Below are positions 1 through 64,000 of a stretch of 64,000 nucleotides of DNA, in pieces; within the stretch, counting starts at the first letter, position 1, and each line of letters starts with the position of its first letter. The stretch is taken from positions 6,200,001-6,264,000 of the forward strand of contig NZ_CP034550.1 of the NCBI RefSeq assembly GCF_009498035.1. Direction: 5' to 3'. A program made the position numbers and the translations under genes. The notes beneath the pieces are model-generated. The model was not told where the DNA came from, made no database searches, and saw only the letters and a program-made list of their open reading frames with translations. This DNA comes from Saccharothrix syringae. Its GTDB lineage: Bacteria > Actinomycetota > Actinomycetes > Mycobacteriales > Pseudonocardiaceae.

Positions 1-15
1 GCCCTGGAAGTCGCG

Positions 16-53
16 GACTGGCAACCGGACAGTGTTGCAAACCTGCGCAATTC
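16..53. repeat. Dispersed ~38-bp repeat, copy A
   Basis: This stretch closely matches 3332-3370 in the same orientation and 38500-38538 in the opposite orientation. The shared core reads GGCARCCGGRCAGTGTT, three or four variable bases, then AACCTGCGC. Read on the minus strand it would lie upstream of a gene beyond the left edge, as copy B lies upstream of the minus-strand gene that follows. Its function is unknown; a promoter-proximal element or an old recombination site are both possible. Confidence 0.6.
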
Positions 54-142
54 TCCAGCGCGCAGTTGCGTTGGTTGGCCGAGCTCGACAGCCTTCCGAA
101 GAGGAATCGTTGATCTGTCGGTGGCACCTGTCCGCTGGGGTC

Positions 143-3100
143 CTACCGGCCGGGGTCGTCGCGCTGGTCGGGCATGGAGGGCTGTGGTGCGTCGTCCCGG
201 GTGGTCGCGGCGCAGTCGTCGACAGGCTCGGCGGCCAGGTCGAAAGCCACCGCGTGCTCGTGATGGCCTGTCAGGTTCAGGTCTCGGCGTAGTTGCGCCG
301 CGGCGCGCTGGTAGCGCGCCTCGTACAGCTCGGGGTCTTGTTCGGCGCATTCCCGCCATAGCGTCACTGCTTCGTGTTGTGCACGAAGCGCACCGTCGAG
401 GTCTCCCATCTCGCTCAAGATGACGCCGAGGCTGTACAGCGAGTGGGCCCGGTCGGGGCGGTGGCGGTCGGACTCGGCCTCGACCTCGGCCTCGGCCTCG
501 GCCAACTCACGGTAGATGGCCACGGTCTGCTCGATGGCGGTCAGCGCCTCCCGCGCCCGCCCCACGTCCCGCAAGCAGATGCCGAGGTTGTACAGCGAAT
601 CGGCCAGGTCGGGGCGGTGGCGGTCGGACTCGGCCTCGACCAACTCACGGTAGATGGCCACGGCCTGCTCGACAGCGGTCAGCGCCTCCCGCGCCCGCCC
701 CACCTCGCCCAGAATGGCGCCGAGGTTGTGCAGGGAGCTGGCCAGGTCGGCGCGGTGGCGTTCGGGCTCGGCCTCGGCCTCGGCCAGCACACGTCGGATG
801 GCCACGGCCTGCTCGACAGCGGTCAGCGCCTCCCGCGCCCGCCCCACCTCGCCCAAGATGGCGCCGAGGTTGTGCAGGGACCTGGCCAGGTCGGCGCGGT
901 GGCGATCAGGGTCGGCCTCGGCCAGCACACGGCAGTGATCCACGGCCTGCTCGGCGACGATCACTCCCTCCCGCGCCCGGCCCACCTCCACCAAGCAGGA
1001 CCCGAGGATGTGCAGAGACCTGGCCAGGTCGGCGCGGTGGCGATCAGGGTCGGCCTCGGCCTCGGCCAGCACACGTCGGATGGCCACGGCCTGCTCGGCG
1101 GCGGCCAGCGCCTCCCGCGCCCGGCCCACCTCCACCAAGCAGGACCCGAGGTTGTGCAGTGACACGGCCAGGTCGGCGCGGTGGCGATCAGGGTCGGCCT
1201 CGGCCAGCACACGGTAGTGATCCACGGCCTGCTCGGCGGCGGCCAGCGCCTCCCGCGCCCGGCCCACCTCCACCAAGCAGGACCCGAGGTTGTGCAGTGA
1301 CACGGCCAGGTCGGCGCGGTGGCGATCAGGGTCGGCCTCGGCCAGCACACGGTAGTGATCCACGGCCTGCTCGGCGGCGGCCAGCGCCTCCCGCGCCCGG
1401 CCCACCTCCACCAAGCAGGACCCGAGGTTGTGCAGCGATCGGGCCAGGTCGGCGCGGTGGCGATCAGGGTCGGCCTCGGCCAGCACACGGCAGTGATCCA
1501 CGGCCTGCTCGGCGACGGCCAGCGCCTCCCGCGCCCGCCCCACCTCCACCAAGCAGGACCCGAGGTTGTGCAGCGATCGGGCCAGGTCGAGGCGGTGGCG
1601 GTCGGGCTCGGCCTCGGCCAGCACACGGTAGTGCTCGACGCGGAGACGGGCTTGGGCCAGGGACAGGTACGGCAGCTCTGGGATGTCGTCCAGTGTGATG
1701 AGGCGCGTGCGCAGGTCGCTGTCGGTGCCGTAGGTGTCGATCAGGGCGGCGAGGGCGTGGTCGAGGGTGCGGCCGGTGACGCCGGTGGCCAGGACGGCGG
1801 CCAGCGCGTCGGGCAGAAGGTGTGGTTGGCGGGTGAGCAGGGCGGTGAGGTGGTCGAGCGCGTCGGGGAAGCTGCTGTGGGCGCGGGCCAGCACCGGCGC
1901 CACGGCCGGGACGTCGTCGTCGCGGAGCAGGCTCGGGGTCCGGGTGAGGGTGTCGAGCACCAGTCGTTCGCCGACCAGGTGGGGCCGCAGGTCCAGACGG
2001 TGGTCGGGGCCGGGCGGGTAGCGTCGGTGCGCCCAACGCGCCACCGCGACCCGCGACTCGCGTGTGGTGTCGTGGGAGAACTGGGGCACCCGGCGCAGCA
2101 ACTCCGCCGCCAGTTCCACACCCGCTGCCGGCAGCAGCGCCAACACGGCCACGGCCTCGGCCAGCACCTCCACATCACAGCCGGCCGGCAACCGCGGCAG
2201 GTCGGTCTGCCAGGAGCGCTGCTCCAACGTCACCAACTCGGTGACCAGGTCGGCCAGTGACCAGGTGCGGATGCCGCTGCGCCCCAACACCGCCAACAGC
2301 GCACGCGCGTGCAACACCAACGGGGTGTCCCCGTCGGCGCCGACCGGCCGGTCGGGCAGATCCGGGGCGGGCACACGCCACGCACGCGCGTAGGCCCGTA
2401 CCGCCTCGGCGAACCACCGCTGTCGGTCCGATGCCTCGCCGACCGGGGCCAGCACCTCCGCACGGGCCACCCGGGGCCGCACCTCGTCCGACAACAACCG
2501 CAGCGCCGCGTCGGTACGCGCCAGCAGCAACACCCGGAGCAGGTCCGGATGCCGCACCGCGCCGGTGATCAGGGTTTCCAGGGCGGATGCCGCCACGCGG
2601 TCGGCGTCGTCGACGATCACCAGCGTGGGATCCCCCGCGGCGGCGGTCCGCTCCACCACACCGGCCCCGTCCCCCACCAGACGACCCGCCACCCACCCCG
2701 CCGGCAGCGCCTCCGCCACGGCCAAGGCCAGGCGGCTCTTGCCCACCCCCGCCGGACCCGTCACCACCCGCACCACGTCACCTTGCGGATCCGGGGCGAC
2801 GCACCACGCCAGCAGATCCCCACGCACCGTGCTGCGTCCCCACAACGGGGTGGGGGTGAACGGCGCGGTCAACCACCCCACCACCGCACCCACCCCCGGC
2901 ACCCGACCATCCGGCCGCACCGGGGATCCCTCCGGCACCGGGGATGCCGGAGGCGGCGGCCGCAACACCCCCAACAACTCGTCACGGGCTTCCCGCAGGT
3001 CACGCCGGTCCCGCACCGCCTGCCACACCGCCAACCCCACCTGCACCAGCACCAGCACCAGCAGGCCGGCGGTCCACGCCCAGGAGAACTCGTCGGTGGC

Positions 3101-3184
3101 CAGGTTGGTCACCACACCCGCCCCGGCCGCCACCGGCACCGACACCGACCCGTGCCACACCCGCAGCACCCACAACCGCCTCAC
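143..3184 (-). CDS. Membrane-anchored P-loop NTPase with TPR repeat array
   Basis: About 1013 residues. A hydrophobic segment near residues 36-55 should anchor the protein. A Walker A motif GPAGVGKS lies near residues 143-150 and a Walker B-like LVIVDDAD near 190. A helical middle region follows, then nine to ten TPR-type helical repeats from about residue 520 to the C-terminus. The TPR units are about 46 residues and nearly identical at DNA level, with a 138-bp period clear between 1161 and 1437. The architecture is that of STAND signalling ATPases, which oligomerise after ligand sensing by the repeats. No separate effector domain is visible. The frame is open to 3283 and there is no strong ribosome binding site; the GTG at 3184 behind a G-run was chosen, and later GTGs are possible. 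Confidence 0.8.
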   Translation of the reverse strand: MRRLWVLRVWHGSVSVPVAAGAGVVTNLATDEFSWAWTAGLLVLVLVQVGLAVWQAVRDRRDLREARDELLGVLRPPPPASPVPEGSPVRPDGRVPGVGAVVGWLTAPFTPTPLWGRSTVRGDLLAWCVAPDPQGDVVRVVTGPAGVGKSRLALAVAEALPAGWVAGRLVGDGAGVVERTAAAGDPTLVIVDDADRVAASALETLITGAVRHPDLLRVLLLARTDAALRLLSDEVRPRVARAEVLAPVGEASDRQRWFAEAVRAYARAWRVPAPDLPDRPVGADGDTPLVLHARALLAVLGRSGIRTWSLADLVTELVTLEQRSWQTDLPRLPAGCDVEVLAEAVAVLALLPAAGVELAAELLRRVPQFSHDTTRESRVAVARWAHRRYPPGPDHRLDLRPHLVGERLVLDTLTRTPSLLRDDDVPAVAPVLARAHSSFPDALDHLTALLTRQPHLLPDALAAVLATGVTGRTLDHALAALIDTYGTDSDLRTRLITLDDIPELPYLSLAQARLRVEHYRVLAEAEPDRHRLDLARSLHNLGSCLVEVGRAREALAVAEQAVDHCRVLAEADPDRHRADLARSLHNLGSCLVEVGRAREALAAAEQAVDHYRVLAEADPDRHRADLAVSLHNLGSCLVEVGRAREALAAAEQAVDHYRVLAEADPDRHRADLAVSLHNLGSCLVEVGRAREALAAAEQAVAIRRVLAEAEADPDRHRADLARSLHILGSCLVEVGRAREGVIVAEQAVDHCRVLAEADPDRHRADLARSLHNLGAILGEVGRAREALTAVEQAVAIRRVLAEAEAEPERHRADLASSLHNLGAILGEVGRAREALTAVEQAVAIYRELVEAESDRHRPDLADSLYNLGICLRDVGRAREALTAIEQTVAIYRELAEAEAEVEAESDRHRPDRAHSLYSLGVILSEMGDLDGALRAQHEAVTLWRECAEQDPELYEARYQRAAAQLRRDLNLTGHHEHAVAFDLAAEPVDDCAATTRDDAPQPSMPDQRDDPGR

Positions 3185-3331
3185 CCCCCGACTGTCGCAG
3201 ACACCCCCACCCCCGTAACCAGAAACCACGCCGAGCCACCCGAACCGACGCACACACGACAGACACCACCCCCTCCAGCCCACCTCTTCCCCAGGTCAAC
3301 GCCCACATACGATCGTCTGCGGCGCCGCTGT

Positions 3332-3370
3332 GACCGGCAGCCGGGCAGTGTTCGAAACCTGCGCGGTGCC
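3332..3370. repeat. Dispersed ~39-bp repeat, copy B
   Basis: Same orientation as the copy at 16-53, so the NTPase/TPR gene is bracketed by direct repeats about 3.3 kb apart. It also sits about 150 bp upstream of that gene's start on the minus strand. The bracketing arrangement suits either a regulatory role or past recombination. Confidence 0.6.
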
Positions 3371-3678
3371 TCGGCTGCCGCGTCCTTCACGCCCGATTGG
3401 CGAGGGTCCGCAGGCCACCTCGGAGGAAGTACTTCGCATCCCCGTCCGCGCGGGAGGGTGTCGCGGTCGGCCCGCGACGGTCTGACTGGCGACCTGGTAG
3501 CTGGGACGGGTTGCCGGTGGTGGCCGGTGCGGCCACCGGTGCCGGGTACGGCGTGGACCCGTGTCTGCCGGGGGCGGTGTCGGTGGTGATCGGCTTGCCG
3601 GACTCGCCGGTTGTCGTGGAAGCCGTGTGTTCCGGGAGTGTCGGGACGAGGTGGTCGAGAAGGGGCGGGACGATGGTG
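3371..3678. other. Intergenic, no supported gene
   Basis: Open frames exist on both strands, but none has a convincing start with a ribosome binding site or a protein-like composition. No hairpin or repeat stands out apart from the repeat copy at its left edge. Confidence 0.4.
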
Positions 3679-4206
3679 TCAGCGCTGTGTTCCGGCCCAT
3701 TCTTCGACACTGCGGAACACGTGGGGAAAGGCGACGATCGTATTCTGGAAGTCGGAGACGACCGGGACATCCTGGTTCGCGATGCGCAGCTCTTCCGTGA
3801 ATACGGCTGCCAGCCAGTGCGGCAGGGGCGCGTCGGGAGCGAATCCTGTTACCGGGAGTTCGTCGGATGGGGCTGTGCCCGTGTCGTTCACGGGTTCCAG
3901 GACCATGATGACCTTCGCCCGCCTGTCGTACTCGCCTCTCATGACCTGGAGCCACATGTCGGACACGGGGACGGGTGCGAGGCGGTGGTCACGGGGCTCG
4001 GATCCCCGCTGTGGGTTGGCGATCGCCGATGTCCCCCGGGCGATGGGGGTGATCGCGGTCGCCCCGTCTTCGCGCAGGATCTGTTCCACGAACGGCAGGT
4101 GCGAAATCTCTCGCGCCGTATCGGTGTGAATGACCAGCACGGGGGTGTCGTAGTCGAATCCCATGGTGCGGGTTCTCGTGACGAAGGTCAGGTATCCGAT
4201 GGTCAT
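3679..4206 (-). CDS. Hypothetical protein, 175 aa
   Basis: The protein has natural composition and GC-rich third positions. It begins at an ATG with GGAG four to five bases upstream. No signal peptide or membrane segment is seen, so it is probably cytoplasmic. Features such as HTDTAREISHLPFVEQIL and a central acidic/hydrophobic pattern suggest a compact alpha/beta fold, but I do not recognise the family. A second ATG at 4164 could also serve. The next gene upstream lies 134 bp away on the same strand, so transcription in one unit is possible. Confidence 0.65.
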   Translation of the reverse strand: MTIGYLTFVTRTRTMGFDYDTPVLVIHTDTAREISHLPFVEQILREDGATAITPIARGTSAIANPQRGSEPRDHRLAPVPVSDMWLQVMRGEYDRRAKVIMVLEPVNDTGTAPSDELPVTGFAPDAPLPHWLAAVFTEELRIANQDVPVVSDFQNTIVAFPHVFRSVEEWAGTQR

Positions 4207-4340
4207 CGGTCTCCGATCGTATCGGCGAGGAATGGTGATGGGGTGTGCGGTTGTTCGTCGGTGAACCTGTCGGCGACTTTACCGGGGAACGCGGCGCCGG
4301 ACTGCCCCGGGAATCGCGTCTCCGGACGCGGCCGGGTCGC

Positions 4341-5042
4341 TCACCGTTGACCGTCTTCGGTGCCGGGCGGTGCGCTGTAGGCGTTGCGCAGGTCGTCCAC
4401 GAGCTGTTGCCGGTCCGGGGTCAGCGGGTGGCGGTAGAACCTGTCGGGGCGGAACGTCATCGTGGACCACAGCACGCCCTGCTCCCCGTCCCGTCCGTCA
4501 CGGACGTAGAGGCGCAGCCCTCCCCTGTGCAGCGGCCCGCCGAGCGGCACCTCGACGGCGTCCGCGGGCGGCGTGTCCGACGGTTCGCCGTCGAGGGGGC
4601 CGCCCATTTCGGCCTTCGCCACCAGGCGGTGGATCTCGTTGTCCAGGATGCGCCTGTCCCTCTCCTTTCGCTGCGCCCTGCGTCGCGCCTCGGCCGCCGC
4701 GTCGGCTTCGGGGTCCTGCGGTCCGAGGAACGCGGTGACCTCGTCCTCGGTGGCGGGGCGGACGCGGGCGGCGTAGACGGTTCCGCGGTCGTCGCCGACG
4801 CCGAACGAGAGGCCGTCGGACTTCCAGTACTCCTGGGCGACCTCCAGCGGGACGACGTATCCCACCAGCTTGTCCTCGTCGACGGGGGCGTACTGGCGGG
4901 GAGTGGTGAAGTCGGGGTGCTGCGTCTTCCACCACCACACCTTCGTGACCTGCCCGACGACGTAGCGCGTGCCGCCGTTGCCGGATCCGCGTGTCACGAT
5001 CATCTCGCCGGGGCCGGCGACCAGATCCTCGGGCTTGACCAT
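4341..5042 (-). CDS. Hypothetical protein of the 'VRPAT' paralogous family
   Basis: 233 residues. The ATG at 5042 is preceded by AGGAG at seven bases, which decides the start; the frame runs on upstream but is arginine-rich there and probably not coding. The segment ARVRPATEDEVTAF resembles TLVRPATEQEA in the protein at 10013-10903 and AVVRPATPDEA at 38539-38823. All three share an alternation of tryptophan/tyrosine-rich beta-type stretches, and a charged helix (about residues 125-145 here) follows the motif. The function is unknown. The gene diverges from the operon starting at 5523 across a large palindrome. Confidence 0.75.
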   Translation of the reverse strand: MVKPEDLVAGPGEMIVTRGSGNGGTRYVVGQVTKVWWWKTQHPDFTTPRQYAPVDEDKLVGYVVPLEVAQEYWKSDGLSFGVGDDRGTVYAARVRPATEDEVTAFLGPQDPEADAAAEARRRAQRKERDRRILDNEIHRLVAKAEMGGPLDGEPSDTPPADAVEVPLGGPLHRGGLRLYVRDGRDGEQGVLWSTMTFRPDRFYRHPLTPDRQQLVDDLRNAYSAPPGTEDGQR

Positions 5043-5282
5043 GATGTTTCTCCTGGGGAACGGAAAGCCGGAAACCGCACCGCCGCAGCGGCGGGTCGCC
5101 CGCGACCGGCACAGGCGGTTCACCCGCGCGGTCGCGGTGGTCGGCGAACACCGGAAGCAACCCGCGTCGCGGGGCCGCCGTGCGCCCGCAGTGCTCGCAG
5201 GCCCCGACCTGGACCTCGCCGAACGTTCGGGCCACGGTCTTGCTCCGTGCGGAGCGGGACGGACGGAACGCAGCGTGCACTG

Positions 5283-5358
5283 CCCATCCCCGCGGGCGCG
5301 GGGTTCCCGGCGGACGCGCCGGGCGAGCCTCGATCCACCCCGTGTGCACGGGGAACAC
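5283..5358. repeat. Degenerate CRISPR-like palindromic repeat pair
   Basis: Two short palindromic blocks, CCCCGCGGGCGCGGGG (5288-5303) and CCCCGTGTGCACGGGG (5338-5353), resemble the stems of actinobacterial type I-E CRISPR repeats. Their flanks are similar (AT or A before, TTCC or AACAC after). They are 50 bp apart rather than the usual 61, so this is at most a decayed remnant. No cas gene is near. Confidence 0.25.
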
Positions 5359-5414
5359 GCCGGGGACCGTGCCGAACGCGACGGCCCTCGACGATCGACC
5401 CAATCGTACCTGTG

Positions 5415-5468
5415 GGGTACTGTCAAGGTTGTCTGTAGGGTACCCTACAGACAACCTTGAGAGTACCC
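5415..5468. promoter_or_regulatory. 54-bp near-perfect palindrome between divergent genes
   Basis: An inner 38-bp perfect inverted repeat (TCAAGG...CCTTGA, 5423-5460, centred on GGGTACCC) extends to 54 bp with a single mismatched pair at 5422/5461. The core GGGTAC recurs at 5415, 5438 and 5482, and as its complement at 5465. It is AT-richer than its surroundings and lies between divergent start codons at 5042 and 5523. It is most likely a multi-site operator controlling both directions. The product of 5523-6503, which ends in a helix-turn-helix-like segment, is one candidate binder. Confidence 0.7.
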
Positions 5469-5522
5469 GAGAAGAGGTGTCGGGTACTCGGGGCCACGAG
5501 TGGTCACCTCACCGGAGGGTTC

Positions 5523-6503
5523 ATGTCCGCAGCGTCGATCCACCTCGCCGTCAGCGCCGTACTGCTGCGCGAACTCCTGGCGTCGGGCAGGGCGCGTGAC
5601 ACCACCTCCGAGCAGGCGGCGCTGGTGCTGTCCGGACGCGGATTCGTCGTCGAACGCCATCAGGTCTCCGGGAACGGATTGCGTGACGGGATGAGCGGTG
5701 CGCTGGTGTGCACCGCGCGCGATCTGCTTGTCGGCGCCGGGACCGATGCCGACGACGACGCGGTGGTCCGGTGGGCGCTGGACAGGTTCGACGGGCTGCG
5801 GGTGCCCGGCGAGGACGGCCGCGCCGACCCCAGGTCCGACGAGGACGTCGTGGTCGGCCGACCCGAGGGCGCCGGTGCCCGGCTGACCGACGGCGAGGAC
5901 CCGCGCGAGTGGGTCCGCGGCTGGCTGTGGACCGACCGCGCCCGCGGGCGTCACCTGGTCGACCTGCTGTGGATTACCGCGGCCGGGCGCTACATCGAGT
6001 GTCCGGCGGCGCTGGCGGTCCGGTGGGAGCCGGACGACACACCCCCCGCCCACGACACCGACAGGCCCTGGCGGTGGATCACCCCGGAGCAGGCCGCCCG
6101 CACGGTGTTCGAGGCCGAGCGCGACACCCGGGACGAGCTGGCCGACGATCCCAACCACGCGCCGCAGTACCGGGTGGCCGAGCACGAACTGCCGCCGCTG
6201 CTGCGCGCGGCCCGCCTGGCCGGCCGCCTGGCACGGACGCTGCCGGTGGTGCCGGCGCAGACGCTGGTGCCCGCACACGGCGGCGCCCTGACCGTCCTGA
6301 CCGACCCACACCTCCTGGTCGCCGCGGAACACGACCTCGCCGTGATCACCCGCCTGGTCCGCGACGTGCTCCAGGCCGACCTCGGCGCCCTGCGCCGCCG
6401 GCAGATCGACGAGCTGGTGGAGCGCACCGGTTCGGTCACCGGTGCCGCGACGCTGCTGGGCGTGCGGCCCAACACCCTGTCCAGGCAGCGCAGCGGCCGC
6501 TGA
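5523..6503 (+). CDS. Hypothetical protein with C-terminal helix-turn-helix-like segment
   Basis: 326 residues. The start is the ATG behind GGAGG at four bases; an in-frame start at 5457 would fall inside the palindrome. The N-terminal half has an alpha/beta composition with a WVRGWLWTDRARGRHLVDLL stretch. The last 30 residues (VERTGSVTGAATLLGVRPNT and on) look like a Fis-type or CENP-B-like helix-turn-helix that selects DNA. It may be a transcriptional regulator of its own operon, but the body of the protein matches no family I know. It is followed after 29 bp by the next gene on the same strand. Confidence 0.7.
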   Translation: MSAASIHLAVSAVLLRELLASGRARDTTSEQAALVLSGRGFVVERHQVSGNGLRDGMSGALVCTARDLLVGAGTDADDDAVVRWALDRFDGLRVPGEDGRADPRSDEDVVVGRPEGAGARLTDGEDPREWVRGWLWTDRARGRHLVDLLWITAAGRYIECPAALAVRWEPDDTPPAHDTDRPWRWITPEQAARTVFEAERDTRDELADDPNHAPQYRVAEHELPPLLRAARLAGRLARTLPVVPAQTLVPAHGGALTVLTDPHLLVAAEHDLAVITRLVRDVLQADLGALRRRQIDELVERTGSVTGAATLLGVRPNTLSRQRSGR

Positions 6504-6532
6504 CCGACACCGTCCGGAAGGAGGGCACCCCG

Positions 6533-7477
6533 ATGCCCCCACACGAGGACCCCGTCACGCCACCGCCCACGGAGACGGTGACGATGGCCTGCCGCCACCA
6601 GGTCGAGATGCCGGCCGCCGACGCCGCCCGCTGGGCCAACCGGGATCCGGTCACCGGCACGGTGACCGGCAGCAACTTCCTGTGCCACACCTGCGGCGAC
6701 GCCCGGCGCGCCCTGGCCGGGCAGCTGGTCGAGCAGGTCGTGGCCGCCGGGTACCGGGGCCTGCGCGGCACCCCCGAGCAGATCGAGCGGGCCCTGCCGG
6801 TGCGCGAGCACGTGCTGGCCTGGGCCACCCGGGTCGCCGAGACCATCGACCGCGACGTGACCCGGGCGCGCGCCCGGGCCGAGCGCACCGGCAACACCGA
6901 CCACCTCGACCGCCGCCAACGCGCCCGCGAACTGCTGATCACCGCGCCGGCCCGGGTCCGCGACGCCGCCTGGTACCTGCGCTACCGGGGCGCGCTCACC
7001 CGCGGCGACACCGGCTCCCTGCTGCGCGACCTGGTCCTCACCGCCGAGGAACGCACCGAGATCGGCCGCCGCAACCTCGACGGCATGGCCGAGGTCACCG
7101 GCGGCATGTGGCGACTGGACAACCTCTCCCGCATGAACCACATCCCGACCTCCGCCGACCCCGCAGCCGACCCCGCAGCCGACCCCGCAGTCGACCAGGA
7201 CGGCGACCTCGACCACGGTCCGGACGGGGACGACGAGCGCGGGGACCGGCGGCACGCCGAGGAGGACCGGCCGCTCTTCACCGCCGAGGAATGGTTCGAC
7301 CACGGCCGTGATCTGCCCGCCGAGCTGACCGCGGACAGCACCGACGCCGAGCTGATCGCCTTGGCCGAAGCGCAGGAACGCCTCGCCGCCGCCCTGGTGC
7401 CGCATCGCCGCGCAGTGCTGGCGGGTGCTCTGTCCTACCTGCGCGCCCAGCGGTCGCGGCGGGCCCGATCCGGCTGA
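6533..7477 (+). CDS. Hypothetical protein, 314 aa
   Basis: The ATG is preceded by GGAAGGAGG at eight bases, a very strong site. A CRHQ / CHTCG pair of cysteine motifs near residues 20 and 47 could bind zinc. Residues 90-180 are rich in charged helices. A low-complexity acidic linker carries three ADPA units from a short tandem DNA repeat (about 7156-7190). The C-terminal 80 residues are helical. No enzyme motif is visible. It is co-directional with 5523-6503 and 7569-8246 and probably in one operon under the palindromic control region. Confidence 0.7.
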   Translation: MPPHEDPVTPPPTETVTMACRHQVEMPAADAARWANRDPVTGTVTGSNFLCHTCGDARRALAGQLVEQVVAAGYRGLRGTPEQIERALPVREHVLAWATRVAETIDRDVTRARARAERTGNTDHLDRRQRARELLITAPARVRDAAWYLRYRGALTRGDTGSLLRDLVLTAEERTEIGRRNLDGMAEVTGGMWRLDNLSRMNHIPTSADPAADPAADPAVDQDGDLDHGPDGDDERGDRRHAEEDRPLFTAEEWFDHGRDLPAELTADSTDAELIALAEAQERLAAALVPHRRAVLAGALSYLRAQRSRRARSG

Positions 7478-7569
7478 ACCCGTACAAGGTCGATTCCGAG
7501 GAGTACGAACTGGTGATGCGGACGCGGCAGCGGGTCCAGGAGATGCTCGGCGCCCCCGAGGAGGGCTGA
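7468..7569 (+). CDS. Possible small ORF with unclear start
   Basis: A third frame encodes an acidic helical tail containing NPYKVDSEEYELVMRTRQRV and ends in TGA at 7567-7569, overlapping the ATG of the next gene by one base. That overlap and the protein-like composition suggest a translated product. No ATG or GTG lies upstream in frame before the overlap with 6533-7477. The start may be the ATG at 7516, giving only 17 residues, or a frameshift may have cut it off from an upstream start. Confidence 0.3.
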   Translation: MRLNPYKVDSEEYELVMRTRQRVQEMLGAPEEG

Positions 7570-8246
7570 TGCGGTACGGCGAGGCGGATGGGAGCGGCCG
7601 CTACGGGATCGTGGACACCGACGCCGACGGCAATCTCATCTGTCACGAGTGCGGGCAGGCGTACGCGTTTCTGGGTCGCCACATCCGCGCGCACGGGATC
7701 GACCCCGACATCTACCGTGAACGGCACGGGCTGGGCCGGGGGACCGCGCTGGCGTCGCAGTCGATCCGGTCGGAGATGCGCGAGGTCGGCAAGGCGAAGG
7801 TGGACGCGCCCTGGTGGCCGAAGTTCAAGGCGGCGGGCGACGCCGCCATGCCCGAGCGTCAGCACGCCGCCCGTGCCGCGCACGCACAGGGAATGCGCCC
7901 GCAGGTCCGACGCATGAGGCAGGAGGGTGCGCGCGAGTGGTTCGGCCCCGCCAACCTCGCCCGCCGCAATCCTACGGTGTACACGTGCACGGTGTGCGGT
8001 GCGCAGTGGTGCCGTCTCGGTAAGGGCAGGCCCCCGACGCTGTGCTCGGACGCCTGCCGCGTCCGGAAACTGGGCTGGGATCCCCGCGCGACCCGCACCA
8101 CGCTGACGCGGCCCGCACAGGTGGACTGGACGGTGTCGATCCCGGAGATCCGGGCGCAGTGGGTGGAACCCGAGGAGATCGCCGAGAAGATGGGCCTGTC
8201 CCGGTCCACGGTGTATCGGGTTCTACGGCAGGAACGCGCCGGTTGA
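7569..8246 (+). CDS. ROS/MucR-type zinc-finger DNA-binding protein
   Basis: 225 residues; the ATG lies behind GAGGAGG. The N-terminus has CHECGQAYAFLGRHIRAH followed by GIDPDIYRERHGL, the signature layout of ROS/MucR zinc fingers. A second cysteine set (CTVCG, then CSDAC about 25 residues later) suggests another metal site near residues 140-170. The C-terminus (EEIAEKMGLSRSTVYRVL) is a classical helix-turn-helix. It is probably a transcriptional regulator of the operon or of the accessory region. Its start overlaps a stop codon by one base, implying translational coupling. Confidence 0.8.
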   Translation: MRYGEADGSGRYGIVDTDADGNLICHECGQAYAFLGRHIRAHGIDPDIYRERHGLGRGTALASQSIRSEMREVGKAKVDAPWWPKFKAAGDAAMPERQHAARAAHAQGMRPQVRRMRQEGAREWFGPANLARRNPTVYTCTVCGAQWCRLGKGRPPTLCSDACRVRKLGWDPRATRTTLTRPAQVDWTVSIPEIRAQWVEPEEIAEKMGLSRSTVYRVLRQERAG

Positions 8247-8691
8247 GGGCAGCGCACTGGTCGGGCCGCCACCAGGACCGACCGACCGTGGTGCGCCCGG
8301 AGGGCCGCCTGTGCCTCCTCGCGCAGGCGGGGTCGACACCGGTCGATGCCTCTCCGGCACCGCGTGAACCGATGTCCGGCCAACGCACGCGCCACCCGCG
8401 GCGTCGGGCCGACACCGACTTCGGGAACCGCGGCCACCGCGATCAACGCGGCCTCCAGCGGGGTACCCGACTCCGTCAACTCGGCATCCGGCTCGGGGGC
8501 TGCACGCCGCACCCCCGCGACCCCCGTGTGGTGACCGGCGGCACGGCGGCCACGGTGCCAATGTGGCTGCCGCTCGCACGGCACCCCGACCACAGCGGAC
8601 ATCGGAGCGAGCCTGGACGCCGGGCAGCCGGCAGGCCGGCAGTCGGTGGCCACCGCCGTCCCGGCACAGCCTGTTCTCACCCGTTGTCGCG
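8247..8691. other. Intergenic stretch between convergent genes, no supported gene
   Basis: Both flanking genes end toward this stretch. Open frames on both strands reflect the high GC content; none has a start with a ribosome binding site and a matching stop. No clear hairpin was found. Confidence 0.4.
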
Positions 8692-9216
8692 TCAGGCATC
8701 GGAGTCGCCGGTGCGGCGCCGGTGACGGGCCCTGATCAGCGTCTGCGCCAGGTATCCGCCGAACTCGTCCACGCCGGCGGTGCCGGCGTCGTCGAGGCCG
8801 GCCACGGCATGGGTGGCGGCGGGGTCGTCGAGGAACGGCAGCGCCTCCGGCTGACCGCGCAGGGCGCCGGCGGCGCGCATCTCCGGGGCGCGGGCGAGGG
8901 TGCGGTGGATGAAGTCGACCAGTGGCCCCGGGTACCCCAGACGCCGTTCGAGGATCTGCCACTTCCCGTCATCCTCGCCGACCCAGGCCGTCAGCCGCTC
9001 GGCCAAGGCCTCGACGGAGACCTGGTCCCACCACCACATCAGGTGCTCCGTGGAGTAGGTGACCCGGTCGCCTTCCCGCCGGCCGTCCAGGACCTCGATC
9101 CCCTTCCCCGGACCCCAGTCGAGGCGACGGGCGGCGCGGGCATCGTCGAACGCCCGGCGGTAGCGCTCGGGATCGGCTCCGTGGTCGTCCATGAACTGCT
9201 CGTAGGTCTGGCGCAT
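8692..9216 (-). CDS. Hypothetical protein, 174 aa
   Basis: The ATG follows AGGAG with ten bases between. The protein is acidic and helical: TYEQFMDDHGADPERYRRAF at the start, a tryptophan-rich patch (HLMWWWDQVSVEALAERL) near residue 65, and a basic tail. There is no signal peptide. The family is not recognised. Upstream is an 800-bp gap carrying CRISPR-like repeats, so it is probably transcribed alone. Confidence 0.65.
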   Translation of the reverse strand: MRQTYEQFMDDHGADPERYRRAFDDARAARRLDWGPGKGIEVLDGRREGDRVTYSTEHLMWWWDQVSVEALAERLTAWVGEDDGKWQILERRLGYPGPLVDFIHRTLARAPEMRAAGALRGQPEALPFLDDPAATHAVAGLDDAGTAGVDEFGGYLAQTLIRARHRRRTGDSDA

Positions 9217-10012
9217 CGTGCTGGTGCTCCTGTTCGGGTAGAGGACGGGCATGGGCCGTGCCGACGTCGCCGTCGGGCCGGTCGGACACCGAACCGGTGA
9301 AGGCGGGACGGGGCCGGAGAAGTCGCCGGTGGTCGGCTGCGGCATGCGCGGCTGTCGCCGGCGTGCCGGGCGACGCGGCCGGCCGGCCGGGCTGGTGCGG
9401 TGCGGTGTCCGGATCATCAGGCAACGCGCCGCGCAGCAGACCGGGCCGCCACGGTTCCGGCGGGGGCCGGCCGGTCATCGGCGGTCGAACGGGTTTTCGC
9501 CGCCCCAACCGTCCACGCGCACGCCGGGAAACCCCGGATCGGCGGCGAACGGGGTGGTGTCGGGCAGGAAGCGGCACGGTGTCTCCGGGCACGGGAAGTC
9601 GACGTGACGGCGATACCCGGCAGGGTGCCGAGCTCCGCTTCGTGGTCACCCCCGCGTGCGCGGGATCAGGTGCCGTCGGTCGCGCCGGAGGCGGCGTCGA
9701 ACCCCGGGCGTCCCCGCGTGCGCGGGGTAGGTAAGGCCGAGGCGGCAGACTACCGTCCCAGCGCCGATCGGGGGCAGCGCCCTTCGGCACCCCGACCGGC
9801 ACTCAGGTACCGGCCCGCGCGTCGCGTCCCCACACAGCGGTGTCTCCCCCGCAGGTCGGCTGCACGTCGCCGGAGCGTCGCCCGGGGTCGAGCCACCGCC
9901 GGTCCGGCTCGCGATCCCCGCGAGGCGACGACGCCTCGAACCGCGTGGGCGCCCCCTCCCCTCCCCGCTCGGCGGTGGCGCCCATGGTGCGCGGCGCCGA
10001 GCGGGGGCCGGT
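9217..10012. other. Non-coding stretch with CRISPR-like remnant
   Basis: No convincing gene. Frames are open but have no natural composition; several owe their apparent peptides to CRISPR-like repeats at 9642-9732. The stretch separates two minus-strand genes. Confidence 0.45.
9642..9732. CRISPR. Orphan type I-E-like repeat pair
   Basis: Two copies of the palindromic core CCCGCGTGCGCGGG occur at 9651-9664 and 9713-9726. The offset of 62 bp is close to the 61-bp period of a 29-bp repeat plus 32-bp spacer. The flanks (GTGGTCAC... and GGGCGTC...) partly match actinobacterial type I-E repeats such as those at 56478-56567. No third repeat, leader or cas gene was found, so it is a degenerate remnant at best. 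Confidence 0.4.
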
Positions 10013-10903
10013 TCAGCGTGCGTCGTGGTGTTCGCCGAACGCCGCGGCCAGCTCGCGGTACAGCGCGTCGCGCTCGGGAGTGATCGGCAGGCAGTGCACG
10101 CCTTGGAAAGTGTGGTTCTCGACGTAGAAGACCTGCTGCTCCTCGTCGCGGTAGAGCGTGCAGCTGCCCTGGTGGTACAGGCCGGGCTCGTCCACCCGGG
10201 CCGGGGGCCTGACGTGGGGCTGGGCGTGCATCCGCCGGTAGACCAGGTGCAGTTGGTCGTATGGGTGCTCGCGCAGCGGATAACCGACGTCGTCGCGGCC
10301 GGTGGTCGAGTCGAGCTCGGCCCGGAAGCGGGCGCACAACGTGTTCTGTCGGGCGGCCTCGGCCTCGGCCGCCAGCAGCGGCGCGGCTTCCTGCTCGGTG
10401 GCGGGACGGACGAGGGTGTAGGCGATCGCCAGCTCGTCGCCCGGGTCGCCGAAGCCGGTGAACGTCGTGCGGGTGAGGACCGGGACCGCGATCGCCGAGC
10501 GGGTCACCACGACACCGGCGGCGTTCCCGGTCTCGGCCAGGCCGCACAGCGGGTGCTCCTCCCACCGGAAGGGCCACCAGCCCCGGTCGTCGACCCGCCA
10601 GGCCACCCGCACCGGCTCGCCGGCGGGCAGCGCGCCGATCTCCCAGATGCCCACCAGGGGGCGCGGGTCGGCCGGGTCGACGGGCAGCGCCGGGCTCTCC
10701 GGGCACCGGTCGTGCCGGGCACCGACCCGGCGGCCGGCGTCGATCCGGTCACCGTCGCCGGGCCACACCAGGTAGCCGCAGTCCACGCACCACGACATCG
10801 TGTGCTCGTTGGTCACCCGCCCGACGACGCGCAGCGTCACCCCGGGCGGCGGACCGGGCGGGCCCGCGGCGGGCCGGGGACGGGCGGAGGAGGGATCGGA
10901 CAC
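10013..10903 (-). CDS. Hypothetical protein of the 'VRPAT' paralogous family
   Basis: 296 residues from a GTG with GGGAG five bases upstream; ATG starts further in are possible. It carries a CxxC-like CVDCGYLVWPGD near residue 40 and the family motif YTLVRPATEQEAAPLL near 165. A C-terminal tyrosine-rich domain contains GSCTLYRDEEQQVFYVENHT. The C-terminal part resembles the end of the protein at 4341-5042 (both finish with a Pro-rich segment, then a short charged helix). Function unknown. Its upstream region shares short blocks, such as GCGTTG(T/A)GATCCTC, with the region upstream of 15353-16618. Confidence 0.7.
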   Translation of the reverse strand: MSDPSSARPRPAAGPPGPPPGVTLRVVGRVTNEHTMSWCVDCGYLVWPGDGDRIDAGRRVGARHDRCPESPALPVDPADPRPLVGIWEIGALPAGEPVRVAWRVDDRGWWPFRWEEHPLCGLAETGNAAGVVVTRSAIAVPVLTRTTFTGFGDPGDELAIAYTLVRPATEQEAAPLLAAEAEAARQNTLCARFRAELDSTTGRDDVGYPLREHPYDQLHLVYRRMHAQPHVRPPARVDEPGLYHQGSCTLYRDEEQQVFYVENHTFQGVHCLPITPERDALYRELAAAFGEHHDAR

Positions 10904-11193
10904 GGCAACTCCCGGGTGCGCGGGCGTCCACGGGGACGCGCGAGGACGGCTCGGATCCGGTGACCGGCCGGCGCGGTCGCGGCCGGCCACCACCGTGGCG
11001 TTGTGATCCTCGACGGGCCCGCAGCACCGCTGCCGGGTGTCGCTGCGCACGCCCGCACGACGGCGCGGGTGGTGCGCTGCCCAGGCTAGCGGGCGCCACC
11101 GACACCCAGGCCCGCTGCGCGCACCCGGGCAGGACCCGGCGTCACCCCGTGCAGGCCGCGGCGGCGGCGCGGGGTCGTCCACCGGCCCCGGTC

Positions 11194-11289
11194 GGACCGG
11201 TGTCCGTGCGAGGGCCGGCGGCCCTGCTCGGGGTTCACCACGCCCGGTCGTCTCCCGCGCGTCGGTCACCTCGACGTTCCGGGGACGCC
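11194..11289 (-). pseudogene. Remnant of the 15353-16618 gene C-terminus
   Basis: On the minus strand this stretch encodes VTDARETTGRGEPRAGPPA, closely matching VIDAREVTGRGEPRTWPPA near the end of the protein at 15353-16618. DNA identity is obvious over about 95 bp (for example TCCCG(C/G)GCGTCG(G/A)TCACCTCG). The rest of the gene is missing, so this is a leftover of a duplicated and deleted paralogue. The surrounding 10904-11511 holds no other supported gene. Confidence 0.55.
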
Positions 11290-11511
11290 CGCGACCCGTC
11301 ACAGGATCGCCGCGTACCCTCGCGGGTTCCGCCGGGCCCGGGAAGGCACGCCGTCGGACGGATCGACGGCCGCGGCGTCACGATCCGCACCGGCGGGTCC
11401 TTCACCGACGGCGTGGCCACCGGGACCCGGCCGGCGCCGCCCCGTGTCGAGTGAGAGACCGGTCCGGGCGCGGCCGGCGTCCAGGCGCCCCGCCCCGCGG
11501 TTCGGGTGCTG

Positions 11512-12042
11512 TCACAGGCTCGTCGCCCAGTGGGTCAGCGGGGGCGCTGTGTGCAGCGTGAGGCGGTAGTAGGCGTCGCGGACGTGGCGGGCGCGGTTCT
11601 CGCCGCACCGCAGCAGGCGGCGGATCGCGTTGCGGGAGGGGGCGCCGTCCACCAGGAAGAGCACGCCGTCGGCGACGGCCTGTTCCACGACCGCGAGCCG
11701 CTCGGCCAGCAGCCCGTCGTCGGCCGCGTAGAAGCCGTGGGCCCGCACCAGGTCCGCGATCTCGCGGGCCCCGTGGTCGAAGACGGTGCGGCCGCCGTGC
11801 ACGCGGTCGGCCACCGCGTAGATCTGGGCCCGCAGGTAGTTGCTCCGGCTGATCGCGATGACCGTCTCGGGGGTGACCGCATGCGACTCCAGCGGGCGCC
11901 AGCCGAGGCTTTCCGCGATGACCTGGGCATGAACGCACAGCAGGGCCGCGATGTCGGTCACGGCGCCGGTGACCGAGCGGCGGTCGCGGGCCACGTCCGA
12001 CAGGACTGCGGAGAACATGTCCACGGGAAATCTCCGCAACAT
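11512..12042 (-). CDS. Hypothetical protein, 176 aa
   Basis: The ATG at 12042 has AAGGA seven bases upstream; a GTG at 12060 is a less likely start. The protein is largely helical (SVTGAVTDIAALLCVHAQVI; DHGAREIADLVRAHGFYAAD; HVRDAYYRLTL) with no membrane segment. The family is not recognised. It is divergent from the secreted nuclease at 12726, with a 680-bp region between. Confidence 0.65.
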   Translation of the reverse strand: MLRRFPVDMFSAVLSDVARDRRSVTGAVTDIAALLCVHAQVIAESLGWRPLESHAVTPETVIAISRSNYLRAQIYAVADRVHGGRTVFDHGAREIADLVRAHGFYAADDGLLAERLAVVEQAVADGVLFLVDGAPSRNAIRRLLRCGENRARHVRDAYYRLTLHTAPPLTHWATSL

Positions 12043-12206
12043 GGGAAATCCTTCGTACACCGGGAGAGGAATTGCCGACAGGGAGGGATGCTAACCCCTC
12101 CCGTCGGCGTCGGAAAATCCGACCCGGACCAGTGCCGCAACCGGACCCAATTCACCCGACCCACCCCCTGACCTGCCGTCCGGACGGCACGTGTCCGTAA
12201 ATCAAT

Positions 12207-12218
12207 ATGGTGCACCAT
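12207..12218. promoter_or_regulatory. Palindrome in a 683-bp divergent region
   Basis: ATGGTGCACCAT is a perfect 12-bp palindrome in a locally AT-rich patch of the 12043-12725 intergenic region; a half-site-like AATGCACC follows at about 12228. It may be an operator for the flanking divergent genes. The rest of the region shows open frames without supported genes. Confidence 0.35.
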
Positions 12219-12725
12219 GCGTACACAATGCACCCTATTCGAGCCCGTGAATGGCGGAGAAACGGAGGGCGTCCCGGCTGCCCGACCCGGCGGGACCACC
12301 GCGTGGCGAGAACGGTCGGGCCCGCCCGTCGACCGGTGTCGACGGGCGGGGTCACCGCCGCCGTCGTCGTCGCGGCACCGGTTGCGCGGTGCGGCGTGGA
12401 AGGAGCAGGGCGCGGCGACGCGGGCGGCAAGGGCGGTCCGCCGGGGTGGCCGAGCGGAGGACGCGGCGGCCGGACCGGGTGTTCGTGGGGGATCACGCGG
12501 TCTACCGGCGGGCGCGTCGCGTGCCCCGCCCGGGTGAACACGTCACTCGTCAGGGCAGCGACATTCACAGATCGGGCACCCACCGCCGTCGCCGCCGGGG
12601 GGTGGATTGGGCTGCCGGGGTTGCGTTGCGCCCGAGGTCTTCCGCGTTTTCCCGGCACACGCCAGGCTTCGGCGCTGCACGGTCGTCGCCCGCGACGGCC
12701 ACCGGACGAGAGCAGGCGGAATTCC

Positions 12726-13976
12726 GTGCGAACAGGCAAAACCGGCAGGATCGCGGCGGCGTTGATCGGCACCCTGGCCTTGCTGGGCGCTACGGCGTCC
12801 ACCGCGGGCGCGGCAGCCGGGCCGGTCGACGTGCGGCTGCCAGTGTCCCCGGCCGCCCGGGCGGCACAGTCGACGCCGATACCCGTCGCGTCGAGCGCGG
12901 CCACGGGTGCGTGCACCGATCACGCCGACGGCAGCAGGTCCTGTGTGGACTACACCCCGCATCCCCGCGCGGGGACCGATGACGGGCACCGGCACGTCGG
13001 CATCCAGTCGACGTGGTGCGACTCGTTGAACGCGGGCACCTACTGGGTCACCCGTACCGAGGGCTGCGTGCACGGCGGCGTGTTCACCTACACCCTGCGC
13101 AACAGCTCGGGCACCGAGCTGGGCAGGGCGGTGATGGACTACGAGCAGGAGACCCTGCTCGGCACCACCAGCCTGGACTGGGGCGACGACACCGCCCTGA
13201 CCCCGACCTCGGTCACCGGCGCGCTGCTCGGGCTCACGGTGACCGCGACCGCGAACTGCGCCGGCTGCACCGTCGACGGCAACGCCACCTGGGGTGGGCT
13301 GATCGTGCAGGGCGACACCCTCCACGGCGGCGCCGACTTCGGCGCGCACCCGGCCGGGGGCGGCGTGGTGAACGTAACGACCGGTTATACCATGATTTTC
13401 GCGATGCCCGGCGCCGGCCCCTCCAATCCCGTGCCGATCCCCGGGCCGCCCACGCTGCGCTGCGACAGCCAGGTGGGCAGCGCGGCAGGCTGTGTCTTCT
13501 CGGCCGCCCGGCCGGTGCTGACGCTGTCGCTGTCCAACCCCGCGGTCGGCCAGGCCGCCGCGGCCTACCTGTGGACCCAGCTCTACCGCACCCCGCAGTG
13601 GGGCACCCCGGCCAGTCCGCTGCACCGCGAGGCCGACCCGGCGGTGCAGAACGCCAACCGCGCGGCCACCTGCAACTCCACCTTCGTCCCCAGCACGGCC
13701 TACAACCCCGGGGACTCATGCGACGAGTTCCCGTTCGCCGCGACCAAGGAATCCGCAGCCCGGCTGGGGTATCCGGGCAACACCTGCGCCGAGATCCACC
13801 CCTACCTTTCGGGCGGGGACTGGTACGTCACCGTCGTCTCCCCCGGCACCAACCCGTGCGTGCGTGCCCATGTCGAGGAGATCGTCAACGAGACCGCCGG
13901 CGGCCGGGTGGGGTTCCTCGCCGTGAACGCGCGGCTGCTCGACGGCGATCCCTACGAACTCGACGTGACCGCGTAG
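12726..13976 (+). CDS. Secreted protein with NucA/NucB-like nuclease domain
   Basis: 416 residues starting at GTG, with a Sec signal peptide: a basic start, a hydrophobic core around residues 10-28 (ALIGTLALLGATASTAGAAA), then a mature region. The middle is beta-rich with paired cysteines (CTDHADGSRSC; NCAGCTVDG), as in extracellular adhesion or inhibitor-like folds. The C-terminal third contains STAYNPGDSCDEFPFAATKE, matching the catalytic core of the NucA/NucB deoxyribonuclease family, followed by further cysteines. It probably acts on extracellular DNA. It stands alone, about 140 bp from a convergent gene. Confidence 0.75.
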   Translation: MRTGKTGRIAAALIGTLALLGATASTAGAAAGPVDVRLPVSPAARAAQSTPIPVASSAATGACTDHADGSRSCVDYTPHPRAGTDDGHRHVGIQSTWCDSLNAGTYWVTRTEGCVHGGVFTYTLRNSSGTELGRAVMDYEQETLLGTTSLDWGDDTALTPTSVTGALLGLTVTATANCAGCTVDGNATWGGLIVQGDTLHGGADFGAHPAGGGVVNVTTGYTMIFAMPGAGPSNPVPIPGPPTLRCDSQVGSAAGCVFSAARPVLTLSLSNPAVGQAAAAYLWTQLYRTPQWGTPASPLHREADPAVQNANRAATCNSTFVPSTAYNPGDSCDEFPFAATKESAARLGYPGNTCAEIHPYLSGGDWYVTVVSPGTNPCVRAHVEEIVNETAGGRVGFLAVNARLLDGDPYELDVTA

Positions 13977-14040
13977 GCTTCGGCGCCGTCTCCCCCGCCT
14001 CGGGCCCGCCCGTGTCCGGCGACCGCCCCGTGGGCCGCGC

Positions 14041-14085
14041 ACCGAACCCGACGGCACCGAACCCGACGGCACCGAACCCGACGGC
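14041..14085. repeat. Tandem 15-bp repeat, three copies
   Basis: Three identical copies of ACCGAACCCGACGGC lie between the convergent genes ending at 13976 and 14114. They are too few to suggest function; likely replication slippage. Confidence 0.7.
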
Positions 14086-14113
14086 ACCGGCCCCGGCGAG
14101 GTCGGATGCGCGG

Positions 14114-14812
14114 TTACTGCGGCAGGCGGGCCTGCGCGGTGCCGCCGGGGAAGGGCCCGGCGTCGACAGCGGGGTGCGGGCCCCGGCCGGAGGCGAGTGG
14201 CCTGAGCGGCCCCGCCGCAGCCGCGCTGGACGGACCGGGGGTGTGCTCGAACGGCAGGCTGTGGAGCTCGACGCCCAGCACCGGCGAGTCCGGATCCTGG
14301 GCGTCGGGATCCACGCCGGTCATCCGCGCGGCGACGCCCAGCGCCGCGGTCGTGTCGAACGTGTCCAGGGACGCGCCGTGGGCGTTCATCGCCTCGACCA
14401 GTTCGCGGGTGTCGGCGCCGCGCGGCGCGGGCCGCCCGGTGCGGGCCACTGCCAGGATCTCGCCGTCGACGGCGTGCAGCACGCGCACCCCGGCGGGGGT
14501 GCCGCCCACCGCCAGCATCCGGCCGCCGCCGATGGTCACCGCGCGCGCCACCGGCTCCCGCACGCCCTCCAGCGACCACGTCTCCCACACCAGCACCGAC
14601 CCCGGCCAGCCGGCCCCGGCCGGCACCTCCGGCTGCACCCCCAGCCGGACCCGCCCCGGCGGGATCTCCTCGCCGGCCCACACCAGCCACTCCCGGCGGC
14701 CCATCGACCGCGGCGACGAGACCGCCCCGGCCCCCCACCGGTCGAGCAGCCGCTCCACCGGCACGCCGGTGACCACCGAGACCATCACGTGGTCGACCAA
14801 CCCCAGCGACAC
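14114..14812 (-). CDS. DUF6461-like protein
   Basis: 232 residues from a GTG preceded by GGAGG at seven bases. The order of elements fits DUF6461-type proteins, which are of unknown function: an N-terminal helix with VVTGVPVERLLDRWGA, a middle strand SVLVWETWSLEGVREPVARA, then AVDGEILAVARTG. The C-terminal 40 residues are Pro/Gly/Ala-rich and probably disordered. The nearest gene upstream is a small frameshifted one about 260 bp away. Family assignment is by pattern memory and moderate in confidence. Confidence 0.65.
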   Translation of the reverse strand: MSLGLVDHVMVSVVTGVPVERLLDRWGAGAVSSPRSMGRREWLVWAGEEIPPGRVRLGVQPEVPAGAGWPGSVLVWETWSLEGVREPVARAVTIGGGRMLAVGGTPAGVRVLHAVDGEILAVARTGRPAPRGADTRELVEAMNAHGASLDTFDTTAALGVAARMTGVDPDAQDPDSPVLGVELHSLPFEHTPGPSSAAAAGPLRPLASGRGPHPAVDAGPFPGGTAQARLPQ

Positions 14813-15073
14813 CGTGCTTCCTCCTCGCTCGCCGACGCCCCGGCGGGCGCACCGCAGACGAGGACAGCACACCGTCACGCCGGCGCGCACCGTCCGCGCC
14901 GTGGCTCACTCCATCGGGCGAGCGTCGTCGGCCGCCCCCCGCAGCCGCCCCTCCAGCCCCGCCGGCTCCGGTGACCGCAGCCGGCCGACGACGTCCCGGC
15001 GGTCCGACGGCACAACGCGGGCGGAGCAGGCTCCACACGTGGCCTGCGCAGGGACCAGGCAGGCCCGCCGCAG

Positions 15074-15276
15074 TCACAAGCCCCAGACGCAGTGCGCGCC
15101 GTGCCCGTCGAACGCGGTGTCGAGCTGGTCGTCGGTGGCGTGCTCGTCGGTGCCCAGCGACGCCCTCTCCCCACCCCCGTCAGGTCGATGGCGGTGTGGA
15201 AGGCGTGCGCCAGCGCCGCGTAGACCTCGGGCTCCACCTCGGCCGGCAGCGTCACGGTGATCGTCCTGTCGCCCAC
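15074..15276 (-). pseudogene. Small gene with one-base frameshift
   Basis: From GTG at 15276 the frame encodes DRTITVTLPAEVEPEVYAAL and on. The natural continuation (RASLGTDEHATDDQLDTAFD, then GHGAHCVWGL and a stop at 15074) lies in the -1 frame. The switch falls at a run of Gs (ACGGGGGTGGGGAG on the coding strand); one extra G restores a protein of about 67 residues. Either the assembly misses a base or the gene is broken. The product would be a small acidic protein of unknown role. Confidence 0.55.
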
Positions 15277-15352
15277 CCCACGAGCGTGCCGGCGCCGCGC
15301 GAGGAGTTCACGGCGTCGGACCGCCGGGGCGAACCCTCGCACTCCGACGCGA

Positions 15353-16618
15353 TCACGCCGGCAGGGTGCGCTCGTCGAGCAGCCACAGCTGGATGGGTGT
15401 CGGGCCGGGTGCGGGCGGCCACGTCCGGGGCTCACCGCGTCCGGTCACCTCCCGGGCGTCGATCACCTCGGCGTCCGGGGACGCCAGCAGGTCGGCCACC
15501 GCCACCCGCGGGCGCAGGACCTCGACCTGCTGCCGGATCGCCGCGTCCACCCGCGGGTCGTGGCCGGCGCCGGACAGGGAGCGGGCGTCGAGCAGGCCGG
15601 TGCGGCGGGCGAGTGTGCGGACCGCGTCGTGCAGCGAGGTGCCGGTGAGCGGCAGCGGCAGCGGGATCAGGCCGTCGGCGCCGGGCCGCGGGGCCTGGTC
15701 GAGCACCAGGCGCAGCTCCGCGGGCCGGCCCGCGCCGTCCCACTCCAGGTGGGCGAACCACCCGATCGGGCCGTTCGGGGTCTCCAGCGTGACGTAGTAG
15801 CAGCGCACCGCGGGCCACCGCCGGACGAGGTCCTGTGGGAGGGCGTCGGAGGCGGCGGCGACGCGGTCGACCAGCCGGGGGTGCGGCAGCAGCACCGGGC
15901 GGCGGCCGGCCCGCCAGGCCCCGACGGCCGCCAGGATCGCCGTGGCACGCGTGAAGTCGGCCAATCCGGCGGCTCCCGGGCTCACCGGGTAGTCGCCGCC
16001 CAGGATGGCGGCGACGCGGCGGAGGGGCAGCCAGCACCAGCCCGGCCAGTCCCCGCCCTGGTCGGCGGCGTGGTCGAGCAGCTCGAACACGCCGGGGAAC
16101 CGCTGCGCCAGCTCGTGCTCGACGGTCGCCAGGCGCGACGCGGTCGCCTCGTAGAGCGGGCCCAGCCATGCCGAGGCGGCCGCACCGTCGACCGTGTCGG
16201 TGGGCGGGGCGTCGGCGGCGGCCGATCCGGTGCGGCCGGGCACCGACGGCTCGACCGCGTCGAGCAGGCTGCGGAACAGCAGCACGTCGGTCTCGGTGAG
16301 ACCGGCCGGGGTGGTCGCGGTGACCACGATCGTGCCGTGGATCGGCTCGTCGGTGCCGTCCAGTGCCCGCAGCATCAGCCGTGCCATCGGGTTGGGGTCG
16401 GCGATGTTCTCGGCGCCGCGCAGGCGGTGGAGCAGGAAGTCGCCGTCCGGGCTGTGGACCGGGCGGACGGCGACCCCGTCGCCCGGCCCGGTCGTGGCTT
16501 CCAGCACCGTGCGGATCTGCCCGCCGAGGTCGGGTTCGTCGGCGGTCTGGTCGGCGTAGTCGAGCACGGTGAGCTTGCCGCCGGGGGTGATCGCGACGTA
16601 GAGGTGGGGTCGGCTCAT
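15353..16618 (-). CDS. Hypothetical protein, 421 aa
   Basis: The start is the ATG with AGGAG six bases upstream. A beta-rich N-terminus (HLYVAITPGGKLTVLDYADQ) is followed by an alpha/beta region (GTIVVTATTPAGLTETDVLL). Next is a helical tryptophan-rich region (DWPGWCWLPLRRVAAILGGD) and a C-terminal domain ending in AREVTGRGEPRTWPP. No known catalytic motif, signal peptide or membrane segment is seen. A piece of a second copy survives at 11194-11289. A TAGACT -10-like hexamer lies on the minus strand about 170 bp upstream (around 16782). Confidence 0.7.
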   Translation of the reverse strand: MSRPHLYVAITPGGKLTVLDYADQTADEPDLGGQIRTVLEATTGPGDGVAVRPVHSPDGDFLLHRLRGAENIADPNPMARLMLRALDGTDEPIHGTIVVTATTPAGLTETDVLLFRSLLDAVEPSVPGRTGSAAADAPPTDTVDGAAASAWLGPLYEATASRLATVEHELAQRFPGVFELLDHAADQGGDWPGWCWLPLRRVAAILGGDYPVSPGAAGLADFTRATAILAAVGAWRAGRRPVLLPHPRLVDRVAAASDALPQDLVRRWPAVRCYYVTLETPNGPIGWFAHLEWDGAGRPAELRLVLDQAPRPGADGLIPLPLPLTGTSLHDAVRTLARRTGLLDARSLSGAGHDPRVDAAIRQQVEVLRPRVAVADLLASPDAEVIDAREVTGRGEPRTWPPAPGPTPIQLWLLDERTLPA

Positions 16619-17138
16619 GAGGATCTCCTGGTCCACGCGGATGACCGGGCGCGGCGTGGACGCGGCAGGGCAGGCTCGCGCGCCCGTGACGGCCCGGGGG
16701 CCGTGCGGCGTTGAGATCCTCAGCCGGGTCGTGGACCCCGCTGCTGTCCGAGGTCGGTGACGATCCCCGGGGAGGGCAAGTCTAGGCGAGGGCGCCACCG
16801 ACGTGATCGGGCACGGCGGCCCGCGGTCCGGTGTCGGGGCCGTGGTGGACCGGACTCGACGACTTCCCCGTCCGGACCGCCCCGGGGCGTGGGCGTCGGT
16901 GTCGGGTTTCTCGCCGACCTGCCGGCCGGTGAGGCGTGACCGTGGCGGCGGGGGCCGCCGGGACAGAACCGGGATCGACGGTCACCGGATCGGGTGACAC
17001 CGGAGGAGATGGCGCCGGCCCGGCTGCTGTTCACGGCCCTGCGGCCGGGTGCGCGGTGTGCCGCCGGGACGGTGGCGGACGCGTCGTGTGGGAGGCTGCG
17101 GCGGCCGTGGTTGCGAGGGGCGGGTGCGGGAGGATCGT
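16619..17138. other. Divergent promoter region
   Basis: It lies between divergent starts at 16618 and 17139. It holds a TAGACT-like -10 on the minus strand near 16782 and a block (GCGTTGAGATCCTC) shared with the region upstream of 10903. No gene is supported here. Confidence 0.4.
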
Positions 17139-18332
17139 GTGCAGGGCGGGCGGCTCGACGGTGCGGCGGGGTTTCGGCTGATCGTCTCCGGTGGCGGCAC
17201 CGGCGGGCACGTGTACCCGGCATTGACCGCGGTGCGGGCGCTGAGGACGACGCTGTCGGCACGGTCGCAGCCGGCGCCGGAGGTGCTGTGGGTGGGCCAG
17301 GCCGACAGCCTGGAGGCGCGGGTCGCGGCCGAGGCCGGCATCCGGTTCGCCGCAGTGGCGGTGGGCAAGATCAGGCGATCGCGGAACCTGTTGCGGCTGG
17401 TGTCGCGGGAGAACGTGCGGGACATGGCGCGCGTGCCGCTGGGCGTGATGCAGGCCCGCGCGCTGGTGCGCGAGTTTGAGCCGGACGCGGTGCTGGTCAC
17501 CGGCGGCTACGTGTCGGTCCCGGTCGGCATGGCGGCCTGGTTGACCGACAGCCCGCTGGTGGTGCACGAGCAGACGGTGCGGTTGGGGCTGGCGAACAAA
17601 GTGCTGGTGGGAACGGCGGCCGGGGTGGCGCTCTCCTCGCCCTCGACGCTGGACCTGCTGCCCGCCGCGGCGCGGGCGGTGGCCGTGGTGACGGGCAATC
17701 CGGTGCGGCCGGAGGTGCTCACGGGCCGGGCGGAGGCTGCCGCGCGCTGGTTGGGGCCGGGCTGGTCGGCGGCGTTGCCGACCGTGTACGTCACGGGCGG
17801 GTCGCAGGGCGCGGCGCAGATCAACGACCTGGTCGGCGGGAACCTGGAGTGGCTGCTCGCGCGCGCCAACGTCGTGCACCAGTGCGGTGCCGGGCACGAG
17901 GCGCGGTGGCGGGAGCGGGCCGCCGGGGTGCCGCCCGAGCCGGCCGCGCGGTACTTCCCGGTCGGCTATCTGGGGGCGGAGTTGCCGGATGTGCTGGCGT
18001 TGGCCGACGTGGTGGTCTCCCGCAGCGGCGCCGGGACGATCGCGGAGCTGACCGCGCTGGGCAAGGCGGCGGTGTACGTGCCGCTGCCGGACTCGGCAGG
18101 GGACGAGCAGGCCCACAACGCCCGGCACCTGCGGGACCAGGGGGCCGCGCTGGCGCTGCTGGAGGACACCTCCGCGCGGGCGTTGCGCGACGCGGTGGAG
18201 CCGCTGCTGGCCGATCGTCTCCGGCGGGAGGAGATGGCGCGGCGGGCACGCGGGCTGGGGCGGCCGGACGCCGCGGACAGCCTGGTGCAGGTGGTGCTGT
18301 CCGCGGCGTCGCGACCGGCGAAACGCGCCTAG
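17139..18332 (+). CDS. MurG-like GT-B glycosyltransferase
   Basis: 397 residues. The GTG at 17139 follows GGGAGG at five bases. It carries the MurG hallmarks: GGGTGGHVYPALTA at residues 18-31, VTGGYVSVPVGMAA near 118, HEQTVRLGLANK (normally HEQNAxxGxxNR) near 143, VTGGSQGAAQIND, and the acceptor/donor motif SRSGAGTIAELTALGKA followed by EQAHNARHL. Such enzymes transfer GlcNAc to lipid-linked acceptors at the cytoplasmic membrane. In this setting, beside dTDP-sugar genes rather than the dcw cluster, it is more likely a specialised paralogue. Its stop overlaps the stop of the opposing gene. Confidence 0.85.
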   Translation: MQGGRLDGAAGFRLIVSGGGTGGHVYPALTAVRALRTTLSARSQPAPEVLWVGQADSLEARVAAEAGIRFAAVAVGKIRRSRNLLRLVSRENVRDMARVPLGVMQARALVREFEPDAVLVTGGYVSVPVGMAAWLTDSPLVVHEQTVRLGLANKVLVGTAAGVALSSPSTLDLLPAAARAVAVVTGNPVRPEVLTGRAEAAARWLGPGWSAALPTVYVTGGSQGAAQINDLVGGNLEWLLARANVVHQCGAGHEARWRERAAGVPPEPAARYFPVGYLGAELPDVLALADVVVSRSGAGTIAELTALGKAAVYVPLPDSAGDEQAHNARHLRDQGAALALLEDTSARALRDAVEPLLADRLRREEMARRARGLGRPDAADSLVQVVLSAASRPAKRA

Positions 18333-18826
18333 GGCAGATGCCCGGCGGCGGCCTCGATGGTGCGCACGCAGGCGGTGAACGCCTCGTCGTCCTGCCCGAA
18401 CGGGTCGGGCACCTCCCGGCCGCCGAGGTAGAGGACCGGTTCGGCGGTGATCCGGGTCCGCTCCGGGGCGGCGGCGAGCAGGTCGCGCAGTGCGGCGAGG
18501 TTGGCGTTGTCCATCGCGAGCACGACGTCGGCCCAGGCCAGCAGGTCCAGGGTGACGGTCGTGCCGCGGTGGTTGGCGAGGTTGTAGCCGTGGCCGGCGG
18601 CGGCGATCATCGCCGGGTGGGCGGGGTGGCCAGCCCACGTGTCGCGGATGCCGGCGGACCGGACCTCGACGGTGTCGCCGCCGCGGCGGGCGAGGACGGC
18701 GGCGGCCACCGGGCACCGGCAGTGGTTGCCCAGGCACACGGTGAGGATGCGCCGCGGCCGGACCGGGGACCACGCCGTCGTGCCGCCGCCCGCAGCGGCG
18801 GTGCCGTCGGCGCCGCCGGAGGTCAC
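18329..18826 (-). CDS. Low-molecular-weight protein tyrosine phosphatase family
   Basis: 165 residues from a GTG overlapping the previous stop (GTGA). After a flexible 25-residue start comes CLGNHCRCP at residues 31-39. This is the LMW-PTP P-loop (CxxxxxR) with nucleophile Cys31 and Arg37; the usual Ser/Thr after Arg is Cys here. PDPFGQDDEAF near residue 140 supplies the general-acid Asp. LMW-PTPs dephosphorylate tyrosine kinases of polysaccharide export or small phosphorylated substrates. It is the last gene of a coupled operon, so a biosynthetic role on a phosphorylated intermediate is possible. Confidence 0.85.
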   Translation of the reverse strand: MTSGGADGTAAAGGGTTAWSPVRPRRILTVCLGNHCRCPVAAAVLARRGGDTVEVRSAGIRDTWAGHPAHPAMIAAAGHGYNLANHRGTTVTLDLLAWADVVLAMDNANLAALRDLLAAAPERTRITAEPVLYLGGREVPDPFGQDDEAFTACVRTIEAAAGHLP

Positions 18827-20013
18827 GGCAGTGCTCCGGACGTGGTGCGCAGGACGTCGTGCAGGGCGGTGACCACGGTGTCGACGTCGTCGACGGTCAG
18901 GGCCGGGTGCAGCGGCAGGCTCAGGATCTCCACGCCGGTGGCCTCGGTGACGGGCAGCGGGGTGTGCCAGTCGGCGAAGGCGGGTTGCAGGTGGTTGGGC
19001 GGGTAGTGGACGCCGACGCCGATGCCGCGGGCCTGCAGGCAGTGGAACACGCGGTCGCGGTCGGGCACGCGGACCACGCAGTGGAACGGGACGGTGTGGT
19101 CGATGTCGAGGTCGACCAGCCGCACCCGGTCGGGCAGGGCCAGTTCGCCGAGGCGGTCGCGGTAGGCCCGCCACAGCCGGTCGCGGCGGTCGGCGACGAG
19201 GTCGAACCCGGCGAGCTGGGCCAGGCCCAGGGCGGCGTTGAGGGCGGGCAGGTGGGCCCGCATCCCGAAGCCGGTCACCGTGTAGCCGGTGGACCGGGCG
19301 CGGTCCCGGTGGTCGGCGTCGATGGCCAGCCCGCGCAACCGCCGCACTCGGCGCGCGTCCTCGGGGGTGCGCGGCACCACCGCGCCGCCCTCGCCGCAGG
19401 TGAGGTTCTTGACAGGGTCGAAGGAGAAGCACGTCAGCAGGCCGGTGCCGCCGACCCGCCTGTCGCCGTGGTGGGAGCCGAAGGCGTGGGCGGCGTCCTC
19501 GACCACGGTGATGCCGCGCCGGTCGAACAGCTCGTGCAGGTCGGCCAGGTCGACCGCCCGGCCGCCGTAGAGCACGGGCACCACCGCGCGGGTGCGGGGA
19601 CCGAGAGCGGCGCGCACGGTGGCGGCGGTGACGCACAGGGTGTCGGGGTCGATCTCGGCGAAGCGGGGGTGGGCGCCGGTGGCGAGCACGGCTTGGACGG
19701 TGGCGCAGAACGTCTGCGAGGGCACGACCACCTCGTCGCCGGGGCCGACGCCGGCGGCCAGCAGCGCCAGGTGCAGCGCGGCGGTGCCGGTGGCCACGGC
19801 CACGACGTCGGCCACGCCGAGGAACCGGGCCAGTTCGCGCTCGAACCGCTCGGTGCGCGGCCCGTGGCCGAAGACCCCGTCGGCCAGCACCGCGTGCAGG
19901 GCGTCGAGTTCGGTGCCGTGCAGGTGGGGACGGGCGTTGCGGGACACCGCCGGCGCGGTACCGGCGCCCGAGGCGGTCGTGGAGGCGCCGACGGCGGCGG
20001 GGGTGGCGGTCAC
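18823..20013 (-). CDS. DegT/DnrJ/EryC1-family PLP aminotransferase
   Basis: 396 residues from GTG, overlapping the upstream stop by four bases. The family features are present: GTAALHLALLAAGVGPGDEV near residues 76-95, the cofactor Asp in VEDAAHAFGS (D173), and the Schiff-base lysine K202 in FDPVKNLTCGEGG, then the GYTVTGFGMR and LPLHPALT regions. These enzymes aminate keto-sugars made by RmlB-type dehydratases. Placed between the ATP-grasp and phosphatase genes, it probably forms an amino-sugar or an amino-cyclitol-like intermediate. The first 25 residues are low-complexity. Confidence 0.9.
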   Translation of the reverse strand: MTATPAAVGASTTASGAGTAPAVSRNARPHLHGTELDALHAVLADGVFGHGPRTERFERELARFLGVADVVAVATGTAALHLALLAAGVGPGDEVVVPSQTFCATVQAVLATGAHPRFAEIDPDTLCVTAATVRAALGPRTRAVVPVLYGGRAVDLADLHELFDRRGITVVEDAAHAFGSHHGDRRVGGTGLLTCFSFDPVKNLTCGEGGAVVPRTPEDARRVRRLRGLAIDADHRDRARSTGYTVTGFGMRAHLPALNAALGLAQLAGFDLVADRRDRLWRAYRDRLGELALPDRVRLVDLDIDHTVPFHCVVRVPDRDRVFHCLQARGIGVGVHYPPNHLQPAFADWHTPLPVTEATGVEILSLPLHPALTVDDVDTVVTALHDVLRTTSGALP

Positions 20014-21068
20014 GACAGGCCTCGATCGGCGGTGGACAGGGTCTCGATGTACTTGGTGAGGGTGCGGCCGGGGGTGTAGGCCATGCGGTCGTGGTCGACC
20101 GGCCGGCCGAACAGGCCGGCCAGCAGTTGGCCCACGAGGTCGGCGCCCGCGGCCTCGGCGAGGGGGAACCCGCCGGCGACGCGGGCGTTGACCTCGGTGA
20201 TCAGCACCCGGTCGTCGTCGGTGACGAAGCCCTGCGCGCAGCACGCGCCGACCATGCCCAGTGCGGTCAGCGCGCGCCGCACGGTGTCGGTGACGGCCGG
20301 GTCGGCGAAGGTCCGCGACACCATCGACAGGCCGCCCTTGACCAGCAGCCGGTACCGCAGGACCACCGACGCGGTCGCGTCGTCGTCGACCAGGCAGTCG
20401 GCGGTGAACTCGCGGCCGGTGACGCGCTGCTGGACGATCGGGTCCTCGACCAGTTCGCACAGCGTGGCCGCCTGCAGCGGGTCGGCGCAGAAGTGCACCC
20501 CCCGGGCTCCCTGCCCACGGCGGGGTTTGACCACCAGCGGCATCGGCCCGGGGATCAGGTGCAGGTCCTCGGGCAACCACGTCGCCGGGCCCGGCACGCC
20601 GTGCCCGGTCATGACCTGGTGGAAGCGGGCCTTGTCCACGCAGGCGAGCACCGTGTCGCAGCCGGGCAGCCAGGTCCGCACGCCCAGCCCGGTCAGGGCC
20701 TCGCGCAGCGCGACCAGGTGCACCAGCTCGGCTTCGACGGTGGACAGGATCGCGTCGGGCCGCAGTTCCCGGCACAAGGCCAGCAGCGCCTCGGGATAGC
20801 GCGGATCGTCGGCGCGGACCACGACCCGCGCGGTGGTCCCGGGCAGCGCCAGCCCGACGGCCAGGGGCTCGGCGTCGACGACGACGACCTGGTGACCGCG
20901 GGCCAGCACGCCGCGGGCCAGGTCGAAGCCGGGCACACCACCCACCCCGGTCACCAGCACCCGCGCCACCCCGGCGGCACGGGACGCCGCGGTGCCCGGG
21001 CGGGACGCCCCGGCGGCGGCCGGGGCGGCGATGGACGTCCCGCCGGTGGTGGCGGTGGTGGCGGTCAT
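20010..21068 (-). CDS. ATP-grasp enzyme (carbamoyl-phosphate synthase large-subunit-like)
   Basis: 352 residues; the ATG overlaps the RmlB stop (ATGA). An N-terminal Rossmann-type pre-ATP-grasp domain (VLVTGVGGVPGFDLARGVL) is followed by an ATP-grasp core: PLVVKPRRGQGARGVHF (ATP-binding lysine and loop), QQRVTGREFTADCL, and the metal site EVNARVAGG. Enzymes of this group ligate an amine to a carboxylate using ATP. In this operon it could couple an amino acid or carboxylic acid to the amine made by the DegT enzyme. Confidence 0.85.
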   Translation of the reverse strand: MTATTATTGGTSIAAPAAAGASRPGTAASRAAGVARVLVTGVGGVPGFDLARGVLARGHQVVVVDAEPLAVGLALPGTTARVVVRADDPRYPEALLALCRELRPDAILSTVEAELVHLVALREALTGLGVRTWLPGCDTVLACVDKARFHQVMTGHGVPGPATWLPEDLHLIPGPMPLVVKPRRGQGARGVHFCADPLQAATLCELVEDPIVQQRVTGREFTADCLVDDDATASVVLRYRLLVKGGLSMVSRTFADPAVTDTVRRALTALGMVGACCAQGFVTDDDRVLITEVNARVAGGFPLAEAAGADLVGQLLAGLFGRPVDHDRMAYTPGRTLTKYIETLSTADRGLS

Positions 21069-22084
21069 CGGGTCACCCGCCCGGTGACCAGGTGTCCGGC
21101 GTCGGGCTGGGCGGCGTGCGGGTCGCGCGGCACCGGGGCCCACCGGTCGGGGTTGGCCCGATACCAGTCCACCGTCTCGGCCAGCCCTTCCCGGAACTGC
21201 TGTTCGGGCCGGTACCCGAGTTCGTCGGTGATCTTGTCGATGCGCATCGGGTAGCGGATGTCGTTGCACGTCCGGTCAGGCACGCAGGTCACCAGGGCGG
21301 GGTCGGCGCCGGTGAGCGTCAGCAGCAGACCGGTCAGATCGGCGGTGGTCAGATCGGTGCCGCCGCCGATGTTGTAGACCTCGCCGGCGCGGCCGTGGCG
21401 GCGCACCAGGTCGATACCCCGGCAGTGGTCGGCCACGTACAGCCAGTTGCGCACGTGCTCGCCGCTGCCGTGCAGCCCGACCGGTCGGCCCCGGAGCAGG
21501 CGGGTGGTGAACAACGGAATCATCTTCTCCGGGTGTTGGGCGGGGCCGTAGTTGTTCGACGAACGGGTCACGCACACCGGCACCCCGTGGATGCGGTGGT
21601 AGGACAGGGCGACCAGGTCGCCGGCGGCCTTGGACACGGCGTAGGGCACCGTCGGGCGCAGCGGGGCGGACTCGTCGGCGCTGCCGGTGGCCAACGGGCC
21701 GTAGACCTCGTCGGTGGACACGTGCACGAACTTCGCCACGCCGTGCCGCGCGGCCGCGTCGAGCAGCACCTGGGTGCCCATCACGTTGGTGGACAGGAAG
21801 ATTCCCGGCTCGGCGAACGAGCGGTCCACATGCGACTCCGCCGCCAGGTGCACGACCGCGTCGTGCCCGGCGACCACCTCGTCCACCAGGGCGGCGTCGC
21901 GGATGTCGCCCCGGACGAAGGCGCACCTGGGCGACCGCAACGCCTCGCCGAGGTTGCGGGTGGACCCGGCGTAGGTCAGGCCGTCCAGGACGGTCACCCG
22001 CCGCACGTCCCGCGCGCGCAGCAGGTGTGCGACCAGATGCGAGCCGATGAACCCGGCGCCTCCGGTGACCAGCACGGTATCCAT
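21065..22084 (-). CDS. rmlB: dTDP-glucose 4,6-dehydratase
   Basis: 339 residues; ATG with AAGGAGG upstream. Extended SDR fold: NAD motif GGAGFIGSH at residues 8-16, catalytic STDEVYG (Thr124/Asp125/Glu126) and Tyr148-x3-Lys152 (YAVSK), all expected for RmlB. It converts dTDP-glucose to dTDP-4-keto-6-deoxyglucose in the cytoplasm. It feeds either the adjacent epimerase-like protein or the aminotransferase. No glucose-1-phosphate thymidylyltransferase or RmlD is in the window, so these would come from elsewhere in the genome. Confidence 0.92.
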   Translation of the reverse strand: MDTVLVTGGAGFIGSHLVAHLLRARDVRRVTVLDGLTYAGSTRNLGEALRSPRCAFVRGDIRDAALVDEVVAGHDAVVHLAAESHVDRSFAEPGIFLSTNVMGTQVLLDAAARHGVAKFVHVSTDEVYGPLATGSADESAPLRPTVPYAVSKAAGDLVALSYHRIHGVPVCVTRSSNNYGPAQHPEKMIPLFTTRLLRGRPVGLHGSGEHVRNWLYVADHCRGIDLVRRHGRAGEVYNIGGGTDLTTADLTGLLLTLTGADPALVTCVPDRTCNDIRYPMRIDKITDELGYRPEQQFREGLAETVDWYRANPDRWAPVPRDPHAAQPDAGHLVTGRVTR

Positions 22085-22134
22085 GATCGGGTCCTCCTTG
22101 TTCGGGTGGGTGACGGGCGCCGGCGGGGCCCGGG

Positions 22135-22713
22135 TCAGGCCGTCGACCGGTGGTGGACGGGCAGCAGCCCGCTGTCGCGGGCGGCGTGCAGGCCCGGCGC
22201 GCAGGCGTCGCGCTCGGACAGGATCGGCCGCGGCGACGAGGGCCAGGCGATGCCCAGTTCGCGGGCGAACGGGTGCACCGTGCGTTCGGCCTCGGCGACG
22301 TCGGACGCCGTCCCGGCGGGACCCCCGAGCAGGTAGGCCACCACGGTGTCGTCCCCCAGCGCCAGGCACGCGTGTCCCAGACCGGCGCCCAGGTACAACG
22401 CGCCCGGCGTGTCGCCGTCCAGGCGCCGACCGCGCCACCGGCCGAAGCCCGGCGACCCGACCCGCAGGTCCACCACGACGTCGAACACCGCGCCGCGCAG
22501 ACAGGTCACGTACTTGGCGGTGGCGAGGCTGTACTTGATGCCGCGCAGCGCACCGCGCCGCGACACGGTCGCGTTCGCGCGCGTCACGGTGACCTCGCGG
22601 CCGGTGGCCCGCCGCACCGCCTCGCCGTCGAACCAGGCGTGCAACACGCCCCGCGTGTCCCGGTGCGACGCCGTGGACAGCCACCGGGCATCCACCGGAC
22701 CCCACGGGTCCAC
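22135..22713 (-). CDS. dTDP-4-dehydrorhamnose 3,5-epimerase-like protein with altered active site
   Basis: About 192 residues from GTG 22713 (GTG 22695 is also possible). The cupin pattern of RmlC is clear: DTRGVLHAWFDGEAV, SRRGALRGIKYS, KYVTCLRGAVFDVVVDLR, GLGHACLAL, ELGIAWP. In RmlC enzymes the RG(I/L)H motif holds the catalytic base His; here the codon is AAG (Lys, residue 60). The lysine of the next strand (K67) and the His of GLGHA are kept. The enzyme may be inactive, may epimerise differently, or may have another role. It starts the operon, with 50 bp between it and rmlB. Confidence 0.82.
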   Translation of the reverse strand: MDPWGPVDARWLSTASHRDTRGVLHAWFDGEAVRRATGREVTVTRANATVSRRGALRGIKYSLATAKYVTCLRGAVFDVVVDLRVGSPGFGRWRGRRLDGDTPGALYLGAGLGHACLALGDDTVVAYLLGGPAGTASDVAEAERTVHPFARELGIAWPSSPRPILSERDACAPGLHAARDSGLLPVHHRSTA

Positions 22714-22833
22714 CGACGCCCCGCCCCGGCCACCGGCGGCCGCGACACCCCGCCACCGCGCCCGGAGCACGCCGTGTCCTCGCCTCGCATCGCGGTCCTC
22801 CCCTCCTCCGGCCACACCCCGCGCCCACGGCGG

Positions 22834-22861
22834 GCGCCCCCTGTCGGTCGACAGGGGGCGC
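22834..22861. promoter_or_regulatory. 12-bp perfect hairpin in the divergent promoter region
   Basis: GCGCCCCCTGTC and its complement flank the loop GGTC. It lies in the 364-bp region between the epimerase-like gene and the divergent XRE regulator. It could be an operator for the regulator or a leader hairpin of the sugar operon. It has no U-tract. The rest of the region is AT-richer near 22960-23000, where promoters of the + strand gene are likely. Confidence 0.5.
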
Positions 22862-23077
22862 AGGCCGCGGCCAGGGGGCCGGGCCCGCGGTGAACCGTCC
22901 CGGAAACGGGACGTCCCGAAATTCCATCGACCGGAGAAAACCGCCGGTCCGATCGGCCGTAACGGCAAATACACTCGAATACCGCTCGACAGTGCCCGCC
23001 CCACGGTCGACCCTCAAGCGAAGTGCCGAATTGGCACACCGCCCACCATCGGCCACCGGCCGCGAAGGGCAGGCACG

Positions 23078-24337
23078 ATGTGCCGGATCTGCCGCGCCGC
23101 CGGCCGCGGCGACTACGCCCAGGTCCTGCGCCTGGCACGCGAACTTCGCCACCTGACCCAGGGCCGCTTCGCCTCGCTGATCGGCACCGACCGCACCGTG
23201 GTGTCCCGCTACGAAACCGGCGCCCGACCGCTGCACGACATCACCGTCCTGAGGACATGCGCGCGTGTTCTCGACCTTTCGGGTGATCTCTTCGGCGTCG
23301 GCGCGGTCAATACGCACGACCACCACGAGTCGAATAGTGTGTGCCCACACCGGGCGACGGGAGACGACGTGGACCGCAGGGCCGTGCTCAAGACCCTGGC
23401 CGTACTGACCGGCGCCTCCGTGCTGCCCGTCCCGGCGGTCTCGGCCGCCGAACCCCCGGACGGCCTGCCGACCCTCCGCGCCGACCTGGCCGCCGCCCAC
23501 GCCCTGTTCGACGCCGGCCGCTACACCACCCTGGCCGCGGCCCTGCCCCCGCTGATCAGCCGCACGGACCACCTGCGCCAGACCAGCACCCCCGGACAGG
23601 CCCGCGACCAGGCCACCGGAGCGCTCGCCCACGGCTACCTGCTGGCCGGCTACCTGGCCAACAAGCTGGGCGACTACCCCTTGTCACTGCTCCTGGCCGA
23701 CCGGGCGCGCACCCACGCCGCCGACACCGGCGACCTCGTCCTGGCCGCGGCCGCCACCCGCGAGATCGCCGTCGCCCTGCGCCACACCGACCACCACCGC
23801 GCCGACGCCGCCCGACTGCTGACCGACACCGCCGACGCCCTGCCCACCACCAGGCAGGACCACCTCGCCGCCCGCGGGTCCCTGCTCGTCACCGCCGCGC
23901 TGGGCGCCGCCCGCCACGACACCCCCCGCACCGCGCACGCGCTGTTCGCCGAAGCCACCACCCTCTCCCGGCACCTACCCGCCGACACCCCGGCGGGCAC
24001 CACCTTCACCGCCTCGCAGATGCCGCTCTACCGGATGGCCCTGGGCAACGCCCTCGGCGACTCCGCCGCCGCCCTGCACGCCGCCCGCAGCCTCACCCTC
24101 GGCCTGCTGGGCACCCCCGAACGCCGCGCGCGGGCCTACGAGGACTACGCCCAGGCATGGCACCTGCACGGCAACCCCGCACGATGCCTGACCGCGCTGC
24201 AGACCGCCGGCCGCCACTGCCCCGACGGCCTGCGCCGACCGAAGATCACCACACTGGTCGAACGGATGCTCGACCAACCCCACAGCCCGCCCGGGCTGCC
24301 CGCGTTCGCCGCCCGCATCGGCATCGACCTCTCCTGA
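23078..24337 (+). CDS. XRE-family regulator with TPR-like C-terminal domain
   Basis: 419 residues from ATG. Residues 12-70 are a helix-turn-helix (LARELRHLTQGRFASLIGTD, then RTVVSRYETG), preceded by a CRICRAAG cysteine pair. Residues 110-410 are all-helical and Ala/Leu-rich like the TPR sensor region of actinobacterial XRE/SARP-type regulators. A twin-Arg/hydrophobic stretch (RRAVLKTLAVLTGASVL) near residue 105 is common in this family and probably not a signal. It diverges from the sugar operon and is the obvious candidate for its regulator. Confidence 0.85.
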   Translation: MCRICRAAGRGDYAQVLRLARELRHLTQGRFASLIGTDRTVVSRYETGARPLHDITVLRTCARVLDLSGDLFGVGAVNTHDHHESNSVCPHRATGDDVDRRAVLKTLAVLTGASVLPVPAVSAAEPPDGLPTLRADLAAAHALFDAGRYTTLAAALPPLISRTDHLRQTSTPGQARDQATGALAHGYLLAGYLANKLGDYPLSLLLADRARTHAADTGDLVLAAAATREIAVALRHTDHHRADAARLLTDTADALPTTRQDHLAARGSLLVTAALGAARHDTPRTAHALFAEATTLSRHLPADTPAGTTFTASQMPLYRMALGNALGDSAAALHAARSLTLGLLGTPERRARAYEDYAQAWHLHGNPARCLTALQTAGRHCPDGLRRPKITTLVERMLDQPHSPPGLPAFAARIGIDLS

Positions 24338-25042
24338 CCCGACCACCCGCCGCCCGAGACACCGTCCGGCCCGCGGCTCGACGGTGACCCGCACCGCCAC
24401 GACCTCTCCGCAGGCGACGGCCCGCACTTCGCGGCCGCCCCCGAAACGGCTGATCGACGTCCCAGGCGGACTTTCGTTAAGCGGTTCACGGTCATGGGCG
24501 AACGGCAAGGGAGCGCCCGTCGTTGTCCGAAAGGCTGTGTGCCCACCAGGACGGCCGTGGTGGACGGCTCGGGTCGGATCATGGGCGAGAACATCCGGGT
24601 GAACGAGGAGCAAGCCGGTCAGGTAGACGATCGGCGGGTTCGCGGGTTCGCGGGATGCGGCGCCGCGTCCGATCCCGGCGTTCGCCTGACCTCGACCCGC
24701 ACCCGCGCTCGAATCCGCACCCCGACACTCAGGCCAAGTGCGACCGCAGCGCCTCCGATTCGAGCCGCTGGCACCCGCTGCCCGGTCGTCGCGGCACCAG
24801 CTTCTCCCCCCCGCCCGCAGCGCCATCACCTGCACCGGGCCATGCCCGGCGGTTTCGAGTTCGTCGTGGGCGCGCGGGTCCGCGCGCACCTGGTCAACCA
24901 CGGCGGCCGCTCAATCATGTCGATCGTCGTCGGTTCCGGACCGGGAGGACATCGCCTGGTCTCGCCATCCTAAAACCCCGCCAGCCCAGACCTGTCGGCC
25001 ACAGCAACACCCGCGCACGCATGCGCGGCGCCCCCGCGGCGG
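24338..25042. other. Intergenic, no supported gene
   Basis: 705 bp between convergent genes. Open frames lack ribosome binding sites and natural composition. No repeat or clear terminator hairpin was found. Confidence 0.4.
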
Positions 25043-27301
25043 TCAGGTGGTCGCGGGACCCGAACCGGCCGGGCCGTCGAGTTCGTTGAGCTGTTGTTGG
25101 ACGCGGTCGGCGTCGGTGTGGCGTCCTTGTTCCCGGTACAGCTCCAGTGCCTCCCGCCACACGGTGCGGGCCTGCTCGTGCTGGCCGAGGGCGGCGTGGG
25201 GATGGCCCACGCCGTCGAGGGTGTCCGCGACCGTGTAGGCGTTGCCGAGGCCGCGGTTCAGGGTGAGGGCGTGGTGGTAGTGGTCGAGGGCCTGGTGGTG
25301 GTCGCCGGTGTGGTGCGCGATGTAGCCCAGGCTGTCCAGGGTGGCCGCCTCGCCTGTGGGGTTGTGGTGGTGTCGGTGCAGGGTGAGGGCGGCCTGGCAG
25401 TGCTCGCGGGCGGTGTCGAACCGGTCCAGGCGCGCGGCGTACCAGCCCACCGCGTTGAGCGCGCTGGCTTCCCACACTGGCTGATCGAGGGCGCGGAAGA
25501 AGGCGACGGCGTGGTGGGCGTGCTCCAGGGCCTGCCGGTCGTCCCCCCGTCGTCCCCAGGCGTACGCGAGCACCCGGTGGGCGTGGGCCTGTTCGTTGGG
25601 GTCGTGGTGGCGCAGGGCCAGGTCGAGGGCCTGCTCCAGGTGGGTGGTGGCCAGTTCGTGCAGGCCCAGCAGGGAGTAGGCGAGGCCGAGGTGCCGGTGG
25701 GTGCGGCGGTGGGTGGCGGGGTCGGGCAGGTGGTCGGCGGCGTCCAGTGCGGCCTGCCACGTGGTGACCTCGTCGTGCAGGTGTCCTCGCCGGTGGTGGA
25801 AGGTGGTCAGGTTCCAGGCGAGGTGCCAGACGGTGTGGTGGTGGCCGAGGGTGGCGGCGGTGCGTTGGGTGGCCAGCAGGGTGGCGTGCTCGGCGTCCAG
25901 CCAGGCCAGTGCTGCGGCGGTGTCGGGCAGCGGGTGCGGGTGCACGCCGGGCGCGGGCGGCTCGGGCCGCACGAGCGTGTCGTGGGGGGCCAGGAAGCGG
26001 TCGGCGGCGTGGGCGGTGTGCAGGTGGAAGTCCGCCACCCGGGTCAGGGCCGCTTCCCGCACGTGCTCGGGCAGGGTGGTGTGGGCGGTGTCCGCGGCGT
26101 AGGCGCGGACCAGGTCGTGCATCGCATACCGGCCGCCCGGCCGCCGCTCCAGCAGCGACGCCTCCTCCAGCGCCGTCAGCGCCCTACGGGCGGCCGTCTC
26201 GGCTAGCTGGGTGAGCGCGGCGACGGCGGACAGGGTGGTGTCGGGACCGGGCGTGATGCCGAGCAAGGCGAACAGGGTGCGCTGCTGTTCGGTGAGGTGG
26301 CGCAGCGACCAGGACAGGACGGTGGGCAGGCTGGCCTCGGGGTCGTCGGAGTCCAGGGCGTCCAGGCCGAGGTCGCGCAGGTCGGTGACGTGGTCGTCGA
26401 GCAGGTGGGGGTGGGTGCGGATGCGGGCGGCGATCAGGCCGAGGGCGAGCGGGAATCCCCCGCACAGGCCGACCAGCTCGGTGACCGCCGCCTGTGTGTC
26501 GATGGTGGCGGGGGTGTCGCCGAGGGCGGTGGTGAGCAGGGTGCGGGCCTCGGTGTCGGTGAGCACGTCGAGGTGGACGGGGCGGGCACCGTGTCGGGCG
26601 ACGAGGCCGCGCAGCCGGTCGCGGCTGGTGATCAGCACCGTGCAGGTGGCGCCTCCGGGTAGCAGGGGCTGGACCTGTTCGGCGGTGCGGGCGTTGTCGA
26701 GCAGGACGAGCAGGCGTTTGCCGGTGGTGTGGGTGCGGTAGAGCCCGACCCGGGCGTCCAGGTCGGGGGGTTGGCGGTCGCGGTCGATGCCGAGGGCGGC
26801 CAGGAAGTCGCCCAGCACGTCGACGGGGTGGCGGGGGTCGCCGGGGCTGAAGCCGCGCAGGTCCACCGCGAGGTGGCCGTCGGGGAAGCGGTGCAGGTTG
26901 CGGTGGGCCCAGGTCTGGGCCAGCCAGGTCTTGCCGATGCCGCCGGTCCCGCCGATCGCGGAGATCACCGCCGTGCCACCGACTCCCCCGATGTCGTGCC
27001 CGACCGGCGAACCGGTGAGGGCGCGGTCGAGCGCGGCGAGCTGGTCGGCGCGGCCGACGAACCCCACCGGCCGCGGGCCGAGCTGCCGCGGAGTGGGCGT
27101 GGGCGGCCGGGGCGGCGGGTGCACGTGCAGGCCGCCGGTCACGTTGCCCACCGCGGTGCCACCGGTGCCAGCGGTGACACCGCCGTGCACCTGCTGGCCG
27201 GTCGTGCCCATTCCGGAAGGCCAGCTGGTGGGGGTGCTGCCGGTGTCGGGTTGGGCGGGGTCGGGCGCCGACGCGGTATGCCCGCGGTCCGTGTCGGCTA
27301 C
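25043..27301 (-). CDS. NB-ARC-TPR STAND ATPase, module copy 1
   Basis: Up to 752 residues. A Gly/Thr-rich leader (QQVHGGVTAGTGGTAVGN) is followed by the NB-ARC core: Walker A GGTGGIGKT at residues 117-125, Walker B-like LLVLLDNA, sensor TCTVLITSRDRL, GLPL-like GGFPLALGL, and the MHDLVRAYA winged-helix motif. A TPR array fills residues 480-745. STAND proteins of this type oligomerise on a signal and trigger an effector. No canonical start exists at the head of the frame: the first codon after the upstream TAG overlap is GTA. Translation may begin by frameshift from the cyclase-like gene or at ATG 27211. It is paralogous to 40107-42356 and 32956-35193. Confidence 0.85.
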   Translation of the reverse strand, partial: VADTDRGHTASAPDPAQPDTGSTPTSWPSGMGTTGQQVHGGVTAGTGGTAVGNVTGGLHVHPPPRPPTPTPRQLGPRPVGFVGRADQLAALDRALTGSPVGHDIGGVGGTAVISAIGGTGGIGKTWLAQTWAHRNLHRFPDGHLAVDLRGFSPGDPRHPVDVLGDFLAALGIDRDRQPPDLDARVGLYRTHTTGKRLLVLLDNARTAEQVQPLLPGGATCTVLITSRDRLRGLVARHGARPVHLDVLTDTEARTLLTTALGDTPATIDTQAAVTELVGLCGGFPLALGLIAARIRTHPHLLDDHVTDLRDLGLDALDSDDPEASLPTVLSWSLRHLTEQQRTLFALLGITPGPDTTLSAVAALTQLAETAARRALTALEEASLLERRPGGRYAMHDLVRAYAADTAHTTLPEHVREAALTRVADFHLHTAHAADRFLAPHDTLVRPEPPAPGVHPHPLPDTAAALAWLDAEHATLLATQRTAATLGHHHTVWHLAWNLTTFHHRRGHLHDEVTTWQAALDAADHLPDPATHRRTHRHLGLAYSLLGLHELATTHLEQALDLALRHHDPNEQAHAHRVLAYAWGRRGDDRQALEHAHHAVAFFRALDQPVWEASALNAVGWYAARLDRFDTAREHCQAALTLHRHHHNPTGEAATLDSLGYIAHHTGDHHQALDHYHHALTLNRGLGNAYTVADTLDGVGHPHAALGQHEQARTVWREALELYREQGRHTDADRVQQQLNELDGPAGSGPATT

Positions 27302-28137
27302 CGGGGGCCCTCCGGTCCGCCCGGCGGTGGTGCGCCGAAGGTGAGGTGATCGCCGGTGGCGGCGCCGATGGTGATGCCCGTTCCGCTGCCGTGCACGCCG
27401 CCGGTGATGGCCACGGCACGAGGCCCGGAGACGCCCGTCACCCCCGCGTCGTCGGTGGCGGGCGCGGAAGGGGCCGCTTGGCCGCCCGAGGCGGGGTCGG
27501 GCGGCTCGGAATCCGCCGGTTGCCGGTCGAGGACGGCGGGGTCGGGTGGGAAGGGGTGGTCGGGCAGCGCGATCCAGGCCGGCTCCCGGAACTCCTTCGT
27601 ACTGGCCTGGACCGGCCGGAACGTGGCAGGGTCCAGGGTGGCGCAGTGCCGGACGACCTCGTCGAACACCACCCGGGACACGATCATCGCCAACACGCCG
27701 GGCGAGTCGGCCAGGGCCTTCTTCAACGGCGGCGCGTCGACCAGGCGGAACGCGGCGGTCAGCGAGCTGGAGGTGACCCCGTGCTCGTCGAAGGCGACCT
27801 CGACCGCGTGCACCGCCAACCGCAGCCGCACCCGCGCCGCGCCGGGGCTGGTGGTGTTGTGCCCGCGCACCGCCCGCGCCAACGCCTCGGGCAGCACCTC
27901 CACCAACGGCGCCTTCGGAAACTCCGGCGGGACCAGCACGAACAGGCCGTCGCCCCGGTCCTCGTGGTGACAGGCATCCCACGGCACCCCCGCCGCCGCC
28001 AACGCCTGACCGACCACCTCGTACAGGCCCGCGCGGGTGCCCTGTTGGTGGCGCAGCGTCCGGTCGGGGGCGCTGAAGCGTTCCACGTCGACCAGGACCA
28101 TCGTGCGGTGGACCGCGTGCCGACCCGTACCCGCCAT
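27298..28137 (-). CDS. Nucleotidyl-cyclase-like protein, module copy 1
   Basis: 279 residues from ATG with a G-rich site five bases upstream. The N-terminal 190 residues resemble a class III cyclase or GGDEF-like palm: HRTMVLVDVERFSAPDR (first metal Asp), CHHEDRGDGLFVLVP, RLRLAVHAVEVAFDEHGVTS, FRLVDAPPLKKAL, ending WIALPDHP. The usual second-metal and base-contact residues are not clearly present, so activity is uncertain. The tail is disordered and ends in a VHGSGTGITIGAATGDH stretch like the leader of the next gene. Such proteins commonly precede NB-ARC ATPases in actinomycetes. It overlaps the ATPase frame at CCCCCGGTAG. Confidence 0.75.
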   Translation of the reverse strand: MAGTGRHAVHRTMVLVDVERFSAPDRTLRHQQGTRAGLYEVVGQALAAAGVPWDACHHEDRGDGLFVLVPPEFPKAPLVEVLPEALARAVRGHNTTSPGAARVRLRLAVHAVEVAFDEHGVTSSSLTAAFRLVDAPPLKKALADSPGVLAMIVSRVVFDEVVRHCATLDPATFRPVQASTKEFREPAWIALPDHPFPPDPAVLDRQPADSEPPDPASGGQAAPSAPATDDAGVTGVSGPRAVAITGGVHGSGTGITIGAATGDHLTFGAPPPGGPEGPR

Positions 28138-28154
28138 GCCGACCCCCTGAGGGC

Positions 28155-28188
28155 AGAACCGCGTGGTGCGCCGATGAACCACGGTTCT
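28155..28188 (-). promoter_or_regulatory. Leader hairpin upstream of the cyclase-like gene, copy 1
   Basis: AGAACCG...CGGTTCT pairs over 11 bp with a two-base bulge, 17 bases upstream of the start codon. The identical hairpin occurs at 43227-43260 before the second module copy. It could affect translation or be a binding site. The rest of 28138-28562 has no supported gene; a GTCATATGAC palindrome lies just beyond at about 28213. Confidence 0.45.
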
Positions 28189-28562
28189 ACCGACACGCGT
28201 GGGCGGCGTCCGCGTCATATGACGCACCCGTCGCCCGTTCGGCCGCACGAGACCACCCGACCGGGCGACATCGCCACGACGACCCGCGTCCACCCCGGAC
28301 CACGGTGCGGCCCCGCCGGCCTGGTGGCCGGGCCACCGCACCGCCGGTGCCCGCGCCCGGTCCGGCTCCGTCGACCGGTCCTTCGACCCCGCGCCGGCGG
28401 TCCCGCACGGCGAGGACGTCGTGCTGTGGCTGTGGCCCGAACGGGCACGGCGCCCGCCGGCCCGGACGAACCGTCCTTCCGCACCACAGGCCCCGGGGGT
28501 GCCGGGGGTGTTCGGTGCCGGCACCGCGTGTGTGGCCGGCGGCATGATGCTCCGGGCGCGGT

Positions 28563-29671
28563 TCAGCCGGTCAGGCCGAGCCAGCCCGCCATCTCGGTCA
28601 GCTCGGTGTTGGAGCGGTGGTGCCGGCTGACCAGGACCGCGGCGGTGGAGCGGACCATCGGGTGCAGCCGGGTCTGCTGTGGTGCGATGCTCCGCGCGGT
28701 GCCCAGCGCGGTCAGGCTTGCCGCGCGGTCGCCGACGAGCAGGTGGGCGCGGGCCAGGTCGATGTAGTGGTGCCCGCGGCGGGTGCGGGGCATCGTCCGA
28801 ACCGGTGTCCAGGACTCGGCGGCGGTCAGGGCGGCGGGGCCGTCGCCGAGTTCGACGTGCGCGGCCACCTCGTGGCTGGTGCTGTTCGCCGGTCCGAACG
28901 TCAGCCCGTGGTGCACCCGGTCGCCGGGCAGGCGTGCGGCCAGCTCGCGCGCGGCACGCAGGTGCCGGTCGGTGGTGTCGGTGTCGTGGGCGCGGGAGGC
29001 GAGGGTGACCGCGCGCAGGTGCAGGCTGCCCTGGACGACCAGCGCCGCGACGGCCGGACGTCGCCCGCGCAGTTCGCCGTCCAGCTCGGCGGTGGCCGCC
29101 TCGACCAGCCGCAGGCCGTGCTCGTAGTCCCCGGCGGTCTGGAAGCCCTGCACCCGTGCCCACTGCGCGAGCGCACCGGCGAGCGGATCGCCGGTGCGGG
29201 CGGCCGCGCGGGCAAGTTTATGTTCGGTGGCCTCGGCCAGATCCGGATAGCCCAGCCGGTGCAGCAGGCTGTGGGTGACGTAGTAGACGCTGGTCAGCAG
29301 CCGGTACACCGACGGCCGGGGGCCGCATCACCGCGACGACCTCGGATTCCAGCTCGGCGGGCGGGCGCGGGGCCATCTCGGCGGGCAGGTCGTAGTGGCG
29401 CAGCACCGTGCGCAGGGCGTCGACCGCGCGGTGGGCGGGCTGGTCGTGGTGGTGCCCAGTGTAGGGCTGACCGTTGATCGTCTCGACGGTGCTGGACAAC
29501 GCGCGCGCCGCGGCGGCGATGACGGCGTGGGTGGGGGACGCGTTCCCCACGCTCGACCTTGTCCAGCAAGCTCATGGAGAAGTGCATGCGTTCGGCGAGT
29601 TGGTGCTTGGTCAGTCCCTCGGCCACGCGCAGGGACCGGATGACCTCGCCCGGACTAGTCTCCCGCGGCAT
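28563..29671 (-). pseudogene. XRE-family regulator broken by two one-base insertions
   Basis: Three frames join into one protein. ATG 29671 gives EVIRSLRVAEGLTKHQLAER (helix-turn-helix) to LDKVERG. The next frame gives NASPTHAVIAAAARALSSTV to VVAVMRP. The last gives SVYRLLTSVYYVTHSLLHRL to the stop at 28563. Removing one G from GGGG near 29548 and one C from CCCCC near 29323 restores about 369 residues. The C-terminal part is a TPR-like helical domain of the type found in actinobacterial XRE regulators. It diverges from the radical SAM gene, which it probably regulated. The breaks could be assembly errors. Confidence 0.75.
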
Positions 29672-29853
29672 CGACGACCTCCCGTACCGGCGGCCGTGCA
29701 GCCGGGCCGCTTGTGTGTCTTCTGTGTGCGTCTACCGTCCCTGCTCTGCCTAGCGTGGCCCGTGACTGTTCCGCACCACAACCCCGAGCGGCACCGGGCG
29801 GGCCCGGACGGCCGACCGGCCGCCGCTCGACACGACTCGGGAGGAGCACCCCC

Positions 29854-30693
29854 ATGACCACGGTCGAAACCACGACGAAGCCGAAGCTGTCGTTCCTGGC
29901 CCTGTACCTGACCGACAAGTGCCAGCAGCGGTGCACGCACTGCGCCACCGGCTCCTCACCGGAGGGCACCCACGGCACCATGACCACCGCGGACTGGAAG
30001 CGGGTCCTGGACCAGGCCGCCGAACTGTGGGTGCGGCGCGTGCAGTTCATCGGCGGCGAGCCGATGCTCCACCCCGGGCTGGCCGAGCTGGTCGGCCACG
30101 CCCTGGGGCACGCGCTGGAGGTGGAGGTCTTCTCCAACCTGGTGTGGGTGCCCGAGGCGCTGTGGCCGATCCTGTCCCAACCCGGGGTGTCGCTGGCGAC
30201 CAGCTACTACAGCGACCGGCCCGAGCAGCACGCCGGGATCACCGGCGTCGACACCCTCCCGCGGATCCGGGCCACCATCGCCAGGGCCACCGGGCTGGGG
30301 ATTCCGCTGCGCGCCGGCGTCATCGACCTCGGCGTGGGCCAGCGCTTCGAGCAGGCCACGCGCAACCTCGTCGACCTCGGGGTCCCCTCGATCGGTCACG
30401 ACCGGGTCCGCGCTCTCGGCCGCGCCGCCCCCTGTACCACCGGCGGGAGCAACGCGGCCGAGCTGTGCGGCCGTTGCGGGGACGGGCAGGCCACGATCGC
30501 CCCCGACGGGCAGGTCCGCCCCTGCCTGTTCGTCACGTGGGCCACAGCGGGGAACGTGCGCGAGCGCGGCCTGGGCGAGGTCGTCGCGGCCATGCCCGGG
30601 GTGCGCGCCGAGCTGATCGCCCAGGGCATGCCCACTACCCTGGCCGGCAACTGCCAGCCTGATGGGAACTGCTATCCCTACAACGACCGCTAG
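29854..30693 (+). CDS. Radical SAM enzyme with C-terminal cysteine cluster
   Basis: 279 residues; ATG with GGGAGGAG upstream. The motif CQQRCTHC (Cys23, 27, 30) is the CX3CX2C radical SAM signature binding a [4Fe-4S] cluster, and IGGEPMLHP is the SAM-binding GGEP motif. C-terminal cysteines (LCGRCGDG, RPCLF, NCQPDGNCYPY) resemble a shortened SPASM/auxiliary cluster domain, as in enzymes that modify peptides or sugars. No obvious precursor peptide gene lies beside it. It is followed after 27 bp by a kinase-like gene, probably in one operon. Confidence 0.88.
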   Translation: MTTVETTTKPKLSFLALYLTDKCQQRCTHCATGSSPEGTHGTMTTADWKRVLDQAAELWVRRVQFIGGEPMLHPGLAELVGHALGHALEVEVFSNLVWVPEALWPILSQPGVSLATSYYSDRPEQHAGITGVDTLPRIRATIARATGLGIPLRAGVIDLGVGQRFEQATRNLVDLGVPSIGHDRVRALGRAAPCTTGGSNAAELCGRCGDGQATIAPDGQVRPCLFVTWATAGNVRERGLGEVVAAMPGVRAELIAQGMPTTLAGNCQPDGNCYPYNDR

Positions 30694-30720
30694 AACGACC
30701 AGCAGACGAGGTGGTGCGCG

Positions 30721-31593
30721 GTGGACGCGGAGCAGGACCCACGGGTCCAGGACCGGGAGCAGATGCGCGGCCATCTCCGGCGCGCCGCGCACCACTTCGG
30801 CGTCACCCTCACCGGGCCACCGGTCGAGGGCGAGAACCTGCGCTCGCTGTCCGCCCCGGTCCGACACACCACCGCTGGCCCGGCGTGGCTGCGGGTCGGC
30901 CGCGAGTACCGCAAGTGGATCGACGACGCCGAGACCGGCGACTTCTGGACCGGCATCCCCGACGCCTCCACCGCCTTCCCCGACCTGCCCCTGCCCCGCG
31001 TGCTCGACTCCCACCTCTCCGACGACCCGGACGGGCAGCGGCGGGTCCGCGCCGACCTGATGACGCGGCTGCCCGGCCGGGCGCTGTCGGCGGACAAGGC
31101 GCTGCGCACCGATCCCGAACTGCCCGACGCCTGGTGGAACGGTCTGCGCGCCGGCATCGACACCCTCCGCGCGACGCCCACGACCCGCTACGCCACCCCG
31201 GCCGCGGACCCCGGATGGCGGGTCCGCGAGGTCTTCGGGGACCGGGTGGCCGAGGTGTTCGCGGTGACGGCCCGGGAGACCGCGCACGGCGACCTGCACT
31301 ACGGCAACCTGCTCGGCCCCGACCTGGGCATCCTGGACTGGGAGCTGTGGGGACAGGCCCCCGCAGGGCACGACGCGGCCACGTTGTTCCTGTTCGCGCT
31401 GCTCGTACCGCCCGTCGCCGCGCGTGTCCGCGAGGTCTTCGCCGACATCCTGGACACTCCCGCCGGACATGCCGCCCAGGTGCACGTGGCCTCCCGCATC
31501 CTGCTGCCCGCCAAGGCCGAACACCACCCCGACCTCGCCGCGGCGGTCCGGGCACAGCTACAACCGCTGGTGGCCACCGCCGCAGCAGCCTGA
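30721..31593 (+). CDS. APH-like kinase-fold protein
   Basis: 290 residues from GTG with GAGG upstream. The C-terminal half has HGDLHYGNLL (catalytic loop HxDxxxxN) and ILDWELWGQAPAGHDAATL (metal-binding Asp), the hallmarks of aminoglycoside-phosphotransferase/choline-kinase folds. The N-terminal lobe holds a strand with RVGREYRKWIDDAE. The target is unknown: it may phosphorylate the product of the adjacent radical SAM enzyme or another small molecule. The pair with a radical SAM gene and an XRE regulator looks like a small conserved locus. Confidence 0.8.
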   Translation: MDAEQDPRVQDREQMRGHLRRAAHHFGVTLTGPPVEGENLRSLSAPVRHTTAGPAWLRVGREYRKWIDDAETGDFWTGIPDASTAFPDLPLPRVLDSHLSDDPDGQRRVRADLMTRLPGRALSADKALRTDPELPDAWWNGLRAGIDTLRATPTTRYATPAADPGWRVREVFGDRVAEVFAVTARETAHGDLHYGNLLGPDLGILDWELWGQAPAGHDAATLFLFALLVPPVAARVREVFADILDTPAGHAAQVHVASRILLPAKAEHHPDLAAAVRAQLQPLVATAAAA

Positions 31594-31845
31594 CCCCGCC
31601 GCAGACAGCCGACCGCTCCCACGATGCCGGTGGAGAGTGGAGGCCACCTTCAGGGTGCGCGCGCGGCGATGTCGGTCCGGGATCGAGGGCCGTCGCCGCC
31701 TCGGTGTCACCGTCGGCGAACAGCCGGTACCGTTACTCCACGGCTGCGGGCTTCACCTTCGGCCGCAAGGTCCCCAACAGGTCTCACTCCATTGGGGGGC
31801 AACGACCGGCAGGCCGGCGCCGCACCGGACCGCACCCGGTGAGGT

Positions 31846-32298
31846 GTGATGATTTCGTCGTTGAGCCGTCCGCTGGGACACACCCGACCAGGGGGTGGAA
31901 GCGTGATCGGTGAACGGCCGCACCGCGGACTGCTGGGCCGCCTGTCGGAGCGCGCGGTGAACGCGCTGCTCGACTCGGGCGGGGAGGCGGCGTACGAGCC
32001 GGGGCAGGTGCTGCTGCGCACGGGCGACGACGGCACGCACGTCGTGCTGGTGCTCACCGGCGCGGTCAAGGTCCAGGCCGACGACGAGCTCACCCCAGCG
32101 CTGCTGGGCGTGCAGTCCGCCGGCGACCTGGTGGGCGAGATGGCCGTCCTGGACGGCGGACCCCGGTCGGCCACCGTGGTGACCTGTGGCCACGTCACCG
32201 CGCGGTTGATCTCCCGCCGCCAACTCCAGGTCCTGCTCCAGGAGCACCTCGAGCTGCTGGTCGCGGTGGCCGTGTCCACCGCCGAGCGGATCCGCTGA
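31846..32298 (+). CDS. Stand-alone cyclic-nucleotide-binding domain protein
   Basis: About 150 residues (GTG 31846, ATG 31849 or GTG near 31903). The Crp-type beta-barrel is clear: YEPGQVLLRTGDDGTHVVLV, then LTGAVKVQ. The phosphate-binding cassette GEMAVLDGGPRSATV has the Glu and Arg that contact a cyclic nucleotide. It stops at the hinge (STAERIR) where Crp/Fnr proteins continue into a helix-turn-helix. No downstream frame supplies one, so it is either a single-domain sensor or a truncated regulator. It lies between the two cyclase-like modules and upstream of a STAND ATPase. Confidence 0.78.
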   Translation: MMISSLSRPLGHTRPGGGSVIGERPHRGLLGRLSERAVNALLDSGGEAAYEPGQVLLRTGDDGTHVVLVLTGAVKVQADDELTPALLGVQSAGDLVGEMAVLDGGPRSATVVTCGHVTARLISRRQLQVLLQEHLELLVAVAVSTAERIR

Positions 32299-32955
32299 TC
32301 AGGGCTCGGTGGACGCCACCAGCAGACCTGTGTGACCCGGTTGCCCCGCACAGGCGATCGGGATCGGCGGGTGCGCGAGCACCGGCTCGGCGCCGGCCGC
32401 CGGAAGGGGGCGAGGTCGAGTGGTCGGACTCGACGCGTCGGGCAACGTCCGGCCCGCTCCGGTCGGCGACGGTCAAGGGGCACCTGGGGTTCAAGTCGTG
32501 ATCGGGGTGAGGGGCAGGCGTTGCTGCGGGACTTCGACCCGGAAGTGGTCGGCTTGGCCGGTCGGACGCTGCGGCCGGTGTGGCCGGAGAGCACGGCGTC
32601 GGGCCGGTGATGGCGTTCGCACGCCCCGAGGTTGCATCGCCCGTCGTGTCGAGGGGAGGCGGTGCCGCTGGCGGGCTCGCGGCTCGACGAGTTGGTTCAC
32701 CGCAGCGGTCGTGGGCCGGCCTGCCCGTCGCCGGTGTCCGGCGGGCGATCTGCGAGGCGTCCTCGGAGTGTCAGGGGCAACGGCGTCGTTCACCTGTCAG
32801 TGGCGCGGCGTCGCAGTGGGTCGATACCGGGTTCGGCGGAGGCGGGCATCGCGGGGCGCGGTCGGGTGAATTTCGCCGTTGCCGCCCTGACGACTGGTGC
32901 TGTGGTGCCACGCTGTGCGCCGTCAGCCGACGACACTACCGGGAGGTGGCATCCG
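32299..32955. other. Intergenic with possible relic of a TnsA-like gene
   Basis: No intact gene. Around 32520-32590 the + strand encodes LLRDFDPEVVGLAGRTLRPV. This resembles an internal motif of TnsA-like endonuclease families, but nothing around it fits. It is either chance or a tiny relic. The stretch serves as upstream region for the STAND gene at 32956. Confidence 0.3.
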
Positions 32956-35193
32956 GTGAAGACTCCCAAACCGGAACAGCCCTCCGGCCCCGCACAAGTC
33001 CGCAACACCATGCCGGGAACTGCGGATGTGGTGTTGCAGGCCGGTGTGGTGCACGGCGACGTGTCGCTGGGCGCCGATCCCCTGCCGCCCTGGTCGGTGG
33101 TGCCGCGTCAACTGCCCGCCGGGCCGGGTCTGTTCGCCGGGCGCGCCGAGCAACTGCGCACGCTGGACTGTGCTCTGACCGCCGCCGCGTCGCATGATCC
33201 GGGCACGGCCACGCCCGATTCTGATTCCGATGTCGCATCCGCCGCCTCGGCGATGGGTGCGACGGTGCTGGTGTCGGCGATCGGTGGGGCCGGCGGCATC
33301 GGCAAGACCTGGCTCGCGCTGGCCTGGGCTCACCTCCGGCTGGAGCGGTTCCCCGACGGGCAACTGTTCGTGGACTTGCACGGCTTCAGCTCCGCAGGCG
33401 AGCCGGTGGAACCGGCGGTGGCGGTGCGCGGGTTTCTCGACGCTCTGGGGGTCAACCCCGACCGCATCCCGACCGACCTCGACGCGCAGGCAGCGTTGTA
33501 CCGCAGCCTGGTCGCCGACAAGCGGATGCTGGTCGTGCTGGACAACGCCGCCACCTCCGAGCAGGTCGTGCCGCTGCTGCCCGGCTCGCCGACCTGCACC
33601 GTGCTGGTCACCGGCCGCCACCGGCTGGCCTCCCTGATCGACCGACATGGCGCCCGGCACCTGTCCCTCGGCGTCCTGGACCGCGACGAGGCCCGCGCGC
33701 TGCTGACCGCCCGCCTGCCCGACCGCGTGGCCGCCGACTCCGACGCGGTGGACGAACTGGTGAGCCTGTGCGGGGGCCACCCGCTGGCCCTGGCGATCAC
33801 CGCCCGCACCGCCGACGCCCGACCCGCCGTCCCGTTGGCCGAGGTCGCCGCAGAGCTGCGCGAACTCGGCTTGGAAGTGCTCGACCACGACACCGACGCC
33901 GCCGCCAGCCTGCCCACTGTGCTGTCGTGGTCCCTGCGCTATCTCACCGACCAGCACCGCACGTTGTTCGCGTTGCTCGGGATCGCCCCTGGTCCGGACA
34001 CCACGACGGCCGCCACCGCCGCCCTCGCCGACCTGTCCCTGACCCCAGCGCGCAGGGCGCTGACAGCGTTGGAGGACGCATCGCTGCTGGAACGGCGGGC
34101 GGGCGGACGCTACGCGATGCACGACCTGGTCCGCGCCTACGCCGCCACCACCGCCCAGGGTCTGCCCGAGCACGTGCGGAAGGCGGCCCTGGTGCGGGTG
34201 GGGGACTTCCACCTGCACACCGCCTTTACCGCTGACCGCCTCCTGGATCCCCACAGCCCGTCGCTGCCGCCCGCCCCGCCCGCACCCGGCGTCCGCCCGC
34301 ATCCGCTACCCGACCCCGCCTCGGCGATGGTCTGGCTGGAGGCCGAGTACGCCACCCTGCTTGCCACCCAACGCACCGCCGCCACCCTGGGACGCCACCA
34401 AGTCGTCCTGCACATGGCCTGGGCACTGAAGACCTTCCACCTCCGGCGGGGACACCTGCGTGACGCGCTCGCGGTGTGGCGGGCCGCGTTGGACGCCGCG
34501 GTCCACCTACCCGACCCCACCGCCCTCGGGCGCGCCCACCGGACTCTCGGGCGCGTCTATGCCGCCCTCTTCCTGCACAAGGACGCCATCCGGCACATGG
34601 ACCGGGCGCTGGATCTGGCCACGCGCCACCACGATCACACTGAGCAGGCACACACCCACCGGGCACTCGCTCACGCCTGGAAGCAGAAAGGTCGCGACCG
34701 GCTCGCCCTGGATCACGCCCGGAACGCCCTGGACCTCTACCGCACCCTCGACCAGCCGACGTGGGAAGCCGACGCGCTCAATCTGGTGGGATGGTTCACC
34801 GCACGGCTCGGTGACGTCACCGCCGCCCGCGACCACTGCCACACCGCCCTCGCCCTGTTCCGGCACCATCACAGGCCCGAAGGCGAGGCGACAGCCTTGG
34901 ACAGCCTCGCCTTCATCGCCCACCGCACCGGCGACCACCACCAAGCCCTCGACTACTATCACCAGGCACTCGTCCTGCACCGCCGCCACGCCAACATTCA
35001 AGAGGTCGCGAACACCCTCGACGGCACGGGCCATCCCCTCGCCGCCCTCGGCCACCATGACCACGCCCGCGAGGTATGGCGGGAGGCCCTTCAGCTCTAT
35101 CAGGACCAAGGCCGAGACGAAGAGGCCGCGCGCGTCCAACAGGAACTCGACAACCTCGACCACACCCGCTGCCCCGCAACTGACAGTCGGTGA
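32956..35193 (+). CDS. NB-ARC-TPR STAND ATPase
   Basis: 745 residues from GTG, with GGGAGG nine bases upstream. The leader carries VVLQAGVVHGDVSLGA (residues 25-40), a motif shared with the other STAND proteins here. NB-ARC features: Walker A GAGGIGKT at 111-118, MLVVLDNAATSEQV, CTVLVTGRHRL, GGHPLALAI, YAMHDLVRAYA. TPR units run from about residue 460 to the end. It is clearly paralogous to the ATPases at 25043-27301 and 40107-42356 but more diverged, and has no cyclase-like partner gene. A cyclic-nucleotide-binding protein is the nearest upstream gene on the same strand. Confidence 0.88.
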   Translation: MKTPKPEQPSGPAQVRNTMPGTADVVLQAGVVHGDVSLGADPLPPWSVVPRQLPAGPGLFAGRAEQLRTLDCALTAAASHDPGTATPDSDSDVASAASAMGATVLVSAIGGAGGIGKTWLALAWAHLRLERFPDGQLFVDLHGFSSAGEPVEPAVAVRGFLDALGVNPDRIPTDLDAQAALYRSLVADKRMLVVLDNAATSEQVVPLLPGSPTCTVLVTGRHRLASLIDRHGARHLSLGVLDRDEARALLTARLPDRVAADSDAVDELVSLCGGHPLALAITARTADARPAVPLAEVAAELRELGLEVLDHDTDAAASLPTVLSWSLRYLTDQHRTLFALLGIAPGPDTTTAATAALADLSLTPARRALTALEDASLLERRAGGRYAMHDLVRAYAATTAQGLPEHVRKAALVRVGDFHLHTAFTADRLLDPHSPSLPPAPPAPGVRPHPLPDPASAMVWLEAEYATLLATQRTAATLGRHQVVLHMAWALKTFHLRRGHLRDALAVWRAALDAAVHLPDPTALGRAHRTLGRVYAALFLHKDAIRHMDRALDLATRHHDHTEQAHTHRALAHAWKQKGRDRLALDHARNALDLYRTLDQPTWEADALNLVGWFTARLGDVTAARDHCHTALALFRHHHRPEGEATALDSLAFIAHRTGDHHQALDYYHQALVLHRRHANIQEVANTLDGTGHPLAALGHHDHAREVWREALQLYQDQGRDEEAARVQQELDNLDHTRCPATDSR

Positions 35194-35338
35194 CGCTTTC
35201 CTGCTGACACACGGTGACAGTTCTCAAGTCAACGAGCTGACGCCTCGCACGATCCGCGACGCCGCCGTTGCGGTGTTTTCCCCGGCGGTCGCGGCATGGC
35301 AGCCGGTAGGCCGCCGGTCCTGCTGATATCAGGGACGG

Positions 35339-37147
35339 GTGGACCAGGAGCGGATCCCGCCGAGGCTGCCGGTGGACAAGTTGACCGAGCTGGAGCGGAC
35401 GGTGCTCGACGCCGCCCGCCTCGGCGAGCCGGCAGGGCTGTTGGACCGCCGGGTAGACGTGGAGGAGCTGGCGGTCACCGACGACCCCGGCCTGTGCGTG
35501 CGGGCGGAGCTGATCCGGGACCTGCTGCTGGGCCGTCACGGCGAACTCGACCCCCGCGGCGTGCTCATCGCGGGTGTGCGGGTGCTCGGGCTGCTGGACC
35601 TGGACCGGGTCACAGCGGTCACCGGGCTGGCCCTGGTGGGCAGCGCGCTGCCCGACGGGTTCACCTGCCGTCACGCCAGCCTGCCCGAACTCGCCCTAGA
35701 CGAATCCCTGGTGTCGGGGGTGTTCGCGGTCGGCCTGCTCATCGAGGGCGGCCTGTTCCTGCGGGGTGCTGTCGTACGCTCCGACGGCGAAGCGGGTGGG
35801 GTACGTCTGTCCGGCGCCCACATCGGCGGGGCGGCCGTGTTCGACGGCGGGGAGTTGGTCAACAGCAGCGGACCCGCTCTCTCCGCCGAGCACCTGCGCA
35901 CCGAGGGCAGCTTGTTCCTGTGCGCCACTGTCGCGCGCGGCAACGGCGAAGCGGGTGCGGTACGCCTGCACAGCGCCCACATCGGCGGACAGGCCGTGTT
36001 CGACGGTGCGGGGTTGGTCAACGACAGCGGACCCGCCCTCAACGCCGAGTACCTGCGCACCGACGGCTCCCTGTCCCTGCGCACCACTGTCGCGCGCGGC
36101 AACGGCAAGTGGGGTGCGGTACGCCTGCACAGCGCCCGCATCGGCGGACAGGCCGTGTTCGACGGTGCGGGGTTGGTCAACGACAGCGGACCCGCCCTCA
36201 ACGCCGAGTACCTGCGCACCGACGGCTCCCTGTCCTTGTGCACCCACGTCGACGACGACGGGCATCGGCGCAACGCCGTCATGCGCGGCAGAGGTGATGC
36301 GGGTGCGGTGAGCCTGCACAGTGCCCACATCGGGGGACAGGCCGTGTTCGAGGAGGCGGTGATCGCCGACAGCGGCGATGGGCCGCTGATCGTCCTGGCC
36401 GAAGCGCAGGTGGACGGGCTGCTGTTCCTGCCCGCCACGGTGGTGTGTCCGCAGGGGCGGGTGGAGGCCGGGGGCCGGTCCTGCGTGGCCAGCGCCAGCC
36501 GGACGGTCGTGGTGCGGGGTCTGGTGTTCCCACGTCTGGGGGGTGTGTCGTGGCGGGAGTGGCTGCACCTGCTGGTCCACCACACCCCGGAGTACCTGCC
36601 CCAGCCGTACCAGCAGTTGGCCGCCGTGGAGCGGGCCGCCGGGCACGAGGGCAACGCCCGCCAGGTGCTCATCGTCCAGCAGGAGGACCTGCGGCGCCGC
36701 GCGCCCGAGGCGCTGGGCGGCCGACTCGCGCGCCTGCGGTACCGGCTGTGGGGGTGGCTGGGCCGCTACGGCTACCGCGCGCACCGTCTGGTGCTCGCCC
36801 TCGCCGCGGTCCTGGCCCTGGCCGGCGGCACCGGCTACACCGCCGGCCAGATCACCACCGGCCCCGGCACCGACCATCACACCGCCGAACGCGTCCGGCC
36901 CCCGCTGCCCGCCGACACCACGATCCCGGCCGGGACACCGTGTTCCACCGTCGAGTTGATCGGCCTGGGCATCGACCGCGGCCTGCCGCTGGGGGTCACC
37001 GGGGTGCGCGCCCGCTGCGACCTCGACACCTCCACCACCGCCGGTCAGGTGTTCACCATCGTGCTGTGGGTGTTGCAGGCACTGCTGTGGGCGCTGGCCA
37101 CCCTCACCGTCGCCGCCTACACCAGCCTGATCCGCAAACCCGCCTGA
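35339..37147 (+). CDS. Beta-helix repeat protein with C-terminal membrane segments
   Basis: 602 residues from GTG. Residues 100-390 form an imperfect repeat domain with units such as GAVRLHSAHIGGQAVFDGAG, typical of pentapeptide-like right-handed beta-helices. Two hydrophobic segments follow (LVLALAAVLALAGGTGYTAG near 487-506 and VFTIVLWVLQALLWALATLT near 571-590) with a Cys-containing loop between. Related proteins are often called membrane-associated oxidoreductases without evidence. It starts about 145 bp after the STAND gene on the same strand, so it could be its partner. The central units are nearly identical at DNA level. Confidence 0.75.
   Translation: MDQERIPPRLPVDKLTELERTVLDAARLGEPAGLLDRRVDVEELAVTDDPGLCVRAELIRDLLLGRHGELDPRGVLIAGVRVLGLLDLDRVTAVTGLALVGSALPDGFTCRHASLPELALDESLVSGVFAVGLLIEGGLFLRGAVVRSDGEAGGVRLSGAHIGGAAVFDGGELVNSSGPALSAEHLRTEGSLFLCATVARGNGEAGAVRLHSAHIGGQAVFDGAGLVNDSGPALNAEYLRTDGSLSLRTTVARGNGKWGAVRLHSARIGGQAVFDGAGLVNDSGPALNAEYLRTDGSLSLCTHVDDDGHRRNAVMRGRGDAGAVSLHSAHIGGQAVFEEAVIADSGDGPLIVLAEAQVDGLLFLPATVVCPQGRVEAGGRSCVASASRTVVVRGLVFPRLGGVSWREWLHLLVHHTPEYLPQPYQQLAAVERAAGHEGNARQVLIVQQEDLRRRAPEALGGRLARLRYRLWGWLGRYGYRAHRLVLALAAVLALAGGTGYTAGQITTGPGTDHHTAERVRPPLPADTTIPAGTPCSTVELIGLGIDRGLPLGVTGVRARCDLDTSTTAGQVFTIVLWVLQALLWALATLTVAAYTSLIRKPA
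35935..36240 (+). repeat. 159-bp in-frame tandem repeat
   Basis: Almost two full 159-bp units (53 codons) are near-identical, for example 35978-36067 versus 36137-36226, with more diverged units on either side. They lie inside the beta-helix coding sequence and keep the frame. This implies recent repeat expansion. Confidence 0.8.
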
Positions 37148-37175
37148 ACCGACGCCACATCCGGGATCCCCGCCC

Positions 37176-37195
37176 GCCCGGCGGTACCGCCGGGC
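37176..37195 (+). terminator. Palindrome after the beta-helix gene
   Basis: GCCCGGCGGT followed directly by its complement makes a perfect 20-bp palindrome 29 bp after the stop codon. Actinomycete terminators often lack a U-tract, so this is a plausible terminator. Confidence 0.4.
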
Positions 37196-37274
37196 CGACC
37201 CGTGCCGGCCGGTGCAAGGCTCGGGTGCCGTTGCGAATGCGCCGTTCGGGTGATCCGGGGAGGTACCGCCGACG

Positions 37275-37320
37275 CCCTCCAGGAAATTTGTCATACTGAT
37301 ATGACAAATTTTCTGGAGGG
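37275..37320. promoter_or_regulatory. 21-bp inverted repeat with 4-base loop
   Basis: CCCTCCAGGAAATTTGTCAT plus A pairs with its complement across the loop CTGA, with one mismatch. It is strikingly AT-rich for this genome and includes the ATG (37301) of the following recombinase-like relic inside its right arm. It could be an operator, a mobile-element end or a recombination site. Confidence 0.6.
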
Positions 37321-37837
37321 TGCTGTAACCTCTTCTCCGACCCTGGTCGTGCCGGATCTGGATGCCCTGTCCGGCCGGGAAAAGCCCACGCTGACGCAGA
37401 CCCGGGCGTACTGGGCGTTCGTGCGCGACCTGGACGGCCTGCTGCCCCACGGGTCGCTGCGCGTCTTCGTCGACCCCCACGAGGCGTCCTGCTCCCACCC
37501 AAGCTCGCCCGACTCATCGAGCAGCAGATCAGCCAACCCGACCACTTGGCGGTGCTCGACCCCGTCCTCGAACCCAGGATCCGCTACCTGCTTGCCGGGA
37601 CGGCGCCCCGGCAAGCCGCGCTCCGTCGCCGGACTCAACCGTCTGCTCAACCAGCACGGCTTCCCGGTCACCAGCGCCCGCAACACGGCGATGATCGAAG
37701 CGGTCGCCGAACTGCCGCCCACCATCATCAGCGACCTGTTCGGCGTCCACTCCAAGACCGCCCATGCTTGGGCCAACTACGCCCAGGACAGCTGGGCCGA
37801 CTACCTCGCCGCCCGCGCGACGCCACCTCACCACTGA
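37301..37837 (+). pseudogene. Relic of an integrase/recombinase-associated gene
   Basis: ATG 37301 reads MTNFLEGAV ... TLTQTRAYWAFVRDLDGLLP. The frame is then lost: the continuation KLARLIEQQISQPDHLAVLD lies in another frame (about 37500-37600). It returns for SVAGLNRLLNQHGFPVTSAR and FGVHSKTAHAWANYAQDSWA at the C-terminus. This last part matches my memory of large actinobacterial proteins linked to tyrosine recombinases. Two frame changes and a large internal deletion mark it as a dead remnant. Confidence 0.6.
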
Positions 37838-37871
37838 AGCACTGCGCTGCCGAAAGCCGCGTGTCCTGCGA

Positions 37872-38435
37872 CTACGAACCGGTCAACCACGCCAGAGCCG
37901 GCTGGGAGATCCAGTTCACCACCAAGCCCAGAACGAAGGCAGCCACCAGCGATCCTCCGAACTGCATCCACGTCAAGCGGGACTGCCGCGCGAACTGCCG
38001 CCCGACCAGGCCCTCGATTGCCTTCGCCTGCTCGGCGTTCAACGACGCCAACTGCTTATACCGTTCCGCATCCGCCTGATGCTGCTCCAATAACCGGATC
38101 CGGGCAGCCAGCTCGTCGCCGAGCTCGTCAAGCAGCTGCGCGGCCGCAGACAGGTGATCCCGAGCTTGATCGGCACGGTCCGAGATTCCCCGCTCTTCAG
38201 CCCCTGGCACCGTCAAGGCGGAACGCGAGATCAACCTCGCCAGGGTGATAGCGAGGAACGCGACCAACGTCCCCGCCACCGCCCAGGCACTACTGGACAA
38301 GGCAGGCACATCGCCTACGTTCCTTGTCACGGCGTTGACCACCACCGACACCGCCACCGAAACCACGACCACGGTGATCGACGCCGTTATGACCCGCACG
38401 GTCCTGCCACGCTGAAGGCGCTTCTCGTCAGCCAT
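37872..38435 (-). CDS. Small membrane protein with coiled coil
   Basis: 187 residues; ATG at 38435 with a weak upstream site. Three hydrophobic segments: VRVITASITVVVVSVAVSVV (13-32), a second near 46-62 (AWAVAGTLVAFLAITLARLI), and one near the C-terminus (GGSLVAAFVLGLVVNWI). Between the second and third is a charged helical stretch (about 75-145) likely to form a coiled coil. Function unknown. Its start codon abuts the possible upstream start of the divergent gene, so the two probably share a promoter region. Confidence 0.7.
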   Translation of the reverse strand: MADEKRLQRGRTVRVITASITVVVVSVAVSVVVNAVTRNVGDVPALSSSAWAVAGTLVAFLAITLARLISRSALTVPGAEERGISDRADQARDHLSAAAQLLDELGDELAARIRLLEQHQADAERYKQLASLNAEQAKAIEGLVGRQFARQSRLTWMQFGGSLVAAFVLGLVVNWISQPALAWLTGS

Positions 38436-38499
38436 GACGCAACAGCATGACGGCGTCGCAAGCCGAGCAATCATCAAGGTGTCCCCCTGCTGGGGCTGT

Positions 38500-38538
38500 G
38501 GCATTGCGCAGGTTCCAAACACTGCCCGGTTGCCAGTC
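38500..38538. repeat. Dispersed ~39-bp repeat, copy C (inverted)
   Basis: Inverse orientation to the copies at 16-53 and 3332-3370; identical to copy A at about 32 of 37 positions. It ends immediately before the GTG of the following + strand gene, so in all three places the element points toward a gene start in the same relative orientation. Confidence 0.6.
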
Positions 38539-38823
38539 GTGCTGGAGATCAGCCGCCGCGACCAAGGTGGCTGGCCCTACCGCCACGGTGAGGTCGTCCG
38601 CGTCACCTGGACCACCGGCCACGACCCCGCCTGGGACGCCGCCGAGGTCCCCTGCGGCCGCGACCTCGGCGACGGCCGCGTCTCCGGCCTGTCCTACATC
38701 CTGCACGCCGGGCGCCACCGCGAGGACAATCCGGACTGGGAGGGCCACGACGGCAAGCCCGAACATCTCGTCCGCTACGTCGCCGTGGTGCGCCCCGCCA
38801 CCCCCGACGAAGCCGCCGGGTAG
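38539..38823 (+). CDS. Short 'VRPAT' family protein
   Basis: 94 residues from GTG 38539. A longer start at ATG 38434 would overlap the divergent start codon by two bases and read through the repeat copy. It contains GEVVRVTWTTGHDPAWDAAE and ends VAVVRPATPDEAAG. This matches one half of the proteins at 4341-5042 and 10013-10903, so it may be a minimal or truncated member. Function unknown. Confidence 0.6.
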   Translation: MLEISRRDQGGWPYRHGEVVRVTWTTGHDPAWDAAEVPCGRDLGDGRVSGLSYILHAGRHREDNPDWEGHDGKPEHLVRYVAVVRPATPDEAAG

Positions 38824-38974
38824 GCCGACGGCCGCGCCGCCGAGGCGGGGCGTCGACTACCGTCACGCCGGACGGCGCGCCCTGCGGCACGCGTGCCGGG
38901 CCGTCGACCGGCGGGCGCATCCCGAGGCAGCCCGACCGGCTCCGGTCACCGACGACGAAGGAGAGGGCGGCGGG

Positions 38975-40091
38975 GTGAGCCTGACCGGGCAGCTCTACAA
39001 GGGCAGGCTGAGCCGGTGGTGCGAGAAGATGTTCGTCGGCACCGACACTGTGGTCAAGCAGGTCCGCTCGTCCGTAGCCGGGATCGCGTCGGTGACGCCC
39101 GCGGGCCGGGTCGACGACGTGCACTGGGCCGACGTCGGGGGCGCGTTCGGGCAGCGACTGGCCGACCTGGTCGACCCGGCCCCGCCCTACGGCGCGATGC
39201 TCGGCATGATCCACACCTGGTGGATGACCTGGTCGCAGGCCCACGCCCAGGCCGCCGCCTACCCCAGCCACGCCGAACTGCCCGCCCCGCAGCGGCGGCG
39301 GGCGCTGTCGCTGCGCCGCACCCCAGACGGATGGATGGATCTCGGGGCCACCACCGACTGCGGGCCGGTCGACCGCGAGGCCGAGGCGGTGATGGTGGAA
39401 CTGCTGGAACGCACCCGCACCTACCAGGTTGAGCACGCACCGCACGGCCGGTGGGGCACCTCGCCCGGCGTCGAGGCCGGGTTGGCCCGGTCGGCATGGG
39501 TGCTGGCCGCGTGCGAGGGCATTCACCGCTCCGGGAAGATCGACCCGCGGCTCACCTCCGTGCTGGCAGGCGGTGGCGGTGTCCGGGAACTGCGCGCCCT
39601 GGCCGACGAGTCGGTGGTGGCCGAACTGGTCGCCCTGGCCTCCCCGCGCCCGCGAGCAAGGGCTGGTCGAGAAGCTGCGCGGCACCGCCGACACCCTCGG
39701 CCACCGCGACGTGCACACGCCGCTGGGAGTGGCCGCGCCGGTGCTGGTCCCCGACTGGGCGGACGGGGACCTGCTGGTCGGCCCGGCCGAGGCGACCATG
39801 CTGGTCGACGTCAAGACCGTCGTCACCCTCGCCGACCCGCGTCGGGTGGCCGGATGGTGTTGGCAGATCCTGGCCTACACCTGGTTGGACAGCCTGGATC
39901 TGCACCGGATCAGGTCGGTGGGTCTCTACCTCGCCCGCCACGGCGTCCTGGTCGCCTGGAGCGCCCGCACACTGGCCGGCGCGCTGCTGGGCGACAACAA
40001 CCCCGGCCGCGTCGACCAAGCCCGCCGCGAGTTTGTCGAGGTCGCCACCCAGGTCATCCGCGGTAAGGGTGGTGTGTTACCGATTGCGTAG
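38975..40091 (+). CDS. PD-(D/E)XK nuclease-like protein, interrupted by a one-base insertion
   Basis: GTG 38975, with GGAGAGG upstream, opens a frame giving LTGQLYKGRLSRWCEKMFVG and on to VAELVALAS. The continuation AREQGLVEKLRGTADTLG to the stop at 40091 is in another frame. Deleting one C of CCCC near 39645 restores about 371 residues. In the C-terminal part WADGDLLVG followed by MLVDVKTVV fits the D...DxK core of the PD-(D/E)XK nuclease fold. The N-terminal 200 residues are helical and not recognised. It may be a nuclease of a conflict system or a phage/plasmid-type recombination enzyme. Confidence 0.65.
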
Positions 40092-40106
40092 AAGCGGGAT
40101 CGACCT

Positions 40107-42356
40107 TCAGGTGTCGTCAAGGTCGTCGAGTTGGCGTTGGACGCGTTGGGCGTCGGCGGTACGGCCTTGGTCCCGGTACAGCTTCAGCGCCTCCCGCCAC
40201 ACCGCGCGGGCCCGCTCGTGCTGACCGAGAGCGACGTAGGAGTGGCCTGCGTGGTCAAAAACTTCTGCGGCCAGATAGGTGTAGGCGAGGGTGCGGAATA
40301 TGATCATAGCCTCCTCATAGTGGTCGACGGCTTGCTGGTGATCACCGACGTGGTGAGCGATGTAGCCGAGGCTGTCTAGGGTTTGCGCCTCTCCAGCCGG
40401 GTTGTGATGGTGTCGGTGCAGAGTAAGGGCGGCGTGACAATGGATGCGGGCGGAGTCGTACTCGCCTAGGCGCGCGGCGTACCAGCCCACTGCGTTGAGC
40501 GCGTGGGCTTCCCGCGCTGGTTGGTCGAGGCTGCGGTGGAGGTCGAGGGCGTGCCGAGCGTGGTTTAGGGCCCGTCGGTCATCTCCCGTCCTTTCCCAGG
40601 CAAGCGCGAGTTGATGGTGGGCGTGTGCCTGTTCAGTGGAGTCGTGGTGCTGTACGGCGAGGTTGAGTGCCTGCTCCAGGTGTTCGGTGGCCTGCTCGTG
40701 CAGGCCCAGTCGGGAGCAAGCACGGCCGAAAAGCCGGTGGCCGCGGATGAGAGTGGTGGGGTCGGATAGGTGTTCGGCAGCATCCAACGCGGCCTGCCAC
40801 ATGGCGAACTGGTCGTGCCGGTGCCCCCGCCGGCGGAGGAAGGTGTCCAGGTTCCAGGCGAAGTTCCAGACGACGTGATGGCGGCCGAGGGTGACAGCGG
40901 CGCGTTGGGCAGCCAGCAGGGTGGCATGTTCGGCGTCCAGCCACGCGAGTGCGGTCACGGCGTCGGGCAGTGGGTGCGGGCGGACGTCGGGCGCGGGCGG
41001 GTCAGGTGGCAGGAGCGGGCGGTGGGGGTCCAGGAGGCGGTCGGCAGTGTGGGTGGTGTGCAGGTGGAAGTCCACCACCCGAGTCAAGGCGGCCTCGCAC
41101 ATGTGGTCGGGCAGGTGGTGGGCGGTGGTGGCGGCGTAGGCGCGGACCAGGTCGTGCATCGCGTACCGGCCGCCGGGCCGCCGCTCCAGTAGCGATGCCT
41201 CTTCTAGCACCGCCAGCGCCCTGCGGGCATCCGTCTCGGACAGGCCGGTGAGGGCGACCACGGCGGGCAGGGTGGTGTCGGGTCCGGGCGCGATGCCGAG
41301 CAGGGCGAACAGGGTGCGCTGCTGTTCGGTGAGGTGGCGCAGCGACCAGGACAGGACGGTGGGCAGGCTGGCTTCGGGGTCGTCGGAGTCCAGGGCGTCC
41401 AGGCCGAGCTCGCGCAGGTCGGCGACCAGGTCGTCGAGCAGGTCGGGGTGGGTGCGGATGCGGGCGGCGATCAGGCCGAGGGCGAGCGGGAATCCCCCGC
41501 ACAGGCTGATCAGTTCGGTGACCGCCGCGTGCGTGTCCGGGGTGGTGGGGGTGTCGCCGAGGGCGGTGGTGAGCAGGGCACGGGCCTCGGTGTCGGTGAG
41601 CACGTCGAGGTGGACGGGGCGGGCACCGTGTCGGGCGACGAGGCCGCGCAGCCGCTTGCGGCTGGTGATCAGCACCGTGCAGGTGGCGCCTCCGGGTAGC
41701 AGGGGCTGGACCTGTTCGGCGGTGGCGGCGTTGTCGAGCAGGACGAGCAGGCGCCGGCCGGTGGTGTGGGTGCGGTAGAGCCCGACCCGGGCGTCCAGGT
41801 CGGGGGGTTGGCGGTCGCGGTCGACGCCGAGGGCGGCCAGGAAGTCGCCCAGCACGTCGACGGGGTGGCGGGGATCGCCGGGGCTGAAGCCGCGCAGGTC
41901 CACCGCGAGGTGGCCGTCGGGGAAGCGGTGCAGGTTGCGGTGGGCCCAGGTCTGGGCCAGCCAGGTCTTGCCGATGCCGCCGGTCCCGCCGATCGCGGAG
42001 ATCACCGCCGTGCCACCGACTCCCCCGATGTCGTGCCCGACCGGCGAACCGGTGAGGGCGCGGTCGAGCGCGGCGAGCTGGTCGGCGCGGCCGACGAACC
42101 CCGCCGGTGGCGGGCCGAGCTGCCGCGGGGCGGGCGTGGGCGGCCGGGGCGGCGGCGGGTGCACGTGCAGGCCGCCGGTCAGGTTGCCCACCGCGGTGCC
42201 GCCGGTGTCCGCGGTGACACCACCGTGCACCTGCTGAGCGGCCGCGCCCGTTGCGGTGGACGGGCCGGTAACAGCGCCGTCGGTGGTAGTGCTGTCGGTG
42301 GTGGGGGCGGGGTCGGGCGCCGACGGGGTGTGCCCGGTGTCGTCCTCGTCGGCTAC
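40107..42356 (-). CDS. NB-ARC-TPR STAND ATPase, module copy 2
   Basis: Up to 749 residues. The leader (QQVHGGVTADTGGTAVGN), Walker A GGTGGIGKT (123-131), TCTVLITSRKRL, GGFPLALGL and YAMHDLVRAYA all match copy 1 at 25043-27301. The TPR part is more diverged than the NB-ARC part. The frame again has no canonical start at its head: GTA overlaps the upstream TAG, and the first shared GTG is at 42230. The pre-GTG stretch differs from copy 1 by an in-frame length change, which suggests it is translated. It converges on the PD-(D/E)XK gene with 15 bp between stops. Confidence 0.85.
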   Translation of the reverse strand, partial: VADEDDTGHTPSAPDPAPTTDSTTTDGAVTGPSTATGAAAQQVHGGVTADTGGTAVGNLTGGLHVHPPPPRPPTPAPRQLGPPPAGFVGRADQLAALDRALTGSPVGHDIGGVGGTAVISAIGGTGGIGKTWLAQTWAHRNLHRFPDGHLAVDLRGFSPGDPRHPVDVLGDFLAALGVDRDRQPPDLDARVGLYRTHTTGRRLLVLLDNAATAEQVQPLLPGGATCTVLITSRKRLRGLVARHGARPVHLDVLTDTEARALLTTALGDTPTTPDTHAAVTELISLCGGFPLALGLIAARIRTHPDLLDDLVADLRELGLDALDSDDPEASLPTVLSWSLRHLTEQQRTLFALLGIAPGPDTTLPAVVALTGLSETDARRALAVLEEASLLERRPGGRYAMHDLVRAYAATTAHHLPDHMCEAALTRVVDFHLHTTHTADRLLDPHRPLLPPDPPAPDVRPHPLPDAVTALAWLDAEHATLLAAQRAAVTLGRHHVVWNFAWNLDTFLRRRGHRHDQFAMWQAALDAAEHLSDPTTLIRGHRLFGRACSRLGLHEQATEHLEQALNLAVQHHDSTEQAHAHHQLALAWERTGDDRRALNHARHALDLHRSLDQPAREAHALNAVGWYAARLGEYDSARIHCHAALTLHRHHHNPAGEAQTLDSLGYIAHHVGDHQQAVDHYEEAMIIFRTLAYTYLAAEVFDHAGHSYVALGQHERARAVWREALKLYRDQGRTADAQRVQRQLDDLDDT

Positions 42357-43210
42357 CGGGGGTCCTGCGGCGGCGGCCCCGCGGACGGGCCCGGTGGGGG
42401 TGATGAGTGGCCGATGGTGACGTGGTCGCCGGTGGCCGCGCCGATGGTGATGCCCGCCCCGGCGCCGTGCACGCCGCCGGCGATGTGCACCCCGCGTGTC
42501 CCGGTACCGCCGTCGGACGCCCGATCGCGGTCGGTGCCGGTCGCCGGGCGGACGTCCGGCGGGGTGGTCGGTGTCGTGGGGTCGAGCGGATGCCCGGGCA
42601 GGCCGGGGGCGGCGGGCGGGTGAGGTTGGTCGGGCAGGGCGATCCACGCCGTGTCGTGGAACTGTTTGACCTCGACCTCGACCCGGCGGAACAGGCCGGG
42701 GTCCAGGGTGGCGCAGTGCCGCACGACGTCCCGGTGGATCAGGTCGGAGACGATCATTGCAACCACGCCCGGCGAGTTCTTCAGCGCGGTTTTGAGGGCG
42801 GGGGCGTCGAGCAGCCGGAACGCGTCGGTCAGCGCGGTGGAGGTCACGCCGTGCCCGTCGAAGGCGACCTCCCCGGCGTGCACCGCCAACCGCAACCGCA
42901 CCCGCGCCGCGCCGGGGCTGGTGGTGTTGTGCCCGCGCACCGCCCGCACCAACGCCTCGGGCAACACCTCCACCAACGGCGCCTTCGGAAACTCCGGCGG
43001 AACCAGCACGACCACGCTGTCACCGCGGTCCTCGTGATAGCAGGCGTCCCACGGCACCCCCGCCGCCGCCAACGCCTGACCGACCACCTCGTACAGGCCC
43101 GCGCGGGTGCCCTGTTGGTGGCGCAGCGTCCGGTCGAGGACGCCGAAGCCCTCCACGTCGACCAGGACCATCGTCCGGTGGACCGCGTCGTGCCGACCCG
43201 TACCCGCCAT
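42353..43210 (-). CDS. Nucleotidyl-cyclase-like protein, module copy 2
   Basis: 285 residues from ATG. Same layout as 27298-28137: TMVLVDVEGFGVLDR, YHEDRGDSVVVLVP (GDS in place of GDG), RLRLAVHAGEVAFDGHGVTS, FRLLDAPALKTAL, WIALPDQP. A long disordered linker follows, then GGVHGAGAGITIGAATGDHV. The G-to-S change and other differences show divergence since duplication, with constraint kept on the core. The stop TAG overlaps the start region of the ATPase frame. Confidence 0.75.
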   Translation of the reverse strand: MAGTGRHDAVHRTMVLVDVEGFGVLDRTLRHQQGTRAGLYEVVGQALAAAGVPWDACYHEDRGDSVVVLVPPEFPKAPLVEVLPEALVRAVRGHNTTSPGAARVRLRLAVHAGEVAFDGHGVTSTALTDAFRLLDAPALKTALKNSPGVVAMIVSDLIHRDVVRHCATLDPGLFRRVEVEVKQFHDTAWIALPDQPHPPAAPGLPGHPLDPTTPTTPPDVRPATGTDRDRASDGGTGTRGVHIAGGVHGAGAGITIGAATGDHVTIGHSSPPPGPSAGPPPQDPR

Positions 43211-43226
43211 ACCGACCCCCAAGGGC

Positions 43227-43260
43227 AGAACCGCGTGGTGCGCCGATGAACCACGGTTCT
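43227..43260 (-). promoter_or_regulatory. Leader hairpin upstream of the cyclase-like gene, copy 2
   Basis: Identical to 28155-28188: AGAACCG...CGGTTCT with a two-base bulge, 17 bases before the ATG. Conservation between the copies fits either function or recent duplication. Confidence 0.4.
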
Positions 43261-43533
43261 ACCGACCCGCCTTGGCGGCGTCCGCGTCATACGACGCACC
43301 CGTCGCCCATCCGGCCGCACGAGACCACCCGACCGGGCGACACCACCACGACGACCCGCGCCCCCGGACCACGACGCGGCCCCGCCAGCCTGGTGGCAGG
43401 CCGCCGCACCGCCGGTGCCCACACCCGGTCCGGCTCCGCCAACCGGTCCTTCGACCCCGCACCGACGGGGGTTCGTCCGGCCCACCCCGCCCCCGACGCG
43501 GCAGGGCCGGGTCGCACGCGCACGGTGCCGCCG

Positions 43534-44060
43534 CGCTCGCCGACCACGAACCCCTACTGGAGGACGGCACGACCCTGGACGAACTGCTCGCCGAGATCCC
43601 CGACTACACCGCGCCCGACCGGTTCGGCGGACGCCGCGACGGCGACCGGCTCCACTTCCCCGACGCCCGGACTGCGCAAGAACTACGGGCAGCCATGCAT
43701 CGCCTACTCACCGGAACTGCGCATCGCACGGACGGGCGCCTGACCAAACAGAACCTTTGGAAGGAGGCCGGAGTCAGTCGGGCCACCATGAACCGCGCCC
43801 GCACGATTCTTGCGGAATGGGACGCCCACGTCGCCCAACACAGCACTGGCGACTCCGAGCAGACCCGCCACGACAACGAGATTCAAGAGCTACGACGCAG
43901 AATCGCTGATAAGACTCGCGAGTGCAGCGATCTGCAACACCGATTGGACGCCGCGACTAGTGCGATCACTGCACTTCATCACGACAATACCCTCCTGCGA
44001 CAGGGGCTTGGTCAAAGTGACACCAACATCACCTCCCTCAGGGAGTATATGAAAAATTGA
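43534..44060 (+). CDS. Helix-turn-helix/coiled-coil protein lacking its N-terminus
   Basis: The frame is protein-like from about 43540 (ADHEPLLEDGTTLDELLAEI) through AMHRLLTGTAHRTDGRLTKQ and LWKEAGVSRATMNRARTILA (helix-turn-helix), then a coiled coil (EIQELRRRIADKTRECSDLQ) to the stop. No start with a ribosome binding site exists before ATG 43695, and the frame enters directly from the duplication breakpoint. The gene therefore seems to have lost its 5' end. Similar proteins accompany integrases in actinomycete mobile elements. GC content drops along the gene. Confidence 0.6.
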
Positions 44061-44080
44061 TCAACGGGCGAGCGGTCAGG

Positions 44081-46798
44081 TCATGTAGTCGAGCGCAGTT
44101 GCGTAGAGATCCCACAGGCTCTGGCCCACGCGCGGATATACTTACCTGCCGAAAGCGTGGTCGATTCCGCCCACTCGGCACCGAGCGTATCTCTGTGTGC
44201 GATCCCAAGCGATAGCGGAGAAAGGCCAGGATTCGCCTCTAGCGCGGCAAATGCTTCGGAAATACCTCGCTGTCGCTCCACGATCGCGCGAAGCCGTTTT
44301 GGCTCGATCGCGCCGTGTGAGAAAACAGTGCTGTCGGACAGAGTGATGCGTTCACCGTCGTCCGTCTCGACCAGGCCGAGTGTAGTTAGATCGCGGACAC
44401 CTGTCGCAAATCCGTTTCTAGAAGGACGGGCGTGTCCCGTTGGGTCGAAGAGATGCATCAGGAGTTGCAAAGCAGGCCCAGGGTTCGCGTTGGGAAAAGG
44501 GCTTCGTACACGAACCGGCACTGATCCACTCAGGAGGCGGCCGAGAGGCTCGCTGTCGTTTTCGGATGGCCTTTCCATCCCATTCGACAGAAGGCGTACT
44601 AGACCGGCGTACTCCATCCATTGACAGAAGGAGCGCGCGTATGTAACCCAACTGTCGCTTTTTGCTGACACTGCTCTGAATTCGCCGGAAAGTGTAGACG
44701 CAAACTGGTGAATGGAGACAGTACCTTCACGGGCGATCATGTCCGCAGCCAGCTTGTACATCTTATGTCTGCGCAAAGCCTGGGAAACTCGCGCCCTGAT
44801 GGCTTCTTCCTTGTCCGAAGAATTCATCAGGTCCGCTTCAAGCGTGACGCGGTTTGACTCCGAGGTCAATACGCCAAATTGGCGGAGCTCGCGAGAGTAA
44901 TTGAAGATGACCGTTGGTGTTGTATCCAGCCGTGTTGCTGCGTCGGGGACCGAAATACTGCCGCCTTCAGCGACTACCACACGCAACAGGCGACCGGCAC
45001 CAAGAGGCGCATAACGGACGACATATGAATCCTCGATCGCGACACTGCCATTATTGAGGTAATCACGAAAGGTGTCCCAGTAGACGTCGATTGTATGACC
45101 GACCTGCACCACTAGGCGTTGATGAAGAAGACTGTCGAGTACTGTACTGGTCGTCGCATCGTAGTCTAGATCAGATAGGACCACTGGCGCGGCCTGGGCG
45201 ATGGTTCGGAGAAGAGATTGTTCGCTGGGATTCAGGCGGGCGAGATCGCTTTCGAACAAACCCCGAGCGTTCAATGCTTGCTTAGCTAGATCATCCTGTT
45301 TGATGCCACGAGCAACTTCTGCGATTATGTGAGCGCCGAACTTCTTGAATAGCCATGGCAGGCCCTGTGAGTTGTACTCGCGAAGCCTCTGCCTAAGCTC
45401 GCGATTGAGTTTACTGCCGAGTGACTTCTCAAGTCGTCGTAGAAGCGCCTCGATTTCGCGCGGTCCGAACGGGTCGAGATCGAAGACCGACGACGCGTCG
45501 CGGATGTCGTTGCGGAGCCCGAATGGGTAACCTTCGGTCCACGCGACCACGTCGGTTTTCCAGGAGAAGCTAATCGTCAATGGTGCGCTTATCTCACGAA
45601 TTAGATATGTGAGATCGCGAAACTCTCGGGTGAGGTCCGTGTTCCGGAAGACGTTCTCGAACTGATCAAAGGCAAGGAAGATCGGTCGAGCGGGAGAAGC
45701 CCATGTGGCACGTTTGAGGGTTTCCACAATGCTTTGCAGGCTGCTGAATGCGGTTTGGGACGGCAGTTCGATGACTTCTCTTTCGACTGCCTTCCTGATC
45801 GTCCTTTCCATTGCGGCAGCAACGAAGTCGGAACGTTCTGCGGTTCTTGAGTCGAATACCATGCCGACTCCGCCGACTTTTTCAACTTCCTTCTGCAAGT
45901 GCAATACAAGCGAACTCTTGCCCCAGCCGGACTTGGCGTTGATTACAACTGACCCGGCCGTAAGGCGCCCCTTCATCTTTTCAAGCAGTGACTGGGCGAG
46001 AGTTTTCCGTCCGATGAAGAACTCTGGTGCCGCTGGAAGTTGATACTCAAAGTCGGACGTACTGCCTTGAACCTCAACAATTTTCGGCAATGAAGGAACA
46101 TGAATCGGAACTGCTCCTGCTTCATGGCCTGCGCGTACTACTGGAAGACCTTTAGAAAGGTTCTTCTCTATCAACCGAACAATAGGGAGTGGAACATCTT
46201 TATTGCGCGCCCATGTCACCCATCTGGAGCCTCCTCGCGTATCCGAGTCCAGCTCGCACGCAGCCAGAACTACCCCATGTTCCGTGATTACGACAGTGGG
46301 GTCTGATCGGATTTCGGGCCCGTCTTCCCATCTGGGTAGCACATCTGCCGCTTGCAGCAGTTCGCAAATCTCGTACGAGCCAAGGTAGCGAAAACCGGGA
46401 AAGGTAGCTTCGGCTAGCTCGGCTTGCTCTTTCGCCTCGGGTGTCAGGCGGGGAAGTGCGATGAAGAGCCCTTTGGTCTGCTTATCCTTAGCTTGAGCTA
46501 GAGAAAACTTTCCAATGAAAGTCATCAATGGTGGCACTCGAACGTTGGAGCTGTATGCTTTGCATTCACAGATTAGCTGTTCGCCTGTGACTATGTTGCG
46601 AGCTCGGACGTCCAGCTCTATGCCTTCGCTCGTGGGGTTCAGATTTTCTGGGTGAGGATCACTGTATCCCTGTGTTGCAAGAAGCTTCGCGATAAACTTC
46701 TCGAAGAGGTGACCGCGTTTGTTGGAGATCTCGCTTGTCGAAGTACCCTCTGCGAGAACGACGACGGCGGCGGTGTCAACAGTGATCTGGTCCACCAT
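44081..46798 (-). CDS. Mrr-type nuclease-STAND ATPase fusion (candidate defence protein)
   Basis: 905 residues with visibly lower GC and freer codon use than its neighbours, so it was probably acquired. Residues 25-110 form a restriction-endonuclease-like domain: RGHLFEKFIAKLLATQGYSD, Asp63 in GIELDVRA, and Glu78-x-Lys80 in ICECKAY, the PD-(D/E)XK catalytic set of Mrr-like enzymes. A P-loop ATPase follows: AKSGWGKSS at 288-296 and Walker B-like FLAFDQFENV at 374-383. The C-terminal 400 residues are helical with probable winged helices and no TPR. Nuclease-STAND fusions of this kind act as single-gene phage sensors that cleave DNA on activation. Start: ATG 46798, weak upstream site. Confidence 0.82.
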   Translation of the reverse strand: MVDQITVDTAAVVVLAEGTSTSEISNKRGHLFEKFIAKLLATQGYSDPHPENLNPTSEGIELDVRARNIVTGEQLICECKAYSSNVRVPPLMTFIGKFSLAQAKDKQTKGLFIALPRLTPEAKEQAELAEATFPGFRYLGSYEICELLQAADVLPRWEDGPEIRSDPTVVITEHGVVLAACELDSDTRGGSRWVTWARNKDVPLPIVRLIEKNLSKGLPVVRAGHEAGAVPIHVPSLPKIVEVQGSTSDFEYQLPAAPEFFIGRKTLAQSLLEKMKGRLTAGSVVINAKSGWGKSSLVLHLQKEVEKVGGVGMVFDSRTAERSDFVAAAMERTIRKAVEREVIELPSQTAFSSLQSIVETLKRATWASPARPIFLAFDQFENVFRNTDLTREFRDLTYLIREISAPLTISFSWKTDVVAWTEGYPFGLRNDIRDASSVFDLDPFGPREIEALLRRLEKSLGSKLNRELRQRLREYNSQGLPWLFKKFGAHIIAEVARGIKQDDLAKQALNARGLFESDLARLNPSEQSLLRTIAQAAPVVLSDLDYDATTSTVLDSLLHQRLVVQVGHTIDVYWDTFRDYLNNGSVAIEDSYVVRYAPLGAGRLLRVVVAEGGSISVPDAATRLDTTPTVIFNYSRELRQFGVLTSESNRVTLEADLMNSSDKEEAIRARVSQALRRHKMYKLAADMIAREGTVSIHQFASTLSGEFRAVSAKSDSWVTYARSFCQWMEYAGLVRLLSNGMERPSENDSEPLGRLLSGSVPVRVRSPFPNANPGPALQLLMHLFDPTGHARPSRNGFATGVRDLTTLGLVETDDGERITLSDSTVFSHGAIEPKRLRAIVERQRGISEAFAALEANPGLSPLSLGIAHRDTLGAEWAESTTLSAGKYIRAWARACGISTQLRSTT

Positions 46799-47006
46799 CG
46801 CAGGGTACGCGACCTCGGGCTCCGGGGGAATGGTGGGATGTCAGGCAATGCGACCACGATCGGCGTCGGCGGCCCCAGGGGGTGCAGGCTTGGAGGATCT
46901 GCTGAACGAAAACGTCGACGACGAAATTCTGACATGTCGGGCTAGACGCTTGATGATGAATCGTGTTTCGGGTCTAAGTCGTTACTTCCGCAATATTGCG
47001 GACTTA

Positions 47007-48162
47007 CTGATCTTCAATTCGTGGTGTCGAATGAGGTCAGGTGGGGTGGAGTCGGAGTCCGGTGCCGATGAGGCAGCCGTCAATGAGGTCGTTGCGGTAC
47101 TGGATCTTGCGTAGGCCCTGCCGGACCGTCCGGACGAGATGGTCGACGGTGGTGAACGCGACGTTGGACAACCAGCGGCGTCGCAGTACCGACCAGATGC
47201 CCTCGACCGGATTGAGGTCCGGTGCGTAGGAGGGAAGGCGGTAGGCGGTCAACCAGTCCGTGCTGTCGATGAAGGACAGCATGTCCTCGGAGCGGTGGGT
47301 GGGAAGGTTGTCCCAGACCAGCACGATCGGCCCGCCGAGCTGGTGATGGGCGGCCACGAGCAGGTCGCGGTAGTCGGTCCAGGCGAAGCTGCGGCGCCCA
47401 CCGACTCCGTCCAGTCGGGGCCGGTAGATTAGCCGCGATCGCTCGCCCGGCTTGTAGCAGGCCAGCGCCGCGACCGACATCCGGCGCCGTGCCCCGGCGC
47501 GCACCCGGATCACCGGTGTGCGACCGCGGGGCGCCCAGGTGCGGGAGGTCGGCGGCGTCATCGACATCCCGGCCTCGTCCTCGAAGACGACCCAGGCGTC
47601 GAGCGCCGCCGCGGTGCTTCCACCTGCGGCCACGTGTCCTTCACCCACCCCGCAACCGCCTGGTCGTCGCGTTCCACCGCCCGCCGCACCGGCACCTGAC
47701 GCGTCCAGCCGTGCCGCCGTAGCAGCAGGTGAACCCCCTGCACGGTGTAGGCCAGGTGGAACCGGCGCCCGATCACGGTTTTGAGCCGTGACAGCGTCCA
47801 GATCTGATCCGGCCAGCCGTGCGCCATCGGCCCCTTGTGCAGCTCCCGCTCCAATTGCGCGAACTTCGCCTCATCCAGACGGGGCGACGACGCCGGGCCG
47901 GCCGAGGCCAGCGCCCGGGAACCGCCTGCGACCCAGGACCGTCGCCAGCGCTGCACCGATCGCACAGTGACCCGCAAATCCTTGGCGATCACCGCATTGG
48001 CCTCGCCGTCGGCGAACCGCTCGGCCGCCTGCAGGCGCAGTCGTTCCCGGAACTCCCGCCGTTCGTCGGTCAGCCCGCCACCCTGCGCGTACCGCATCCC
48101 ACCGGCATACCGCAACGATCAAGACCTGTCAGCACCCGGCGACAACACGAATTGAAGATCAG
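47007..48162 (-). mobile_element. IS630-family insertion sequence
   Basis: Terminal inverted repeats CTGATCTTCAATTCGTGGTG (47007 on) and the complementary end (to 48162) match with one mismatch over 20 bp. The element is flanked by the TA dinucleotide expected of IS630/mariner elements (47005-47006 and 48163-48164). It encodes one transposase on the minus strand in two overlapping frames. A truncated relative lies at 55423-56284. Confidence 0.9.
47037..48097 (-). CDS. IS630 transposase (two frames)
   Basis: The first frame (ATG 48097 to about 47620) holds the N-terminal helix-turn-helix pair (RDVTVRSVQ-like segment AKDLRVTVRSVQRWRRSW) and HGWTRQVPVR. The second frame (to 47037) carries the DDE core: VVFEDEAGMS, IVLVWDNLPTH, and NPVEGIWSVLRR. 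The two overlap at CCGCAGGTGGAAGCACC. The truncated copy at 55423 has the same frame layout, so a -1 frameshift is more likely part of expression than an error. Confidence 0.85.
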
Positions 48163-48985
48163 TAACGCAATGACTGGTGGCGTTGGAGTCGGCGCCAGCA
48201 AATGATCGAGCAGGCCAGGCTGAGGAAGGCTTCGTGGATGTCATCGCGGACCTCCCAGCGGATGCGCAAGCGGCGGAACCAGTGCAGCAGCGCCAGCGCC
48301 TGCTCGACCACCCACCGGTGGACGCCCAGCCCGGAGCCGTGCTCGACACCGCGGCGGGCGATGAATGGCCGGACGCCCTTGGCGCGAACCTGCCTTCGAT
48401 AGGTGTCGTGGTCGTAGCCCCGGTCGGCGTAGACGCGGTCGGGTCTGCGCCGTGGACGTCCGCGTCGCCCGCGTACCGGCGGGACGGCGTCGAGCAGCGG
48501 CAGCAGCTGGGTGACGTCGTTGCGGTTGGCACCGGTCAGCGTCACCGCCAGGGGCACACCGCCGCCGTCGGTGATCAGGTGGTGCTTGGAGCCCGTTCGG
48601 GCGCGGTCGACCGGGCTCGGCCCGGTTTTGGGCCGCCCTTCACCGCCCTGATCGAGGAGGAGTCCACCGCCGCCCGGGACCAGTCCAGCGCCCCGGCCGC
48701 CTGCAACTTCGCCAGCAGCAGCTCGTGCAGCCGCGGCCACACCCCTGCCTCGGTCCAGTCCCGCAACCGCCGCCAGCAGGTCATGCCCGAGCCGTAGCCC
48801 AGCTCCTGCGGCAGGAACTCCCACCGGATACCCGTGTAGAGCACGAACAGGATGCCGCACAACACCTTGCGGTCGTCCAACCGCCTACGTCCGGGGTATC
48901 GGAAGCGCCGCTCGACCTTGGGCAACAGCGGCTCGATCAGCTCCCACAGCTCGTCCTCGACCTCCCACGGTCGACGCCGGGCCAC
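48159..48985 (-). CDS. IS5-family transposase (two frames, -1 frameshift)
   Basis: The first frame from 48985 gives WEVEDELWELIEPLLPKVER and RRLRDWTEAGVWPRLHELLL. The second frame gives GSKHHLITDGGGVPLAVTLT, YADRGYD and RWVVEQALALLHWFRRLRIR, the IS5 DDE regions. The switch is at CCAAAACC (coding strand, near 48625). A -1 slip on AAAA joins GGPK to TGPSPVDR, a typical programmed frameshift. The stop codon TGA lies partly outside the element, supplied by the neighbouring IS630 end. Confidence 0.85.
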
Positions 48986-49050
48986 ACCAACCTCCTGCCG
49001 GACAACACCCCACCCGACAAGATTGAAGTATAGACAAGATCATTCTGTTA
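48163..49050 (-). mobile_element. IS5-family insertion sequence
   Basis: The ends TAACGCAATGACTGG (48163 on) and the complement of TAACAGAATGATCTT (to 49050) form imperfect inverted repeats. The right end lies seven bases beyond the stop codon of the STAND-TPR gene at 49058. The left end begins with the TA used as target by the adjacent IS630, so IS630 seems to have inserted into its very tip. Confidence 0.8.
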
Positions 49051-49057
49051 GGAGTTC

Positions 49058-52000
49058 TTAATCCGGCGATTCCTTGTACACCGAGCGCTCTAGCGACATC
49101 GCTTCGTCGAGGCAAACCAACCCTCGCGGCAACGCGCCTGCCTTCACCAACGCGATGCCGAGCGCCTTCAAAGGCCGGACGAGTTGCGGCCGGAACCGCA
49201 CGAGATCTTGCTCAACGAGATCACGCGAGATCCGTACCGCTTCCTCGGCCGCCGTCAAGGCCTCGGCAATCCGCTCCAATTGCAGCAGTGCGACCGCGAG
49301 GTTGCCGAGCGTGGCCGCCAACTGGTCGCGCGCGGCGACCGAACCGAGGGGGCAAGCCCTCAAGAGTTCGACCGCCGTCTGTGATTCGACCACCGACGCG
49401 GACCAGAGATCCAGCTTGGCCAGCCGGTTCGCCAGCGCGTTATGCGCGGAGGCCAGCTCGGCCCGGAAGGTGCCTGGGTCGTGCTCGGCGAGCACCCGGT
49501 ACACCTCGACCGCTTCACGAGCCGGGTCCAGCGCGTCAGCGTACCGCTCAGCCTTGGCTAATGTGCTCGATAAGCGATAGAGCGCATGCGCGAGGCCGCG
49601 GCGATGCGCATCGGGGATGCGGTCGACCAGGCGGCGCTGCACAACGACAGCCTCCGCGGCGGCGAGCATCGCCTCGGTGGGTTGCCCCAGGTCCAGCAGG
49701 TCGGCTGCCAGGCTATCCAAGGACTTCGCCAGACCGGGCTCGTGGGCTGCGGCGTCGTCCTCGACCAGTCGACGCCGCAGCATGACGGCCTCGGAATTCG
49801 CAGCGAACGCCTCGGTGTACCGCTCCGCCCCAGCCAGGACGGAGCCGAGCGTGTGCAGAGCTCGGACCAACTGCGGCAGGAACGACGCCGGGTTGATGTC
49901 GACCAGGTCTCGATAGCGGGCAACCGCCTCAAGGGCGGCCGCCTGCGCTTGCTCATGCCGTTTCAGTCGGGAGAGATTGCCCGCTAGGTTGTTCAGGGAT
50001 AGGGCCAAGTCGGCGCGGTGCACCTCCGGACGTGCTGCGACGAGCACTCGTCTGACGCCCACCACCTCCTCGTTCGCCACCATGGCCTCCTCGTGCCGTT
50101 CCAACATGCTCAACTGGACGGCGAGGTTGTGCAGGTACGTTGCCACGACGTGCTCTTCGATGGAATGCGCGTCGCGGACGAGCCGCATCACCTCTTCTGA
50201 GGTGGCGAGCGCCTCGACGTCGCGTCCCAGCAGCGACAGGCACGTGGCCCGGCGGTCCAGCATCGCGGCGAGGTTCGGAAGGTTCGAGTGGAACGTGTCT
50301 CCGTCGTCGACCGACGTGCGACGGAGAATGGCGATCGCCTCGTCCACGGACGCCAGCGCATCGCCCCACCGTCCCAGTTCTACCAACCACGCCGCCCGGG
50401 AGTACAGCGCGCTTGCCAGGTATGGGTCGAGCACGCCTGGAAATGCCTCATTCAGCACGCGTCGGACGCGCAGACCTTCATCGACCGCCGCCAACGCCTC
50501 CGTGTACCTGCCCGCGTACCCGGCCCGGTTGCCCTGGGCGACCAGCAGCGCGGCGTAGGTGGCCGGGCTGCCCCAGCGGCGACGCGGTGCCGGGTCAGGC
50601 GGCTGGTCAGGTCGGCGATGCCGGTGTCCAGATCGATGTGCCGCTCCTCGGGCAGCACCGCTTCAACCGCGTTGAGCACCGTCGGGTCCAGGCCGTCCAG
50701 CTCGGCCAGTGCGGACAGCACATCACCACCGGCGAGCGCGACGTGCGGATGCGCGCGCAGCAGCGGAGCCACTTGGCGCTCGACCAGGTGCGGCCACCGG
50801 CGCGCGGCTTCGATCAGGGTGGTCGTCGCGGAGCGCAGCGCCTCGGTGGGCACCGGCGGGTCTTTCGTCACCAGCAGCTTCGGTACCGCCGAAGCCCATG
50901 CGTCCGGCTCGTGCCCGGCGACGTCGTGGCCAGGCATCATCAATGCTAAGAAGTCCTCGGCGAGCCGGTCTGGGTAGAGGGGTTCGAGGACGGTGTCCGG
51001 GTCCGCCGCCGGGTAGCAGCGCGCGTGGTCCTCCAGCACGTGGTCGACCGGTTCGGAGGGCGAGGGCACACCGAGCTCGCCCAGCACGGCCGCAGCGTCT
51101 CGGTAGGGCAACGCGCGGGTTAGGATCGCGGTAAATACGGCCCGCGCCATGGTCGCAGGCCGAATGGCCGAGCGCCCAGCGCGGTGCAGGCGGTCCCAGT
51201 AGGCACGTTCCCGGTCGAGCAGGTACGCCGATAACTTCGATGGCTCCTCGGGCGCCCGTACACCGCGGCGGTGGGCGTCCACGGCCACCAGCGCCGCCAT
51301 GTGGACCGACAGCACCAGCGCGAAAGAGTCCTCGGCGAGACTAGCCGGACGCGGCCCACGGTATGCGTCGGGCACGCCAAGCACCTCCGCGAAACGGTCA
51401 CGCGCCCGATCGAACAACGTCTCCCGATCGGATGCGCCGGATGCCAACGGTCCAAGGCGCAGCTGCCCCGTAGCGAAGCCACGGTCCGCGAATCCGTGTC
51501 GCACAGCGGCCCACCAGCCAGCCGACCGGGCAACGAGCAGCAGGCGCACCGGCACCGCACCCAGGTGCGTGGCCAGCGCCAAGAGGTCGTCCACGGGCCA
51601 GCGTTCGGCATAGTCGACCACGACCAGAGCGCCCGTGCCCACCTCTTCCCAACCTCGGTCCGCGAGATGGCCGTCGCCCACGTGGCTTGCCACGCGCACC
51701 GGCCAACCCGATTGCGCACACTCCTCGGCGAACCGGGTCGCCAGCCTAGTCTTGCCCTGTCCACCGGGCCCATGGACCAGCAGGATCGCGCGTTCCCTGC
51801 GGTCGTCCCGCCACTGCCGCAGCTCAGCCAACTCGGCATCGCGCCCGGTGAACTCAACGACCCTGCGGTGAGCCGCGAGCAGGTGGCTGGGTGGCAGATC
51901 CGCGAGCGATTCGCGGTCGACTGGGCGCACGACGTCTAGCCTGTAACGCGGAGCCACATCAGATGAGTAGTGGTGTACACCGCCATGGATGACGCCCGCC

Positions 52001-52059
52001 TGAACCACCGACCCGATCGACGCGGCCCGAACATCGTTGACTACCTCAGGCTCCGCCAT
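49058..52059 (-). CDS. STAND ATPase with TPR array, interrupted by a one-base frameshift
   Basis: ATG 52059 opens with SVVQAGVIHGGVHHY (residues 17-31), the leader motif shared with other STAND genes here. Next come Walker A GPGGQGKT (97-104), Walker B ALVVVDYAE (144-152) and a helical middle region. Near 50577 the frame is lost after SRLTRHRVAA. The continuation WGSPATYAALLVAQGNRAGY, with about ten TPR units to the stop at 49058, lies in the -1 frame. One extra C restores about 1000 residues. It may be an assembly error. GC content is slightly below that of the flanking genes. Confidence 0.8.
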
Positions 52060-52230
52060 CCGAGTGACTGTATCGACGGGCCTTGTGGGCTTCACCGCAA
52101 AAGGGCGGCTCAGGACGTCTGAGCTTCCCTCGATAACCCGAGGTGGTTGTTACCGGTAGTTTGTTGACAGTGGAGTATGAATGTGGCAGGCCGTGAGGGG
52201 TAAGGTTTTCGCGCCTGTGCGAGGTGCGTC

Positions 52231-52296
52231 ATGACCGCACGTCGTCCGTGTCCGCTGGCTCCGGGTCCGCTGGAAGACTATGCGGCCCGTTTCGAC
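52231..52296 (+). pseudogene. IS701 transposase N-terminal fragment
   Basis: ATG 52231 encodes RRPCPLAPGPLEDYAARFDE, the characteristic start of IS701-family transposases (PLEDYAARFD). The match ends after about 22 codons, so only the tip of the element remains. It abuts the small minus-strand ORFs beside it. Confidence 0.55.
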
Positions 52297-52379
52297 GAGC
52301 CGCCGGTCCACAGCAGCGCGGCGAAGCGGATGGCGTCGCGGCGCTGTGTGGCGTCGGCGGACTCGACGACCACGGTCAC
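52278..52379 (-). CDS. Small ORF, possibly cut by the IS701 fragment
   Basis: GTG 52379 overlaps the TGA of the small ORF before it (GTGA). It encodes 33 residues beginning TVVVESADATQRRDAIRFAA. The last residues fall inside the IS701 fragment, so the true C-terminus is probably lost. Confidence 0.4.
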   Translation of the reverse strand: MTVVVESADATQRRDAIRFAALLWTGGSSKRAA

Positions 52380-52441
52380 CAGGGCCGGGAGTACCAGGCG
52401 ACCGCGGTGAACGCGATCACGGTCAGGGTGATCCACATCAT
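52376..52441 (-). CDS. Tiny membrane peptide ORF
   Basis: 21 residues (MMWITLTVIAFTAVAWYS...), almost all one hydrophobic helix, with GAGGAAGGA upstream at a suitable distance. It is translationally coupled to the next small ORF. Similar tiny membrane proteins occur in actinomycete conjugative elements; this one is not recognised further. Confidence 0.45.
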   Translation of the reverse strand: MMWITLTVIAFTAVAWYSRPW

Positions 52442-52562
52442 CGGTAGGAGTCCTTCCTCGATCTTGCTGGGAGTGGTCGGCCGAGGGGTCGAGTGACCCT
52501 CATTCGGCCAGTTGCATCACCACTTGACCTTCGGATGATCACGGCGAGGTGAGCTGGGTGCG

Positions 52563-52862
52563 GTGAACTGGGCGAGCGCCGATGCACTCGTCGCACTCAC
52601 CCTTGGCGAGAACTACCTGTTCGTGGCCACCGACGCGAACCCCGACAGCGTCAACGGCACGCTGCAGCGGGTGTTGGCCGAGGCGATCACCCGACGTGCT
52701 CTGTTCCCGGCACCGGCCCTGCGCGCCGCGCTACCCCCGTCGACCGGCGCGGGCGAATCGATCGTGCCCGGTCACATCCCGCTCACCCCGGCGGACCTGG
52801 AGGGTGCCGACGCGGTCGTCTTCATCGCCGACACCGACGGGAAGCGGCACCAGTACTGGTAG
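52563..52862 (+). CDS. Hypothetical protein, 99 aa
   Basis: From GTG 52563 it reads ALVALTLGENYLFVATDANP to DAVVFIADTDGKRHQYW, a small alpha/beta composition. The ribosome binding site is weak. It is located 96 bp before the STAND gene on the same strand, so it may be part of that unit. Family not recognised. Confidence 0.55.
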   Translation: MNWASADALVALTLGENYLFVATDANPDSVNGTLQRVLAEAITRRALFPAPALRAALPPSTGAGESIVPGHIPLTPADLEGADAVVFIADTDGKRHQYW

Positions 52863-52958
52863 GCGCTCTCGCTGCGACGGCAGCGGCCCGCGTGGGAGGA
52901 TGGCGGGCCAGTGCGGCGAGCCGGTCAACGCCTTGGGGTCGCAGGAGGTAGTTCGCCG

Positions 52959-54884
52959 ATGGTCAACGAGTTCTCGGGTACCGCGCACGGTCCTGTCGTG
53001 CAGGCCGGGCGCATCGACCACCTCTCGGTGCACTACCGGCCGCCCGCCACCCACCTGAGGCAGCTGCCGCCCGCGGTCGAACTGGTCGGCCGCGACACCG
53101 AGCTCGCCGAACTGCGTTCGCTGGCCGACACCGCAACGACCGCGATCGGTGTCGGCGGGCCGCGGTGGGCCGGCAGGAGCGCGCTGGCCGTCGCGTTCGC
53201 GCACGAGATCGCGGACCGCTACCCGGACGGTCAGCTCTACCTGGACCTCAGGGGCAACCGGCACAACCCTCTGTCGCAGGAGGAAGCGCTGCGGTGGGCG
53301 TTGCGGTCGTCGGGACTGGCTGCGGAGGACGTACCCGATGATCCGTCACACCTCGTGTCCGCCTACCGCAGCGCGCTCGCCGACCGGCAGGTGCTCGTCG
53401 TGCTCGACAACGTCGTCGACGAGACCACGGTCGACGTGTTCACCCGGCCCGCCGGGCTGGTGCTGGCCACCGGCCGGGGCGCGCCGCTGTTCCCGCGCGG
53501 TGTCGCCAAGCTGCACGTGCGCCCGCTCGCCCTGCCGGACGCGATCGCCCTCCTGCGCCGTGAGGCGGACTCCGACATCTGCTGGTACGGGGACAGCGCC
53601 GAGCGGCTCGCCCGGCTGTGCGGCGGCCTGCCACTGCCGCTGATCGCCGTGGCCGACTACCTCCGCCGCACCGCGTACTCACCGCGCGGGCTCGCGGACC
53701 TGTTGGCGGACGGCCGCGTGCCGCTGTCGTCGTTGTCCGCCAACGGGGTGTCGCTGGGCGACTCGCTGGCCGTGTCCTACCGCCGGCTGCCGGAGGAAGC
53801 GCGGCCGGCGTTGCGCCGGCTCGGTGTCTTCCCCGGTGCGACGGTCAACGACCGGGCCGTCCAAGCCGTCATCGGTGATCGGGCACCCGATGCCGTCAAG
53901 CGGGCGTTGATCGCCGAGGGCCTGCTGGTCGAGCACTGGCGCGGCGGCACCACCGAACTGCCCGCGCCGTTCCGGTCGCTGGGGCGGGAGTGGCTCACCG
54001 ACGCCGACGGCCCGGCCGATCAGGTCCTCGACCGGATCCTGGACCACTACGTCGACGCCGCCGAGTCGGCCCGGACTGCGTGGTTGGGCGAGCACCCACC
54101 GGGCACCGACGGCCGGTTGTCCGAGATGGTCCGGCGGACCAGCCGCGGTTTCTTCCTCGGTGAAGCGGAGAACCTGCGGTCCCTGGTGGAGAGCGCGGCG
54201 ACCCGTCGCCTGGACGCCGCCGTGGGCCTGGCCCTGCCGCTGCTCGAGTACCTGACGAGGCAGGACGAGGATCTCCAGGCCGTGCACGAGCCGCTCTTAC
54301 GCGCCATCACCGATCTTTCGGGTGACCACCGGAACGCGTTCGCCCTCCTGGTTCGGCTGAACGAGACGTACTCGCGGATGTCCCGGCCCGCGGAAGCCGC
54401 GGACTGCCTGATCGAAGCACAGCGCCTCGCCCGTGCCGCCCACGACGACGAGCTCGAGACCCGGGCCACCCGATTGCTGCTCACCGCGTTCGAGACCAAG
54501 CTCGCCCTGGCCCGGGAGTCCGGGGACCGGGAGTCGATCGCGAACAGCCTCGTGCTGGTCGCCAGCGCGCACCACGACCTGGACAACCCGCGGTTCGCGC
54601 GTCAGTTGCTGTTGGAAGCGCTGGACTTCTACCGGACGACCGACGACGTGCCCGAGATCGCCGATGTCCTGGCCGAGCTGGGTGACGTGAGCCGCGAGGC
54701 CGGCCACCTCGCGGAGTCCGCGCAGTTCCTGCGGGAGAGCGTGCGCCTGTTCGAGCAGATCGAGGACACGGAAGGGCTGGCGCTCGCTCTAGGGAGCCTG
54801 TCCGACACGTTGACCGACCTCGGCCTGCACGACGAGGCCGCCGCGCTGGCACGCTCCGACGAGCTGATCGACCTCGACGAGTAG
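52959..54884 (+). CDS. NB-ARC-like STAND protein with altered Walker A
   Basis: 641 residues; ATG with CAGGAGG ten bases upstream. The leader has GPVVQAGRIDHLSVHY (residues 11-26), a variant of the shared motif. NB-ARC order is visible: a P-loop region GVGGPRWAGRSALAVAF (64-80), VLVVLDNVVDETTV, GLVLATGRGAPLF, GGLPLPLIAVADYL and a winged-helix region. The Walker A lysine is replaced by Arg (AGRS) with an inserted residue, so ATP binding may be weak or absent. The C-terminus from about residue 445 is helical and TPR-like. Confidence 0.8.
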   Translation: MVNEFSGTAHGPVVQAGRIDHLSVHYRPPATHLRQLPPAVELVGRDTELAELRSLADTATTAIGVGGPRWAGRSALAVAFAHEIADRYPDGQLYLDLRGNRHNPLSQEEALRWALRSSGLAAEDVPDDPSHLVSAYRSALADRQVLVVLDNVVDETTVDVFTRPAGLVLATGRGAPLFPRGVAKLHVRPLALPDAIALLRREADSDICWYGDSAERLARLCGGLPLPLIAVADYLRRTAYSPRGLADLLADGRVPLSSLSANGVSLGDSLAVSYRRLPEEARPALRRLGVFPGATVNDRAVQAVIGDRAPDAVKRALIAEGLLVEHWRGGTTELPAPFRSLGREWLTDADGPADQVLDRILDHYVDAAESARTAWLGEHPPGTDGRLSEMVRRTSRGFFLGEAENLRSLVESAATRRLDAAVGLALPLLEYLTRQDEDLQAVHEPLLRAITDLSGDHRNAFALLVRLNETYSRMSRPAEAADCLIEAQRLARAAHDDELETRATRLLLTAFETKLALARESGDRESIANSLVLVASAHHDLDNPRFARQLLLEALDFYRTTDDVPEIADVLAELGDVSREAGHLAESAQFLRESVRLFEQIEDTEGLALALGSLSDTLTDLGLHDEAAALARSDELIDLDE

Positions 54885-54938
54885 GGGGTGTCCGGCAGAT
54901 CGGGTTCAGTTCGCCCGTTCGATCGGTACGGCCGTGTT

Positions 54939-55321
54939 CTAGTTAGCGGTCAAAAGCCACCGGCCGTCTTCCTTGGACATCACGTACATCGGGGTGCCCC
55001 GCCCTCCTCGGTCACCGGCTCGCCGTCCGGGAAGAAGTACCGCTGGCGGACTTTGGCCGCGGCCACGTCCGGCCGGATGAAAAGCACGTGCACGACCTCG
55101 TACGACGGAACGAGGTCCTTCATCGCGCCGGGCAGCACCTGCCAGGTGAAGGCGGCGATGGCGTCACGGCCGATCAGCAGCCTGCCGGCCGCGGTGGTCC
55201 AGATGGCGTCCTCGCGGAACAGTGAGACGAACTCCTCGACCAGTTCGTAGCGCTGGGCGTGCTCGACGGTGGCGACCACCTGCTTGATGGCGTGGATCTC
55301 GACATCGGTTGCGCTGTTCAT
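54939..55321 (-). pseudogene. SnoaL/SgcJ-type NTF2-fold protein, broken
   Basis: ATG 55321 gives IHAIKQVVATVEHAQRYELV, LFREDAIWTTAAGRLLIGRD and FFPDGEPVTEEGGAP, as in SgcJ/EcaC-type NTF2-like proteins. The frame then stops early. The expected ending MYVMSKEDGRWLLTAN lies in another frame, reached by one added base near CACCCCG. It ends at TAG where relatives usually have CAG (54939-54941). The frameshift could be an assembly error; the TAG suggests true decay. Confidence 0.6.
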
Positions 55322-55422
55322 GACACGAACGTAAAATCTCGGCCATACTGGAGATCAACTGGATGTGGCCGGGGCGACGGCAGAGCCCCTGAGCCTGCCG
55401 ACGACTTGCAGGGCACTGACTA

Positions 55423-56284
55423 CCGATCTTCAATTCGTCTTGTCGTTGGGTGCTGACAGGTCTTGATCGTTGCGGTGTGCCGGTGGGATGCGGTATGCGC
55501 AGGGTGGCGGGCTGACCGACGAACGGCGGGAGTTCCGGGAACGGCTGCACCTGCAGGCGGCCGAGCGGTTCGCCGCAGGTCAGACCAACACGGTGATCGC
55601 CAAGGAGCTGCGGGTCAGCGTGCGGTCGGTGCAGCGGTGGCGTCGACCGTGGGCCGTAGGCGGTTCCCGGGCGCTGGCCTCGGCGGGGCCAGCCTCGTTA
55701 CCCCGGCTGGACGAGGCGAGGTTCGCGCGGCTGGAACAGGAGCTGTGCAAGGGGCCGATGACGCACGGGTAGCCGGACCAGGTTTGGACGTTGTCGCGGA
55801 TCAAGACCGTGATCGGGCACCGGTTCCATGTGACCTACACGGTACAGGGCGTGCACCTGTTGCTGCGACGGCACGGCTGGTCGCCTCAGGTCCCGGCCTG
55901 GCGGGCGGTGGAACGCGACGACCAGGCGGTCGCGGGGTGGGTGAAGGACACGTGGCCGCAGGTGGAAACACCGCGGCGGCGCTCGACGCCTGGGTCGTCT
56001 TCGAGGACGAGGCCGGGATGTCGATGACGCCGCCGACCTCCCGCACCTGGGCACCCCGCGGTCGCACTCCGGTGATCCGCGTGCGTGCCGGATCCCGGCG
56101 TCAACTGTCGGTGGCCGCTCTGGCCTGCTACAAGCCCGGCGAGCGATCGCGGCTGATCCACCGACCCCGACTGGACAAAGCCGGTGGGTGCCACAGCTTC
56201 GCCTGGACCGACTACCGCGACCTGCTCACCGCCGCCCACCACCAGCTCGACGGACCGATCGTACTGGTCTGGGACAACCTGCCG
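55423..56284 (+). mobile_element. Truncated IS630 copy
   Basis: It begins after TA (55421-55422) with CCGATCTTCAATTCGTCTTG, matching the IS630 terminal repeat at 47007. The transposase (from ATG 55488) is the same family and layout as at 47037-48097. It has an in-frame TAG at 55770 (after GPMTHG) and ends abruptly at VWDNLP, missing the last third and the right end. It is a dead relic; downstream DNA is unrelated. Confidence 0.85.
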
Positions 56285-56477
56285 TGCGCCACGAGGCGCT
56301 ATGGAATCGAGTGGGGGTGAAGGGACTCCACCGCTGGCCAGTCGCAGTTGGCTGGTGAAGCTGAGGGCAGTCGCTGCGTGGGAACGCATGTGGTGGCGGG
56401 AAGCAGCCCTGACAAAGTACGGGACGGGTCGGCACTGTCAGACGGCTCGGGTCCGGCGAGCAGTGAGGAGAAGGTGT

Positions 56478-56567
56478 GTGCTCCCCGCGCAGGCGGGGAT
56501 GGTCCCTCCAGCTCGATCCGGCTGCTGGCGCCGGTTCCGTGCTTCCCGCGCAGGCAGGGATGGTCCC
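56478..56567 (+). CRISPR. One-spacer type I-E-like CRISPR remnant
   Basis: Two 29-bp repeats (56478-56506 and 56539-56567) differ at two positions. Both have the palindromic core CCCGCGCAGGCGGGG or its one-off variant, followed by ATGGTCCC. They enclose a 32-bp spacer (56507-56538), exactly the type I-E geometry of actinobacteria. No further repeat, leader or cas gene is visible in the window. It is either a solo remnant or an array fragment moved with the neighbouring IS. Confidence 0.75.
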
Positions 56568-56654
56568 CGCCCTGAGAGGCAGTCTGACCAGGCGGGGTGA
56601 TTGCTTCGATATCAAATGCAGTACGCGGGCTGCGGCCCGCTCGCAGGTCCGCGA

Positions 56655-57338
56655 TCAGGATGGGGTTGTGACGCGTGCCGGTGTGGTGGTGATCGGTACG
56701 TTGGGGCAGTCGGCGGCGTGGTTGCGCAGGGTGGTCTGTTCGATGGTGTCGACGTGGAGGCCCCAGCGGGTTTTCACGGTGACCCAGTCGGTGATGTAGG
56801 TGCAGCGTGCCGGCGGGTGTGGGGGCATCCACTGGGCCGGGTCCTGGTCGGCCTTGGAGCGGTTGGATCGTGCGGTGACGGCGACGAGCGCGCGTGATTC
56901 GCCGAGGTCGTTGGCGTAGTCGCGTCGGCGTTGCGCGGTCCAGTCGAACGCGCCGCTGTCCCATGCCTCGGCCAGGGGCACCATGTGGTCGATGTCCAGG
57001 CCGCGGGCTTCGGTGACGGTGACGTCGTCGTAGTAGGAGTACCAGGTTCCGCCGGCGATGGTGCAGGTTCCGGTGACCTCGGGCGGTGTGACGGCCTCGT
57101 CGAGCAGGACCTCGGCTCGGGTGCTGCAGCCGTCCTGATCGGCGTCGATCCAGTGCTTGAACTTGGTGCGTTCGTAGCCGTCGCGGATCTCGTCGGCGAC
57201 GGGCAGCGCCTCGACCGCGTCACGTAGTGGGACTGTCCGCGCGGCCGCAGCAGGGTCTGATGCGGCCTGTGCCTGGACGGGTGTGACCGCCACGCACGCC
57301 GCGACGACTACGGCGACTGTCCCTGAAAACCGCTTCAT
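56655..57338 (-). CDS. Secreted HNH-family nuclease (GmrSD C-terminal/DUF1524-like)
   Basis: 227 residues. Start ATG 57338 with GGGAG upstream, overlapping the previous stop (ATGA). Signal peptide: KRFSGTVAVVVAACVAVTPV then QAQAA. The core GLDIDHMVPLAEAWDSGA (HNH-type His), YANDL, ALVAVTARSNRSKADQDPAQ and W is the conserved arrangement of secreted actinobacterial HNH proteins related to DUF1524. Two cysteine pairs fit an extracellular protein. It probably degrades nucleic acid outside the cell. Confidence 0.82.
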   Translation of the reverse strand: MKRFSGTVAVVVAACVAVTPVQAQAASDPAAAARTVPLRDAVEALPVADEIRDGYERTKFKHWIDADQDGCSTRAEVLLDEAVTPPEVTGTCTIAGGTWYSYYDDVTVTEARGLDIDHMVPLAEAWDSGAFDWTAQRRRDYANDLGESRALVAVTARSNRSKADQDPAQWMPPHPPARCTYITDWVTVKTRWGLHVDTIEQTTLRNHAADCPNVPITTTPARVTTPS

Positions 57339-57706
57339 GGGGGCTCTCCCGCTGGATGAGAAAGGTTGTCCGTAAGCCAGTGGTGCCGCTCATCGGCCAC
57401 GACCGGGAGCGGACTGTGGGACGGTCGTTCGAAGAGGATCGCGAGGCGATCCGACGGCGTTGCTGACGAGTCGTCAGCTCGTGCTGTCGGGGCGGACCTG
57501 TCGGCTTTCCCCGGGTATGGGCGCACACCGTCGGACAGTGCGTCGACCAGTCGTTGTCGATTCTCTTCGCATACAAGCAGAGCCGCTCCTGTCGCTCTAG
57601 CGGTGACGGTCGATTCCAGCCGATCGGGTCGGGTGGTCGGCTGGAGGAGTCGTATTCGCAGGGCCGCCGGTGACACCGTGCGGTCTGCGCTGCGGCCGGC
57701 ACGCAT
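57335..57706 (-). CDS. Hypothetical protein, 123 aa
   Basis: The frame from ATG 57706 ends in a TGA overlapping the ATG of the secreted HNH gene by four bases (ATGA), which argues for a real, coupled gene. The product is polar and Arg/Ser-rich with a central stretch RATGAALLVCEENRQRLVDA and LAILFERPSHSPLPVVADER. No family recognised; third-position GC is lower than in the best-supported genes. Confidence 0.45.
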   Translation of the reverse strand: MRAGRSADRTVSPAALRIRLLQPTTRPDRLESTVTARATGAALLVCEENRQRLVDALSDGVRPYPGKADRSAPTARADDSSATPSDRLAILFERPSHSPLPVVADERHHWLTDNLSHPAGEPP

Positions 57707-58001
57707 CCCGGCGGGCAGTCGCGTCGATGCCTGTCTCGGGTCTTCGTGTGCCGGTCGGTGATGGGTACCGGGGTGGCGGTGAGGGCGTGGCGGGCCGCTC
57801 GCGTCGTCCCGCCGACGCGTGATGCTCCCCTGGCAGGTGATCCGGTCCAAAGCCGGCTTACCGCCCGTGGTGGGCGCCGGTGTCCCGAGAGGGATTTCGG
57901 AACACGAAGGCATGGCCGGTCCGATGTCGTCTTGGAATCGGCGGTGGCGGTTGCTTGCATCGGGTCGAGGTTCGGATTCGGATGGAGGGGTGTGTTCGGC
58001 G

Positions 58002-59501
58002 ATGGTGGACGCGAGGCAGGACGATGCACGCGATCGGCGGCACAACAGGAAGTTGTTGGTCAGCGTGTTCGATCCGCAGGAGGCGCGGGAGGCGGTGTTG
58101 GGTGGGGCGCGGATCGTGGACAGCGAGGATCCGCGCAGCGCGTTGGGCAACATCAAGCCCCAGGCCATCATGGACATCTCCGACGCGGTGCTGAACTACA
58201 CCCGTGATCAGGAGGTGCAGCTGAGCACCAACATCGGTGAGGACCAACTGCTGTTCCGGCGTACCGACAGCGGGCACGCGGTGGAGAAGTCGCCGTACGA
58301 GATCGCGGGCAAGGCGTCCCAGGCGGCGCTGGGGGTGGCGGTGTCGATGGGCACCCGGGTACACCCGTGCAACATCATCAAGGTCGGTTTGGACGGGATG
58401 CACCTGCCGGTCCTGGGGGACGTGCTGACCGAGGTGGTGCGCACGCTCAACCGGACCGAGCAGTTCAGCCACAGCCAGGTGATGTCGGTGTTGTTCGCGC
58501 AGGACCTGGCGCTGTGGCGGGAACGTCGGGACAACCCGCTGGTGGTACGCGAGCTGGTGGCGCTGCGGGAGTTCTCCCCGGTCACGGCGGCCTCGCCGGT
58601 CGAGGGCACGATCGACCTGCTGGACTACTACCAGTATCTGACCGGTCCCGACGGCGGGCCGCTGTTCCCGGAGCGGCCCGACCTGGAGCAGTTGATCGAG
58701 GCCGGTGTGCTGCCGGAGTGGTCGGACACCACCAGGGTGAAGATCAACGAGCCGTTCCCGCACTCGGAGTTCGGCATCACCCCGGCCGAGCGGACCGACC
58801 GGGAGGCGATCAAGAACATGGTCGACGCGACCGCGGCCGCCGGGGCCGACGGCATCATGCTCGACACCAGCATCCTGTTCAAGGTGGCCAGGGTCGGTCT
58901 GGTCGACACCACCGAGCCCACCGGAGGAGACGGTCCCTCCATGGTGGACTTCAACCGGTTCGACGTCACCGGTACCGGACCGGACGCCCTGGTGCGCGCG
59001 GGCATCCTGTCGGTGGAGGACATCAGGTTCTTCGTGGACTACTGCCACTACCGCGGGGTCGAGGCCAACCTGGCCGGGTCGCTGCAGAGCCACCAGGCCC
59101 AGCAGCTGTGGCGGCTGGTGCCGGAGATCGACCAGGTGTCCACGCGCGGCGGCGGGTCGGCGATCCTGCTCGACCCCTCCCGGCCGCCCGCGCAGGACGA
59201 TCCGGTGGCCTCGCGGCGCGACCAGGTGATGATGCGGCAACTGGTGCGCGGTCTGGTGCCCCCCGAGCAGGGCGGCTACCTGTGGCTGCCGGAGAAGATG
59301 CGGTCGGTCGACGGCGTGGACGAGGCCGTGGCCCGGTTGCGGCAGAGCTTCCCCGACATCGGCTCGGTGTTCTGGGCCGACCCATACGGCCGGTTGACGC
59401 CGGTGCAGCCGCGCGTCCCCGAGAGCGGCACCCTGACCGCGGTACTGCGCCAGGCCGACCTCGGTGACGGCGACCGCCCGGTCGAGGTGGCGGCGCCGTG
59501 A
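58002..59501 (+). CDS. MfnB/DUF556-like TIM-barrel protein, enlarged
   Basis: 499 residues; ATG with GGAGGGG 11 bases upstream. The start (KLLVSVFDPQEAREAVLGGA then RIVDSEDPRSALG), IIKVGLDGM (K127), GADGIMLDT (D288) and VEANLAGSLQSHQ match the order of motifs in (5-formylfuran-3-yl)methyl phosphate synthase, which makes furan phosphate from two triose phosphates. The catalytic Lys of the VD(V)KDP motif is Glu here (E42), and the protein is about twice the usual length with a long insertion around residues 150-270. So it is a relative with probably changed chemistry. It is first in a coupled operon. Confidence 0.65.
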   Translation: MVDARQDDARDRRHNRKLLVSVFDPQEAREAVLGGARIVDSEDPRSALGNIKPQAIMDISDAVLNYTRDQEVQLSTNIGEDQLLFRRTDSGHAVEKSPYEIAGKASQAALGVAVSMGTRVHPCNIIKVGLDGMHLPVLGDVLTEVVRTLNRTEQFSHSQVMSVLFAQDLALWRERRDNPLVVRELVALREFSPVTAASPVEGTIDLLDYYQYLTGPDGGPLFPERPDLEQLIEAGVLPEWSDTTRVKINEPFPHSEFGITPAERTDREAIKNMVDATAAAGADGIMLDTSILFKVARVGLVDTTEPTGGDGPSMVDFNRFDVTGTGPDALVRAGILSVEDIRFFVDYCHYRGVEANLAGSLQSHQAQQLWRLVPEIDQVSTRGGGSAILLDPSRPPAQDDPVASRRDQVMMRQLVRGLVPPEQGGYLWLPEKMRSVDGVDEAVARLRQSFPDIGSVFWADPYGRLTPVQPRVPESGTLTAVLRQADLGDGDRPVEVAAP

Positions 59502-60616
59502 CCGACACCGCGACCCCCGCGCCGCTGCTGCTCACGCTGGAGGGCACTCCGGACACCGAGACCGGGTACCCGGTGCCGGAGCGGCCGATCATGAAGTTCG
59601 CCTGGCACACCGGCGCGTGGTTCGACGTGTTCGAGTTGCACACCGCGCTGATCAAGTCCGACCTGGCGCGCGCCCAGGCCGAGGGCCGCGTGGTGGTCTA
59701 CCTCAGCTGCCCGATCAGCTCCCGCGGCGGCGGGTACTTCGCCACCAACGTCGACATCGCCCACCACACCGCCCGGCGGCTCACCGAGCAGTGGGGCGAG
59801 CGCTTCTTCTTCCTCAACCCGGCCGCCTACCAGCTGGAGTCCCGTCAGGGCACCGGTCTGATCACCCGTCACATCGCGGCCCTGCAGGACAAGTACCCCG
59901 GCCTGACCCTGGAGCAACTGCTGGCCCAGGCCCCTCCGACGGGCGGGGACTACATGCGCATGTGGTCGCGGGTGCTGATCGAGGACGACTACCTGGCCGA
60001 CCCGGCCCGCAGGGACCTCAAGCTCGGCGGCGCGTTCGACGCCTACTACTTCCTCGGCCCCACCGACGCGCGGGAGTTCTTCTCGCTGCGCAGCGGCGGC
60101 GAGTCGCTGACCGACCGGATGGAGGGCTACTTCGCCCGCCGCTACACCACCGACCCGCAGTTCTACCTCGACTTCGGCACCGTCGACGACGGCGCGGGCG
60201 GGCGCCGCCCGCTGGATCCGAGCCGGCCTCAGGACGCGGTGGTCTACGAGGCGCGGCGCCGGAAGTTCCTGGTCTATTACGGCACCCGGGTGAGCACCGC
60301 GTTCAGCCTGGGCGCCCACGACGAGTGGAACATCCACCACCGCCTCAACCAGGCCCGCCGTGCCGACCCCGCCTACGGTGTCGGCGAGGAGATGGCCGGG
60401 TTCTTCGACGGCCGCCAGTTCAGCCTCGCCGAGACCGAACAGGAGACCCTGCCCGGTTACGAGGTCCTCGACGCCGGTGCGCGGGCGCGGTCGGCACTCG
60501 ACGGCGCGACGGCGCCGGTCCTGCCCCAAGCTGAGGTGGCGTGGCCCTACGGCACGCTGTCCGAGCTGGTCCTGCCGCGCGAGCCGCTCGACTCCACCGC
60601 TCAGGCCACCCGGTGA
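59498..60616 (+). CDS. Hypothetical protein, possibly deoxyribosyltransferase-like
   Basis: 372 residues from GTG overlapping the previous stop (GTGA). The segment VVVYLSCPISSRGGGYFATN then VDIAHHTARRL resembles the nucleotide-binding start of nucleoside 2-deoxyribosyltransferase-like folds. GGDYMRMWSRVLIEDD and GGAFDAYYFLGPTDAREFF further on fit such a fold loosely. The C-terminal half has ARRRKFLVYYGTRVSTAFSL. No membrane segment. The family is not firmly recognised; its tight coupling to both neighbours implies a shared pathway. Confidence 0.6.
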   Translation: MTDTATPAPLLLTLEGTPDTETGYPVPERPIMKFAWHTGAWFDVFELHTALIKSDLARAQAEGRVVVYLSCPISSRGGGYFATNVDIAHHTARRLTEQWGERFFFLNPAAYQLESRQGTGLITRHIAALQDKYPGLTLEQLLAQAPPTGGDYMRMWSRVLIEDDYLADPARRDLKLGGAFDAYYFLGPTDAREFFSLRSGGESLTDRMEGYFARRYTTDPQFYLDFGTVDDGAGGRRPLDPSRPQDAVVYEARRRKFLVYYGTRVSTAFSLGAHDEWNIHHRLNQARRADPAYGVGEEMAGFFDGRQFSLAETEQETLPGYEVLDAGARARSALDGATAPVLPQAEVAWPYGTLSELVLPREPLDSTAQATR

Positions 60617-62463
60617 GGGCGTCGTCGCTCTCGCGCGGGGCGCTCGTTCTCGGCGCGGTTCTGGTGCTGCTGTGCCCACCCTCGGCCTCGGCCTCCGTCG
60701 GGGCTTGGGCAGGTCCGCCGCGGGCACCGGTGGTCGACGTGCACGACGTGCAGGGCGCCGGGCACCGGTCGCCGCTGGCAGGACAGCGGGTGACCGTCGC
60801 GCGGGGCGTGGTCGTGGCCGCCGACGCCCGCCGCGGGGTGTTCTGGCTGCACTCGGTCACCCCCGACCCCGACCCGGCCACCTCCGAGGCCGTCCAGGTC
60901 GCCGTCGACGTGCCCGTCCCGCATGCCGGTGACCTGGTGCGGGTCTCCGGCGTCGTGCAGGAGCACCGCGACGGCGGCGACACCCCCACCAACGCGAACC
61001 TGTCGGTGACCCGCATCGGCGCTCCGGCGGCGGTGGCCGTGGTGGGCCGTCACCCGGTGCCCGCGCCCGTCCCGTTGGGCAGGTCCGGCCGGATCCCGCC
61101 GCGGGAGGTGGTCAAGGACGACGTGGTCGGCGACGTCGAGCACAGCGCCGCGTTCGACCCCGACACCCAGGGCCTGGACTTCTACGAGTCGTTGGAGGGC
61201 ATGCCCGTGCGGGTGGACGAGCCCGTCGCGGTGTCCCCGGCACTGGAGTTCTCCGGCGGCAGGCGGGTCACCGTCGTGGCCGACGCGGGTGCGGACGCCA
61301 CGACCCTGTCCGGTCGGGGCGCGCTGCCCGCGCGGGAGCACGACCCCAACCCCGAACGGCTCGGTCTCGTCACCGGGCCCGTGCCCGACGCCATCCCCGC
61401 GGGCATCGACGTCGGCGACCGGCTCTCCCCGGTCTGCGGTGTCCTGGACTACCGGTACGGCGCCTACGAGATCGTGGCCACGTGCTCCTCGACCCGCCAC
61501 CCCGCGGGCCTGGTCCGGGAGACCGCGCGGCCCACAGGAGCAGACGAGCTGGCGATCGCGACGTTCAACGTGGAAAACCTCTCGGCAGTGTCACCGGCCG
61601 AGAAGGTCGCCGAGATCGCGCGCACCATCACGACCCACCTCGCCTCCCCCGCCGTGGTCGTCGTCGAGGAGGTCCAGGACGACGACGGGCCGGCCGACAC
61701 CGGCGTCACCACCGCCGGACGCACCTGGCAGAGCCTCGTGGACGCGATCGCCGCCGCCGGCGGCCCGCGCTACGACTTCCGGCAGATCGACCCGCTCGAC
61801 GGCACCGACGGCGGCGTGCCGGGCGGCAACATCCGGGTCGGATTCCTGTTCCGCACCGACATCGGGCTCTCCTTCGTCGACCGCCCCGGCGGCACCGCGA
61901 CCACACCGGTCCACGTCGCGCCGGACGGCACGCTCACCATCAGCCCCGGACGCCTCCAGCCCGACCACCCCGCCTTCACCGACACCCGCAAGTCACTGGC
62001 CGGGGAATTCACCTTCCGCGGCACCCGACTAGTGGTCGTGGCCAACCACCTGAGCTCGCAGCGCGGCGACGACCCGACCTTCGGCCGCTTCCAGCCGCCC
62101 CGCACACCCAGCCGCGTCCCGCGCGGCGAGCAGACCGCCGTGCTGGGCGAGTTCGCCCGCGAACTACTCGACAGCGACCCGCACGCGCGACTGGTGCTCG
62201 CGGGCGACTTCAACGACACCGAGTTCTCGCCACCGCTGCGGACGCTGCACAACCTCGGTCTGACCGACCTGCCCGCCACCCTGCCCGAGGGTGAGCGCTA
62301 CACCTACATCTACCAGGGCAACGCCCAGGTCCTCGACCACATCCTGCTCAGCCCGCACCTGGCCGCGAACGGCTACGACTACGACATCGTCCACGTCAAC
62401 GCCGAGTTCGCCGACCAGGTCAGCGACCACGACCCCCAACTGGTCCGGCTCACCTTCCCCTGA
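60613..62463 (+). CDS. Secreted endonuclease/exonuclease/phosphatase protein
   Basis: 616 residues from GTG overlapping the previous stop. A signal peptide (SLSRGALVLGAVLVLLCPPS then ASA) leads to an OB-fold-like N-terminal region typical of extracellular nucleases of the ExeM/NucH type. The EEP domain from about residue 315 has IATFNVENLS, VVVEEVQDDD, LVLAGDFNDTEFS and SDHDPQLVRL, covering the metal and catalytic residues. It likely hydrolyses extracellular DNA, nucleotides or phosphoesters. Its presence inside an otherwise cytoplasmic operon is unusual. Confidence 0.88.
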   Translation: MRASSLSRGALVLGAVLVLLCPPSASASVGAWAGPPRAPVVDVHDVQGAGHRSPLAGQRVTVARGVVVAADARRGVFWLHSVTPDPDPATSEAVQVAVDVPVPHAGDLVRVSGVVQEHRDGGDTPTNANLSVTRIGAPAAVAVVGRHPVPAPVPLGRSGRIPPREVVKDDVVGDVEHSAAFDPDTQGLDFYESLEGMPVRVDEPVAVSPALEFSGGRRVTVVADAGADATTLSGRGALPAREHDPNPERLGLVTGPVPDAIPAGIDVGDRLSPVCGVLDYRYGAYEIVATCSSTRHPAGLVRETARPTGADELAIATFNVENLSAVSPAEKVAEIARTITTHLASPAVVVVEEVQDDDGPADTGVTTAGRTWQSLVDAIAAAGGPRYDFRQIDPLDGTDGGVPGGNIRVGFLFRTDIGLSFVDRPGGTATTPVHVAPDGTLTISPGRLQPDHPAFTDTRKSLAGEFTFRGTRLVVVANHLSSQRGDDPTFGRFQPPRTPSRVPRGEQTAVLGEFARELLDSDPHARLVLAGDFNDTEFSPPLRTLHNLGLTDLPATLPEGERYTYIYQGNAQVLDHILLSPHLAANGYDYDIVHVNAEFADQVSDHDPQLVRLTFP

Positions 62464-62528
62464 CCACCAGTCGCCACCGGTCCCCGCACGAACCACCCAC
62501 GCCCCAGCCCTCCCGGAGGACCGAACCG

Positions 62529-63476
62529 ATGACCGACGAACTCGTCCTGCCCACCACCGGCACCCGCGTGCCGCCACTGCCCCGCGCACGTATGAACGCC
62601 GAGGTGGAAGCGGCCTACGAGCTGAGCATCGCCACCTGGGGCATCCCCAGCAACCTATTCCGCACCATGGCCCACCACCCCGCCCTGGCCATCACCGAGG
62701 TCCCCTACGCCAACTCGGTCATCTTCGACGCCGGTGTGCTCACCGACATCCCCAACCCCGACACCGACCAGGGCGGCACCGTCCGCTACCCCACCTCGGG
62801 CTTCCTCGACCGGGTCACCAAGGAACTGGTCATCAACGTCGTCAGCCTGCTCAACCGCAGCCGCTACTCCATCACCCACCACACCGTCATCGGCTACAAC
62901 ACCCTCTCCGAACTCCTGCCCGACCCCGACCCCGACACCCGCGCCCAACTCGCCGAGGCCATGCTGCTGCACCTGGTCGACGACCAGGGCACCCCCACCT
63001 TCGACCGCCCCGGCGCACCGCCCTACACCGACCTGCACCTGGCCTGCCTGCGCCTGGCCGCCGCCACCCAGGCCAACCCCCACGGCATCACCGACGACCA
63101 GGTCCGCGACACCCACCGCACCCTGCTCGACCACGCCCCAGCCGCCATCACCGCCCACGGCCTCGACCAGTACCCCGGCACCGACACCCCCGCCTACCAC
63201 AACGCCTACGCCACCGGCATGCTCGTCGAACTCACCTGGCTCACCGTCCACTTCAGCGGCCTGCTCAACGTCTGGTTCACCGTCCTGCACACCTTCGACG
63301 AAGCCAGCGTCACCGACGACGAAATCGACTTCATCACCGTCTACAACACCACCGTCCCCGCCACCATCCGCCGCCGCAACAACGCCCTCCTCGGCCCCAC
63401 CGGCTGGGGCGACCACCCGCTCAACGGCACCGGACCGCAGTCGGCCGTATCGTCCGTCGAAGCGCTGACACCGTGA
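62529..63476 (+). CDS. AhpD/carboxymuconolactone-decarboxylase-like protein
   Basis: 315 residues; ATG with GGAGGA seven bases upstream, 65 bp after the EEP gene. The helical core ATWGIPSNLFRTMAHHPALA then DRVTKELVINVVSLLNRSRY and SITHHTVIGYNTL matches the AhpD-like fold. The reactive CxxC is missing (RYSITHH instead), as in non-peroxidase family members. The rest is all-helical with a second, weaker half (DEIDFITVYNTTVPATIRRR). It may act on a product of the MfnB-like enzyme. Substrate unknown. Confidence 0.72.
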   Translation: MTDELVLPTTGTRVPPLPRARMNAEVEAAYELSIATWGIPSNLFRTMAHHPALAITEVPYANSVIFDAGVLTDIPNPDTDQGGTVRYPTSGFLDRVTKELVINVVSLLNRSRYSITHHTVIGYNTLSELLPDPDPDTRAQLAEAMLLHLVDDQGTPTFDRPGAPPYTDLHLACLRLAAATQANPHGITDDQVRDTHRTLLDHAPAAITAHGLDQYPGTDTPAYHNAYATGMLVELTWLTVHFSGLLNVWFTVLHTFDEASVTDDEIDFITVYNTTVPATIRRRNNALLGPTGWGDHPLNGTGPQSAVSSVEALTP

Positions 63477-63497
63477 TCTTGCGGGCTGTCCAACTGC

Positions 63498-63539
63498 CGG
63501 TTCTGTCGCTGTTTGATCACGCAACCAGCGGCAGAACCG
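63498..63539 (+). terminator. 14-bp hairpin after the operon
   Basis: CGGTTCTGTCGCTG pairs with CAGCGGCAGAACCG with one mismatch, across a 14-base loop, 22 bp after the stop of the last operon gene. It lacks a U-tract but is the clearest terminator-like hairpin of the window. It may serve both strands, as the next gene converges. Confidence 0.55.
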
Positions 63540-63613
63540 CTCGTTTGCCAGACCCTGGTGCCGCGGACGACTCGTTTCAGGCCCTATCGGAGCGTGTCTG
63601 GACAGCTTCCGAG

Positions 63614-64000
63614 CTACCAGGGGAACCTCACGTGGTGCTGCGCGGTGGTCAATGCCTCGTCCAACACCATGTCCGGCTCCAGGTCCAGGACGGTGCAGAG
63701 CTGGACGACGCGGGCGATGTCGAGGGACTCTCCGACCTCGTAGTGCTCCAGGGCCGCGACGGTCAACGGGTGGCGCCGTGTGCGACGGTACTTGGCGGCC
63801 GGTCGTGACGAGATGACGCCGTGGCCGGCCAGGGCCTCGGCCAGTTCCTGCCGGGTCCACCGGCGTTGGTCGCGTGCCCGCAACAAGCTCTTGCCCAGGG
63901 CTTGACGGGCCTTGCCTTCGTCGCCAGCGTGGTACTGCGGGCGGGACGAGTCAGTACGGTCGCGGCCGACACAGCCCTCGGATCGCCGCGGTCGAGAAGG
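63614..64000 (-). CDS. Helix-turn-helix protein, partial at the window edge
   Basis: The frame is open from the right edge to the stop at 63614. It gives GKARQALGKSLLRARDQRRW, TRQELAEALAGHGVISSRPA, ALEHYEVGESLDIARVVQLC and LEPDMVLDEAL, consistent with an XRE-type helix-turn-helix domain. The N-terminus lies beyond 64000. The last residues (TTAQHHVRFPW) are unstructured. Probably a small transcriptional regulator. Confidence 0.55.
   Translation of the reverse strand, partial: PSRPRRSEGCVGRDRTDSSRPQYHAGDEGKARQALGKSLLRARDQRRWTRQELAEALAGHGVISSRPAAKYRRTRRHPLTVAALEHYEVGESLDIARVVQLCTVLDLEPDMVLDEALTTAQHHVRFPW

Follow-up and report, generated by a model that had tools for sequence, protein, structure and literature searches.

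Paired class III cyclase-like and NB-ARC-TPR ATPase genes in Saccharothrix syringae: candidate receptor/effector modules with an exchangeable effector

The window analysed here, a stretch of 64,000 nucleotides from the genome of Saccharothrix syringae, encodes on its minus strand two copies of a gene pair in which a cyclase-like ORF is followed by an ORF for a STAND ATPase of the NB-ARC-TPR type. On balance, and with modest confidence, we consider each copy to be an NLR-type receptor/effector module. This view rests on the cyclase fold and the metal-binding aspartates of the first protein, the pairing of the genes, the likeness of two short motifs (R1 in the effector tail and R2 at the ATPase N-terminus) and the exchange of the effector in relatives. 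Taken together with these relatives, the pairs suggest that cyclase-like proteins serve these bacteria as interchangeable outputs of receptors of the immune type.

Organization of the two copies

The copies, at 25075-28400 and 40115-43468, are joined by direct repeats with a spacing of 15,037-15,076 bases, and NB-ARC and TPR domains were matched by Pfam in the ATPases of both as well as in a third ATPase. The repeats, the ORFs and the Pfam matches bear out the preliminary description of this DNA as containing two direct copies, each with a cyclase-like protein and an NB-ARC-TPR ATPase. The features are as follows.

27298..28137, minus strand: class III cyclase-like effector of copy 1 with C-terminal motif R1 (metal aspartates and arginine kept; fold from the copy 2 homologue)
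27334..27417, minus strand: motif R1 in the effector tail, copy 1
27298..27301, minus strand: GTAG junction of copy 1, with effector stop TAG and the ATPase frame in the -1 phase
27118..27196, minus strand: motif R2 at the ATPase N-terminus, copy 1
25043..27301, minus strand: NB-ARC-TPR ATPase frame of copy 1, counted from the effector stop (ORF end at 25043; first in-frame ATG 89 bases past that stop)
26240..27190 (approximate limits), minus strand: low-divergence, gene-conversion-like patch common to copies 1 and 2
42353..43210, minus strand: class III cyclase-like effector of copy 2 with motif R1 (from predicted structure and sequence)
42410..42492 (approximate), minus strand: motif R1, copy 2
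42353..42356, minus strand: GTAG junction, copy 2
42158..42236 (approximate), minus strand: motif R2, copy 2
40107..42356, minus strand: NB-ARC-TPR ATPase frame of copy 2, counted from the effector stop (ORF end at 40107; first in-frame GTG 125 bases past that stop)
32956..35193, plus strand: third NB-ARC-TPR ATPase, without a cyclase-like partner
31846..32298, plus strand: lone cNMP-binding domain protein (PF00027, E 1.5e-17)

The cyclase-like proteins of both copies match no Pfam family above the cut-off, and a search of the organism's own genome with PF00211 gave no match, indicating that this family is too diverged for the PF00211 model. The cyclase fold initially suspected for the first gene of the pair is supported by the predicted structure of the copy 2 homologue, which matches solved class III cyclases.

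The partner-less ATPase and the lone cyclic-nucleotide-binding protein that had been noted between the copies are likewise confirmed by the Pfam matches. The third ATPase (NB-ARC/TPR at 33265-35193) is inverted with respect to the two pairs and has a different N-terminal motif (VVLQAGVVHGDVSLG, 33025-33072), and no partner gene is seen in the approximately 650 bases upstream. The cNMP-binding gene adjoins neither copy: it is encoded on the opposite strand, and 3.7 kb separate it from copy 1.

The matched motifs and the junction between effector and ATPase

Motifs R1 and R2 are glycine-rich and alike, and their likeness is significant across divergent relatives. In the window copies alone it is not significant (p values of 0.30 and 0.26); the combined p of ~1e-5 is that of eight hand-chosen loci and is driven by L261-L263, in which the likeness is significant. 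R1 aligns best with R2 in one register in 8 loci and in another in 5, and outside both in 3 of 16. No motif of the R1/R2 type was found in the 51 ORFs that mechanical sorting classed as fused, and an R1 profile run over 396 genomes of the phylum, with at most 19 candidates scored per genome, matched only the organism's own genome.

Each of the 16 split loci examined has TAG as its effector stop and an ATPase frame in the -1 phase; ATG, GTG and TTG are absent from that frame over the first 55 bases past the stop in all but one of the 16. The distance from the stop to R2 takes seven lengths in 13 loci, all equal to 2 modulo 3, and these junction counts retain, among the 13 NB-ARC-type split loci, those with a truncated ATPase frame (L065, L253 and the first L259 minus locus), one that runs into a contig end (L105) and one with only the C-terminal part of the cyclase in frame (L258). 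This junction suggests recoding or an unusual coupling.

We give an even chance to the explanation that the effector and the ATPase are encoded by ordinary genes lying side by side, with translation of the ATPase beginning at an ATG or GTG immediately ahead of R2, and that the TAG and the -1 phase are only a legacy of shared ancestry or of a former in-frame fusion. An ATG or GTG is present shortly before or at R2 in most split loci, two in-frame fusions exist, and the overlap geometry is that of ordinary GTGA coupling, as in L032. Just past the stop, pN/pS in the NB frame is 1.22 (12 loci) and third codon positions are the least variable, which argues against simple coding constraint in this segment; its pS of 0.136 is below the 0.382 of the cyclase domain (a different set, 7 loci). 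The ordinary-gene explanation is, however, at odds with the position of the first start inside R2 in the second L259 minus locus and in L263, with the common phase of the seven stop-to-R2 lengths, and with five of the six candidate starts inspected, which lack an evident ribosome-binding site in the 18-20 bases upstream (by eye).

Quite unlikely, and put forward only tentatively, is the reading of the junction as programmed recoding or start-codon-less coupling, with a rare fusion acting as sensor and seed. Under such a scheme, ribosomes would make mostly effector-R1 and occasionally an effector-R1-R2-STAND fusion. Sensing and seeding would be built into this rare product, the effector made in bulk would serve as an amplifiable substrate, and the effector part would be exchangeable (cyclase-like, TIR, SARP or short hydrophobic protein). 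None of the slippery-site, codon-pattern and hairpin tests backed frameshifting. A canonical slippery heptamer, GGGCCCC, lies ahead of the stop in copy 1 and is absent in copy 2 and the other loci shown. An RNA hairpin past the TAG as a frameshift stimulator found no support: folding predicts a stem of 10 bp for L105 and L256, and 91.5% of the stem cells pair in an alignment in which rows L065, L067 and L254 are shifted by 1-3 bases and are without their last bases, but this value was reached by 106 of 500 shuffles and covariation was no better than in shuffles. Of seven folding z-scores past the TAG, six lie between -0.3 and -2.4 and the seventh is +0.74.

Effector exchange, catalytic residues and divergence

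The relatives covered comprise matches up to E 1.9e-4 plus L264 and L265, in both of which the pattern used by the script is absent; L105/L255 and L068/L110 are loci present twice in the set. The link between cyclase-like protein and STAND ATPase recurs among these relatives, with the two parts either fused directly or split into a pair, in agreement with the expectation that the pair is conserved elsewhere. In relatives, the R1-type tail carries, instead of the cyclase, a TIR domain (two genomes), a SARP domain (L259 and, by eye, L260) or a short hydrophobic protein (hydrophobic segments in L261-L263, by eye), and the replacement by TIR and SARP on the same tail strengthens the effector role of the cyclase-like protein. 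Inspection by eye also revealed nSTAND1 in L132, single cyclase-SARP-NB-ARC chains in L108 and L115, and many ATPase paralogues with SARP-like N-termini in the organism's own genome.

In the receptor/effector module that we favor, the TPRs of the STAND ATPase would sense a trigger and the NB-ARC core would probably oligomerize; oligomerization would cluster the N-terminal R2, which would recruit or template the similar R1 on the cyclase-like tail, perhaps through beta-type templating. Class III cyclases act as dimers, and therefore gathering of the cyclase domains could switch them on. Presuming enzymatic activity, the module would put out a cyclic-nucleotide signal that serves defence, dormancy or regulation. 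Counting against this module are the lack of significance for the likeness of R1 and R2 in the two window copies, the differing registers of their alignment and the replacement of the transition-state asparagine described below.

It is possible but unlikely that the pairs are instead a regulatory, AfsR-type switch, not a defence or cell-death module, in which the SARP domain of an AfsR-relative ATPase was exchanged for a cyclase-like domain, the cyclic-nucleotide level being set in the service of development or secondary metabolism. In NCBIfam, the ATPases match AfsR and HaaT best (317 and 282 bits, respectively, for copy 1, below the cut-offs of 1430 and 1125), and the single chains and SARP-like paralogues mentioned above, as well as the SARP on the R1 tail in L259, speak for this interpretation; SARP in the cyclase slot is compatible with a role in transcription and with one in defence alike. 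Pfam detects no DNA-binding domain in the window pairs, and in two genomes this slot holds TIR, which is known as an immune effector; both points argue against a regulatory switch. In PADLOC, no cyclase or specific ATPase model matched, the only matches being generic TPR and one weak match.

A comparably low probability is assigned to the cyclase-like protein being catalytically dead, or nearly so, and serving as a nucleotide-binding adaptor or scaffold. The two metal-binding aspartates are kept in both copies and in 80 and 81 of the 81 relatives, respectively, and the transition-state arginine in all 81, a near-invariance that speaks against an adaptor. The transition-state asparagine is kept in 34 of the 81 and replaced in 47, both window copies, with threonine, included. 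The replaced asparagine, together with the loss of both metal aspartates in the fused relative L259 plus (by eye), speaks for an adaptor, and inactive cNMP cyclase domains in conflict systems are reported by Kaur et al. 2020 (PMC7159879). Against an adaptor, relatives of the cNMP-binding gene are found near 13 of 82 loci of the alone type, a class that, being sorted mechanically, includes long ORFs with a missed P-loop (e.g. L066 and L101).

Amino-acid identity between the copies is 94% in the NB-ARC domain, 76% in the winged-helix part, 66% in the TPRs and 79% in the cyclase domain. Thus, the uneven divergence pointed out in the preliminary description is present, but the silent sites are as uneven as the protein (four-fold sites differ at 2/186 in NB-ARC vs 51/173 downstream, and at 26/81 in the TPRs), and therefore its cause is not the one first proposed. 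The proposed comparison of synonymous and non-synonymous rates per domain (dN/dS of 0.93 for NB-ARC and 0.48 for the TPRs) fits conversion of a patch and not selection on the sensor, and the near-unchanged NB-ARC core fits a gene-conversion-like patch. Selection that diversifies the TPR sensors of the copies and keeps their core constant, as the greater divergence of the TPR part could imply, is very improbable, being contradicted by the same step at silent sites and opposed by the TPR dN/dS.

Implications and comparison with known systems

If the module reading is correct, bacterial NLR-type receptors that are wired through short matched motifs gain a further kind of output, cyclic-nucleotide signalling, and a link arises between motif-relay NLRs and cNMP-cyclase conflict systems, both of them predicted immune designs. 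If the recoding reading holds, the conserved stop with its locked -1 phase would be a new way of setting the effector:receptor ratio. The cyclase-like, TIR and SARP domains that share a tail lend themselves as constructs for the question of how one receptor drives different effectors.

Unlike Pycsar, as far as the source compared here describes it, neither copy has an adjacent cyclic-nucleotide receptor effector, the cyclase being paired with a STAND ATPase, and PADLOC gave no match of the cyclase-like proteins to Pycsar. The closest curated relatives of the window ATPases are the AfsR-type SARP-NB-ARC-TPR regulators, from which these ATPases differ in being without a SARP domain and in scoring far below the cut-off.

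In the portions of PMC7159879 and PMC8195603 considered, cNMP cyclase domains are described as signalling parts tied to NTPase switches via homotypic domains, and iSTAND2 as infrequently linked to cNMP cyclase through shared EADs (Kaur et al. 2020, 2021). The window cyclase-like protein resembles these EAD/iSTAND/VMAP conflict systems in that EAD2 is present on its relatives. The window pairs themselves, in which Pfam detects no effector-associated domain at E 0.1, differ from such EAD-linked systems, as described there, in that their motifs are short and rich in glycine and their ATPase is of the NB-ARC-TPR type.

Bacterial amyloid-type NLR signalosomes, with BASS motifs and BELL effectors (Dyrka et al. 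2020 via PMC7889193), carry, according to the part of that account compared here, short motifs that resemble each other, one at the N-terminus of the NLR and one at the C-terminus of the effector, with TIR among the reported effectors; the same part makes no mention of a TAG junction in the -1 phase. The effector of the window is cyclase-like, not BELL. The resemblance to the signalosomes described there lies in a STAND/NLR gene that adjoins its effector gene, and may extend to the short motifs at the effector C-terminus and the ATPase N-terminus, whose likeness is significant in L261-L263 and in the eight chosen loci combined but not in the window copies.

The duplicated unit and its surroundings

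The window, which lies within a single contig of 10.93 Mb, carries a unit of two minus-strand genes as two direct copies approximately 15.04-15.08 kb apart, each encoding a protein of about 280 residues and an ATPase with Pfam NB-ARC and TPR domains. No Pfam family matches the ~280-residue protein of either copy above the cut-off. The preliminary description had reported this duplicated unit, together with a third, partner-less ATPase and a single cNMP-binding protein between the copies. All of these were found; the third ATPase is also of the NB-ARC-TPR type and is encoded on the plus strand.

That description had also noted a nearly unchanged NB-ARC core, which is confirmed (94% amino-acid identity), and had taken it, with the diverged TPR part, as a sign of sensor diversification, proposing a comparison of synonymous and non-synonymous rates for each domain. 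This comparison does not uphold selection on the sensor: pS between the copies is only 0.04 in NB-ARC but rises to 0.26 for the winged-helix part and to 0.37 for the TPRs, with 2/186, 25/92 and 26/81 four-fold sites differing, respectively. Because the silent sites of NB-ARC are also nearly undiverged, the argument from selection falls, and sensor diversification by selection was rejected. The longest clean run spans 145 four-fold sites, far beyond the permutation expectation (p 0.0002), and the low-divergence patch bears the signature of a gene conversion or recombination event:

Roughly 27190-26240, minus strand: low-divergence patch in the silent-site comparison of copy 1 with copy 2

A second, weaker patch is located in the N-terminal half of the cyclase. 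Other features of the window are the following.

33025-33072, plus strand: N-terminal motif of the third ATPase, VVLQAGVVHGDVSLG
44081-46798, in a low-G+C stretch and adjoining copy 2: protein of 905 residues that combines an Mrr_cat nuclease domain with an nSTAND1 ATPase domain
47037-47513, beside that low-G+C stretch: piece of a DDE superfamily transposase
29713-30693: protein of the Radical SAM/SPASM type, scoring well under every curated NCBIfam cut-off
35339-37147: protein of 602 residues that carries tandem repeats of 159 bases (53 residues) and, at the C-terminal end, hydrophobic segments

The motif of the third ATPase looks like another BASS-type motif. By eye, some twelve NB-ARC paralogues of the same genome (L195-L202, L204, L207, L208 and L211) have a similar VVQAGVVHGDVHLH-like N-terminus, and others a SARP-like one. 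The Mrr_cat-nSTAND1 gene, whose stretch has a G+C content of 0.55 (vs ~0.72), is possibly an acquired defence gene; its product has no PADLOC match at E 0.001. The Radical SAM/SPASM protein is locally similar to the viperin models of PADLOC (E 4.8e-9), and the repeat protein has no Pfam or NCBIfam match.

Relatives of the cyclase-like domain

The cyclase-like domain is either fused in one ORF to NB-ARC-TPR or NACHT-like ATPases, split from its ATPase, or alone. It occurs at 17 places in the same genome, two of them broken (the search listed 20 matches, some being pieces of one gene), and in 41 of 120 genomes of the taxonomic family (E up to 1e-10). Mechanical sorting of 139 matches, drawn from the window, the genome, the family and a scan of named genomes (which contributed 80 of its 121 confirmed loci), classed 51 as fused, 4 as split, 82 as alone and 2 as open-ended. 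EAD2 scored above cut-off on three of the alone-type proteins tested. Two ORFs (the second cyclase-like match of L108, and L115) appear by eye to continue from the cyclase-like domain into a SARP-like region and NB-ARC.

Genes for cNMP-binding proteins, on the same strand and at most 1.5 kb upstream or 2.5 kb downstream, lie near 13 of the 82 alone-type loci, many of these being related Actinomadura loci, vs none of the 51 fused ones. This adjacency suggests that at least some of the relatives make cyclic nucleotide. The alone-type loci concerned are L034, L035, L156, L159, L162, L163, L171, L172, L174, L176, L179, L181 and L183.

Tail motifs, effectors and the junction

In the split pairs, the effector ends in a glycine-rich motif, R1 (like I.GGVHG.G.GITIGAATGDH), and the ATPase starts with another, R2 ([IV]HG[GD][VL]...G..AVG). 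The motif pattern has no match in the 51 fused ORFs, 24 of which have a PRQL boundary with linkers of 10-56 residues (median 18). R1 is matched in 49 of 390 family genomes (E up to 0.05); at E up to 1.9e-4 there are 18 places, 2 fused in frame and 16 split, the latter from 14 genomes. In these genomes, 14 of 16 R2 matches fall at these 18 places; copy 2 and L261-L263 are missing from the 16. Against tail shuffles, R1/R2 similarity is not significant in the window copies (p 0.30 and 0.26), reaches nominal significance in L254, L256 and L259 minus (p 0.027-0.030), and is significant in L261, L262 and L263 (p 0.004, 0.013 and 0.002); the combined p of about 1e-5 over eight divergent loci, which we chose, is driven by L261-L263. 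For 13 of the 16 loci, the best ungapped alignment is within the motifs, with one register in 8 of them and a second in 5. Different matched motifs occur with cyclase-like neighbours at L132, where the other protein is nSTAND1-like by eye (VYQAGGDQHI / VYQSGRDQHI, p 0.0005), at L111 (Gly/Ala-rich, p 0.0005) and, in the same genome, at L032 (p 0.03).

The effector is cyclase-like in 8 of the 16 split loci; at L258 only the C-terminal part of such an effector is in frame. The same place is taken by TIR_2 in L254 and L256 and by SARP (BTAD) in one split locus of L259 minus, all above cut-off, by a short unassigned ORF in the second, and in L261-L263 by a short protein with, by eye, two hydrophobic segments. 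One in-frame fusion, with both metal-binding aspartates of the cyclase-like part replaced, is the following; the second, L260 minus, is SARP-like by eye.

11845-14994, plus strand (L259 plus): single chain of cyclase-like part, R1, R2 and NB-ARC

That relatives have a TIR domain in this position is the strongest argument for regarding the cyclase-like protein as an NLR effector.

The effector stop is TAG in all 16 split loci, a stop used by 13 of 47 predicted window genes, including both effectors, and the STAND frame follows in the -1 phase in every case. In the 13 NB-ARC-type loci, the distance from stop to R2 has seven different values, each of them 2 mod 3, and 11 of these loci have no ATG, GTG or TTG in the STAND frame from -150 to +76 relative to the stop; of the other two, L259 minus (first) has starts upstream and L260 plus a GTG at +26. 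In L261-L263 the first in-frame start is 56-74 bases past the stop. In contrast, the partner at L132 has an ATG right after the stop, and that at L032 begins in a GTGA overlap. The junction may reflect plain downstream starts of the ATPase, in an inherited phase, or a non-standard coupling of effector and ATPase. It may also be a recoding site, although neither a slippery heptamer common to the split loci nor a coding signature in the post-stop block was found, and the predicted hairpin shows no covariation.

Relation to known systems

The data are read most economically as an NLR-type module in which a putative motif relay connects the ATPase to a cyclase-like effector. In a limited literature search we met no description of short-motif pairing with NB-ARC-TPR, of the effector exchange or of the junction, and do not claim their absence from print; the word cyclase was not found in the main texts of the amyloid-motif literature examined. 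The link between a cyclase and a STAND switch has precedents, since Kaur et al. (2020, PMC7159879; 2021, PMC8195603) report that cNMP cyclases occur in systems linked through EADs and, infrequently, in iSTAND-linked ones. With a motif relay, the window pairs would resemble the two-gene BASS signalosomes, as these are reviewed in PMC7889193.
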